In this document: positions 1 to 40,031 of the stretch, piece by piece
Position numbering within the stretch: the stretch's first letter is position 1
Layout of the letters: each line of letters opens with the position of its first letter
NCBI GenBank assembly: GCA_013821825.1
Contig: PNJK01000029.1
Location: 1-40,031 of the forward strand
Direction of reading: 5' to 3'
Length of the DNA stretch: 40,031 bases
DNA from: Rhodobacter sp.
Lineage (GTDB): Bacteria > Pseudomonadota > Alphaproteobacteria > Rhodobacterales > Rhodobacteraceae
Made by a program: the position numbers and the translations under genes
The notes under the pieces: model-generated
The model's database searches: none
Seen by the model: the letters and a program-made list of their open reading frames with translations, nothing else
What the model was told of the DNA's origin: nothing

Positions 1-1305
1 GTCTTCGTTCGTCACTGCCCGGACCAGCACCACCTCGCCGACGGCCAGCAGGTCGCCGGCTACCTGGGCCTTGCGGCCCATGCCGCCATCTGCAAGACGC
101 TTTCTGGCCCAGGTCACATCCTCGGCCGGGATGAAATGGCCATTTTCGTTCTCGGCCACGCTTTCGATGCCGATACGGGCGTCACTTTCACCCACTTCCA
201 GCACCACGGCGGGGAACCAGGTGGCAATATCGCGCGGCACTTCCAGCTCGGCCAGCGCCGTCCGCCATGCCTCTTGCGAGCCAAGCGCCTCGGGCGGCAG
301 GACCAGACCGGTGCCGCGCCAGACGCCCTGGCCGCGGTCATATTTCTCCAGCCCTTTGCGCAGGGCTTCGGCGGCAGCCTCTTGCAGTTCGGGATCGACG
401 GTCGCGCGGATCGTCAGGCCGCCGGAAAAGAACTCCTCCTCGCCGAAGGTGCCGGAAAGCTGGCGGCGGATTTCGTCGGTGAAATAGTCGCGCGGCGGCA
501 GGGATTCGCGGAAGGCCTCATAGTCGCCGCCCTGAACCGTCAAAAACGGCTCGTCGAGGGCGGATTGCAGCGTGGCGTCGTCGATATAGCCATTGTCGCG
601 CATTTCACTCAGGACATAGGCCCGGCGGGACAGCGCGTCTTCCCGGTCGCGGACCGGATGCAGGTTGCCCGGTCGCTGGGCCAGGGCGGCAAGATAGGCC
701 ACCTCGCCCAGCGTCAGTTCGACCAGGGACTTGTTGAAGTAGGTTTGCGCCGCTGCCGCCACGCCGTAAGAGTTCTGGCCAAGGAATATCTCGTTCAGGT
801 AAAGTTCAAGGATCTTCTCTTTGGTCAGCGCGGTTTCGACCCGGGAGGCAAGGATGATTTCCTTGATCTTGCGTTCCGCAGTGCGGTCGGACGACAGAAG
901 GAAGTTCTTCGTGACCTGCTGGGTGATGGTTGACGCCCCGCGGACCCGTTCGCCGCGCGTCCGCACCGCTTCGACCGCGGCGACCAACATGCCGCGCGTG
1001 TCATAGCCGTTGTGGGTGTAGAAATTCTTGTCCTCGGCGCTGATGAAGGCCTGCTTTACGCGATCGGGAATGTCTTCCGATGGCACGAACAGGCGCCGTT
1101 CCTGCGCGAATTCATCGATGATCTGGCCCTCACCGGAATAGATCCGGCTGATCGTCGCCGGGGTATACTGGGCCAGGCTTTCGTGGCTCGGCAAGTCGCG
1201 GGAATACATGTAGAAGATGCCGCCCACCGTCAGGGCAGTAAAGACCAGCCCCAGCGTAGCCGAAGAAAACAAGCCGCCCAGAACGTTGCCGATGAATCTG
1301 AGCAC
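1..1305 (-). CDS. mrcA: Penicillin-binding protein 1A, N-terminal part (cut by window edge)
   Basis: Class A penicillin-binding protein, which polymerises and cross-links peptidoglycan at the periplasmic face of the inner membrane. The frame stays open for 435 codons to base 1, so the transpeptidase domain lies outside the window. Visible are a short cytoplasmic start, one membrane anchor (about residues 8-33) and the GT51 glycosyltransferase domain (about 55-235), with the catalytic EDKNFYTHNGYD motif (Glu91), GASTITQQ and ELYLNEIFLG. An OB-like linker region follows. The start is a GTG at 1305-1303, preceded by a GGGGG stretch; no in-frame ATG fits because the membrane anchor begins at once. 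The gene lies downstream of amiC on the same strand with about 100 bp between them, a cell-wall pairing. The family call is firm; the 1A label rests on the anchor and motif style. Confidence 0.93.
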   Translation of the reverse strand, partial: MLRFIGNVLGGLFSSATLGLVFTALTVGGIFYMYSRDLPSHESLAQYTPATISRIYSGEGQIIDEFAQERRLFVPSEDIPDRVKQAFISAEDKNFYTHNGYDTRGMLVAAVEAVRTRGERVRGASTITQQVTKNFLLSSDRTAERKIKEIILASRVETALTKEKILELYLNEIFLGQNSYGVAAAAQTYFNKSLVELTLGEVAYLAALAQRPGNLHPVRDREDALSRRAYVLSEMRDNGYIDDATLQSALDEPFLTVQGGDYEAFRESLPPRDYFTDEIRRQLSGTFGEEEFFSGGLTIRATVDPELQEAAAEALRKGLEKYDRGQGVWRGTGLVLPPEALGSQEAWRTALAELEVPRDIATWFPAVVLEVGESDARIGIESVAENENGHFIPAEDVTWARKRLADGGMGRKAQVAGDLLAVGEVVLVRAVTNED

Positions 1306-1407
1306 GCGTCGCCCCCGTTGATTGAACCCCTGCACTATACCAGACGCGCGCCCCCGTCAAAACCTTGGCCGTTCACAAATACAGCAACGGCGAGGTTCCG
1401 CAGGCAC

Positions 1408-2625
1408 CTATGGCGCAGCAAGGGACCCTAGCGAGGCCTCTTCCAAAGACCATTGCAGAATCGCCATCCGGATCGCCTCGGCCAGCTTGGCCCGCCAGGC
1501 CGGATCGGACAGCCGGTTGAAATCGCGGTCCGAGGACAGAAAGCCCAGTTCCAGCAGGACCGAAGGGATATCGGGCGACTTCAGCACCGAGAACCCGCCG
1601 GTCTGATGCGGGCGGCGGTGCATGCGGATCTCGGCCCGCTTGATTGTCGTGACGATTGCCGCGGCCAGTCGGTCGGTGCGCGGCTGGGTTTCGGTGCGCG
1701 CCATGTCCATCAGCACTTCGGCCACCAGATCATCCTGATCCGAAAGATCGATTCCGGCCAGAAGGTCATCTCGGTCGTGGCGCTCGGCCAGGGCGGCTGA
1801 GGCTTCGTCCGTCGCATCCTCCGACAGGGTATAGACTGTCGCCCCTTGTGCCTCACCCTCGGCAAGGGCATCGGCATGCAGCGACAGGAACACCGCAGCC
1901 TTGGCATCCCGCGCGATGGATATCCGGGTTTCCAGCGGCACGAAGTTGTCTTCCTCGCGTGTCATCACCACGGCAAAACGGCCGTCGCGCAGCAGGACCT
2001 CCTTCAGTTCGCGCGCAAAGGCCAGCATCAGCGCTGCTTCGGTTTGCCCGTCCCGTTCGGCACCGGGGTCGATGCCGCCATGGCCGGGATCAAGCACCAC
2101 GATCAGCGGCCCGGCCCCCTCAGGCAGAGGGGGCATGATCTCTGCCGGATCCGGGGCGGCCCAGTCCGGCAGGTCGGGACGCGCGGCCTCGGCGGCGAAG
2201 CTTGTGGCGTCCGATGGGGCCAGCGTCAGCCGGATCGTTGCACCATCTGGTCCCGTCGCCATCTCGGACGACACCACGCGCCGGGGTCCGTCCAGTTCCA
2301 CCACCAACCGCGACCATCCGGGCCGGAAAGCGCCTGCGCGCAAGGCCAGCACGGCGGGCGGAGCCTGCAGCCCGGCAATCCCGGTAAAGTCGATTTCCCG
2401 AGCATCCAGCACAAGTCGCGGCGGGTCGGTCATGAACCGCAGCCGCCAAGGCACCGGCTGGCTTATGGCAAGGGTCATCTCAAGCACGCCGTCGGCCTGA
2501 AGCAGTGAAGACTTCGCAACCTGCAGTCGGGCCAGCGCCGACAGGTCCTGCCCCGCCGCCGGCAATGCCAGCAGCAGCGCAAGCGCCAAGAACCGGACAG
2601 GAAGGGAGAGGATAGGACCACGCAT
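1408..2625 (-). CDS. amiC: N-acetylmuramoyl-L-alanine amidase, AmiC type
   Basis: Periplasmic zinc amidase that cuts the bond between MurNAc and L-Ala and helps split daughter cells. The 405-residue product starts with a signal peptide (MRGP, then a Leu/Ala-rich core ending near PAAGQ). An AMIN domain (about residues 25-115) follows, then an Amidase_3 catalytic domain (about 170-400). Zinc ligands and catalytic residues are visible in VVLDPGHGG, QTEAAL, SLHADA and LLELGFLS. The ATG at 2625 was chosen because it opens the signal peptide; the frame runs upstream for 71 more codons without sensible sequence. It lies just upstream of the penicillin-binding protein gene, so the two are probably co-transcribed. 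The AmiC label rests on the AMIN plus Amidase_3 architecture. Confidence 0.93.
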   Translation of the reverse strand: MRGPILSLPVRFLALALLLALPAAGQDLSALARLQVAKSSLLQADGVLEMTLAISQPVPWRLRFMTDPPRLVLDAREIDFTGIAGLQAPPAVLALRAGAFRPGWSRLVVELDGPRRVVSSEMATGPDGATIRLTLAPSDATSFAAEAARPDLPDWAAPDPAEIMPPLPEGAGPLIVVLDPGHGGIDPGAERDGQTEAALMLAFARELKEVLLRDGRFAVVMTREEDNFVPLETRISIARDAKAAVFLSLHADALAEGEAQGATVYTLSEDATDEASAALAERHDRDDLLAGIDLSDQDDLVAEVLMDMARTETQPRTDRLAAAIVTTIKRAEIRMHRRPHQTGGFSVLKSPDIPSVLLELGFLSSDRDFNRLSDPAWRAKLAEAIRMAILQWSLEEASLGSLAAP

Positions 2626-2647
2626 CGCGCGAGTTATCCCTGCTTGA

Positions 2648-2926
2648 CGACGAAAAGGCAAACCCTGCCGAAGGGGGATAAAGCTGCGGGGCGACCCGAC
2701 GGTGAAAATCCTGGGGCGGCTGACCAGCGATCTTGGCCACGACCCGCCGCCGATCCTGGACCGCATGAAATCCGAAGAGGTGAGGGCGGTGATCAAGGCC
2801 AGCCACGCGCTGGCCGATGCCATGGAAATCCCGGGCACGCCGGGTTTCGCGCTGAAGGGGATGATGCTGCGTGGCTAAGTGCCGCCATAGGCGATGCGCA
2901 GGATCGTCGCCGAGGTTCGGGGGTAA
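2648..2926 (+). pseudogene. Decayed 3' end of a DsbA-family thiol oxidoreductase gene
   Basis: The frame opening at 2648 reads into VKILGRLTSDLGHD, ASHALADAMEIPGTP and GMMLRG, which matches the C-terminal helical part and the cis-Pro loop region (GTP) of DsbA/Com1-like proteins. It is interrupted by TAA at 2876-2878. The same frame then reads VPP, TAG at 2888-2890, then AMRRIVAEVRG and a final TAA at 2924-2926. Family members often end in a similar way (RGxVPxxxM...IAxxR), so both stops look like point mutations in a once intact gene. The thioredoxin domain with its CxxC site is missing: only 22 bp separate the opening of this frame from the amiC start. I infer a 5' deletion followed by decay. 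A GTG at 2702 could start a 58-residue peptide, but no function is likely. Confidence 0.7.
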
Positions 2927-2935
2927 GGCTTACGG

Positions 2936-4060
2936 CTATTCGGCCGCCAGCTTTTCGGCGGCCTCGATCTCGGTTGCTTTCTGCTCCACCAGTTCGACGA
3001 TGTGGTCAACCATGCGGTTGTTGGACTGCGTGTGGTCCTGCTTGCCCGCCAGATAGACCATCCCCTTGCCGGCACCACCGCCGGTAAAGCCGATGTCGGT
3101 CATCAGCGCCTCGCCCGGGCCGTTGACGACGCAGCCGATGATCGAAAGGCTCATCGAGGTGGTGATATGGGCCAGACGTTCCTCCAGAGCGGAGACGGTC
3201 TTGATCACGTCGAATCCCTGCCGCGCGCAACTGGGGCAAGAGATGATGGTCACCCCCCGATGCCGCAAGCCAAGACTTTTCAGAATTTCAAAGCCGACCT
3301 TCACCTCTTCCACCGGATCAGCGGACAGGGATACCCGGATCGTATCGCCGATCCCGAACCAGAGCAGGCTTCCCAATCCAATAGCGGATTTCACCGTGCC
3401 CGAGGTCAGCCCCCCAGCTTCGGTGATCCCGAGATGGATCGGCGCATCGGTGACGCCGGCAAGCTGCTGATAAGCGGCGGCGGCCATGAAGACGTCAGAC
3501 GCCTTCACCGAAATCTTGAATTCGTGAAAATCGTTGTCCTGCAACAGCTTGATGTGATCAAGGCCGGATTCAACCATCGCATCCGGGCAAGGTTCGCCAT
3601 ATTTCTCCAGCAGGTGCTTTTCCAGCGACCCCGCGTTCACCCCGATGCGGATGCTGCAGCCATGGTCCTTCGCCGCCCGCACCACCTCGGCCACGCGCTT
3701 GGCGTCACCGATATTGCCGGGGTTGATCCGCAGGCAGGCCGCGCCCGCCTCGGCCGCCTCGATCGCGCGCTTGTAGTGAAAATGGATGTCGGCGACGATT
3801 GGCACCGGGCTTTCGGCCACGATCTCGCGCAGCGCCCGCGTGCTTTCCGCGTCCGGAGTCGAGACCCGGACGATATCCGCCCCTGCGACCGCGCAACGCT
3901 GGATCTGGTCGATGGTCGCGGCCACATCCGTGGTCAGCGTGTTCGTCATGGTCTGCACCGAGATCGGCGCATCACCGCCCACCAGAACCCTGCCCACCCG
4001 GATCTGCCGCGAAACCCGGCGGTCGATGTTGCGCCAGGGGCGGATGGGGTTGTGCGACAT
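2936..4060 (-). CDS. ispG: 4-hydroxy-3-methylbut-2-enyl diphosphate synthase (IspG/GcpE)
   Basis: Cytoplasmic [4Fe-4S] enzyme of the MEP isoprenoid pathway. It converts 2-C-methyl-D-erythritol 2,4-cyclodiphosphate to HMBPP with flavodoxin or ferredoxin as electron donor. The 374-residue protein has the TIM-barrel start ([34 protein letters not shown]) and the C-terminal cluster domain with Cys in [11 protein letters not shown] and [10 protein letters not shown]. The length is normal for the short bacterial form. The start [15 protein letters not shown] gives the usual N-terminal Arg-rich stretch. It lies 90 bp downstream of the RodZ-like gene on the same strand; its 3' end comes within 10 bp of the DsbA-like pseudogene, which runs the other way. 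No terminator with a T-run is seen there. Confidence 0.97.
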
Positions 4061-4150
4061 TTCAGACTCCGCTGCGGATTTGCGCGCAAGATAGGCTGGC
4101 CGGACCGCCGCGGCAACACCGCGCGACCGACAGGCGCAACACAGCCTGGG

Positions 4151-5356
4151 TTATTCCGATGCCGGCTCGACCGGGGCGATACCCGTCGCATCCGCCGTGG
4201 CAAAACGGGCCAGATCCTCGTCGCTGGTCATGTCGGCCTCGGCCAGCGTCTTGGTCAGGGCCTCAGGCGAAAGGGCGATATTCTTGACTACATTCGCGCC
4301 CGGCGCGGCTGGTCCGAAGGTCACGCCATCGACCATGAAATAGACCGACCCAGAATTCCCGGTGCGGAACACGGGTGCCTCTTCCAGAGCGGGAACGCTG
4401 TAGCGTTCACCGGCATCCAGGATCTTTTCGAACAGGACCGTCCCATCCGCCGCATCGACCCGGACCCAGGCCGGGCGGACGGCCAGAATCTCGACCCCTT
4501 GCTGCGCCAGGGCAACGACTTGCACCTCTTCTTCAAGCGCCTCGTCAATCGCGGCTTCCACGCCCGAAGCGACCGCGGTATCGGCCAGCACGCCCGTTTC
4601 GCGCGGGTTGATCGCGGCAATCGGCCCGTCACGCGAAGTCAGGACCGGCACATCCAGTGCCTGCGGCCGGTAAAGGCGGTCCATCACGTCACTGCCATCG
4701 GCAGAAGCAACCGCCTCGTCCGCAGGGCGGGTGGTCACAAGTTGAGGCGAGCTGTCGCCGGCATTGCCCAGCGGGTCGATCTGGGCCACTACCGTCGGCG
4801 CCTCGTCGACCGGGGCAAGCTGCACGCGCTGAACTTCCTGCAGGACTGACCAGCCGCCATAGCCGATGGCCGCAATCAGCGCGACAAGCACTGCAACGGA
4901 CCCGACAGCGCCCGGTTCGATCTGCGACATCATGCCTTCACCGCGGGGGATGAAGCTCGCATTCGGATTGGCCAGCGGGTCGGAAAAGTCTGCACGCGCC
5001 CGCGCCTTGACGATCTGCTGCGGTGCAGCGGCAGCGGAAAGGCCATGCGACACCGCATAGCCCGCTTCGGCACAGAACCGCTCGAACGCCCATTCGGGGT
5101 CCATCGCCAGATACCGCGCGTAGGACCGCACATAGCCTGAGACGAATCCCGGGGTCTCGAAGGCGGACATGTCCGCGTTTTCGATGGCGGCGATGTAAGT
5201 TGCCTTGATCTTGAGTTCGCGCTGCACGTCAAGCAAAGACTTACCAAGCGTGGCACGCTCGCCACGCATCAGATCACCAAGCCGCAACTCAAAGTCGTCA
5301 AAGCCCTTGGGCTTGTCCTCTTCGGTTGTCGAAGGTTTTGACCTCCAACCGATCAT
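4151..5356 (-). CDS. RodZ-like helix-turn-helix membrane protein (DUF4115)
   Basis: A 401-residue protein built like RodZ, the cytoskeletal partner of MreB in cell shape control. It has an N-terminal cytoplasmic HTH_25 domain (about residues 20-90, with GKSLLDVQRELKIKATYI and TPGFVSGYVRSYARYL). One membrane segment follows (about 145-172), then a long acidic, disordered periplasmic stretch and a C-terminal DUF4115 beta domain (about 300-375, with AVRPAWVRVDAADGTVLFEK). The ATG at 5356 is preferred because AGGG lies seven bases upstream; a TTG at 5389 in the same frame has no ribosome binding site. It lies between hemA and ispG on the same strand, an arrangement with no obvious functional link. 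I call it RodZ-like because the central linker is long and not conserved. Confidence 0.85.
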   Translation of the reverse strand: MIGWRSKPSTTEEDKPKGFDDFELRLGDLMRGERATLGKSLLDVQRELKIKATYIAAIENADMSAFETPGFVSGYVRSYARYLAMDPEWAFERFCAEAGYAVSHGLSAAAAPQQIVKARARADFSDPLANPNASFIPRGEGMMSQIEPGAVGSVAVLVALIAAIGYGGWSVLQEVQRVQLAPVDEAPTVVAQIDPLGNAGDSSPQLVTTRPADEAVASADGSDVMDRLYRPQALDVPVLTSRDGPIAAINPRETGVLADTAVASGVEAAIDEALEEEVQVVALAQQGVEILAVRPAWVRVDAADGTVLFEKILDAGERYSVPALEEAPVFRTGNSGSVYFMVDGVTFGPAAPGANVVKNIALSPEALTKTLAEADMTSDEDLARFATADATGIAPVEPASE

Positions 5357-5478
5357 CTTGCGCCCTGTCCCCTTCGGTGCACCGCTCAACGTAAAGTCGT
5401 CATCCCGTGCGACTCACTTATTTTTCGTATTGAGGAAACGGTAGCATACGGCAAGCCCCTTTGCACATCCGGGATGGA

Positions 5479-6702
5479 CTAAGCGACTGCTTCGGCGCGA
5501 TTCAGCGCACATTGGCTCCACAATTCATCCATCGCCCGGACCAGACGGTCAACGTCCTGCGGCCCATGCACCGGCGAGGGGGTAAAGCGCAGCCGTTCCG
5601 TCCCGCGTGGCACAGTGGGAAAGTTGATCGGCTGGACGTAGATCCCGTGATTCTCCAGCAACATGTCCGACATCATCTTGCAGTGAACCGGGTTGCCCAC
5701 ATGCACCGGCACGATGTGGCTGCCATGGTCGATGATCGGCAGGCCCATGGCCTTCAGCCGCGCCTTCAGGATCCTCGCCTGCGCCTGATGTGCGTCGCGC
5801 AGGTGCTGCGCGGTCTTCAGAAGCCGGACCGAGGCCGCGGCACCGGCTGCAACGGCAGGCGGCAGAGATGTGGTAAAGATGAAGCCCGGCGCATAGGACC
5901 GCACCGCATCCACCATCTTGGCGCTGGCGGCAATATAACCGCCGAAGACGCCGTAAGCCTTGGCCAGGGTGCCGTTGATGATATCCAGACGCCGCATCTG
6001 CCCGTCACGTTCAGCCACCCCTGCCCCGCGCGGACCGTACATGCCGACGGCATGCACTTCGTCCAGATAGGTCAGCGCGCCGAACTCGTCAGCCAGATCG
6101 CATATCTCCCTGATCGGGCCAAAGTCGCCGTCCATCGAATAGATCGATTCGAAGGCGATAAGCTTCGGCGCGGCGGGATCGTCCGCAGCCAGCAACTCAC
6201 GCAGATGGGCCACGTCGTTGTGGCGGAAGATCCGCTTTTCGCCGCCGCCGCGACGCACGCCCTCGATTATCGAGGCGTGATTCAGCGCGTCGGAATAGAT
6301 GATCAGGCCTGGAAAAATCGTCCTCAGCGTCGAAAGCGTCGCATCATTGGCGATATAAGCCGAAGTGAAGACCAGCGCGGCCTCTGTCCTGTGCAGATCG
6401 GCAATCTCGGCCTCAAGCCGCTTGTGGTAGACCGTGGTGCCGCTGATATTGCGTGTCCCGCCCGAGCCTGCGCCGGTTGCGTCCAGTGCTTCATGCATCG
6501 CGGCCAGAACCACCGGGTTCTGTCCCATGCCAAGATAGTCGTTGCCACACCAGACGGTGATATCCTTCTGCGTGCCATCCGGACGGGTCCAGACTGCATG
6601 CGGATACTGGCCCTGCCGGCGCTCGATATCGATGAAGGTGCGGTAGCGCCCTTCGTCATGCAGGCGTTGCAGGCTGGCGGTAAGCGCGCTGTCGTAATCC
6701 AT
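5479..6702 (-). CDS. hemA: 5-aminolevulinate synthase
   Basis: PLP enzyme that condenses glycine and succinyl-CoA to 5-aminolevulinate, the first step of tetrapyrrole synthesis in the C4 (Shemin) pathway of alphaproteobacteria. From the ATG at 6702 the product has 407 residues, the same length as the Rhodobacter enzyme as I remember it, and reads [20 protein letters not shown]. Key parts are [41 protein letters not shown] and the PLP lysine at 248 in [18 protein letters not shown] lies about six bases before this ATG; a second ATG directly before it and a more distant one at 6738 are less likely. An FNR-like site lies 55 bp upstream, which fits oxygen control of haem synthesis. The M20 peptidase gene is divergent. 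Confidence 0.97.
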
Positions 6703-6756
6703 CATCGTCCTCGGTCCCTGATGCAGCCAGCCTGTCACGCTGCCCGCCGTGGTGCC

Positions 6757-6770
6757 TTGATTTCAGTCAA
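6757..6770 (-). promoter_or_regulatory. Candidate FnrL/FNR box upstream of hemA
   Basis: The 14-bp sequence TTGATTTCAGTCAA matches the FNR consensus TTGAT-N4-ATCAA at nine of ten fixed positions. It lies 55 bp upstream of the hemA start codon. In Rhodobacter, hemA is known to be under FnrL control at low oxygen, so site and gene fit. It also lies 138 bp upstream of the divergent M20 peptidase gene. No clear -10 element was found at the right distance. Confidence 0.5.
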
Positions 6771-6907
6771 TCAACCCGAAAGACCAAGGGGACGAATTGT
6801 CACCCCCGATCAAGGGCCGTCTGCCATCCGAATACCGCACTCTGCCGCCTATGGACAGTCCCCCGCCGCCTGCTAGGCTTTGCGCCACCCATTTTCCGGA
6901 GACCGAG

Positions 6908-8281
6908 ATGACCCTCGACGCAGTTCTTGCCCGCATCGACGAAACCCTGCCTGAAGCACTTGACCGGCTGATCGACCTGCTGCGCATACCTTCCATCTCG
7001 ACCGACGCGGCCTATGCTGCCGATTGCGCCCGAGCTGCAGATTGGTTGGTCAAGGATCTGCAATCGCTGGGTTTTGACGCCCGTGCGGCCCCGACACCGG
7101 GGCATCCGATGGTGGTCGGACACGGCGGCACGGGGAAGCGTCATATCCTGTTTTACGGCCATTACGACGTGCAACCCGTGGACCCGCTGGAGCTTTGGGA
7201 CCATCCGCCCTTCGACCCGGAAGTGCAGGACACCCCCAAGGGCCGCGTCATCCGCGCCCGGGGCGCTTCGGACGACAAGGGCCAGCTGATGACGTTTCTT
7301 GAGGCGTGCCGTGCCTGGAAACATGTCCACGGGCAGCTTCCCGGCAAACTGACGATCTTTCTTGAGGGTGAGGAGGAATCCAGCTCCCCCTCCCTCATCC
7401 CCTTCCTGCATGAGAACCGGGAAGAGCTTACCGCGAGCCTGGCCCTGATTTGCGACACCGGCCTCTATGAGGACCGGGTGCCCGCGATAAGCACCCAGTT
7501 GCGCGGGCTGGCCAAGTCTGAGTTTACCATCCACGCCGCCAGCCGCGACCTGCATTCGGGCGCATACGGCGGCCTTGCCCGCAACCCGCTGCATGTCATG
7601 GCTCAGCTTCTGGCCGATCTCCATGATGCCGAAGGCCGCGTCATGGTGCCGGGCTTTTATGACGATGTCGATGAGCTTCCCGACACGCTGCGCCAGCAAT
7701 GGCAGGGCCTTGCCTTCAACCACACGACCTACTTGGGCGACGTCGGTCTGTCGATCCCGGCGGGCGAAGTTGACCGCACGCCACTAGAGGTTCTGTGGTC
7801 GCGGCCCACGGCCGAGGTGAACGGTATGTGGGGCGGCTATACCGGCGCGGGCTTCAAGACAGTGTTGCCGGCGGAGGCCCATGCCAAGGTCAGCTTCCGC
7901 CTCGTCTCGCGCCAGGATCCGGCGAAGGTCCTGAATGCCTTCCGCGCCTGGGCCGAAGCCCGTATCCCCGCCGATTGCCGGATTGTCTGGCATGATGGCA
8001 TCGCAGGCTCCCCGGCCTCGGTCATGACGATCAGCGACCCCGCCTTTGACGCCGCCCGTGCGGCACTGACCGAAGAATGGGGTCGCCCGGCGGTGTTTGT
8101 CGGCGAAGGCGGGTCGATCCCGATTGCCGGTTACTTCAAAACCGTGCTGGGCATGGACGCGATGCTGGTGGGCTTTGCCAAGGATGATGACCAGATCCAT
8201 TCCCCGAATGAGAAATACGATCTCTCGTCCTTCCACCACGGCATTCGCAGCTGGGCCCGCATCCTTGCCCGGATCGCGTGA
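6908..8281 (+). CDS. M20 family metallopeptidase (dipeptidase type)
   Basis: A 457-residue cytoplasmic zinc hydrolase of the M20 family, the group of carnosinase-like dipeptidases. Metal-site residues are visible: His85 and Asp87 in LFYGHYDVQP, bridging Asp122 in RGASDDKGQ, Glu155-Glu156 in EGEEESSSPS, an Asp in ALICDTGLYEDR and His in DLHSGAYGG within the lid domain. The C-terminal part returns to the catalytic domain with EGGSIPIAGYF. The ATG at 6908 has GGAG a short distance upstream; open frame extends further upstream but gives Pro-rich nonsense. The GNAT gene follows after 10 bp, so the two likely form an operon. The peptide substrate cannot be read from sequence. Confidence 0.92.
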   Translation: MTLDAVLARIDETLPEALDRLIDLLRIPSISTDAAYAADCARAADWLVKDLQSLGFDARAAPTPGHPMVVGHGGTGKRHILFYGHYDVQPVDPLELWDHPPFDPEVQDTPKGRVIRARGASDDKGQLMTFLEACRAWKHVHGQLPGKLTIFLEGEEESSSPSLIPFLHENREELTASLALICDTGLYEDRVPAISTQLRGLAKSEFTIHAASRDLHSGAYGGLARNPLHVMAQLLADLHDAEGRVMVPGFYDDVDELPDTLRQQWQGLAFNHTTYLGDVGLSIPAGEVDRTPLEVLWSRPTAEVNGMWGGYTGAGFKTVLPAEAHAKVSFRLVSRQDPAKVLNAFRAWAEARIPADCRIVWHDGIAGSPASVMTISDPAFDAARAALTEEWGRPAVFVGEGGSIPIAGYFKTVLGMDAMLVGFAKDDDQIHSPNEKYDLSSFHHGIRSWARILARIA

Positions 8282-8291
8282 GGGGCGTTGC

Positions 8292-8732
8292 ATGGCCACG
8301 ATCCGCGACGCCACACCGGAGGATGAGGGCGCCTGGCGCGCCCTCTGGGACCAGTATCTGGCCTTCTACAAGGTGGGCCTTTCGCCAGAGGTCACCGCGG
8401 CCACCTGGGCGCGGCTGATGGACGAAAGCTCACCCGTCAAGGCCCGGCTGGCCGAGGTCGACGGGCAGGTCATGGCCTTCGCCATTCACCTGCACCACCC
8501 GTCCACCTGGGTCGCGACCGAGGATTGCTATCTGGAAGACCTGTTCGTGGCCGAATCCGCCCGCGGCCTGGGCCTCGGCCGCGCGCTGATCGACGATCTG
8601 ATCGGGCTTGCCCGGTCCAAGGGCTGGGCCCGGCTTTATTGGCACACTAACGAAGGCAATGCCCGCGCCCGGGCGCTTTATGACCAGTATGTCGGGTCTG
8701 ACGGCCATATCCGCTATCGCATGGTTCTCTAG
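8292..8732 (+). CDS. GNAT family N-acetyltransferase
   Basis: A 146-residue acetyltransferase of the GNAT fold, which moves an acetyl group from acetyl-CoA to an amine. The acetyl-CoA binding loop is in ESARGLGLGRALIDDLI (about residues 93-109), preceded by the strand DCYLEDLFV and followed by WHTNEGNARARALYDQY. This is close to the diamine/amino acid acetyltransferase branch (RimI-like), but the acceptor is unknown. Start ATG 8292 has AGGGG upstream, ten bases after the M20 stop codon. A strong hairpin begins right at its stop codon. A role in handling amino acids or peptides released by the M20 enzyme is only inferred from position. Confidence 0.88.
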   Translation: MATIRDATPEDEGAWRALWDQYLAFYKVGLSPEVTAATWARLMDESSPVKARLAEVDGQVMAFAIHLHHPSTWVATEDCYLEDLFVAESARGLGLGRALIDDLIGLARSKGWARLYWHTNEGNARARALYDQYVGSDGHIRYRMVL

Positions 8733-8751
8733 GTCGGGGCCTGCCCCGACC
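8732..8751 (+). terminator. Hairpin at the end of the M20-GNAT operon
   Basis: A perfect 8-bp stem, GGTCGGGG and CCCCGACC, with a CCTG loop starts on the last base of the GNAT stop codon. There is no T-run after it, so it may terminate weakly or protect the 3' end. Confidence 0.5.
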
Positions 8752-8824
8752 AGTGGACCCTGAACAGTTAATCCCGAGGGCAAGACGCCTGCCACAATCC
8801 TTGCTTCGGGATCGCAGCCCGCCG

Positions 8825-8962
8825 TCAGTCGCAGCGAGCCCAGGTGATGGTCGAGCCATCAGGATAGTCAAAGCCGGTGGGCAACACCACCTGCGCCATG
8901 GCGACGGTCGCGGTCGCCGGCGTTGCGGCTGCGGCGATGCGGAAAGGGGCAGATCGGTTCAT
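8825..8962 (-). CDS. Possible small secreted peptide (45 residues)
   Basis: A short frame in the 325-bp stretch between the GNAT gene and the first tRNA-Asp. It reads MNRSAPFRIAAAATPATA, then a likely signal-peptidase site near VAMAQ, then a mature tail of about 21 residues, VLPTGFDYPDGSTITWARCD. An Arg followed by an Ala-rich core and AxA-like cleavage site looks like a secretion signal. AGGG lies about eight bases before the ATG. I do not recognise the family. The rest of this stretch (8752-8824 and 8963-9057) shows nothing further. It could be chance coding in GC-rich DNA. Confidence 0.35.
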   Translation of the reverse strand: MNRSAPFRIAAAATPATATVAMAQVVLPTGFDYPDGSTITWARCD

Positions 8963-9057
8963 GGTGCCGAACCCTGTCTGCGGCCTTTGAACGCCTCCAT
9001 CCCGCACGGCCCCGGGGGCGTGTCGAGGCCGGAAATCATGACCATGAGAGGGAAGGT

Positions 9058-9134
9058 TGGCGCGGTGGACGGGGCTCGAACCCGCGACCCCCGGCGTGAC
9101 AGGCCGGTACTCTAACCAACTGAGCTACCACCGC
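9058..9134 (-). tRNA. tRNA-Asp (GTC), copy 1
   Basis: A 77-nt cloverleaf on the minus strand. Acceptor GCGGTGG pairs with CCACCGC, then discriminator G and an encoded CCA. The D arm is GCTC...GAGT, the anticodon loop CTGTCAC carries GTC, and the T arm contains TTCGAGC. It is identical to the second copy 36 bp away. Confidence 0.97.
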
Positions 9135-9170
9135 GCGCGGCGTCTGTCGGGCACCTTGGGCGGGCGAGGC

Positions 9171-9247
9171 TGGCGCGGTGGACGGGGCTCGAACCCGCGA
9201 CCCCCGGCGTGACAGGCCGGTACTCTAACCAACTGAGCTACCACCGC
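9171..9247 (-). tRNA. tRNA-Asp (GTC), copy 2
   Basis: A second 77-nt copy, the same in every base as its neighbour, with anticodon GTC, discriminator G and encoded CCA. It is the upstream member on the minus strand, so both are probably cut from one transcript. Confidence 0.97.
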
Positions 9248-9344
9248 GCGTCTCGCTGCCCGGAAGGTGCCTTCCGAACGTGCGCCGTCTTACGCAAGGG
9301 GTCGGGCGGCGTCAATGGGTCACCTTGAGGGAGACCCTTGATTT

Positions 9345-10283
9345 TCAGGTGTCGGGGGCCGGAATGAATTCGTCCTTGTCCCCAGGCGGCAGACGGAAGC
9401 GGCCATGAGTCCAGTCACCCGCCCGCCACGCCTCTTTCGCCGCCTCGATCCGGTCTTTCGACGAGGCGACGAAGTTCCACCAGATAAAGCGCGGACCGTC
9501 CATCGTGGCCCCTCCCAGCAGCATCAAACGTGCGCCCTGCCCCCCCGCCCTGACGCCAATCCGGTCACCGGGGCGAAAGACCAGCATCCGGCCCTCGGGG
9601 AAGGTCTGCCCTCCCACGGTCACCTCGCCTTGCAGGATATAGACCCCGCGGTCTTCCTGGTCGTCAGGCAAGGGAATCGCGGCGCCGGGTGCCAGCGTGG
9701 CATCGGCATAGAACATCTCGGACAGCGCCGGCGTCGGCGCGGTTTCGCCCCAGGCCCGGCCAAGGATCAGGCGAACCGTCTTGCCCTCGCCCTCAAGCAC
9801 CGGAAGGTCGGCTTTCGGCGTGTGGACAAAGGCTGCGGGATCATCCTCCTGCGCCTTTGGCAGGGCCAGCCAGGTCTGCAGGCCGAACATGGACTGCCCG
9901 GTCTGCCGGACGTCGCCATCCGTGCGTTCCGAGTGGGTGATCCCCCACCCCGCCTTCATCCAGTTCACCGCTCCGGGTTCGATCCACTGGTCAGTGCCAA
10001 GACTGTCGCGGTGGTGCAGGCGGCCGCGCAAGAGATAGGTGACGGTGCCAAGCCCGATATGCGGATGCGGGCGGACGTCGATGCCTTCGCCGGTCAGAAG
10101 CTCGGCGGGACCGATCTGGTCGAAGAAGATGAAGGGCCCCACCATCTGCCGCTTGGCCGAAGGCAGCGCCCGGCGCACCTCGAACCCGCCAAGGTCACGG
10201 GCCCGCGGCACAATCACCGTTTCGATCGCATCGACGGCATCGCCGATCGGGATGGTCGGGTCGAGGATTGGGTTCCAGCTCAT
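9345..10283 (-). CDS. Pirin family protein
   Basis: A 312-residue bicupin of the pirin family; some members act as quercetin 2,3-dioxygenases, others as redox-sensing partners. The N-terminal cupin shows the metal ligands His73 and His75 in VRPHPHIGLG and His117/Glu119 in WGITHSERT. The C-terminal cupin holds GVYILQGEVTVGG and ends with the typical WWNFVASSKDRIEAAK. The ATG at 10283 has GGAG six bases upstream; the frame extends upstream but would overlap tRNA-Val, so this start is clear. It lies between tRNA genes on the same strand and no partner gene suggests its substrate. Confidence 0.93.
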   Translation of the reverse strand: MSWNPILDPTIPIGDAVDAIETVIVPRARDLGGFEVRRALPSAKRQMVGPFIFFDQIGPAELLTGEGIDVRPHPHIGLGTVTYLLRGRLHHRDSLGTDQWIEPGAVNWMKAGWGITHSERTDGDVRQTGQSMFGLQTWLALPKAQEDDPAAFVHTPKADLPVLEGEGKTVRLILGRAWGETAPTPALSEMFYADATLAPGAAIPLPDDQEDRGVYILQGEVTVGGQTFPEGRMLVFRPGDRIGVRAGGQGARLMLLGGATMDGPRFIWWNFVASSKDRIEAAKEAWRAGDWTHGRFRLPPGDKDEFIPAPDT

Positions 10284-10412
10284 TGCGGTCTCCTTTCCGG
10301 ACAAGTTAAGGATTCGCAGACGGCAATACATCCCAAAACAGTCGCGCGATCTCTGTGCGGGGGTGAACAGGGCACCATTCCGCGCCGAGAACCGGCCTTC
10401 GTCTGCAAGGGA

Positions 10413-10488
10413 TGGTGGGCGGTGAGGGACTCGAACCCCCGACATTCTCGGTGTAAACGAGACGCTCTACCAACTGAGCTAACCGCCC
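10413..10488 (-). tRNA. tRNA-Val (TAC)
   Basis: A 76-nt cloverleaf. Acceptor GGGCGGT pairs with ACCGCCC, discriminator A, encoded CCA. The anticodon stem TCTCG/CGAGA encloses TTTACAC, giving anticodon TAC. The T loop is TTCGAGT. It lies 129 bp upstream of the pirin start codon on the same strand. Confidence 0.97.
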
Positions 10489-10659
10489 GCGCATTGCCGT
10501 GGGTTTAGCCGGATGCGGCCCGGCGTGCAACCATTTGCAGGGCGGGCTGACCGGCCCCTGCGCGACTTGATCCTACAGGGCGACGGCATGACGCCGAACC
10601 CTTTCCGGGCGGAGTCGCGGCGCACCCGATCCCGACCCGACGACCCCAGGGGCAAATGC

Positions 10660-10691
10660 AAAACGCCCTCCGCAAGCAGCGAGGGGCGTTT
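10660..10691 (-). terminator. Rho-independent terminator after tRNA-Val (CAC)
   Basis: On the minus strand, a GC-rich stem made of AAACGCCCCTC and GAGGGCGTTT (one bulged base) is followed by a short T-run (TTTTG). It lies 10 bp after the CCA end of tRNA-Val(CAC), so it should end that transcript. The remaining 170 bp up to tRNA-Val(TAC) show nothing else. Confidence 0.7.
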
Positions 10692-10700
10692 CGGGAAACA

Positions 10701-10775
10701 TGGTGGGCGATAACGGATTTGAACCGCTGACATCTTCGATGTGAACGAAGCGCTCTACCGCTGAGCTAATCGCCC
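10701..10775 (-). tRNA. tRNA-Val (CAC)
   Basis: A 75-nt cloverleaf. Acceptor GGGCGAT pairs with ATCGCCC, discriminator A, encoded CCA. The anticodon stem CTTCG/CGAAG encloses TTCACAT, giving anticodon CAC. The T loop is TTCAAAT. The HU-like gene ends 26 bp upstream on the same strand. Confidence 0.97.
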
Positions 10776-10801
10776 GAATTCCGTATTCGGTGCCGGGGCT
10801 T

Positions 10802-11227
10802 TTAGCTATCCTCGCCGTCGTCTGCAAGGGGCTTTCCGCCGGCCTTCGGTGCATCCGCCAGCCGAAGTTTCAGCGTCAGAGTGCCCCCTGCCGCCTTCGC
10901 AACCCGCAGCCTGCCAAGAGGTGGCAACGCAAGCACCGAGCCGGATTTCAGCGCCACGGCCAGAGCCGACAGCGTGGCTTCGATCGCCTTCTTGGCGTCC
11001 GGTTTTTTCGAACCGGTCGCCCCGGCCACAGCATCGACAAGGTCTTTCAGCTTCATCACGGCCGCCTGGGCTTGAACCGCCGTCGTGGTAACAAGCTTGG
11101 GCGCAGCCGCTGGCGTCGCAACTGAAGACCCTGCCGCCGCGATCTTGGCTGCTGCAGGCTTTGCAGGCCGCGAAGGCTTGGTCGCTTTGACTGGTTTGGC
11201 GAGTTTGTCGGCGGGCGTTTTCGGCAT
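10802..11227 (-). CDS. HU-like DNA-binding protein with Ala/Lys/Pro-rich N-terminal tail
   Basis: A 141-residue basic protein. Residues 1-58 are a low-complexity tail of Ala, Lys and Pro (KPVKATKPSRPAKPAAAKIA), like histone H1-type tails. Residues 59-125 fit a divergent HU/IHF fold, with VMKLKDLVDAVAGATGSKKP, then KKAIEATLSALAVALKSG and the sheet region LALPPLGRLRVAKA. The usual HU DNA-arm signature is weak. It is probably a nucleoid protein that binds DNA without sequence preference. Its 3' end sits 26 bp from tRNA-Val(CAC); a tandem HU-like/tRNA-Val arrangement is common in this family as I remember it. The function is inferred from the fold and composition only. Confidence 0.75.
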   Translation of the reverse strand: MPKTPADKLAKPVKATKPSRPAKPAAAKIAAAGSSVATPAAAPKLVTTTAVQAQAAVMKLKDLVDAVAGATGSKKPDAKKAIEATLSALAVALKSGSVLALPPLGRLRVAKAAGGTLTLKLRLADAPKAGGKPLADDGEDS

Positions 11228-11409
11228 GCGTGGGAGCCTTATCTGCTTTCTGATACTCAGGTTTCTTGGCCACGACCATAGTGCGCGCTGTCCGGAATGG
11301 CCATCCGCTTTTCTGCACTCAAAGCGGATGCCGGTTGCCAGATAATGATGGCTTCAATAGCCTGAGTCCGCCCGGCAATCCGTGCGGGTCACAAGTTCGG
11401 AGATAGACG

Positions 11410-11838
11410 ATGCGCAAGGTATTGCTGCTGTCCACCGCACTGACGTTGGGCGTACTGAACCCGGCCCTGGCCGGAGGACCGATCGTGATTGCCGAGGAGG
11501 CCGAAGTAATCGCAGAGAAGCCGGCTTCTTCCGGCGGGTTTCTGATCCCCCTCCTCCTGATCGCGGCCATCACGATTGCTGTGACCTCGGGGGGCGATGA
11601 CGAAGCGCCGCCCGAGCCCAGCGATCGTCGACTGAAGCACGATGTGGTGCGTGTCGCCACCAGTCATCTGGGCCTTGGCATTTATCGCTATCGCTACAAG
11701 GGGCTGGACGGCGTCTGGGAGGGCGTAATGGCGCAGGAGGTCGAAGTGATGCACCCCGGCGCGATCAGGGCGCTTCCGGGAGGATACAAGGCGGTGGATT
11801 ATCGGAAACTTGGGCTGACCTTGCGTCGGGTGGCCTGA
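11410..11838 (+). CDS. Small exported protein with S74 (endosialidase chaperone) domain
   Basis: A 142-residue protein with a signal peptide (MRKVLLLSTALTLGVLNPALA) and a second hydrophobic stretch (about residues 42-59). From residue 71 it carries the SDRRLKHDV, YRYRYKG, GVMAQEVE and VDYRKLGL pattern of the Peptidase S74 intramolecular chaperone domain. In phages this domain sits at the end of tail spikes and cuts itself off after helping the trimer fold. Here there is no long fibre part and no phage gene nearby. The catalytic Ser-Arg motif region at SDRR is present. GGAG lies eight bases before the ATG. It converges on lon across a strong hairpin. The role of such small free-standing versions is not known to me. 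Confidence 0.75.
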   Translation: MRKVLLLSTALTLGVLNPALAGGPIVIAEEAEVIAEKPASSGGFLIPLLLIAAITIAVTSGGDDEAPPEPSDRRLKHDVVRVATSHLGLGIYRYRYKGLDGVWEGVMAQEVEVMHPGAIRALPGGYKAVDYRKLGLTLRRVA

Positions 11839-11849
11839 AGCCAGGATGC

Positions 11850-11877
11850 GGCGCGCGCTCCGGCAGGGGCGCGCGCC
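11850..11877. terminator. Bidirectional hairpin between the S74-domain gene and lon
   Basis: A perfect 9-bp stem, GGCGCGCGC and GCGCGCGCC, with a 10-base loop lies in the 45 bp between two converging genes. It lacks T-runs on both sides; its position suggests it ends both transcripts. Confidence 0.55.
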
Positions 11878-11883
11878 AATCGG

Positions 11884-14286
11884 TCAGTGTGCAGTCTGGG
11901 CCGGCGGCTGGGCCTGAGCGGCGCGGGCAGCTGCAGCCTCTTCGGCGGCTTCGTCCCATTCCACCGGCTCGGGCTGGCGGACCAGAGCCTGGGCAAGCAC
12001 TTCGCGGACATGGCTGACGGGAATGATCGTCAGGCCTTGCTTCACGTTGTCCGGGATCTCTGTCAGGTCCTTGGCGTTTTCTTCCGGGATGAAGACGGTC
12101 TTGATGCCCCCGCGCAGGGCGGCGAGCAGTTTCTCCTTCAGTCCCCCGATCGGCATCGCATTGCCGCGCAGGCTGACTTCACCGGTCATGGCGATGTCCT
12201 TGCGGACCGGGATCCCGGTCAGCACCGACACGATCGAAGTGACCATGGCCAGACCTGCGGAAGGCCCGTCTTTCGGCGTCGCCCCGTCTGGAACGTGGAC
12301 GTGGATGTCCATCGTCTCGAACTTCGGCGGCTTCACCCCGATGCGCGGGCTGATCGAGCGGACATAGCTGGCGGCTGCGTCGATCGATTCCTTCATGACG
12401 TCGCCCAGCTTGCCGGTGGTCTTCATCCGGCCCTTACCAGGCAGCTTCAGCGCTTCGATCTGCAACAGATCACCGCCGACACTGGTCCATGCCAGACCTG
12501 TCACGACGCCGACCTGATCTTCCTTCTCGGCCAGGCCATAACGGTGGCGCTGGACACCCAGATACTCCTCGACCTTGGCCGGATCGACCGAGACCGATTT
12601 CGTCTTCTTCTTCAGGATGTCCGTCACGGCCTTCCGTGCCAGCTTGGCGATTTCCCGTTCAAGGCTTCGGACCCCCGCCTCGCGCGTATAGTAGCGGATG
12701 GTGTGGGTCAACGCCTCGTCAGAAATCGAGAACTCGCCCTTCTTCAGGCCATTCGCCGCGATCTGCTTGGGCAGCAGATGCTGCCGCGCAATCTCGCGCT
12801 TTTCGTCCTCGGTATAGCCTGCAAGCGGGATGATCTCCATCCGGTCCATCAGCGGGCCCGGCATGTTGTAGGAGTTCGCCGTGGTTATGAACATCACGTT
12901 CGACAGGTCGTATTCCACCTCAAGATAGTGGTCGATGAAGGTGTTGTTCTGTTCGGGGTCCAGCACCTCCAGGAGGGCCGAAGCCGGGTCGCCCCGGAAA
13001 TCCTGGCCCATCTTGTCGATCTCATCCAGAAGGATCAGCGGGTTGGTGGTCTTGGCCTTCTTCAGCGTCTGGATGATCTTGCCGGGCATCGAGCCGATAT
13101 AGGTCCGCCGGTGACCCCGGATCTCGGCCTCGTCACGCACGCCACCCAGGCTGATACGGATGAACTCGCGTCCCGTGGCCTTTGCAACCGACCGCCCAAG
13201 CGAGGTCTTGCCGACGCCCGGAGGGCCGACAAGGCAGAGGATCGGGCCTTTGAGCTTGGTCGAACGGGCCTGCACCGCCAGATACTCGACAATGCGCTCC
13301 TTGACCTTTTCCAGACCGAAGTGATCGGCGTCCAGCACCTGCTGCGCCTTGCCAAGGTCCTTCTTGACGCGGGATTTCACCCCCCACGGCACGCCCAGAA
13401 GCCAGTCAAGGTAGTTGCGCACGACAGTGGCCTCGGCCGACATCGGCGACATCGATTTCAGCTTCTTCAGTTCAGCATCCGCCTTTTCGCGGGCCTCCTT
13501 GGACAGCGCGGTCTTGGCGATGCGGTCTTCCAGCTCGGCAACCTCGTTCTGGCCTTCTTCGCCGTCGCCAAGTTCCTTCTGGATCGCCTTCATCTGTTCG
13601 TTCAGGTAGTATTCGCGCTGCGTCTTCTCCATCTGGGTCTTGACGCGGGATTTGATCTTCTTTTCCACCTGCAGCACCGACAGTTCGCCCTGCATGTGGC
13701 CGTAGATCTTCTCCAGCCGCTCGGACACGTCGAGCGTCTCCAGGATTTCCTGTTTCTGTTTCACGTCCACGCCAAGATGGCCGGCAACCAGATCGGCCAG
13801 CCGCGCCGGTTCGCGCGTGTCGGATACGGCGGCAAGCGCCTCTTCGGGGATGTTCTTCTTGATCTTCGAGTAGCGTTCGAATTCTTCGCCAACCGCCCGG
13901 ACCAGCGCCTCGACAGCGGTTTCATCGCCCTCGGTCTCGCTCAACAGTTCGGCGGAGGCCTCGAAGAAAGCGGGGTTCTCGATGAACCCGGTGATGCGCA
14001 CGCGCGCCTTGCCTTCGACCAGCACCTTCACGGTGCCATCAGGAAGTTTCAGCAGTTGCAGCACGTTGGCCAGAACGCCGGTGCGGAAGATGCCATCGAC
14101 CGACGGATCATCGACCGTGGGATCCTTTTGCGACGACAGCAGGATCTGCTTGTCGTCCTGCATCACCTCTTCCAGGGCGCGGACGGATTTTTCACGGCCC
14201 ACGAACAGCGGCACGATCATATGCGGAAATACGACGATGTCGCGCAGGGGAAGGACGGGGTAGCTTTGCGAAAGCTCGATGGTCAT
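11884..14286 (-). CDS. lon: ATP-dependent protease La (Lon)
   Basis: An 800-residue AAA+ protease that degrades misfolded and regulatory proteins in the cytoplasm. The LON substrate domain is at residues 1-200 (YPVLPLRDIVVFPHM), followed by a coiled helical region. The AAA+ module has Walker A GPPGVGKT with Lys360 and Walker B ILLDEIDKMG. The protease domain has Ser676 in KDGPSAGLAM and Lys719 in GGLKEKLLAA, the Ser-Lys dyad. Length and spacing match the E. coli enzyme closely. The C-terminal 20 residues are an Ala/Gln-rich tail. It stands alone: a convergent gene lies downstream and a Hint-domain gene with its own hairpin lies upstream. Confidence 0.98.
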   Translation of the reverse strand: MTIELSQSYPVLPLRDIVVFPHMIVPLFVGREKSVRALEEVMQDDKQILLSSQKDPTVDDPSVDGIFRTGVLANVLQLLKLPDGTVKVLVEGKARVRITGFIENPAFFEASAELLSETEGDETAVEALVRAVGEEFERYSKIKKNIPEEALAAVSDTREPARLADLVAGHLGVDVKQKQEILETLDVSERLEKIYGHMQGELSVLQVEKKIKSRVKTQMEKTQREYYLNEQMKAIQKELGDGEEGQNEVAELEDRIAKTALSKEAREKADAELKKLKSMSPMSAEATVVRNYLDWLLGVPWGVKSRVKKDLGKAQQVLDADHFGLEKVKERIVEYLAVQARSTKLKGPILCLVGPPGVGKTSLGRSVAKATGREFIRISLGGVRDEAEIRGHRRTYIGSMPGKIIQTLKKAKTTNPLILLDEIDKMGQDFRGDPASALLEVLDPEQNNTFIDHYLEVEYDLSNVMFITTANSYNMPGPLMDRMEIIPLAGYTEDEKREIARQHLLPKQIAANGLKKGEFSISDEALTHTIRYYTREAGVRSLEREIAKLARKAVTDILKKKTKSVSVDPAKVEEYLGVQRHRYGLAEKEDQVGVVTGLAWTSVGGDLLQIEALKLPGKGRMKTTGKLGDVMKESIDAAASYVRSISPRIGVKPPKFETMDIHVHVPDGATPKDGPSAGLAMVTSIVSVLTGIPVRKDIAMTGEVSLRGNAMPIGGLKEKLLAALRGGIKTVFIPEENAKDLTEIPDNVKQGLTIIPVSHVREVLAQALVRQPEPVEWDEAAEEAAAARAAQAQPPAQTAH

Positions 14287-14358
14287 GACGCTTCCTTTGG
14301 TTCGGCGGAAGGTCCGGCCCCGATCATCGGCAGCGCGAGGGCCCTCCCCTCAGAGGAT

Positions 14359-14389
14359 GATATCTGGTGTCGCAAGGCGGAGGTGTCAA
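14359..14389 (-). promoter_or_regulatory. Candidate lon promoter
   Basis: On the minus strand, TTGACA (14389-14384) is followed by GATATC 19 bases further on, about 70 bp upstream of the lon ATG. The -35 lies inside a small inverted repeat, GAGGTG and CACCTC (14381-14396). The -10 match is weak and spacing long, so this is tentative. Confidence 0.3.
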
Positions 14390-14471
14390 CCACCTCTGGT
14401 TCCGCCACCATTACCTATCACATTGCGCGTTCATGTCGGGGCCCGCAAGTCCAGAAAGCTTTCACACCAAG

Positions 14472-14498
14472 GTCCTGACCAACACCAATGGTCAGGAC
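14472..14498 (-). terminator. Hairpin downstream of the Hint-domain gene
   Basis: A perfect 9-bp stem, GTCCTGACC and GGTCAGGAC, with a 9-base loop lies 18 bp after the stop codon of the Hint-domain gene on the minus strand. It has no T-run, but it separates this gene from lon. Confidence 0.5.
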
Positions 14499-14515
14499 GT
14501 CATGGCGGAATGTAT

Positions 14516-15592
14516 CTATGCGCTCAGGGTGGCCGAGGTCAGAGCCGCCGGGCGCTGCTGCTGTTGCTGCGGCCTATGCATCATCGCGGCAAGCGCGCGG
14601 CATTCGTGGCTCTTGAGGCTCATCAGCGCGTCTGGGCGTGACAACATGTCTTCGCGACCAAGGACTTCCAGCGTCTCTTCCAGCACGGCGCGTGTCCCGG
14701 ACGCCATCACGTCGATCATCCGGCGCGCGGGCTGGAAGCTTTCGGTGGGCAGGCCGTTCGAGACCAGGATCTCATGGCCCTCGGTCAGGATGTGGAAATA
14801 GTCGACATCCGCATCGGAAGTGACCGTTTCCGCGAAGGTCCCGACAAGGTGCTTGACTGGGGCAAGAACCCGTGTCTCGCCGAACAGAAGCTCGGCGGCG
14901 GGCCCTTCCAGAACGATGCGGTGCTGCGGCGAAACCAGCAGGTCAGCCTCGGGCAGCGAAGGACCGAACGCGTTCGCCGGGATGCGGATCGGGTTCAGAC
15001 CGGGGTTGCGGTGCAGGGCTGCAAGGCTGATGCGGCTGCGGCCCACCCAGAAGATCTGATGCGCCTCACCCTGGTCGTTCAGCACCATGTCGCCCGCAAC
15101 CAGCGTTTCCACGGCGCGCGGGCCGGATGGCGTCGCGATCATCGTGCCGGTGCAGAAGCAGGTGAAGGGAGGGGGTGTCTCATCAACGGTGGTGATCGGA
15201 ATTGCGCCGGCACCGATCCCGTTCATCTGGGCTTCGGTAGCGGTGCCGTCGATCACGAAGAAGTATTCGTGCGTCTTACCGTCGATCACCACGGTAATCA
15301 CTGCGACCTGTTTGCCGATCAGCGGCGCGGCATCCCCGTCGGTCTGACTGTTGTCCGGCAAATAGCCCGTCAACTGAACGGTGAAATCGTAAGCGACGTT
15401 ATTGATGATCACTTGCGTGTCCGGATCGGGCAATCCGCCGTTCTGTTCCAGGCTCAGGTCGCCTGTCCCGTTGTCGGTAAAGGTGATCAACGATGCAGGC
15501 ACACCATTGGGACCACTGATCCCGATCGGATTCAGCGTCGCGTTCTGCGCCGTGATTGAATCCTCTCGTGCCCAGAAACTGATCGTAGCCAT
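14516..15592 (-). CDS. Hint_2 domain protein
   Basis: A 358-residue protein. Residues 1-140 are acidic, beta-rich and without a signal peptide (MATISFWAREDSITAQ). Residues 145-290 are a Hint_2 domain: Cys145 in CFCTGTMIATPSGP, then AVETLVAGDMVL, VSPQHRIVL and the closing HILTEGHEILVSNGLPTESF. Hint domains are the self-splicing or self-cleaving fold of inteins and Hedgehog. The C-terminal region has a run of five Gln. Such proteins are common in Rhodobacteraceae and many are thought to leave the cell by type I secretion; no transporter is nearby here. Whether Cys145 drives self-cleavage is unknown. The start codon is the only one that fits; 222 bp of non-coding DNA separates it from tgt. Confidence 0.85.
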   Translation of the reverse strand: MATISFWAREDSITAQNATLNPIGISGPNGVPASLITFTDNGTGDLSLEQNGGLPDPDTQVIINNVAYDFTVQLTGYLPDNSQTDGDAAPLIGKQVAVITVVIDGKTHEYFFVIDGTATEAQMNGIGAGAIPITTVDETPPPFTCFCTGTMIATPSGPRAVETLVAGDMVLNDQGEAHQIFWVGRSRISLAALHRNPGLNPIRIPANAFGPSLPEADLLVSPQHRIVLEGPAAELLFGETRVLAPVKHLVGTFAETVTSDADVDYFHILTEGHEILVSNGLPTESFQPARRMIDVMASGTRAVLEETLEVLGREDMLSRPDALMSLKSHECRALAAMMHRPQQQQQRPAALTSATLSA

Positions 15593-15814
15593 TAACTTCC
15601 CACCTCTCTTGCATCTTTCGGCAGCAACATTCAGGCCCAGACCCCAGCACCAATTAATTCGTCAGTTCCACTGGCGCGGTATGCCGCAGGTAACAAACCC
15701 TGAATTAACGCAGCATGAACAGGCGGCGGCTGCACTCCCAATGCTGCAGGAATGGCGAGAGACGTCGACAAAAGTCCAGGACTGCTGCACATGGGCAACA
15801 CGGCTTGCTCGCGT

Positions 15815-16945
15815 CTAGACTGGCGCGATATCGCCTTCTGCGCGAAGGGCATGGAACCCGGCCACGAAAGTCTCCAACTGCCCGGCGCTTATGGCATCCC
15901 GCAGCCCCTGCATCAGCACCTGATAGTAATGCAGGTTGTGCCAGGTCAGAAGCATCGACCCGATGATCTCGCCGGACCGCACGACATGGTGCAGGTAGGC
16001 GCGACTGTATCCGGTGCAGGCCGGACAGGCGCAGGTCTCGTCCAGCGGGCGCGGGTCGTCCTTGTGGCGGGCGTTGCGCAGGTTGACCTGCCCCCGGGGC
16101 GTCCAGGCCTGCCCGGTGCGGCCTGACCGCGACGGCAGCACGCAATCCATCATGTCGACGCCACGTTCCACTGCTCCAACGATGTCGTCAGGCTTGCCCA
16201 CGCCCATCAGGTAACGCGGCTTGTCGTCCGGCAGAAGACCGGTGGCGTAGTCAAGCACGGCGAACATCGCCTCCTGCCCCTCGCCCACCGCAAGGCCACC
16301 GATGGCGTAGCCGTCAAAGCCGATCGCGGTCAGCGCGGCGGCGCTTTCCGCGCGCAGCTCTTGCGTCACGCCGCCCTGCATGATCCCGAACAGAGCATGG
16401 CCGGGCCGGTCGCCGAAGGCATCGCGCGACCTTTGCGCCCACCGCATCGACAGCCGCATCGACTTGGCCACCTCTGCCTCGGTTGCGGGCAGCGCCGGGC
16501 ATTCGTCAAAGCACATCACGATGTCCGACCCCAGAAGCAGCTGAATTTCCATGCTGCGCTCCGGCGTCAGCATGTGCTTGGAGCCGTCCAGATGTGAGGA
16601 AAAGCGCACGCCTTCCTCGGTCAGCTTGCGCAAGGGGCCAAGGCTCATCACCTGAAAGCCGCCGCTGTCGGTCAGGATCGGGCGGTCCCAGTTCATGAAG
16701 CGGTGCAGGCCGCCAAGCGCCGCGATCCGCTCGGCCGTGGGGCGCAGCATCAGGTGGTAGGTGTTGCCCAGCAGGATATCGGCCCCGGTCGCCCGCACGC
16801 TTTCAGGCAGCATGGCCTTTACGGTGGCCGCCGTGCCCACCGGCATGAAGGCGGGGGTGCGAATCTCACCCCTTGGCGTCTTGATCGTCCCGGTGCGTGC
16901 GGCACCTTCGGTTGCGCTGACGGAGAAGTGGAACCCTGTCGCCAT
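15815..16945 (-). CDS. tgt: Queuine tRNA-ribosyltransferase
   Basis: Enzyme that swaps the wobble guanine (G34) of GUN-anticodon tRNAs for the queuosine precursor preQ1. Its targets include tRNA-Asp(GTC), of which two copies lie in this window. The 376-residue TIM-barrel protein shows [10 protein letters not shown], the base-binding [26 protein letters not shown] and the active-site region around [14 protein letters not shown]. The zinc site is formed by the Cys of CACPAC and a His in LTWHNLHYY. The ATG at 16945 gives the normal length; 47 upstream codons in the same frame are not like the family. The TetR gene is divergent. No other queuosine gene is close. Confidence 0.97.
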
Positions 16946-17042
16946 GACCTCGTCTCGGTAGCTAAATGCTGGTCGTCTGCCGCTCGTTTGGGCCAAATAC
17001 TGAGAAAAGCCAAGCGTCCGTGGACAGAATTGACTATTCCTC

Positions 17043-17070
17043 TTGACCTTTGTCAGCGGATGGCTATTTC
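17043..17070 (+). promoter_or_regulatory. Candidate promoter of the TetR-RND operon
   Basis: TTGACC (17043-17048) and TATTTC (17065-17070) with a 16-base spacer make a plausible sigma-70 promoter. It runs directly into the TetR-type palindrome at 17071-17090. Confidence 0.45.
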
Positions 17071-17090
17071 GTGAATGAACGTTCACTCTC
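17071..17090. promoter_or_regulatory. Candidate TetR operator
   Basis: A perfect 10-bp palindrome, TGAACGTTCA (17076-17085), flanked by partly symmetric bases (GA and TC outside one mismatch). It lies just after the candidate -10 and 27 bp before the chosen TetR start. The pattern is typical of operators bound by TetR/AcrR repressors, so the regulator probably represses its own operon. Confidence 0.6.
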
Positions 17091-17116
17091 AGCTCAGACT
17101 GGGTAGGAATTCCACC

Positions 17117-17731
17117 ATGTCGATGCCTCTGCCCTCAGCCACCGCCGAAGTGCGCATCCACGAGATCCTGTTCTCGATCCGCCAGGTCTTTGCCGAAAAG
17201 GGCTTCGACGGCGCCTCGATGCAGGACCTTGCCCGTTCGGCGGGGATGAGCGTCGGCAACTTCTATCGCTACTTTCCGTCCAAGGCCGCCATCGTGCAGG
17301 CGATGGTCGGACTGGACCTGGCCGAGATCGAGCAGGATTTTGCGGAAATCCTGGTTTCGAGTGATCCGATGGCAGGACTTCGCGCGAAGATACTGTCGAG
17401 GATGACCGAAGACTGCATGGATGACGGCCAGCTTTGGGCCGAGATCACCGCCGCCGCCATCCGCAAGCCCGAGATCGGGATCGCGGCGACGCAGATGGAG
17501 GCAACCATCGTCGCCCATCTGGTTGCGATCTTTGCCCGGGTCACCGGGCGGGATCAGTCCCAGGCCGAAGCCCGTTACTTTGGGCACTGCCAGATGCTGG
17601 TGATGCTGGCGAAGGCCGTGGCGATGCGCACCAGCCAGTGCGGCCCGGCAAGCCCCGCCCTTGCCGCCATGGTCGTGCAGACGATCGACCAGATTCTGAC
17701 CGAAATTGCCAATGACACCGCAGAAAGTTGA
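17117..17731 (+). CDS. TetR/AcrR family transcriptional regulator
   Basis: A 204-residue repressor. The N-terminal HTH (about residues 12-58) shows [30 protein letters not shown] and [10 protein letters not shown]. The C-terminal helical ligand domain resembles other regulators of efflux pumps (TetR_C). The ATG at 17117 was chosen over one at 17075 because AGGAA precedes it at a good distance and the earlier ATG falls inside the predicted operator. The adaptor gene starts 6 bp after the stop, so regulator and pump form one operon. The likely inducer is a substrate of the pump, but its identity cannot be read from sequence. tgt is divergent. Confidence 0.9.
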
Positions 17732-17737
17732 CAGACG

Positions 17738-18925
17738 ATGCGTCCGATCCTGATCCTTGCCACTGCCCTTTCCCTTGCCCTTCCGGCAACAGCTTTGCGC
17801 GCCCAAGAAGCGGCGGCCGCGACTGACCCCCCCCCCGCTGCTGAAACCCTGCCGGCCATCACGGTCGTCGAAGTGAACGTCCGCAAGGTGACCGACCGGG
17901 TCATTGCCTCGGGTCTGGTTGCGGCGGTCGAAGAAGTGCAGGTCGCCCCCTTGATCGAAGGCCAACCCCTTGAAGCGCTGTTTGCCGACGTGGGTGACGT
18001 GGTGGCCGAGGGGCAGGTTCTTGCGGCCCTGTCGCGGTCCACGCTTGATTTGCAGAAAAGCGAGGCGCTGGCGTCACTTGCCGCTGCGAAAGCAGTGATC
18101 GCTCAGGGCGAAGCTCAGCTGGTCGAAGCCGAATCCAGCGCCGCCGAGGCGCAGCGTGTGGCCGACCGCACCGCGCTTTTGCGCGAACAAGGCTCTGCCC
18201 CGCAGGCGCAGGCCGACACGGCGAACGCGAACGCGGTTTCGGCGGCGGCCCGGGTATCGGTGGCAAGGCAGTCGCTGGAATCGGCGCGGGCGCAGCTTGC
18301 GCTGGCCGAAGCGCGGCTGGAGAATGTGGAATTGCAGCTTAGCCGGACCGAGGTGAAGGCCCCAGTCGCCGGCAAGATCATCGCGCGCAACGCCAAGCTT
18401 GGCGCCATCGCCACGGCTGCGGGCCAGCCGATGTTCGTGATGATCCGCGACGGCGCGCTGGAACTGCGGGCCGACGTGGCGGAAAGCGACATCCTGCGAC
18501 TGGGCGAAGGCCAACCTGCGCGACTGCGGTCATCGGGCATGACCGAGGCGCTGACCGGCGTGGTGCGCCTGATTGAACCGACCATCGACCCCGTGTCTCG
18601 CCTGGGCCAGGCCAGGATCGAGGTTGCTGACCCCGAACAACTCCGCGCCGGCATGTTTGTCGAAGCCGAAATCATCGTGGCCGAACGCGAAAGCCTGGCG
18701 GTACCGCTGACGGCTATCGGGTCGTCCGTGGACGGGATCGCCGTGATGCGGGTCACCGAGGGGCTGGTCGAACGCGTGTTGATCAAGACCGGCATCCGCG
18801 ACGGCGCCTATGTCGAGATCATCGACGGGCTTGCCGCCGGTGATCTGGTGGTGGCGAAGGCAGGCGCCTTCGTGCGGGCCGGTGACCGGATCAATCCGAT
18901 CCTCGACTCTGGCAATACGAACTGA
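17738..18925 (+). CDS. RND efflux periplasmic adaptor (membrane-fusion protein)
   Basis: A 395-residue membrane-fusion protein that joins the inner-membrane RND pump to an outer-membrane channel. It has a Sec signal peptide (ATALSLALPATALRAQ), then the barrel-sandwich half GQPLEALFADVGDVVAEGQVL. A long Ala/Gln/Glu-rich alpha-hairpin coiled coil follows (about residues 110-200), then the second lipoyl half KAPVAGKIIARNAKLGAI and the beta-barrel (LRADVAESDILRLGEGQ). No lipobox is seen. It is followed by the pump gene after 10 bp. No outer-membrane TolC-like gene is in the window, so a shared channel is likely. Confidence 0.94.
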   Translation: MRPILILATALSLALPATALRAQEAAAATDPPPAAETLPAITVVEVNVRKVTDRVIASGLVAAVEEVQVAPLIEGQPLEALFADVGDVVAEGQVLAALSRSTLDLQKSEALASLAAAKAVIAQGEAQLVEAESSAAEAQRVADRTALLREQGSAPQAQADTANANAVSAAARVSVARQSLESARAQLALAEARLENVELQLSRTEVKAPVAGKIIARNAKLGAIATAAGQPMFVMIRDGALELRADVAESDILRLGEGQPARLRSSGMTEALTGVVRLIEPTIDPVSRLGQARIEVADPEQLRAGMFVEAEIIVAERESLAVPLTAIGSSVDGIAVMRVTEGLVERVLIKTGIRDGAYVEIIDGLAAGDLVVAKAGAFVRAGDRINPILDSGNTN

Positions 18926-18935
18926 GGACGCAGAG

Positions 18936-21900
18936 ATGAACTTGTCAGCCTGGTCAATCCGCAATCCCGTAGCGCCGCTGCTGGCCTTCTTCCTGTTGAT
19001 GGTCCTTGGCTGGCAAAGCTTCAACACGCTGCCGATCACCAAATTCCCCAACATCGACGTCCCCCTTGTCGCGGTAAGCGTCGCCCAGTCCGGCGCCGCC
19101 CCTGCCGAGATGGAGACCCAGGTCACCAAAGAGATCGAGGATGCCGTGGCCGGGATCACCGGTGCCAAACGCGTGACCTCGACTGTGACCGACGGGTTGT
19201 CGACCACCGTCGTCGAATTCCGCATGGAAATTCCAACGGACAAGGCTGTCCAGGACGTGAAGGACGCGGTCGACCAGATCCGGGGCGATCTGCCCGGCGA
19301 CGTCGAGACGCCGATCGTCACCCGGATCGACGTCGAGGGACAGGCGATCATGACCTTTTCGGTCGCCGCCCCCGACATGACGATGGAGGAGATCAGCTGG
19401 TTCGTCGATAACACGGTGACCCGCGCATTGCAGGGCAAGCCCGGCATCGGCCGGGTCACGCGGATCGGCGGCGCCGACCGGGAAATCCGGGTGGAGCTGG
19501 ACCCGGTCCGGCTGGACAGCTACGGCGTGACCGCCCAGGCCGTCAGCGCGCAGATCGCAGCCACCAACACCAACCTCGGCTCGGGAAAGGTCAACCTTGG
19601 CTCGGGCGAGCAGGTCATCCGCACTCTGGGCGACAGCGGCACGGTCGAAACCCTGGCAAAGACCACCATCGCGCTGCCCTCGGGCCGTTTCGTCAAGCTG
19701 TCCAACCTTGGCCGGGTCATCGACAGCTACGAGGAGATGAAAAGCTTCACCCGCATCGACGGCGAGCCGGGCGTCAGCTTCCTGATCTTCCGCTCGAAGG
19801 GCGCCTCTGAGGTCAGCGTGGCCGAAGTGACGAACGAGGTGATCGAGGACCTGCGCCAGCAGAACCCGAACGTCGCAATCACCATGATCGACGATTCAGT
19901 CTTCTACACTTACGGCAACTACGAATCCGCGATCTCCACGCTTCTGGAAGGCGCTCTTCTTGCGGTTATCGTGGTGCTCGCCTTCCTCAAGAACTGGCGC
20001 GCAACGCTGATCACGGCCGTGGCCTTGCCGCTTTCGGTCGTCCCGACCTTCTGGGTGATGGACCTGCTGGGCTTCTCGTTGAACCTCGTCAGCTTTCTTG
20101 CCCTGACGCTGGCAACCGGCATCCTGGTCGACGACGCCATCGTTGAAATCGAGAATATCGCCCGCCACATCCGCATGGGGAAGACCCCCTACCGTGCCGC
20201 AATCGAGGCTGCGGACGAGATCGGCCTGGCCGTCATCGCCACCACCTTCACCATCGTCGCGGTTTTCGTCCCCGTCAGCTTCATGCCCGGCATCCCCGGC
20301 CAGTACTTCATGCAATTCGGCCTTACGGTTGCCGTGGCCGTGCTGTTCTCGCTGTTGGTCGCGCGAATGATCACGCCGATGATGGCCGCTTACCTTATTC
20401 GCACCAAGGACGCCGTGGGCCATGATGACGGCCGTTCCGACGGCAGGATCCTTCGTGGTTACATGTGGCTCATCCGTGCGACGACCAAGGTCCGCCGCTC
20501 AGAGCGCCGCCGTTGGCTGGCGCTGCCGACCTACTATGTCACTCTTGTCGTCGCCGTAATCGTCGTCGTCCTTTCCGTGTACGCCATGGGGCAAATCCCG
20601 GGCAGCTTCATGCCCCCGGAGGACGAAAGCCGGATCGTCATCGCCGTCGAATTGCCGCCGGGCTCCACGCTTGACGAAACCGCGACCACAACCGACACCA
20701 TGCGCAGAATCGCCGAGGACATCGACGGTGTGAAATCCGTCCTTGTCATCGGCGGCTCGTCCCCGCTTGGCGACCGCGACGTCCGCCGAGCGACCTTCAC
20801 GGTCATCCTCGACCGGCTGGACAACGGCCTTAAGCGCAAGTTCGTCGACCTTGGTCGCGGGCTGCCTCTGGTAGGGAACTTCATCCCTGAAGTCCCGTCC
20901 AATGGCCGTCTGCGCCCACAGATCGATATCGAGACCGAGGTCATTGCAGCCCTGAAGGCGGTGCCCGACGTGCGCGCCTACTGGCTCCCGGCAACTGGCG
21001 GCGGCGGAGCACGGCCGTTCAGCTTTGATATCATGTCGGCAAGCGAGGTTGATCTGGAAATCGCGGTACAGATGATCGAATCCGCTGCCCAGGGCCTGCC
21101 CGAGATCGAGAACGCCTTTGCCGAGGCGGCCCTGCCCCGTCCGGAGGTCCTGATCACGCCCAAGCCCGACGAGGCCGCGCGACTGGGCGTCACAGCCCAG
21201 CAGATTTCGTCGGTCGTGCGGGTCGCTACGATCGGCGACACTTCGGCAGCCCTTGGCAAGCTCTCGATCGACAACCGGCTGGTGCCGATCCGCGTGCAGC
21301 TCGACGAAGCCTCGCGCGGCGACCTCGCACGGATATCGGCACTGAAGATCATGACTTCGGTCGGTCCGGTGCCCTTGTCCGCAGTGGCAACAATCGAAGT
21401 TGCGGAAGGCCCGTCAGTAGTGAAGCGCATGAACCGCCAGCGCGTGGCCACGATCGGGGCGGACATCTCGTCGGACTACGTGCTCGATCAGGCGACGGCC
21501 AGCTTCATGAATGCCTTGACGACGCTGGACCTTCCCGCCTCGGTCAGCGTCACGCCCTCCGGCGACGCCGAAATTCAGGCTGAGCTTCTGGACAGCTTCG
21601 GGAAAGCCATAGTGTTGGGCATTCTGCTGATGATGTTCGTCCTGATCCTGCTTTTCCACTCGGTACTGCAACCCCTGACGATCATCCTCTCGCTTCTGCT
21701 GTCGGTCGGCGGTGTCGCCACCGCGCTTATCCTCACCCAGAACCCGGTTTCGCTGCCGGTCTTCATCGGCATCCTGATGCTGATGGGGATCGTGGCGAAG
21801 AACGCGATCCTGCTGATCGACTTCGCCATCGAGATGCGGGCGCGCGGCATGAGGCGGATCGAAGCCGTGATCGAGGCGGGGCACAAGCGGGCACAGCCGA

Positions 21901-22265
21901 TCGTCATGACGTCGATCGCGATGTCGGCGGGGATGCTGCCTTCGGCGCTTGGCGTCGGCGAAGGCGGGGCATTCCGGGCGCCGATGGCCGTTGCCGTGAT
22001 CGGTGGAATCATTGTGTCAACCGTGCTCAGTCTGGTTGTCGTGCCTTCGCTGTATCTGGTCATGGACGACCTGTCGCGCCTGTTTGGCTGGGTGCTGTTC
22101 CGCTTCTTCGGCAAGAAAGAGGCCGAGCCGGAAAGCCCCGAGGCGCATGTGCTGGCCGAGCGGATCGAGCGTGGGCGTGAGGATATGGTGCTGCTGCAAG
22201 GAAGACTTTCAACCGTGGAAGAGGCGCTCGGACGGCGCAAGTCAACGCCCCACGCGGCGGAATAG
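18936..22265 (+). CDS. RND family efflux permease
   Basis: A 1109-residue inner-membrane proton antiporter of the AcrB/HAE superfamily. There is an N-terminal TM (WSIRNPVAPLLAFFLLMVLG), two large periplasmic loops and two clusters of TM helices. The proton relay is present: Asp399-Asp400 in TM4 (ILVDDAIVEIENI) and Lys955 in TM10 (GIVAKNAILLIDFA). GAGGA lies eight bases upstream of the ATG. The C-terminal end has a short charged helix after the last TM (LLQGRLSTVEEALGRRK). The sequence resembles the branch of RND pumps often found with a TetR regulator in alphaproteobacteria. The substrate is unknown; drugs, fatty acids or aromatic compounds are all possible. Confidence 0.95.
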   Translation: MNLSAWSIRNPVAPLLAFFLLMVLGWQSFNTLPITKFPNIDVPLVAVSVAQSGAAPAEMETQVTKEIEDAVAGITGAKRVTSTVTDGLSTTVVEFRMEIPTDKAVQDVKDAVDQIRGDLPGDVETPIVTRIDVEGQAIMTFSVAAPDMTMEEISWFVDNTVTRALQGKPGIGRVTRIGGADREIRVELDPVRLDSYGVTAQAVSAQIAATNTNLGSGKVNLGSGEQVIRTLGDSGTVETLAKTTIALPSGRFVKLSNLGRVIDSYEEMKSFTRIDGEPGVSFLIFRSKGASEVSVAEVTNEVIEDLRQQNPNVAITMIDDSVFYTYGNYESAISTLLEGALLAVIVVLAFLKNWRATLITAVALPLSVVPTFWVMDLLGFSLNLVSFLALTLATGILVDDAIVEIENIARHIRMGKTPYRAAIEAADEIGLAVIATTFTIVAVFVPVSFMPGIPGQYFMQFGLTVAVAVLFSLLVARMITPMMAAYLIRTKDAVGHDDGRSDGRILRGYMWLIRATTKVRRSERRRWLALPTYYVTLVVAVIVVVLSVYAMGQIPGSFMPPEDESRIVIAVELPPGSTLDETATTTDTMRRIAEDIDGVKSVLVIGGSSPLGDRDVRRATFTVILDRLDNGLKRKFVDLGRGLPLVGNFIPEVPSNGRLRPQIDIETEVIAALKAVPDVRAYWLPATGGGGARPFSFDIMSASEVDLEIAVQMIESAAQGLPEIENAFAEAALPRPEVLITPKPDEAARLGVTAQQISSVVRVATIGDTSAALGKLSIDNRLVPIRVQLDEASRGDLARISALKIMTSVGPVPLSAVATIEVAEGPSVVKRMNRQRVATIGADISSDYVLDQATASFMNALTTLDLPASVSVTPSGDAEIQAELLDSFGKAIVLGILLMMFVLILLFHSVLQPLTIILSLLLSVGGVATALILTQNPVSLPVFIGILMLMGIVAKNAILLIDFAIEMRARGMRRIEAVIEAGHKRAQPIVMTSIAMSAGMLPSALGVGEGGAFRAPMAVAVIGGIIVSTVLSLVVVPSLYLVMDDLSRLFGWVLFRFFGKKEAEPESPEAHVLAERIERGREDMVLLQGRLSTVEEALGRRKSTPHAAE

Positions 22266-22298
22266 CCAAATGCCTTCGGCCCGGGACCGGCCCCCGTT

Positions 22299-23984
22299 TC
22301 AGGGCTTTGGTCCCGGCCACAACCCTGCGGCCTCTTCAGCGCTGTAGCGGCCGAGGCGCACATCCTCGGCCACCAAAGCCGGATCGCGGGCCGCTGGCGG
22401 CCCGTAGCCACCACCGCCCGGCGTGCGGACCCGCACCCTGTCTCCGGGCTTCAGGGCGATATCCTGCGCCTTGGACAGATGTTCCGGGATCAGCGTCTCT
22501 CCCCCCCGGATCACCTCGACCAGATTGACCGCGCCGTCCTGCCCGCCGAGTACGCCCTGCGGACCGACGCGGCCATGGTCCATCACGAAACTGGCCCGCG
22601 CCTCGCCGCGCAAAAGCTCGATCTCGTAATCCAGGCCGAAGCCGCCACGATGCTGCCCAGCCCCGCCCGAGCCTTCGTGCAAGGCATAGCGGCGGTAAAG
22701 GACGGGATAGGTCTGCTCCATGATCTCGACCGGGGGCGCCTTCGAAATGCCGATGGTGGAACAGCCGTTTGAAATCCCGTCCCCCCGGGCAAAGCCGCCA
22801 TAGCCGCCGCCCGAGATCTGGTACATCACATAGTCCCGGCCCCTTTCAGGATCATGCCCGCCAAGCCCGAAATTGCCCGAGGTGCCGGCAGGCGCGGCCG
22901 TCACCTGGCCCGGCAAGGCTTGTACCAGGGCTGCAAAGACGGCTTCGGCAATGCGCTGGCTGACCTCGGCGGCGCAACCAGACACGGGGCGCGGATAGTT
23001 GGCGTCAAGGAACGTGCCTTCGATCCCGGTGACGGTCAGCGGCTCGAATGCGCCCGCCGAGATCGGCACATCCGGGAAGATATGGCGCATGGCGAGGTAG
23101 ACCGACGAAAGCGTCGTGGCGCGGACCGAGTTCATCGGGCCGATGCAGGGCGGAGAGGAGCCCGCGAAGTCGAATGTCAGGCCATCGGCGGTTTTCGTGA
23201 CCGTCAGGGAGATTGTCAGCGGCTGGTTCACCACCCCGTCGCTGTCGACGATGGCGGTACTGTCGTAGCTGCCGTCCGGGATCAGGCCAATCATCGCCCG
23301 CATCTGTTTGGCGGCCAACTCGCGCATCCGTGCAATCGCCTCGGTGACCGTCGCATCGCCGTAGCGGTCGAGAAGTCCGGCAAGCCGCTCCGCCCCTACC
23401 AGAAGGGCCGAGGCCTGCGCCTTCACATCGCCGATCCGCTGCTCTGAAACGCGGATGTTGGAACAGATTATCTGATATATTTCAGTATCCAGCACGCCTT
23501 TCTTAAAAAGCTTCACCGGCGGAATGCGCAGGCCTTCTTGTTCGGCGCTGATCGCACTGGCGGAAAAACCGCCCGGCACCGCGCCGCCAGTATCGGGCCA
23601 GTGGCCGGTGTTGGAAAGCCAGCAAAAGATCGCACCGCCCCGGTAGACCGGCATCGCGAAACGCACATCCATCAGATGCGTGCCGCCTAGGTAGGGATCG
23701 TTGACGATGTAGATGTCGCCGGGCTCTGGCGCGGAGGTGATCCCGCTGGCGATACGCTCAAGGATCGTGCGGGTGGAAAACTGCATCACGCCGACAAAGA
23801 CCGGCAGGCCCTTGGACCCCTGCGCGATCAGGCTGCCGTCCGTGGCGGAATAGATGCCGTCTGACCGGTCATCCGCCTCGGCAATGACCGGGGAAAAGGC
23901 GGCGCGAGAGAAGGTCAGGTCCATCTCGTCGCAGACCTGCTGCAGGCCAGCCTGGATGACGGCAAGGGTGACGGGGTCGATCAT
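22299..23984 (-). CDS. hyuB: Hydantoinase B/oxoprolinase family protein
   Basis: A 561-residue HyuB subunit. With HyuA it forms an ATP-dependent cyclic amide hydrolase of the type that opens hydantoins, 5-oxoproline or related lactams (acetone carboxylase relatives exist too). Family motifs visible are MDLTFSRAAFSPVIAEADD, GDIYIVNDPYLGGTHL, GGAVPGGFSASA, DFAGSSPP and GGGGYGPPAARDP near the end. It overlaps hyuA by 4 bp (ATGA). It is the last gene of the long catabolic run, 33 bp from the convergent RND gene. The role proposed here, opening of a reduced N-heterocycle lactam, follows from its neighbours, not from its sequence. Confidence 0.92.
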   Translation of the reverse strand: MIDPVTLAVIQAGLQQVCDEMDLTFSRAAFSPVIAEADDRSDGIYSATDGSLIAQGSKGLPVFVGVMQFSTRTILERIASGITSAPEPGDIYIVNDPYLGGTHLMDVRFAMPVYRGGAIFCWLSNTGHWPDTGGAVPGGFSASAISAEQEGLRIPPVKLFKKGVLDTEIYQIICSNIRVSEQRIGDVKAQASALLVGAERLAGLLDRYGDATVTEAIARMRELAAKQMRAMIGLIPDGSYDSTAIVDSDGVVNQPLTISLTVTKTADGLTFDFAGSSPPCIGPMNSVRATTLSSVYLAMRHIFPDVPISAGAFEPLTVTGIEGTFLDANYPRPVSGCAAEVSQRIAEAVFAALVQALPGQVTAAPAGTSGNFGLGGHDPERGRDYVMYQISGGGYGGFARGDGISNGCSTIGISKAPPVEIMEQTYPVLYRRYALHEGSGGAGQHRGGFGLDYEIELLRGEARASFVMDHGRVGPQGVLGGQDGAVNLVEVIRGGETLIPEHLSKAQDIALKPGDRVRVRTPGGGGYGPPAARDPALVAEDVRLGRYSAEEAAGLWPGPKP

Positions 23985-26014
23985 CGGGACATCTCCACGA
24001 TCAGGTTGCCATCGGCGTCGGAGGTGACGGCGCAGCCCGGTTCGATCACGCTCGTCGTGTCCATTTGTTCAATGATTGCCGGGCCTTTCAGGGACAAGTT
24101 CAACGGCAGGTGGTCGCGCCAGTAAACCGGCGTGTCGACCCAGCCGCTGAACCAGACCGGGCGGGTTTCCTTCGGTTTGGCGTTCGCCATCCGTTCTTTT
24201 GGGTCGATCAAGCGCGACAGGTCGAGTTCAGCCCTTTGGCCGATCACCGAGCAGTTTAGGTTCACGAGGTTCGCCCGGATCGTCGGCAGATCGACGCGGA
24301 AGCGGGCGTGATAGGCAGCCTCGAACAGACGCTGCAGGTCGGCACGGCTGGGGGTGGCAGTAGGCAGCGGGACGCGCAGCAGGTGGGTCTGGCCGACGAA
24401 CTGCATCTCGGCGGAATATTCGGCGCGGGTCGTCGTCAGGGTGATCTTCTCGGCCGCGATCAGGCGGCGGCCCTCGGCCTCTTGCTGGCCAAGAATCGCG
24501 TGAACTTCGGCCATGTCGGCGCTGTCGAGGGGACGGTTGACGGTTCGGACGAAATCATGGCGCAGATCGGCGACGACGCACCCGAGAGCATTGGTGATAC
24601 CGGGGCGGGCGGGGATCAGTACCTTCGGGATCGCAAGTTCCCGAGCCAGCGCCACAGCGTGCAAGGGCCCTGCTCCGCCAAAGGCAAAGAGCGCAAAGTC
24701 GCGGGGGTCGGCACCGAGGGATATCGAAACCATGCGGATCGCGCCCGCCATATGGGTGTTGGCGACACGGATCACCGCCTCGGCCGCCGCTTCGGTGGAC
24801 AGACCCAAGGGTGTGCCGATCTGGTCGGCCATCGCCTGCCGTGCGGCCTTAGCCGCCTGGCCAAAGCGGGCGGCGGGTAGACGGCCAAGGATAAGATTGG
24901 CGTCCGAGATGGTGATTCTGCTGCCGCCACGGCCATAGCAGACCGGCCCGGGGCTGGAGCCGGCACTCTCCGGGCCGACGCGCAACATGCCGCCCGCGTC
25001 GATCCGGGCAATGCTGCCGCCCCCCGCCCCGACGGTGCGCACGTCGACCATCGGCACATGGATCGGCATTGCGTATTCGACCTCGATTTCGTTCGAGACC
25101 GGGGCAACGCCGCCCTTGATCATCGCGACATCGGTCGAGGTGCCGCCCATGTCATAGGTCAGAAGGTTCGGCATACCGGCCCTTCGCCCGGTGGCGACGG
25201 CGGCCATCACCCCGGATGCAGGGCCGGACATCACGGTCTTAACCGCTTCCTTCGCTACATCCCGCGCGGCGACCATGCCACCGTTGCCATTCATCACCAG
25301 AAGGTCGCGGGCATAGCCCTTCGCGGCCAGCTGATCGGCCAGACGGGCGACGTAGCGTTCGAGGAGCGGCTGGACGCTGGCGTTGACCGCAGCCGTCACA
25401 ACGCGTTCGTATTCGCGGCTTTCCGACAGCAGCGCATGGCCCATTGTGATGTAGCGGTTGGGCCAGAGGTCAGCGGCAATCTTCGCGGCGCGCAGCTCGT
25501 GCGCGGGGTTGGCGTAGGCGTGCAGGAAATGGATGACCAGGCTTTCGCAGCCTGCCTCGCGCAGCCGGATCACGGCATCCCGCAGGGCGGCCTCGTCCAA
25601 AGGCGTGAGGACGCGGCCCTTGGCATCCATTCGTTCGGGGATTTCCAGCCGCAGGTCGCGGGGAATGACGGGGGTGAAGCTGCCGTGCATCCCATAGGCC
25701 TGCGGGCGGGTGCGGCGGCCAAGCTCCAGGACATCGCGGAAGCCCTGGGTGGTGATCAGGCCGGTTTTCGACAGCCGGCGTTCGAGGACGGCGTTTGTGG
25801 TCGTCGTCGTGCCGTGGACAATCAGGTCGATGTCGCCAAGCTCGGCTCCGGCCGCGTCAAAAGCGGCAAGAACCCCGCCGGACTGGTTCGGCAGCGTCGT
25901 CGGTACCTTGGCCAGCCGCACGTCGCCGGAAGCGGGATCGAAGATCACCAGATCGGTGAAGGTGCCGCCCACATCGACCCCGGCAACCAACCCTTGACCA
26001 GCAGGACGGGCCAT
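23981..26014 (-). CDS. hyuA: Hydantoinase A/oxoprolinase family protein
   Basis: A 677-residue HyuA subunit with the actin/hexokinase-like ATP-binding fold. Signature segments are AGVDVGGTFTDLVIFDP (about residues 11-27), IVHGTTTTTNAVLERR, LTYDMGGTSTDVAMIKGG, GAGGGSIARIDAGG, CYGRGG and FGGAGPLHAVALA. The C-terminal part (from about 500) is the usual beta domain. The ATG follows the LivF stop codon directly (TGAATG), and the stop overlaps hyuB. Together the pair performs ATP-dependent ring opening of a cyclic amide. Tight coupling to an ABC importer suggests that the imported compound is, or is turned into, a lactam. Confidence 0.93.
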   Translation of the reverse strand: MARPAGQGLVAGVDVGGTFTDLVIFDPASGDVRLAKVPTTLPNQSGGVLAAFDAAGAELGDIDLIVHGTTTTTNAVLERRLSKTGLITTQGFRDVLELGRRTRPQAYGMHGSFTPVIPRDLRLEIPERMDAKGRVLTPLDEAALRDAVIRLREAGCESLVIHFLHAYANPAHELRAAKIAADLWPNRYITMGHALLSESREYERVVTAAVNASVQPLLERYVARLADQLAAKGYARDLLVMNGNGGMVAARDVAKEAVKTVMSGPASGVMAAVATGRRAGMPNLLTYDMGGTSTDVAMIKGGVAPVSNEIEVEYAMPIHVPMVDVRTVGAGGGSIARIDAGGMLRVGPESAGSSPGPVCYGRGGSRITISDANLILGRLPAARFGQAAKAARQAMADQIGTPLGLSTEAAAEAVIRVANTHMAGAIRMVSISLGADPRDFALFAFGGAGPLHAVALARELAIPKVLIPARPGITNALGCVVADLRHDFVRTVNRPLDSADMAEVHAILGQQEAEGRRLIAAEKITLTTTRAEYSAEMQFVGQTHLLRVPLPTATPSRADLQRLFEAAYHARFRVDLPTIRANLVNLNCSVIGQRAELDLSRLIDPKERMANAKPKETRPVWFSGWVDTPVYWRDHLPLNLSLKGPAIIEQMDTTSVIEPGCAVTSDADGNLIVEMSR

Positions 26015-26702
<688 letters not shown>

Positions 26703-26713
<11 letters not shown>

Positions 26714-27422
26714 GATAGGCCTCCTGCACTGCCTTGTCCGCGCGGATTTCGGCCGGTGAGCCGGTCGCAAGGATCCGGCCGAAGTTGAGGACGGTGATCC
26801 GGGTGGCCAGATCCATCACCAGATCCATGTTGTGTTCGATGAGCAGCACCGTCGTTTGCGGCACCAGGCTGCGGACCAGAGCCTTGAACCCTTCGATCTC
26901 GCTGGCGGCAAGGCCCTGCGTCGGCTCGTCCAGGATCAAAAGCCGTGGGGCAAGTGCAAGGCCCATCGCCAGTTCCAGCAGCCGCTGGTGCCCGTAGCTG
27001 AGGGTCTGGGCTTCCTGCCCCTCCAACCCCTCCAGCCCGACCCGGGCCAAGGCGGCGCGCGTCTTGACCGTGACGCCGCGCGCCCCTCGTGACTGGACCG
27101 CAAGGGCCACGTTGTCGAAGACCGACAAACGGGGAAAGATGCTGGTGATCTGGAAAGTATAGGCGATCCCCTTGCGCACCCGGGCATGCGCGGGAAGCCG
27201 GGTGATATCCTCGCCCGCCAGTCGGATCGAGCCGGACTGCGGCAGGCGGCGACCGGAGAGGAGACTGACAAAGGTGGTCTTCCCCGCCCCGTTCGGGCCG
27301 ATCAGGGCATGAATCTCCCCCGGTCGCAGGGAGAAATCCACCCCGTCCACGGCGCGCAGTCCGCCAAAATGCAGCGTCAGACCTTTCGTTTCGATCAGGG
27401 GACTTTCGATCACGGCAGCCAT
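26703..27422 (-). CDS. livG: Liv-type ABC transporter ATPase, LivG
   Basis: A 239-residue ATPase, second nucleotide-binding subunit of the importer. Walker A is GPNGAGKTT, signature-type LSYGHQR, Walker B LLILDEPTQGL and the switch IEHNMDLVMDLA, followed by the LivG-like C-terminal EIRADKAVQEAYLGA. The ATG at 27422 has AGGTGG upstream and overlaps the end of livM by 13 bp. The signature reads YGHQR where LSGGQ is usual, which is common in LivG. The frame is open far upstream but those codons are livM in another frame. Confidence 0.93.
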
Positions 27423-28357
27423 CTGGCCCACCTTTCCCGGATCGTCCCAAGGATGCCCTTCGGCGCAAAAAGGACTAGGATCACCAGCGCCAACCCGACA
27501 ATGAAAAGGTAGGCCGAGGTCAAGTCGGATGCGAACTCGATCAGGTAGAACATGAGGACGGCCCCCAGGAACGGGCCAAGGACCGTGCCCGCCCCGCCAA
27601 GCAGCACGTAAAGCATCGGCAGGATCGAATACTGGATGCTGGCAAAGCTGGCCCCGGCATAGCCGAACAGCAGTGCCCAGGCCGCCCCAGCCCCACCCGC
27701 GTATAGGCCGGAGATCACCAGCGCGGCAAGCTTCACAGTAAAGGGGTTGTAGCCCAGCATCCGGCTGCGCTCCTCGTTCTCGCGCATCGCAACCATCGTG
27801 CGGCCGAAGGACGACCGGACCAGCGCAAGGCTGGCCAGAAGGCCTGAAGCGAACAATCCGAACGCGGCAAGAAAGCGCGGCGTGTCTGTAGCAAGCGAAA
27901 AGCCAAGGATCGTCCGGCTGGCGGCAGGCAAGGCAAAGCCGTCGTCCCCGCCGGTCACCGGAGCGAAGTAGAGGATGGTCAGGAACCCGGCCTGCGCGAA
28001 CATCAGCGTCACGATCATGAAGCTGACCCCGGCGGTGCGCAGCGCCAGAAGGCCCACGGCTCCGGCCATGAGCCCCCCGGCCGCAATCCCCGCGATCAGG
28101 GCCGGTCCCGCCGTCCAGCCCCATAGCTGCGCCGGAATGCTGGCCGCATACATGCCCGCAGCCAGCAGCAGCGCATGCCCCAGGCTGAGCAGGCCAGTGT
28201 AGCCGAAGGCGAGGTTATACCCCATGGCGAAGACGGCCAGCACCATGATCCGGGCCAGGTTCGTGGCATGGTAGGGCGACAGCCAGTACTGCGCCGCGAA
28301 GACCACGACCAGCACCGCCGCGTGGAGCGCCCAGATCCTTGCCCCTCCGCCCGTCAT
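27410..28357 (-). CDS. livM: Liv-type ABC transporter permease, LivM
   Basis: A 315-residue inner-membrane permease with about nine to ten TM segments. Typical LivM parts are LARIMVLAVFAMGYNLAFGYTGLLSLGHA and later GAAWALLFGYAGASFASIQYS. The Gly/Ala-rich GTVLGPFLGAVLMFY lies near the end. It overlaps livH by 4 bp (ATGA). It forms the membrane channel together with LivH. No sequence sign of the substrate is visible. Confidence 0.93.
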   Translation of the reverse strand: MTGGGARIWALHAAVLVVVFAAQYWLSPYHATNLARIMVLAVFAMGYNLAFGYTGLLSLGHALLLAAGMYAASIPAQLWGWTAGPALIAGIAAGGLMAGAVGLLALRTAGVSFMIVTLMFAQAGFLTILYFAPVTGGDDGFALPAASRTILGFSLATDTPRFLAAFGLFASGLLASLALVRSSFGRTMVAMRENEERSRMLGYNPFTVKLAALVISGLYAGGAGAAWALLFGYAGASFASIQYSILPMLYVLLGGAGTVLGPFLGAVLMFYLIEFASDLTSAYLFIVGLALVILVLFAPKGILGTIRERWARWLP

Positions 28358-29232
28358 GCCCTGGCCCCGAACAGCCCCTGCGGGCGAAACACCAGCACCA
28401 TGGCGACCAGCAGCGTCGCGATGATCTTGGCCAGCGTCGGCGTGAAGAACATCGAGATGGTGCCATCCGAAAGCCCGATCACCAGCGCCGCGATCAGCGT
28501 GCCGCGCAAGGACCCGAGGCCGCCGATGATCACCACGATGAATGACAACAGCAGTGGGTCGCCCCCCATAAGGTATTGCGCCTGCTGGATCGGCACGATC
28601 AGCACCCCGGCCAGTGCTGCCAGCCCAGCACCCAGCGCGAAGGTGCCCATGTAGACCAGGTCGACATTGATCCCGAAGGACCGCGCGGTGGTGCGGTCAA
28701 CTTGCGTCGCGCGCATGATCAGCCCGGCCTTCGTGCGCCGCATGAAGATCCACAGCGCCAGAAGGACAACCCCGGCGGCAAGGACGACGAAAAGCTTGTA
28801 GCCGGAATAGCCGAACCACGGCAGCTGGATGCGCCACTCGAACGGGGCCGGCACGGGGTTCGCGTTCGGACCGTAAAGGCTGAGCGTGGCCTGCTGGATC
28901 ATGTATAGCAGCCCGATGGTGGCGACGATGGTTGCCTCGGGGTCGTAGTGCAGCCGCTTCAGGATCAGCCCGTCCGCAGCAGCGGCCAGCGCCCCGACGA
29001 GGACGGGCGCGATGACCAGGGCCGCCACGAAACCCACCGCCGGCGGACCCGGCACGACCGAAGCCACGACCCATGCCAGAATTGCCCCCAGCATGTAGAA
29101 TTCGCCATGCGCCACGTTCACCACCCGCATGACGCCGAACACAAGGCTCAGCCCCGCCGCCGCCAGGGCAAGCACGGCCGCTGTGACAAGGCCCTCCATC
29201 AGGGCTAGGAGCAGGAAGGGTCCGAAGGCCAT
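28354..29232 (-). CDS. livH: Liv-type ABC transporter permease, LivH
   Basis: A 292-residue inner-membrane permease. The LivH pattern is clear: AAAGLSLVFGVMRVVNVAHG, FYMLGAILAW, the loop with TIGLLYMIQQATLSLYG, RATQVDRTTARSFGINVDLVY and the end GLSDGTISMFFTPTLAKII. The ATG at 29232 gives the normal N-terminus; the frame runs on upstream into the repeat-rich gap, which makes a longer protein unlikely. It is translationally coupled to livM. The 186 bp between it and the binding-protein gene holds two strong hairpins. Confidence 0.93.
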   Translation of the reverse strand: MAFGPFLLLALMEGLVTAAVLALAAAGLSLVFGVMRVVNVAHGEFYMLGAILAWVVASVVPGPPAVGFVAALVIAPVLVGALAAAADGLILKRLHYDPEATIVATIGLLYMIQQATLSLYGPNANPVPAPFEWRIQLPWFGYSGYKLFVVLAAGVVLLALWIFMRRTKAGLIMRATQVDRTTARSFGINVDLVYMGTFALGAGLAALAGVLIVPIQQAQYLMGGDPLLLSFIVVIIGGLGSLRGTLIAALVIGLSDGTISMFFTPTLAKIIATLLVAMVLVFRPQGLFGARA

Positions 29233-29289
29233 CAGTCGTCCCGCTGGTTGCGTGCAACAGGCCATCCGGTTTCGCAGCAGGTCGCCTCG

Positions 29290-29309
29290 CCTCCCCCCTT
29301 GCGGGGAGG
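29290..29309. repeat. GC-rich hairpin, gap between binding-protein gene and livH
   Basis: A 7-bp stem CCTCCCC and GGGGAGG with a 6-base loop. Together with a second hairpin at 29363-29386 it fills the gap. C/G-only palindromes of this kind recur between genes in many alphaproteobacteria, as I remember it. They may slow or partly end transcription. Confidence 0.5.
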
Positions 29310-29362
29310 GGCTGGTGGTGGGGGCCCCGGCAGCATACCGAAAGGCCGCCCCCCCTCCCTGA

Positions 29363-29386
29363 CCCTCCCCCACAACGGGGGGAGGG
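29363..29386. repeat. GC-rich hairpin after the substrate-binding-protein gene
   Basis: A 9-bp stem CCCTCCCCC and GGGGGAGGG around a loop of six bases, 33 bp after the stop codon of the binding-protein gene on the minus strand. It could stabilise that part of the message, so that the binding protein is made in excess over the permeases. It has no T-run. Confidence 0.5.
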
Positions 29387-29418
29387 AAGCGCTTGGTGCC
29401 CTGGGCTTCATCTTCGCC

Positions 29419-30693
29419 CTAGAACGCCATCGTCGTGTAGTCGACCGCATCCCCATAGGCGCCATCGGCCATCGAGGTCTGATGCACGCGCACCAGTTTG
29501 CCGCCCTGCACCTGGCTGATGTTCTGGGTGCCAAAGACCTGATGGGTCTTGCCGTTGAAGACCTTGGCGCCCTGCGGACGTTCGATGCCATAAGGCAGAT
29601 CGGTCATAGCCTCCATCGCTTCGACGAACTTCTGCCGGTCGGCCGGCCCGGTATAGCCCGAGGCCTCCATCCCTGCCTTGATCGCGAACAGCGTCTCCCA
29701 GGTAGAGAACATGTGGGAATAGGTTGCGATGTCCGCCGCGTCGCTGACCGATGCGCCGTTGTCATCGACCCCGACGGCGGCGCGATAGGCGTCCTCGTGT
29801 TCTCCCGCATCCGCAGGCTTGACCCGGTTGTGCGCCTCCCAGAAATGCGAGCCTTCGAGGAATTCCAGGCCGGGGGTGGCGGTATCCACGGCTTCAAGGC
29901 TGTCGATGAAGCCGAAGAACTGCGGCTTGGCACCAGTGCCGTAGAACTCTCCCAGTTCCTTGACGAAGGTCAGGACAGCGGGGCCGACCATGACGTGATA
30001 AAGGACCTCGGTCTCCGCCGGGATCTGCGGGAGGTAGCGGGTAAAGCTGGTTTCGGTAGGCGGAATGGCGATCTGGGCGATCACCTCGCCGCCCTGCGCG
30101 GCCATAGCGGCGGTGAAGAAATCGCGGTGGTCGTGGCCGAAGGCGAAGTCCGGGAAGATCATCGCGACCTTCTTGCCAAGGTTCGCCGAGACCCACGGCG
30201 CCATTGCGGTAATCTGGCTGCGGACATCGGTGATGCCGGGCTGCATCGTCCAGCGGTTCAGGATGCCCGAAGCGACATGGTAGCCTTCCGAGCACACGAG
30301 ATACGGCACCTTCAATTCGCCCGCGCGCGGGGCGGAGGCGATGACAACGTTGCTGAAGAGCGTTCCCATCACCACGTCGGAGCCGTCCGACTGGGTCAGC
30401 TTGTCGACCACTTCCGGGCCGCGCTTGGGGTCGGTCCCATCATCCTCGAACAGGATCTCCACGGGCCGCCCGGCGATTCCGCCGCCGTCGTTTATCAGCT
30501 TCAGCGCGGCCTGCGCGGTACGTTCGTACCAGCGACCATACGAGGCGCCGATCCCGGTGCGGTGCAGCTGGAAGCCGATCTTGATCGGCGCGGCCTGCGC
30601 GCCGACGTAACCCGGCAGCGCCGCGGTCAGAAGGCCGGCGCCCCCGGCCATCAGAAGCCCGCGGCGGGTGGGATGAAGCAGCGTGTTCGTCAT
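29419..30693 (-). CDS. ABC transporter substrate-binding protein, Liv (Peripla_BP_6) type
   Basis: A 424-residue periplasmic binding protein. The N-terminus carries a twin-arginine signal (TRRGLLMAGGAGLL) with a cleavage site near GYVGAQA. The mature part has the Peripla_BP_6 start, IKIGFQLHRTGIGASYGRWY, then GGIAGRPVEILFEDDGTDP. GGAG lies ten bases before the ATG. It belongs to the group of amide or aromatic-acid binders rather than the classic LivJ, going by its Tat signal and context; I cannot name the ligand. The gene follows the 12-TM protein after 80 bp and leads the transporter block. Confidence 0.9.
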   Translation of the reverse strand: MTNTLLHPTRRGLLMAGGAGLLTAALPGYVGAQAAPIKIGFQLHRTGIGASYGRWYERTAQAALKLINDGGGIAGRPVEILFEDDGTDPKRGPEVVDKLTQSDGSDVVMGTLFSNVVIASAPRAGELKVPYLVCSEGYHVASGILNRWTMQPGITDVRSQITAMAPWVSANLGKKVAMIFPDFAFGHDHRDFFTAAMAAQGGEVIAQIAIPPTETSFTRYLPQIPAETEVLYHVMVGPAVLTFVKELGEFYGTGAKPQFFGFIDSLEAVDTATPGLEFLEGSHFWEAHNRVKPADAGEHEDAYRAAVGVDDNGASVSDAADIATYSHMFSTWETLFAIKAGMEASGYTGPADRQKFVEAMEAMTDLPYGIERPQGAKVFNGKTHQVFGTQNISQVQGGKLVRVHQTSMADGAYGDAVDYTTMAF

Positions 30694-30773
30694 GTCCGTC
30701 TCTCCACTGTTGCGGCCTATCGTTGGGCCATTGCACCTATCAGGGGCCTGCGCCCCGGAATTGTCCAGTCTTT

Positions 30774-32174
30774 TCATCCGGTTCTGGCTGTGGACAAGAG
30801 CCAGAGACCAAGCACCGTGTATGCCACCATCAGGATCGACATCGGCAGATGCGCCAGGGGCCGCGCGCCCGGCCCGGCCAGCTTGAGCCCCAGGATCACC
30901 GCAAGAAGATGCGCGCCAAGGATGGCCGCGAACTGCGCCCCGTAGATCAAGGGCATCACGCGGGGGTCTGACAGAAAGCCGAAAGAGACATAGAAAGGCG
31001 GCAACCCCAGCCAGCTTTCACCCTGAAACAAGGGATCGTTCAGCGCAGCGAGGGTATATTGCCCGGCGGTCAGCAGCATCACCAGATAATGCGCTGCATG
31101 ATAGCCCGCCGCGATGGCGAGGAACGACAGCATCACCGGTCCGGTGGCAAACCCGCCACCCACGCGACGGCCGAGCGTGATTGCAGCAAGGATCAGACCC
31201 AGCGTCAGCACCCAGACCGCCAGCAGCCCCACCGTGTTCACCCCCATGACCGCGCTGCGGCCGGTCGGCTCCAGCGGGTTCTCGCCGATCAGCCCCAGCC
31301 ACCAGAAGGTTTCGGCCAGCCCGTCGAAGGTGAGAGCGGCGAGCGCCAGGCTGACAAAGACAACTGCCGAGGACGACAGTGCTGCCATCTGCAGCACCTG
31401 CGTCCCGGGCCAGCCGCGCATCAGGCGGGCGCGGGGTCCGGTGATCTCCAGCCAGAAGGGGGCAACCTTTGCGACAAGGCCGAAAAGCACAGTCAGGAAC
31501 TCACCCTGGGCCAGCCAGTCCTCGCCCTCCAGCACCGCCAGCGTGAAGATCACCAGCCAATAGGCCAGCGCGACTTGTGCAAGCACGGCCGGATCGTCGG
31601 GGTAAAGCGAGACCATCTGGAACCAGACGAACCCTGCGTAACCCAGCACGGCGGGCCAGTGTCCGATGCGCGCAAGACCGATGGAACCCGTTCTGGCCAG
31701 CAGGGCTCGGGCGATCCTGACCAGCCCGGTCCAGGGATTCAGTGGGCGCCAGAGATTGCCGAAAAGCATCGACCCCAGCGGCACCGCGATCCAGACCCCG
31801 GTCCAGAAAATCAGCGTCATCAGGTTGTGCATCGGGTCACGCTCGCCGAAAAAGCCGACAAAGATCAGGCCCAGAAAGCCAAGGAAGGCGAGGTAGGAGG
31901 TCAGCGTCTCGGGCAGGAAGACAGGGCGCTCCCACACCAGGCGCGGCGCCATGACCGGCAGGCGGTGCGCCAAGGCGCCAAGAAGGGCGGTCAGACCCAC
32001 GGTCAGGGCGGCGGCGGTGATGTAGTGCCCGGTGGGCAGGGTCAGAATGACCGAGGGCGGCAGCGCGCAGGCAAAGGCAATGCCGGGGAAAAGCGCCAGA
32101 CCGACACCCGCAGTACCAAGAATCTTTGAAAATTCCTGGCAAAATCCATCGAGGGATCTCGGTCCCTGCCTCAC
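30774..32174 (-). CDS. Polytopic membrane protein of unknown function (about 12 TM)
   Basis: A 466-residue protein with about twelve hydrophobic segments, for example near residues 18-36, 42-68, 90-109, 115-137 and 165-185, up to the last at about 440-462. The conserved-looking loop GFFGERDPMHNLMTLIFW and the RPLNPWTGL stretch recall a family of bacterial membrane proteins sometimes annotated as fenitrothion hydrolase; this is from memory and unproven. No known transporter signature is seen. The ATG overlaps the stop codon of the DUF1185 gene (ATGA), so translation is coupled and a role in the same pathway is likely. It could be a permease or a membrane part of an electron-transfer or uptake step. 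Confidence 0.7.
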   Translation of the reverse strand: MRQGPRSLDGFCQEFSKILGTAGVGLALFPGIAFACALPPSVILTLPTGHYITAAALTVGLTALLGALAHRLPVMAPRLVWERPVFLPETLTSYLAFLGFLGLIFVGFFGERDPMHNLMTLIFWTGVWIAVPLGSMLFGNLWRPLNPWTGLVRIARALLARTGSIGLARIGHWPAVLGYAGFVWFQMVSLYPDDPAVLAQVALAYWLVIFTLAVLEGEDWLAQGEFLTVLFGLVAKVAPFWLEITGPRARLMRGWPGTQVLQMAALSSSAVVFVSLALAALTFDGLAETFWWLGLIGENPLEPTGRSAVMGVNTVGLLAVWVLTLGLILAAITLGRRVGGGFATGPVMLSFLAIAAGYHAAHYLVMLLTAGQYTLAALNDPLFQGESWLGLPPFYVSFGFLSDPRVMPLIYGAQFAAILGAHLLAVILGLKLAGPGARPLAHLPMSILMVAYTVLGLWLLSTARTG

Positions 32175-32752
32175 CGCAAGCCGTCCTCCCCCTTGACCTG
32201 ATCAATCTCGAGCCCGCCCATCCGGCTGTGCACCCTACCACCCCGCGCCATGGCGAGCGCGAACAGCACCTCGCCCGACCGGGGCCCATCGGCGCAGGCG
32301 ACGGTGATCACGTCGAAGCGCGACCGGACATAGGCGGCGTTCAGATGGCCAAGGGGGATATCAAGCGTCGCCCCCATGCCGCCGACCTTCATCGCGCTTG
32401 GCACGATGGCGCGACACTCGCCCAGCCGCTCGCGCATCCCGTAACCCCCCGCGACATGCCAGAGCGCACCGTGTTCGCTTTCGCCGCGCTCGCCCACGAC
32501 CGCACCCTTGCCATAGGCGTCGATCCCGGCACGCCCGCCCAGCGCCGTGACCAGCCGGTCGGTCAGCTGCAGCGCCAAGGGTTTCAGAGCGTCCATCGCC
32601 GGTTGCAGGTCAGGTTCGTATCGGCCCGCGAAAGGGTTGGCGCAGATCGCATAGATCGCGCCCCGCAGTGGTGGCGGGGTCACCAAGGGACCCCCTTCGT
32701 GCAGGATTTCCTCGATCTGCACCACGATCTTGCGAAGGGCAAACTCAGTCAC
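32171..32752 (-). CDS. DUF1185 (amino acid synthesis family) protein
   Basis: A 193-residue protein of the family named amino acid synthesis (DUF1185), known from structures but without a proven reaction. It starts MTEFALRKIVVQIEEILHEG and has the family pattern AGRYEPDLQPAMD, GIDAYGKGAVVGE, GESEHGALWHVAGG and PSAMKVGGMGATLDIPLGH. The last third is YVRSRFDVITVACADGPR. It overlaps the UPF0280 gene by 8 bp and the membrane protein gene by 4 bp. Family members often occur in clusters with 6-hydroxynicotinate-reductase-like and UPF0280 genes, as I remember. An enzymatic role on a small cyclic or acidic intermediate is inferred from context. Confidence 0.85.
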   Translation of the reverse strand: MTEFALRKIVVQIEEILHEGGPLVTPPPLRGAIYAICANPFAGRYEPDLQPAMDALKPLALQLTDRLVTALGGRAGIDAYGKGAVVGERGESEHGALWHVAGGYGMRERLGECRAIVPSAMKVGGMGATLDIPLGHLNAAYVRSRFDVITVACADGPRSGEVLFALAMARGGRVHSRMGGLEIDQVKGEDGLR

Positions 32753-33725
32753 GCGCCACCTCCCCTTCCGGCACGGCCAGCGCCCCGGTCATCTGCACCT
32801 CACCCTGCAGGAAAAGTGCCGCGCCTTCAATGAGGCCTCTTTGCCGGAACCCTTCGGCAGCCTGCAGACCCGCCACCAGCGCCCTGCCCCGGTCATCTGC
32901 CGAAAACGGCGGCACCGCGGTGGTCGCCAGCCGGTCGCCAAGATCGCTGTCGGCCGCCACCGTGCGCGCCGGGCAGCGACGGATGCCGGGATGGCCCGGC
33001 ACGTCCACCGCATTCGCGATCATCGTCGCCGCCGCATCCGCCATCGCCGCCGTCCTGGCCAGCACCGTCACTGAGTCGGCTACTCCCAGCGACAGGCTCC
33101 GTCCCCGCCATCCCGAGGTGGCAATGCCCCGCACCGGATTACCGGCACGCAACGTCACCCGGTCCATGCCCCCGGTCACCGCCAAGGCGCAGGTCAGGCT
33201 CTCGCCGGGCGCCAGCCACAGCGCAATATCGCCGCCATTGTTGACATAGGCCCGCCGCAGGCCCGCGCCGCGGATGGCCGCCAGAACTTCCTCGGCCACC
33301 GCGCCCGCCACCGCGGCCATCGGCGTGATGAAGGCCGGACGAAACGGCGCGACGGCCGCCGCCATGCGCCGCGCGATGCCACCCCTTACCGCTGCCGCTT
33401 CCGCCCGCAGCGCCGGAAGTTCTGCCACCAGTTCTTCCAGCATCGTATCAAATCGTCCAGCAGCCCGCGCATAGGCCGCCCGCACTGCCACCGCGTCGCC
33501 AAAGGCTTCCGCTACGATGTCGATCGGCCCCTGCTGCAGATGCAACCGCCCGTCCGGCAGCAATGCCGCCACCGCCCCCTTGGGCTTGCTCTTTTCAAAA
33601 ATGCTTCCGCCGGAGGCAGACCCGAGCCGGTTGGCGGGAACCGCCAGAGGCGAGACAGGCTCTTGCAGCCGCGCGCGCCTGCGCGGCTGCGCGATTTCAA
33701 GGGCATTGCTCACCGCGCGGGCCAT
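32745..33725 (-). CDS. UPF0280 (ApbE-like) family protein
   Basis: A 326-residue protein of UPF0280, a family in the superfamily of ApbE flavin transferases. Visible parts are GPIDIVAEAFGDA, TPMAAVAGAVAEEVLAAI, YVNNGGDIALWL, GIATSGWRGRSLSLGVADSV and AAMADAAATMIANAV. These match the ApbE core (NxGGD, TSG, ADA) in order. The ATG at 33725 overlaps the upstream gene by 16 bp; a GTG at 33713 overlapping by 4 bp is also possible. ApbE attaches FMN covalently to a Ser or Thr in target proteins. The upstream neighbour is related to an enzyme known to carry covalently bound flavin, so this protein may be its maturation factor. That is inference. Confidence 0.82.
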   Translation of the reverse strand: MARAVSNALEIAQPRRRARLQEPVSPLAVPANRLGSASGGSIFEKSKPKGAVAALLPDGRLHLQQGPIDIVAEAFGDAVAVRAAYARAAGRFDTMLEELVAELPALRAEAAAVRGGIARRMAAAVAPFRPAFITPMAAVAGAVAEEVLAAIRGAGLRRAYVNNGGDIALWLAPGESLTCALAVTGGMDRVTLRAGNPVRGIATSGWRGRSLSLGVADSVTVLARTAAMADAAATMIANAVDVPGHPGIRRCPARTVAADSDLGDRLATTAVPPFSADDRGRALVAGLQAAEGFRQRGLIEGAALFLQGEVQMTGALAVPEGEVARD

Positions 33726-35146
33726 GGCTCGACCTTTGCGGCTGTGGGGTATTCGCCACCCTCTTCGACGGATTGGTCCAGCGTGCGGATGCTCCCCGCA
33801 TGCCCGCCCATCGCCAGATAGGCGTCGCGCGACAGGGTGAACTCCAGTGGGGCGACTAGGGCGGGTGTCGGGACATAGCCGAAAGCCCCCTTCGGCAACC
33901 GGGAGACATCGACCATGAAAGTGATGCCGCCGCCGGGCCAGACGTAGGTTTCGGCCCCGCCAGAGGTCAGCCGCGTGATACCGCCCTGAACCGACCGGGT
34001 CAGCCGGACCGGGTTCTGCGTCACCCCGGCCCGCAACGACCCGCCTGCCCCGCCCATGAACAGAACCGTGCAAAGCGACGGCTCGCAATTCTCGTCGATC
34101 AGCTGGACGGTCTTCAGCAAGGCCTCCGGCAATTCCTGCCGCAGCGGCCTTAAGTCCTGATCCAGCACGTAGTAGGCGTATTGTTCGCCGGTGGTCGACG
34201 CCATCAGCAAGGTCAACCCGGCTCTGGCGCCCTTCTTCGGGTTCCAGTCGCCAAGGATCTCCAAAGGATCGGTCAGCTTTGTGCCACCCCAGCCCTGCCC
34301 AGGTTCGCTCACCCGGAAATACCGCCCGGGCGTCGAACGATGGCCCTTGATCTTGATCCCCGTCGGCTCCCAGCCCAGCACCTTGCCGGCCTGATGCTCG
34401 CTGACGACGCCGGTGATATGGTCATCGACCACGACCACCTCATCGACAAGCCCGCGCCACTGCGCGGCAAACATCCCGATCGTGGCCGAGCCGCAACCGA
34501 CCCGCATCCGACGCTCGCGCAGCCCGTCGACCACCGGCGCCTGCCCGGCCTGCACCACGACACGAGAGCCGCCTTCGATCTCCATCTCCACCGCCTCGCC
34601 ATTGCAAAGCGCCAGCAAGGCGGCACAGGTCAGGCGCCCCTCGGCCTTGCTGCCCCCGGTCAGGTGATGCACGCCCCCCAAAGACAACATCTGCGACCCG
34701 TATTCCGCGGTGGTCACATGGCCAACCGGCTCGCCCTCAACCCGGACCACTGCTCCTTCCGGGCCGAGGAACCGGTCGGTGTCGATCTTCACCTTGACTC
34801 CGCAATAGGAAAAGATCGCCTCGGTGACCACGGTGACCATGTCTGCCCCGTCCACCTTGCTGGAGATGATGAAGGGCGCGGGCTTGTAGTCGGGGTAGGT
34901 CGTCCCGGATCCGATCCCGGTCACGAAGGCATCGGCGGGAACAGGCGAGCCGTCCCAATCCCGCACAGCGAAAGGCACCACCCGTCCCCCCGCCTCGACA
35001 GCATGCGACAGCATCACCACCGGGTCGGTTCGCACGATCCGACCCGCCGCGTTGGCATAGCGGTCACAGGCACCGGTCTGGCCGGGGGCAATATAGCACA
35101 TCACCGGACAGGCATCGCAGCGGATCTTTTCCAGAGCCTCAGTCAT
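33710..35146 (-). CDS. 6-hydroxynicotinate-reductase-like Fe-S flavoprotein
   Basis: A 478-residue protein like 6-hydroxynicotinate reductase (Hnr) of Eubacterium barkeri. That enzyme uses ferredoxin to reduce 6-hydroxynicotinate to 1,4,5,6-tetrahydro-6-oxonicotinate, and has covalent flavin plus several Fe-S clusters. Here an N-terminal cluster motif is clear: Cys10, Cys13, Cys17 and Cys27 in RCDACPVMC and GACDRY. Further Cys are at 115, 174, 181, 218, 354 and 359. Other segments are GIGSGTTYPDYKPAPF, SLGGVHHLTGGSKAEG and MGGAGGSLRAGVTQNPVRL. It overlaps the hydroxylase gene by 4 bp. That the protein reduces a hydroxylated N-heterocycle follows from homology and from its neighbour; the true substrate may differ from nicotinate. 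Confidence 0.8.
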   Translation of the reverse strand: MTEALEKIRCDACPVMCYIAPGQTGACDRYANAAGRIVRTDPVVMLSHAVEAGGRVVPFAVRDWDGSPVPADAFVTGIGSGTTYPDYKPAPFIISSKVDGADMVTVVTEAIFSYCGVKVKIDTDRFLGPEGAVVRVEGEPVGHVTTAEYGSQMLSLGGVHHLTGGSKAEGRLTCAALLALCNGEAVEMEIEGGSRVVVQAGQAPVVDGLRERRMRVGCGSATIGMFAAQWRGLVDEVVVVDDHITGVVSEHQAGKVLGWEPTGIKIKGHRSTPGRYFRVSEPGQGWGGTKLTDPLEILGDWNPKKGARAGLTLLMASTTGEQYAYYVLDQDLRPLRQELPEALLKTVQLIDENCEPSLCTVLFMGGAGGSLRAGVTQNPVRLTRSVQGGITRLTSGGAETYVWPGGGITFMVDVSRLPKGAFGYVPTPALVAPLEFTLSRDAYLAMGGHAGSIRTLDQSVEEGGEYPTAAKVEPWPAR

Positions 35147-37815
35147 GGCTTTGCCCCCATGGCCGCATGAACCCGGTGCGGCAAGGCCGGAACGCGGGTG
35201 ATCTCGGCCCCGGTCGCGTGGCGGATCGCATTCAGGATCGCAGGCGCAGTCGGGATCAGGACATGCTCGCCCAGACCCTTGGCACCGTAGGGGCCTTCTG
35301 GGTCGGGCACCTCGATCAAGAGGCTTTCAATGGGGGGCACATCGCCGAAAGTCGGGATCAAGTAGTCGTGCAGGTTTTCCGTCCGGCCCGGCAGGTATTC
35401 CTCCATCAGCGCCAGTCCGATGCCTTGCGCGATGCCGCCCTCGATCTGGCCGCGCGCAAGGACCGGATTGATCACCCGGCCCAGATCATGCGCCGCCGTG
35501 ATCTTCAGAAGCTTGACCGTGCCCAGTGCCGCATCCACCGCCAGTTCCACCAGCTGCGCGCCGTAGCCGTAGACGGCATAGGGCGAACCTTGCCCGTCTG
35601 CGTCCAGGGGCGAAGTCGGCGGATCATAGCTTGCCTCGGCCGACAGCACATGGCCATGCGCATCGGGTGGCAGGGCAGCAAGGTCGATCCGCCGCAGGGT
35701 CGCCCCGTCCTGCACGGTGACCGTCGCGCCCTCAAGCCCCAGGACCGCGCCGTTGCCCGCATTTGCCAGCCGCAAGACCTTTGCCCGCAAACCCTCTGCC
35801 GCTGCCTGCGCCGCGCGCCCCGACACGAAGGTCTGCCGGCTGGCCGAGGTCTTGCCCGCATCCGGGGTCAGGCCTGTATCCGGGCCGATCAGCCGGAAGG
35901 CCGCCAAGGGCAATCCCAGCGCCTGCGCCGCGATCTGGGCGATCACCGTGTTCGACCCCTGGCCAATATCCGTCGCACCCTGATGCAGAACCACTTCGCC
36001 TGCCGGCGAAAGCCCGATCCGGATGGTGGACGGGTTCGGCAAAGCCGTATTCCCGCAGCCATACCAGCATGAGGCGACACCGACACCGCGGCCCGCCTTG
36101 CCCTTCGCCTCGGACAGCGCCCGCGCCCAATGCGGCCGCAGCGCGGTCAAGCAGTCATGGATGCCGACCGCATGCAGGACCTGACCGGTAGAGGTCGTAT
36201 CGCCATCGCGGAGCGCGTTCAGGATGCGGAACTCCAGCCGGTCGATCCCAACCTTGTCTGCCAGCCGGTCGTACAGCGTTTCCTGCCAGAGCGCGCCTTG
36301 CGGCACGCCAAACCCCCTGAACGCACCCGAAACCGGCCCATGTGTGTGGATAGCGCGGGCTTTCGCGGCGATGGCTGGAGTCAGGTACGGCCCCGAGACA
36401 TGCACCGGCACACGGTTCGCCACGGTTGGCCCCCAGCTGGAATAGGCCCCGGTATTGAAGCGCCCTTCGAACTCCATCCCGGTGATCCGACCCTTTGCAT
36501 CACAGCCAATCCGGCCCCGCATCTCGGCCGGGTGGCGTTTGGTGGTCGAGGTCATGCTGTCGTGCCGGCTGTAGACCATCCGGCAAGACCGCCCGGTCTT
36601 CAGCGTCACCAGCCCGATCAGGGGCTGCAATGATATGTCGAGTTTGGAGCCGAACCCCCCGCCCACGGCAGACGGAATGATCCTGACCCTCTCGACCGGC
36701 AGCCCGAGGATTGCCGCGGTATCCTCGCGGTCCATGCCCGGAGCCTGGGTGCAGGCGCGGATGACGAGTGTGTCGCCATCCATCCAGGCGGACCCGGCCT
36801 CGGGCTCGATATAGGCGTGTTCGACGAACGCCGTGGACATCTCGCCTTCGACGACATGGGCCGAGGTAGCCAATGCGGCGACGGCATCGCCCTTTCGCAC
36901 CCGGCCTTCGATCAGAATGTTGCGTGGGCGTGCGGGATGGATCAGCGGGCCGGATTCAGCCTCTTCCGGGGTCGCAAGTGCGGGCAGCGGCGTCCAGGTG
37001 ATCGGGAAACCGGCAAGGTCGGCATCGGCCCCCGGCTCGAACGCGACCAGCGCCACGCATTCGCCGCGGAACCGGGCTGGAGACGCGGCAATGGCCGGCT
37101 GGTCGGCAAAGGACGGAATGACAGAGAATGTGTTGCGGCCGGGGATGTTGGCGGCGGTGTAGACCGCAGCCACCCCCGGGCCGGCGCGGAAGGCGGAAAG
37201 ATCGCCTATGTCAAACGCCGCATGCGGATACGGCGAGCGTATTGCCATGACGGTCAACGCTCCGGCGGGCCACTCGTCTGCCCCGAAACTGTCGCCAGCA
37301 ACCTTGGCCGCTCCGTCAAGCCGTTGGACGGCGACACCAACCGCGCCCTCGACCACGGGTGCGGCAGGGGCACCCTGCCCCGCCGCAACCACGGCGGCGA
37401 TGATGCTGCGATAGCCGGTGCAGCGGCAGAGAACGCCACCAAGGGCGGTCTCGACCTCTGTCGCCGTGGGATGCGGTTTCAGGATCAGCAGTTCTGCCGC
37501 CGTCATCAGCATGCCCGGCGTGCAGATGCCGCATTGCGCCGCCCCTTCGGCCAGAAAAGCCGCGCGCAGGCGGGTCAGTTCCGGCGTCTCGCCTTCAACC
37601 GTGGTGACATGCCGCCCCGCAACGCGCGCGGCCGGCGTCAGGCAGGCGCAGACCGCCGCCCCGTCCAGCAGCACCGTGCACGCCCCGCAATCGCCCGCAT
37701 CGCAGCCGACCTTGGTGCCGACCATCAGAAGACGTTCGCGCAGGGTCTCGCTCAGCCGTTCGCTCGGAGGGGCATCGGTCGAGACCGCAACGCCATTCAG
37801 GGTGAAGGCGATCAT
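35143..37815 (-). CDS. Molybdopterin hydroxylase, fused [2Fe-2S] and Mo-binding subunits
   Basis: An 890-residue enzyme of the xanthine dehydrogenase family. Residues 1-150 are the small subunit with two [2Fe-2S] clusters: Cys38, 43, 46, 56 and Cys95, 98, 130, 132. From about 160 on comes the molybdopterin part, starting VQRLDGAAKVAGDSFGADEW, with GGGFGSK, SGAFRGFGVP and GQGSNTVIAQIAAQALG. The catalytic Glu is probably Glu850 in GAKGLGEHVL. In most bacteria these are separate L and S subunits; the fused form recalls Desulfovibrio aldehyde oxidoreductase. The FAD subunit is the gene just upstream. Likely job: adding a hydroxyl group from water to a ring carbon beside nitrogen, as nicotinate dehydrogenase does. 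No gene for Mo cofactor insertion (XdhC/CoxF type) is in the window. Confidence 0.93.
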   Translation of the reverse strand: MIAFTLNGVAVSTDAPPSERLSETLRERLLMVGTKVGCDAGDCGACTVLLDGAAVCACLTPAARVAGRHVTTVEGETPELTRLRAAFLAEGAAQCGICTPGMLMTAAELLILKPHPTATEVETALGGVLCRCTGYRSIIAAVVAAGQGAPAAPVVEGAVGVAVQRLDGAAKVAGDSFGADEWPAGALTVMAIRSPYPHAAFDIGDLSAFRAGPGVAAVYTAANIPGRNTFSVIPSFADQPAIAASPARFRGECVALVAFEPGADADLAGFPITWTPLPALATPEEAESGPLIHPARPRNILIEGRVRKGDAVAALATSAHVVEGEMSTAFVEHAYIEPEAGSAWMDGDTLVIRACTQAPGMDREDTAAILGLPVERVRIIPSAVGGGFGSKLDISLQPLIGLVTLKTGRSCRMVYSRHDSMTSTTKRHPAEMRGRIGCDAKGRITGMEFEGRFNTGAYSSWGPTVANRVPVHVSGPYLTPAIAAKARAIHTHGPVSGAFRGFGVPQGALWQETLYDRLADKVGIDRLEFRILNALRDGDTTSTGQVLHAVGIHDCLTALRPHWARALSEAKGKAGRGVGVASCWYGCGNTALPNPSTIRIGLSPAGEVVLHQGATDIGQGSNTVIAQIAAQALGLPLAAFRLIGPDTGLTPDAGKTSASRQTFVSGRAAQAAAEGLRAKVLRLANAGNGAVLGLEGATVTVQDGATLRRIDLAALPPDAHGHVLSAEASYDPPTSPLDADGQGSPYAVYGYGAQLVELAVDAALGTVKLLKITAAHDLGRVINPVLARGQIEGGIAQGIGLALMEEYLPGRTENLHDYLIPTFGDVPPIESLLIEVPDPEGPYGAKGLGEHVLIPTAPAILNAIRHATGAEITRVPALPHRVHAAMGAKP

Positions 37816-38660
37816 GACAGCGCCTCCGTCACAGCGCGGCGGACCAGTTCGACCGCTGCCGCGCCCCGATAGGCCGGTGTTGCACGGACATCGTCGATGG
37901 GCGACAGGGCGGCCATCACGTCCCCCGCCGCAATGCGTCCGGTCGCCTCGCCAGCCACCGCGCCACGCAAAGCCGCCTCTACCGCAGGCAACCTGGTAGC
38001 CACGGCCGAGCAGGACCCGACCGCGACAGCAGCTTCGGTCACCCTGCCCGCCTCAACCACCACCCGCGCCGCGACCATGGCGATCGAGATCACCAGATGC
38101 GTCCGCGCGCCCAGCTTCACAAAGGCCGACCGGCCGGACAGCCCCGCCTCAGGGATCACGACCGCCACCATAACCTCGCCTGCCCGAAGGGCCGTCTTGC
38201 GCGGGCCTAGCAGGAAATCCGTCAGGGCAAGCCGCCGGATTCCCTCCGCCGAGGCCAGTTCCACCTCTGCCCCAAGCGCCAGAAGTGGCGGCACCCCGTC
38301 GGCCGCCGGTGAGGCGTTGCATAGGTTTCCGCCGATGGTCCCGGCCACCTGGATCTGTCGCCCCCCAACCAGCGACGACGCTTGCTGCAAGGCGCGCAGG
38401 GCCGGGGGCAGTCCCGCCGCCCCAGCAATCTCGGCCCAGGGCGTCGCCGCCCCGATCCGCAGGCCGTTGTTCGTGGTGATCCCGCGAAACCCGCTGATCT
38501 CCGTCACATCCAGCACTGACCCCGGCAATGCTCGCCCGGTGCCGGGATAGAGGTCCGTCCCCCCGGCCAGCACCCGCCAATTCCCCTCCGCCAGCAGCCG
38601 AAGCGCCTCGGTCAGGGTCACGGGTCGGGCATAGGAGGACACGGCAGCTCCCATATTCAT
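37812..38660 (-). CDS. FAD-binding subunit of the molybdenum hydroxylase
   Basis: A 282-residue medium subunit (CoxM type). It passes electrons from the Fe-S clusters to FAD and on to the acceptor. The N-terminal part has WRVLAGGTDLYPGTG and the middle part TIGGNLCNASPAADGVPPLL, both FAD-binding signatures; the C-terminal CO_deh_flav_C domain follows (about 170-275). Two starts are possible: ATG 38660 (MNMGAAVS) and ATG 38654 (MGAAVS). Neither has a clear ribosome binding site, and the predicted transcription start lies only a few bases upstream, so leaderless translation is possible. It is the first gene of the long catabolic run and overlaps the next by 4 bp. Confidence 0.92.
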   Translation of the reverse strand: MNMGAAVSSYARPVTLTEALRLLAEGNWRVLAGGTDLYPGTGRALPGSVLDVTEISGFRGITTNNGLRIGAATPWAEIAGAAGLPPALRALQQASSLVGGRQIQVAGTIGGNLCNASPAADGVPPLLALGAEVELASAEGIRRLALTDFLLGPRKTALRAGEVMVAVVIPEAGLSGRSAFVKLGARTHLVISIAMVAARVVVEAGRVTEAAVAVGSCSAVATRLPAVEAALRGAVAGEATGRIAAGDVMAALSPIDDVRATPAYRGAAAVELVRRAVTEALS

Positions 38661-38664
38661 TTGC

Positions 38665-38688
38665 GTAGAAACGAGTTTGCGTCTCTAC
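38665..38688. promoter_or_regulatory. 24-bp inverted repeat, candidate MarR operator
   Basis: Half-sites GTAGAAACG (38665-38673) and CGTCTCTAC (38680-38688) are mirror images with a single mismatch, separated by six bases. The element lies between the divergent FAD-subunit and marR genes and covers the -10 region of the candidate promoter of the catabolic run. Size and symmetry suit a MarR dimer. Confidence 0.65.
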
Positions 38689-38703
38689 CCGGCCACCTGT
38701 CAA
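38674..38703 (-). promoter_or_regulatory. Candidate promoter of the N-heterocycle gene run
   Basis: On the minus strand a perfect -35 TTGACA (38703-38698) is followed after 18 bases by CAAACT (38679-38674), a 3-of-6 match to TATAAT. The inverted repeat overlaps this -10, a normal place for a repressor. Transcription would start about 38667, only a few bases before the first ATG. Confidence 0.45.
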
Positions 38704-38743
38704 CAGTCTTGCGCCATTCCCTGACAGGGCGTATCGCAGCAAG

Positions 38744-39163
38744 ATGAGCGCTGCCGACGACTATCGCCTTGATGACCAGATCGGCTATGTCCTGCGTCGG
38801 GTAACGCAGCGGCACCTGGCCATCTTTGCCGGCGCGATCCCCGAGGTCACGACCACCCAGTTCGCCGTTCTTGCCCGCCTGTCCGAAACCGGGCCGTTGT
38901 CGCAAAACCACCTTGGCCGCGCCACCGCGATGGATGCGGCCACCATCAAGGGCGTCGTCGGCCGCCTTGCCCGGCTGGGCTTTGTCGCCACCAGCGCCGA
39001 TCCCGATGACCGCCGCCGCCTGGTCGTGACGATCACCTCTGCCGGGGCCAATCTGTTCGCCGCCCGCAAGGGCACCGCGCTGGCGGTATCGCAATCGACC
39101 CTCGCCCCCCTCGACCCCGATGAGCGGGAGCAACTGCTGGGCCTTCTGTCCCGCCTGACGTGA
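38744..39163 (+). CDS. MarR family transcriptional regulator
   Basis: A 139-residue winged-helix regulator. The HTH lies at about residues 50-78 (LSQNHLGRATAMDAATIKGVVGRL) and the wing at about 80-98 (PDDRRRLVVTITSAG). The N-terminal helix DQIGYVLRRVTQRHLAIF is the usual dimer part. It is divergent from the catabolic run and separated from it by 83 bp holding the inverted repeat, so it most likely represses that operon and itself until an aromatic ligand binds. In this family the ligand is often the substrate of the genes controlled. SD-like sequence before ATG 38744 is weak. The 200 bp that follow hold nothing I can identify. Confidence 0.9.
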   Translation: MSAADDYRLDDQIGYVLRRVTQRHLAIFAGAIPEVTTTQFAVLARLSETGPLSQNHLGRATAMDAATIKGVVGRLARLGFVATSADPDDRRRLVVTITSAGANLFAARKGTALAVSQSTLAPLDPDEREQLLGLLSRLT

Positions 39164-39363
39164 CAGCAAGGCGCGCCTGGATGGCCAGCTGAACAAAGTG
39201 AGTGAAAGGCCTGGCGCTGGTCCGGCGGCATCGCATTCACCGCCTCAGCCCGAACGACCTGCGCCGCGTAAAAGGGCAGTGACTATGTGTTCCTGGTCGG
39301 AAGATCTCTGATTGAGGGCGCGGCGCCGGCCCATTTCCTGGGCGGCACGGGCAGTTTCGCCGG

Positions 39364-39783
39364 CTAGCGCTTCTTGCGGCAGTAAAGCTCCATCCGGTGA
39401 TGGACGATGTCGTAGCCCAGCTCGGCGGCGATTTCGCGTTGCAGCTGCTCGATCCGTTCCGACCGGAACTCGGTGATCTGCCCGCTGTCGAGATCGACAA
39501 TATGGTCGTGGTGCGGGGCATCCGCCACTTCATACCGGGCCCCGCCGTTTTCCAGCGCCAGCCGCAGGACCACGCCCTCGCGTTCCAGGACCGACAGGGT
39601 CCGGTAAACCGTGGCCAGCGAGAGGCTATCGTCGAGGGTCCGGGCGCGGCGGTGCAATTCTGCGGCGTCGGGGTGATCCTGCGCCTCAGTCAGGACCTTC
39701 AGAAGCGCCTCGCGCTGACGGGTCACGCGGACCCCGGTGTCGCGGAGGGCCTGGGTCATGGTCCGGGCGGGATCGGGCTTCAT
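39364..39783 (-). CDS. Fur family transcriptional regulator
   Basis: A 139-residue metalloregulator. The winged helix (GVRVTRQREALLKVLTEAQ, then SLATVYRTLSVLEREGVV) is followed by the dimer domain with the metal motif APHHDHIVDLDSGQITEF and His residues in YDIVHHRMELY. The C-terminal CxxC zinc pair of many Fur proteins is absent; only one Cys is near the end (LYCRKKR). This resembles alphaproteobacterial Fur/Mur/Irr proteins; I cannot tell which metal it senses. ATG 39783 is chosen because 64 upstream codons of open frame read through the repeat-rich gap. A second in-frame ATG at 39759 is also possible. No operator is recognised. Confidence 0.88.
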   Translation of the reverse strand: MKPDPARTMTQALRDTGVRVTRQREALLKVLTEAQDHPDAAELHRRARTLDDSLSLATVYRTLSVLEREGVVLRLALENGGARYEVADAPHHDHIVDLDSGQITEFRSERIEQLQREIAAELGYDIVHHRMELYCRKKR

Positions 39784-39864
39784 GTCGGGGATGGTAGCGA
39801 GCGACGGCTTCTCGGTCAAATGAGGGGTGCGCAACCCGACCCGGCGGCGCGCGCTGGGGTAACC

Positions 39865-39887
39865 CCGGAGGGTTTCACACCCTCCGG
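39865..39887. repeat. Rhodobacteraceae-type intergenic hairpin element
   Basis: A perfect 9-bp stem CCGGAGGGT and ACCCTCCGG around TTCAC, followed by CCTCCCGTGGGATATTTTCCC. I recall nearly the same string from many intergenic regions of Rhodobacteraceae, where it probably acts as a terminator or REP-like element. The rest of the 248 bp upstream of the Fur gene has no gene that I can support. Confidence 0.55.
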
Positions 39888-39976
39888 ACCTCCCGTGGGA
39901 TATTTTCCCAGAGAGGAAGCCGGGGAGGTTCGGGTGGATTGGTCCGGAGGTCTGAACGGCACGAGCTGAATGCAAG

Positions 39977-39998
39977 ACGGCGGGCCCCTGCCCGCCGT
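39977..39998 (+). terminator. Hairpin with short T-run near the window end
   Basis: An 8-bp stem ACGGCGGG and CCCGCCGT with a CCCCTG loop, followed by TT on the plus strand. Its GC-rich stem and the T's suggest an intrinsic terminator, perhaps for a minus-strand gene lying beyond the window or read from either side. Confidence 0.5.
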
Positions 39999-40031
39999 TT
40001 GCCCGTCGATTCAGCCGGATGGACAGTCGAA

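What the first reader, a model, noticed from the sequence alone, without database searches (positions are those of the whole stretch)
22299..38660. Predicted import and reductive degradation locus for an N-heterocyclic compound
Thirteen minus-strand genes, mostly overlapping, join a Mo hydroxylase, a 6-hydroxynicotinate-reductase-like protein, UPF0280, DUF1185, a 12-TM protein, a full Liv-type importer and HyuAB. The order of chemistry makes sense: uptake, ring hydroxylation beside N, ring reduction to a lactam, ATP-driven lactam opening. Ring reduction of nicotinate is described from fermenting Eubacterium barkeri; a version in a hemA-carrying alphaproteobacterium with a different ring opener would be a new pathway variant. 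The substrate is not shown by the sequence.
Basis: partly seen in the sequence, partly recalled or inferred. Interest (0 to 1): 0.85.

Follow-up and report, generated by a model that had tools for sequence, protein, structure and literature searches.

The report
Vitamin B3 breakdown, swapped ring opener
This gene cluster most likely lets the bacterium import and eat nicotinate (vitamin B3) by reducing its ring, a route already known in related soil bacteria, but here the usual ring-opening enzyme (enamidase) appears to have been replaced by an unrelated ATP-using lactam-opening pair, HyuAB.

Summary
Confirmed: thirteen co-directional, tightly packed genes. Not unprecedented: a reductive nicotinate route and Hnr cluster are published for aerobic Azorhizobium and Bradyrhizobiaceae (PMC3511419, passages). 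Relatives point to nicotinate: nicotinamidase lies near Hnr in 34 of 163 loci, and a NicAB-type hydroxylase replaces the Mo hydroxylase in 9. The novelty is the ring opener. Of 385 class genomes, 68 have Hnr; 39 of these carry a HyuB orthologue and 29 an enamidase, none both, none neither, at 64% identity or more. Twenty-seven further Hnr genomes split 14/13, though two HyuB genomes also hold a 61-62% enamidase-like gene. The Hnr tree needs at least five switches on well-supported branches. HyuAB therefore most likely does the enamidase's job, with ATP. UPF0280 is in all 68 Hnr genomes and over its cut-off in none of 317 others; its fold is ApbE-like, making it a candidate flavin transferase for Hnr, but the usual target motif (0 of 164 Hnr) and an invariant His are missing. 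Nothing was assayed.

The parts
38744..39163 (+). MarR-family regulator, divergent; likely regulator of the operon (inferred)
   Evidence: PF12802/PF01047; MarR matched in 111 of 163 Hnr loci
37812..38660 (-). FAD subunit of the molybdenum hydroxylase (NdhF-like)
   Evidence: PF00941, PF03450
35143..37815 (-). Fused 2Fe-2S + molybdopterin large subunit (890 aa); predicted nicotinate 6-hydroxylase
   Evidence: Fer2, Fer2_2, Ald_Xan_dh_C, MoCoBD_1/2. PDB: best hits aldehyde oxidoreductases; E. barkeri nicotinate dehydrogenase 3hrd chains also match (1.3e-69, 3.6e-58, 2.3e-29) but are not the closest
33710..35146 (-). 6-hydroxynicotinate reductase (Hnr); predicted to make 1,4,5,6-tetrahydro-6-oxonicotinate (THON)
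   Evidence: Matches in 68 of 385 class genomes; annotated so in plasmid relatives; C10, C13, C17, C27 (CxxCxxxC...C), C115, C218, C354 invariant in 57 aligned
32745..33725 (-). UPF0280 protein, ApbE-like fold; candidate flavin transferase for Hnr (true start probably up to ~45 codons further in)
   Evidence: NF003322 over cut-off; fold search: 2o34, then only ApbE/Ftp/FmnB down to E 0.1; matches in 68 of 68 Hnr genomes, over cut-off in 0 of 317 others
32171..32752 (-). DUF1185 / AA_synth protein, role unknown; frequent partner of Hnr
   Evidence: PF06684; 3byq and 2qtp are relatives; at least one copy in 118 of 133 Hnr loci of 17 kb or more
30774..32174 (-).
   Evidence: No family; among 133 loci of 17 kb or more, 43 have it: 40 with separate LivH, 3 with no permease matched, none with the fused LivHM importer
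29419..30777 (-). Substrate-binding protein of the importer
   Evidence: PF13458
28354..29232 (-). LivH-type permease
   Evidence: PF02653
27410..28357 (-). LivM-type permease
   Evidence: PF02653
26703..27413 (-). LivG-type ATPase
   Evidence: PF00005, PF12399
26015..26713 (-). LivF-type ATPase
   Evidence: PF00005
23981..26014 (-). HyuA: ATP-binding subunit of the predicted THON lactam hydrolase
   Evidence: PF05378, PF01968, PF19278; the two D-x-GGT motifs kept in 72 and 73 of 73 HyuA
22299..23984 (-). HyuB: partner subunit; orthologue and enamidase exclude each other in Hnr genomes at the set threshold
   Evidence: PF02538; partition

Best explanation
The locus is an uptake-and-entry module for nicotinate (and, through a nicotinamidase elsewhere in the genome, nicotinamide). 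A Liv-type ABC importer brings nicotinate in (inferred). The Mo hydroxylase adds oxygen next to the ring N to give 6-hydroxynicotinate (inferred from family and from the NicAB-type genes that stand in its place in some relatives). Hnr reduces the ring to THON (inferred from the published clusters). HyuAB opens the lactam C-N bond of THON with ATP to give 2-(aminomethylene)glutarate, which loses ammonia to 2-formylglutarate (inferred). In other bacteria the unrelated amidohydrolase enamidase does this step (that it needs no ATP is recalled). That HyuAB takes the enamidase's place is shown by complementary distribution, not by assay. UPF0280 probably serves Hnr (co-occurrence shown); covalent flavin attachment is a guess from its fold.
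For: HyuB and enamidase orthologues in the 68 Hnr genomes: HyuB only 39, enamidase only 29, both 0, neither 0; Fisher p 7e-20, not corrected for kinship. In 27 new genomes with the thresholds kept: 14, 13, 0, 0. The Hnr tree needs 8 changes, at least 5 on starred branches, against a mean of 28 in shuffles. The displaced amidohydrolase is enamidase-like: full-length match to 2vun, E 1e-106. HyuB of the Hnr genomes tested forms, with four genes of one Hnr-less family, a group with 100% SH-aLRT on a long branch. Substrate: nicotinamidase over its NCBIfam cut-off in 9 of 9 scanned, near Hnr in 34 of 163 loci, with both opener types (16 HyuAB, 3 enamidase, 15 unassigned); NicAB-type hydroxylase with both types (2 and 7). 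Published Hnr clusters.
Against: No biochemistry or growth data. Enamidase needs no ATP (recalled), so the benefit of an ATP-driven enzyme is not obvious. The window itself has neither PncA nor NicAB beside it; its substrate rests on relatives (its nicotinamidase is on another contig). The opener lies in the fetched stretch around Hnr in only part of the genomes: 21 of 38 HyuAB and 15 of 28 enamidase genomes, window included, some on short contigs. Two Hnr + HyuAB genomes also hold a 61-62% enamidase-like gene. One Hnr-less genome has an enamidase at 74%. HyuAB is below the caprolactamase cut-offs. Kinship-independent pairs are few: 4 of 4 go the expected way, p 0.125.
Confidence: 0.7

Rival explanations
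1. HyuAB-type clusters degrade a different N-heterocycle (for example another pyridine carboxylate), and enamidase-type clusters degrade nicotinate; the partition reflects two substrates rather than one step with two enzymes.
For: The Mo hydroxylase is not closest to known nicotinate dehydrogenase by sequence. A sister HyuAB group in Hnr-less genomes sits, in three of four, beside another Mo-hydroxylase-like gene, so HyuAB may serve several lactams.
Against: Nicotinamidase and NicAB-type hydroxylase occur near Hnr with both opener types, though few cases stand on one side of each (3 enamidase, 2 HyuAB); Hnr of both types is one family with repeated switches.
Confidence: 0.15
2. HyuAB acts on a later or side compound, and THON is opened by another frequent member of the cluster (DUF1185), with enamidase only redundant.
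For: DUF1185 is in 118 of 133 loci of 17 kb or more, with both types, and a second copy goes with enamidase: 23 of 34 enamidase loci against 3 of 80 HyuAB loci.
Against: E. barkeri enamidase opens THON (passages); it would not be missing in exactly the Hnr genomes that have HyuAB if DUF1185 did the job.
Confidence: 0.08
3. The partition is mainly kinship: HyuAB and enamidase lineages each inherited one gene, without functional exchange.
For: Labels are strongly clustered on the Hnr tree; independent pairs on starred branches are only 4.
Against: At least five switches on starred branches; no genome with both or neither among 95 at the set threshold.
Confidence: 0.07

Closest known systems
Hnr-type nicotinate degradation cluster of Azorhizobium caulinodans, Bradyrhizobium japonicum, R. 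palustris and strain SG-6C (PMC3511419, passages)
   Same: Hnr, genes of the first steps of nicotinate degradation, ABC importer and two conserved unknown genes; aerobic Alphaproteobacteria; route via THON
   Different: That cluster is said to hold the genes of the first three steps, found by BLAST with the E. barkeri genes; in the window's genome no enamidase was found at E<=1e-80 and HyuAB is in the operon. The two unknowns are not named in the passages read; that they are UPF0280 and DUF1185 is my guess
Eubacterium barkeri nicotinate fermentation (nicotinate dehydrogenase, Hnr, enamidase)
   Same: First chemistry: 6-hydroxylation, ring reduction to THON, hydrolytic opening (passages)
   Different: Enamidase replaced by HyuAB; one fused Fe-S/Mo subunit instead of separate NdhS, NdhL and NdhM (PMC10331938 passage); E. 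barkeri Hnr was not available for comparison
ATP-dependent lactamases: caprolactamase CapAB, 5-oxoprolinase, N-methylhydantoinase (HyuAB superfamily)
   Same: HyuA and HyuB domains over full length; CapA/CapB are the best NCBIfam models; 6yra and 7hk5 the best PDB matches
   Different: Below the CapA/CapB cut-offs (490 and 309 against 1000 bits); different expected lactam (THON)
ApbE flavin transferases (for UPF0280)
   Same: Fold search finds only ApbE/Ftp/FmnB after 2o34 down to E 0.1; invariant D230 and T234
   Different: Pfam ApbE far below cut-off (11.5 against 25.6 bits); no invariant His; no canonical target motif in Hnr

Membership tests
Hnr-type (THON) nicotinate degradation cluster | Hnr orthologue in the cluster | tested here: met
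   Window Hnr is about 58-90% identical to the Hnr of both opener types; not compared directly with E. barkeri or SG-6C Hnr
Hnr-type (THON) nicotinate degradation cluster | Enamidase gene | tested here: not met
   No match at E<=1e-80 in the window's genome; 29 of 68 Hnr genomes do have it. That the published clusters hold it is read from 'first three steps'
Hnr-type (THON) nicotinate degradation cluster | Nicotinate 6-hydroxylase | tested here: inconclusive
   Mo hydroxylase present; nearest solved relatives are aldehyde oxidoreductases, 3hrd also matches
Hnr-type (THON) nicotinate degradation cluster | ABC importer in the cluster | tested here: met
Hnr-type (THON) nicotinate degradation cluster | Two conserved genes of unknown function | tested here: inconclusive
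   UPF0280 and DUF1185 fit, but the passages read do not name the two
Hnr-type (THON) nicotinate degradation cluster | Growth on nicotinate through 6-hydroxynicotinate and THON | not testable with these tools
   Needs strains and metabolites
ATP-dependent HyuAB lactamase superfamily | Complete HyuA (N, A, C) and HyuB domains | tested here: met
   PF05378, PF01968, PF19278, PF02538
ATP-dependent HyuAB lactamase superfamily | Two actin-like phosphate motifs in HyuA (motifs recalled) | tested here: met
   72 of 73 and 73 of 73 HyuA at >=50% identity
ATP-dependent HyuAB lactamase superfamily | ATP-dependent lactam hydrolysis | not testable with these tools
   Needs purified enzyme
Caprolactamase CapAB (equivalog) | NCBIfam cut-offs NF050156, NF050157 | tested here: not met
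   489.9 and 309.1 bits against 1000
ApbE flavin transferase (UPF0280) | ApbE fold | tested here: met
   Foldseek ranks 3-41 are all ApbE/Ftp/FmnB, probability 0.63-1.00, but TM (by query) only 0.26-0.43
ApbE flavin transferase (UPF0280) | Pfam ApbE over cut-off | tested here: not met
   11.5 bits against 25.6
ApbE flavin transferase (UPF0280) | General-base His (PMC12052999 passage) | tested here: not met
   No His column invariant in 141 UPF0280; best 0.94 at position 62, N-terminal
ApbE flavin transferase (UPF0280) | Target motif D-x-x-[ST]-G-A-[ST] in a partner | tested here: not met
   0 of 164 Hnr, 0 of 163 DUF1185, 0 of 134 NdhF, 0 of 141 NdhLS

The most novel reading that the evidence does not exclude
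HyuAB here is a new ATP-dependent THON hydrolase that has exchanged places with enamidase at least five times in one pathway, and UPF0280 is a dedicated cytosolic flavin transferase that loads Hnr through a target motif unlike that of ApbE; together they give functions to two unassigned protein groups.
Probability: 0.3. Interest if true: 0.75.

Novelty: new variant of a known kind. Interest (0 to 1): 0.6.

Why it matters
If true, more than half of the sampled Hnr-bearing Alphaproteobacteria (39 of 68) use an ATP-dependent lactamase in vitamin B3 catabolism where the described route uses enamidase. That is a clean case of repeated non-orthologous exchange of one enzyme for an unrelated one. It gives a function to a HyuAB subfamily that the models used here name only by superfamily, and it points to a testable role for UPF0280, which is over its cut-off in no Hnr-less genome of the class draw.

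Tried and rejected
Rejected: (a) that the cluster is the first reductive nicotinate route in an alphaproteobacterium (PMC3511419). (b) That a fold would place Hnr: the model is moderate (pLDDT 76), and the fold search gave no match under E 0.02; sequence and profile searches of PDB gave nothing better than E 0.26. (c) That Hnr carries the canonical ApbE target motif: 0 of 164. (d) That c16, next to nicotinamidase, is an enamidase: it is CitMHS_2. (e) A repeat in the SBP-LivH gap: none found.

Not tried: a DUF1185 fold search (both prediction jobs went to Hnr and UPF0280); comparison with E. barkeri Hnr, which no search reached. Kitts 1992 and Alhapel 2006 are not held; Kitts 1989 was not looked up. 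That E. barkeri Hnr has a covalent flavin is recalled. Of the 11 papers I saw passages of five; the other six only in the listing.

Choices that shape the counts: the 64% identity line for HyuB and enamidase was set after seeing and kept. For enamidase the gap is wide (64%, then 45%). For HyuB it is narrow: four Hnr-less genomes of one family have 61-62%, and six more places lie at 56-60%, one of them a second copy in an Hnr genome. At 60% for enamidase two of the 27 genomes would count as having both. The genome lists for and the 14/13 split were taken from the outputs by reading. Rows dropped: L061 Hnr (stop inside), near-duplicate loci L191 and L198, and L189 and L190 of 167 loci, whose best Hnr hit covered under 60% of the query. 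I fetched 80 of the 94 other unnamed Hnr genomes, the best 80 of 574 relatives and 6 of 26 plasmid hits. The first gene caller missed LivG and UPF0280 and was replaced.
Full report
Observation. In order of transcription: FAD subunit, fused 2Fe-2S/Mo large subunit, Hnr, UPF0280, DUF1185, a membrane protein, a substrate-binding protein, two permeases, two ATPases, HyuA, HyuB. A MarR gene diverges from the first gene. The window is one whole contig (C29) of a 234-contig draft genome. The same order is seen in named Rhodobacteraceae such as Tabrizicola sp. L031, and on a plasmid of Fuscovulum ytuae, where Hnr is annotated 6-hydroxynicotinate reductase.

Prior art. PMC3511419 (passages only) reports that Bradyrhizobiaceae strain SG-6C degrades 6-chloronicotinate through 6-hydroxynicotinate and the nicotinate route, and shows a conserved cluster with an Hnr (42% to E. 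barkeri in SG-6C), an ABC transporter and two conserved unknown proteins in A. caulinodans, B. japonicum, R. palustris and SG-6C. It says the reductive route was reported in aerobic Azorhizobium, citing Kitts 1989 and 1992. PMC9304392 and PMC7356986 (passages) say that E. barkeri opens THON with enamidase to 2-formylglutarate.

Survey. Hnr is in 68 of 385 genomes of the class draw and in 32 of 398 of the phylum draw, five of them already counted. I compared neighbourhoods in 163 loci, window included; they are a mixed sample, the 80 named ones being those nearest to the window. UPF0280 lies within two genes of Hnr in 157; the six misses are on loci of at most 7,245 bases. Nicotinamidase (NF008623; 9 of 9 scanned are over the cut-off) is near Hnr in 34 of 163 loci, next to the FAD-subunit gene in 28 of these, and NicAB-type hydroxylase genes are in 9, all without the fused Mo subunit in the stretch. 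Both occur with both ring openers. This points to nicotinate, reached from nicotinamide in some genomes. In the window's genome a nicotinamidase is on another contig.

The ring opener. Some clusters hold an amidohydrolase in place of HyuAB. The Sulfitobacter one matches PDB 2vun, enamidase, over its full length (E 1e-106). Searched in the same 385 genomes, HyuB orthologues at 64% identity or more occur in 39 and enamidases in 30. Among the 68 Hnr genomes: HyuB only 39, enamidase only 29, both 0, neither 0. Among the 317 without Hnr: HyuB 0, enamidase 1. As a test on fresh genomes, the 27 other Hnr genomes of the phylum draw were searched with the same lines: 14 HyuB, 13 enamidase, none with both or neither; but two HyuB genomes also have an enamidase-like gene at 61-62%, in one of them, G489, beside two DUF1185 genes and a weak MarR match (the other was not looked at). 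On a tree of 103 Hnr proteins, 98 of them labelled (66 by whole-genome search, 32 by what lies beside Hnr), the opener changes at least 8 times, 5 forced by starred branches, against a mean of 28 in shuffles; with the 66 whole-genome labels alone it changes 6 times. Kinship-independent pairs on starred branches number 4, all in the expected direction, too few for significance (p 0.125). The pattern is what repeated exchange of one enzyme for another at the same step would give.

HyuAB itself. The pair is complete, with both nucleotide-binding motifs. The best NCBIfam models are caprolactamase CapA and CapB, far below cut-off; nearest structures are 6yra and 7hk5. In a quick HyuB tree the 46 genes of Hnr genomes fall, with four genes of one Hnr-less family, in a group with 100% SH-aLRT on a long branch; the four lie inside it, so Hnr-linked HyuB is not a clade of its own. 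In three of those four the HyuAB lies beside another Mo-hydroxylase-like gene, and the fourth stretch ends with its contig, so the group may serve lactams made by Mo hydroxylases more widely. I infer that HyuAB hydrolyses the lactam bond of THON with ATP; the enamine product would then give ammonia and 2-formylglutarate. No step of this was measured.

UPF0280. Its predicted structure (pLDDT 87) matches 2o34 and after it only ApbE, Ftp and FmnB flavin transferases down to E 0.1, with low TM scores. It is matched in 68 of 68 Hnr genomes (65 over the family's cut-off, three as strong pieces) and over the cut-off in 0 of 317 others, where six weak matches appear. A role in loading a covalent flavin on Hnr would fit the covalent flavin that I recall for E. 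barkeri Hnr. Against it: Pfam ApbE is not reached, no His is invariant, and the D-x-x-[ST]-G-A-[ST] target motif (PMC12052999 passages) is in 0 of 164 Hnr. I put it at about 0.35.

Other parts. The 12-TM protein goes with the two-permease importer and never with the fused one in loci of at least 17 kb, so it is probably part of transport. A second DUF1185 goes with enamidase: 23 of 34 against 3 of 80 loci. The role of DUF1185 is open.

Literature limit. In the open-access library no paper joined hydantoinase with 6-oxonicotinate or with nicotinic acid and 6-hydroxynicotin-, and the five listed hold no mention of UPF0280. Searches showed no such link in their listings; passages of two more papers hold none either. 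Subscription journals are mostly missing, so the HyuAB variant may be in print elsewhere.

Verdict. Real, well conserved, mostly a known kind of cluster; the ring-opener swap is a new variant with strong comparative support and an easy bench test.

Noticed in passing
window 17075-22265 (+) and the left flanks of L038, L046, L048, L051, L053, L059: The gene trio c21-c19-c18 (by reading, a regulator, an efflux adaptor and an RND pump) lies at the HyuB end in the window but at the MarR/NdhF end in these six relatives. Not identified by a family search.
   Followed up: no
L212-L215 (G307, G217, G383, G114): One Hnr-less family carries close relatives of this HyuAB (60-61%), in three of four beside a Mo-hydroxylase-like gene: perhaps a lactam route without ring reduction.
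   Followed up: partly
L231 (G489) 4956-7830: A DUF1185-DUF1185-enamidase-like-MarR-like group without Hnr in a genome that has Hnr + HyuAB elsewhere: perhaps a related route for another compound.
   Followed up: partly
L208 (window genome, contig C144) 606-1208: A second DUF1185 gene outside the cluster, followed by an alpha/beta hydrolase-like and a flavin reductase-like gene (the latter two names from reading the sequence, not from a search).
   Followed up: no
left flanks of Rhodobacteraceae loci such as L031-L034, L046, L053, L059: A long OYE-family reductase gene (Oxidored_FMN plus FAD/NAD domain) lies near the cluster in 19 of 163 loci, 17 of them at 50% identity or more.
   Followed up: partly
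for example L069-L071, L087-L109, L119-L121: A ferredoxin-NADP reductase-like gene lies in 24 of 163 loci, next to HyuAB or enamidase in 20: a possible electron donor for Hnr, or merely an old neighbour.
   Followed up: no
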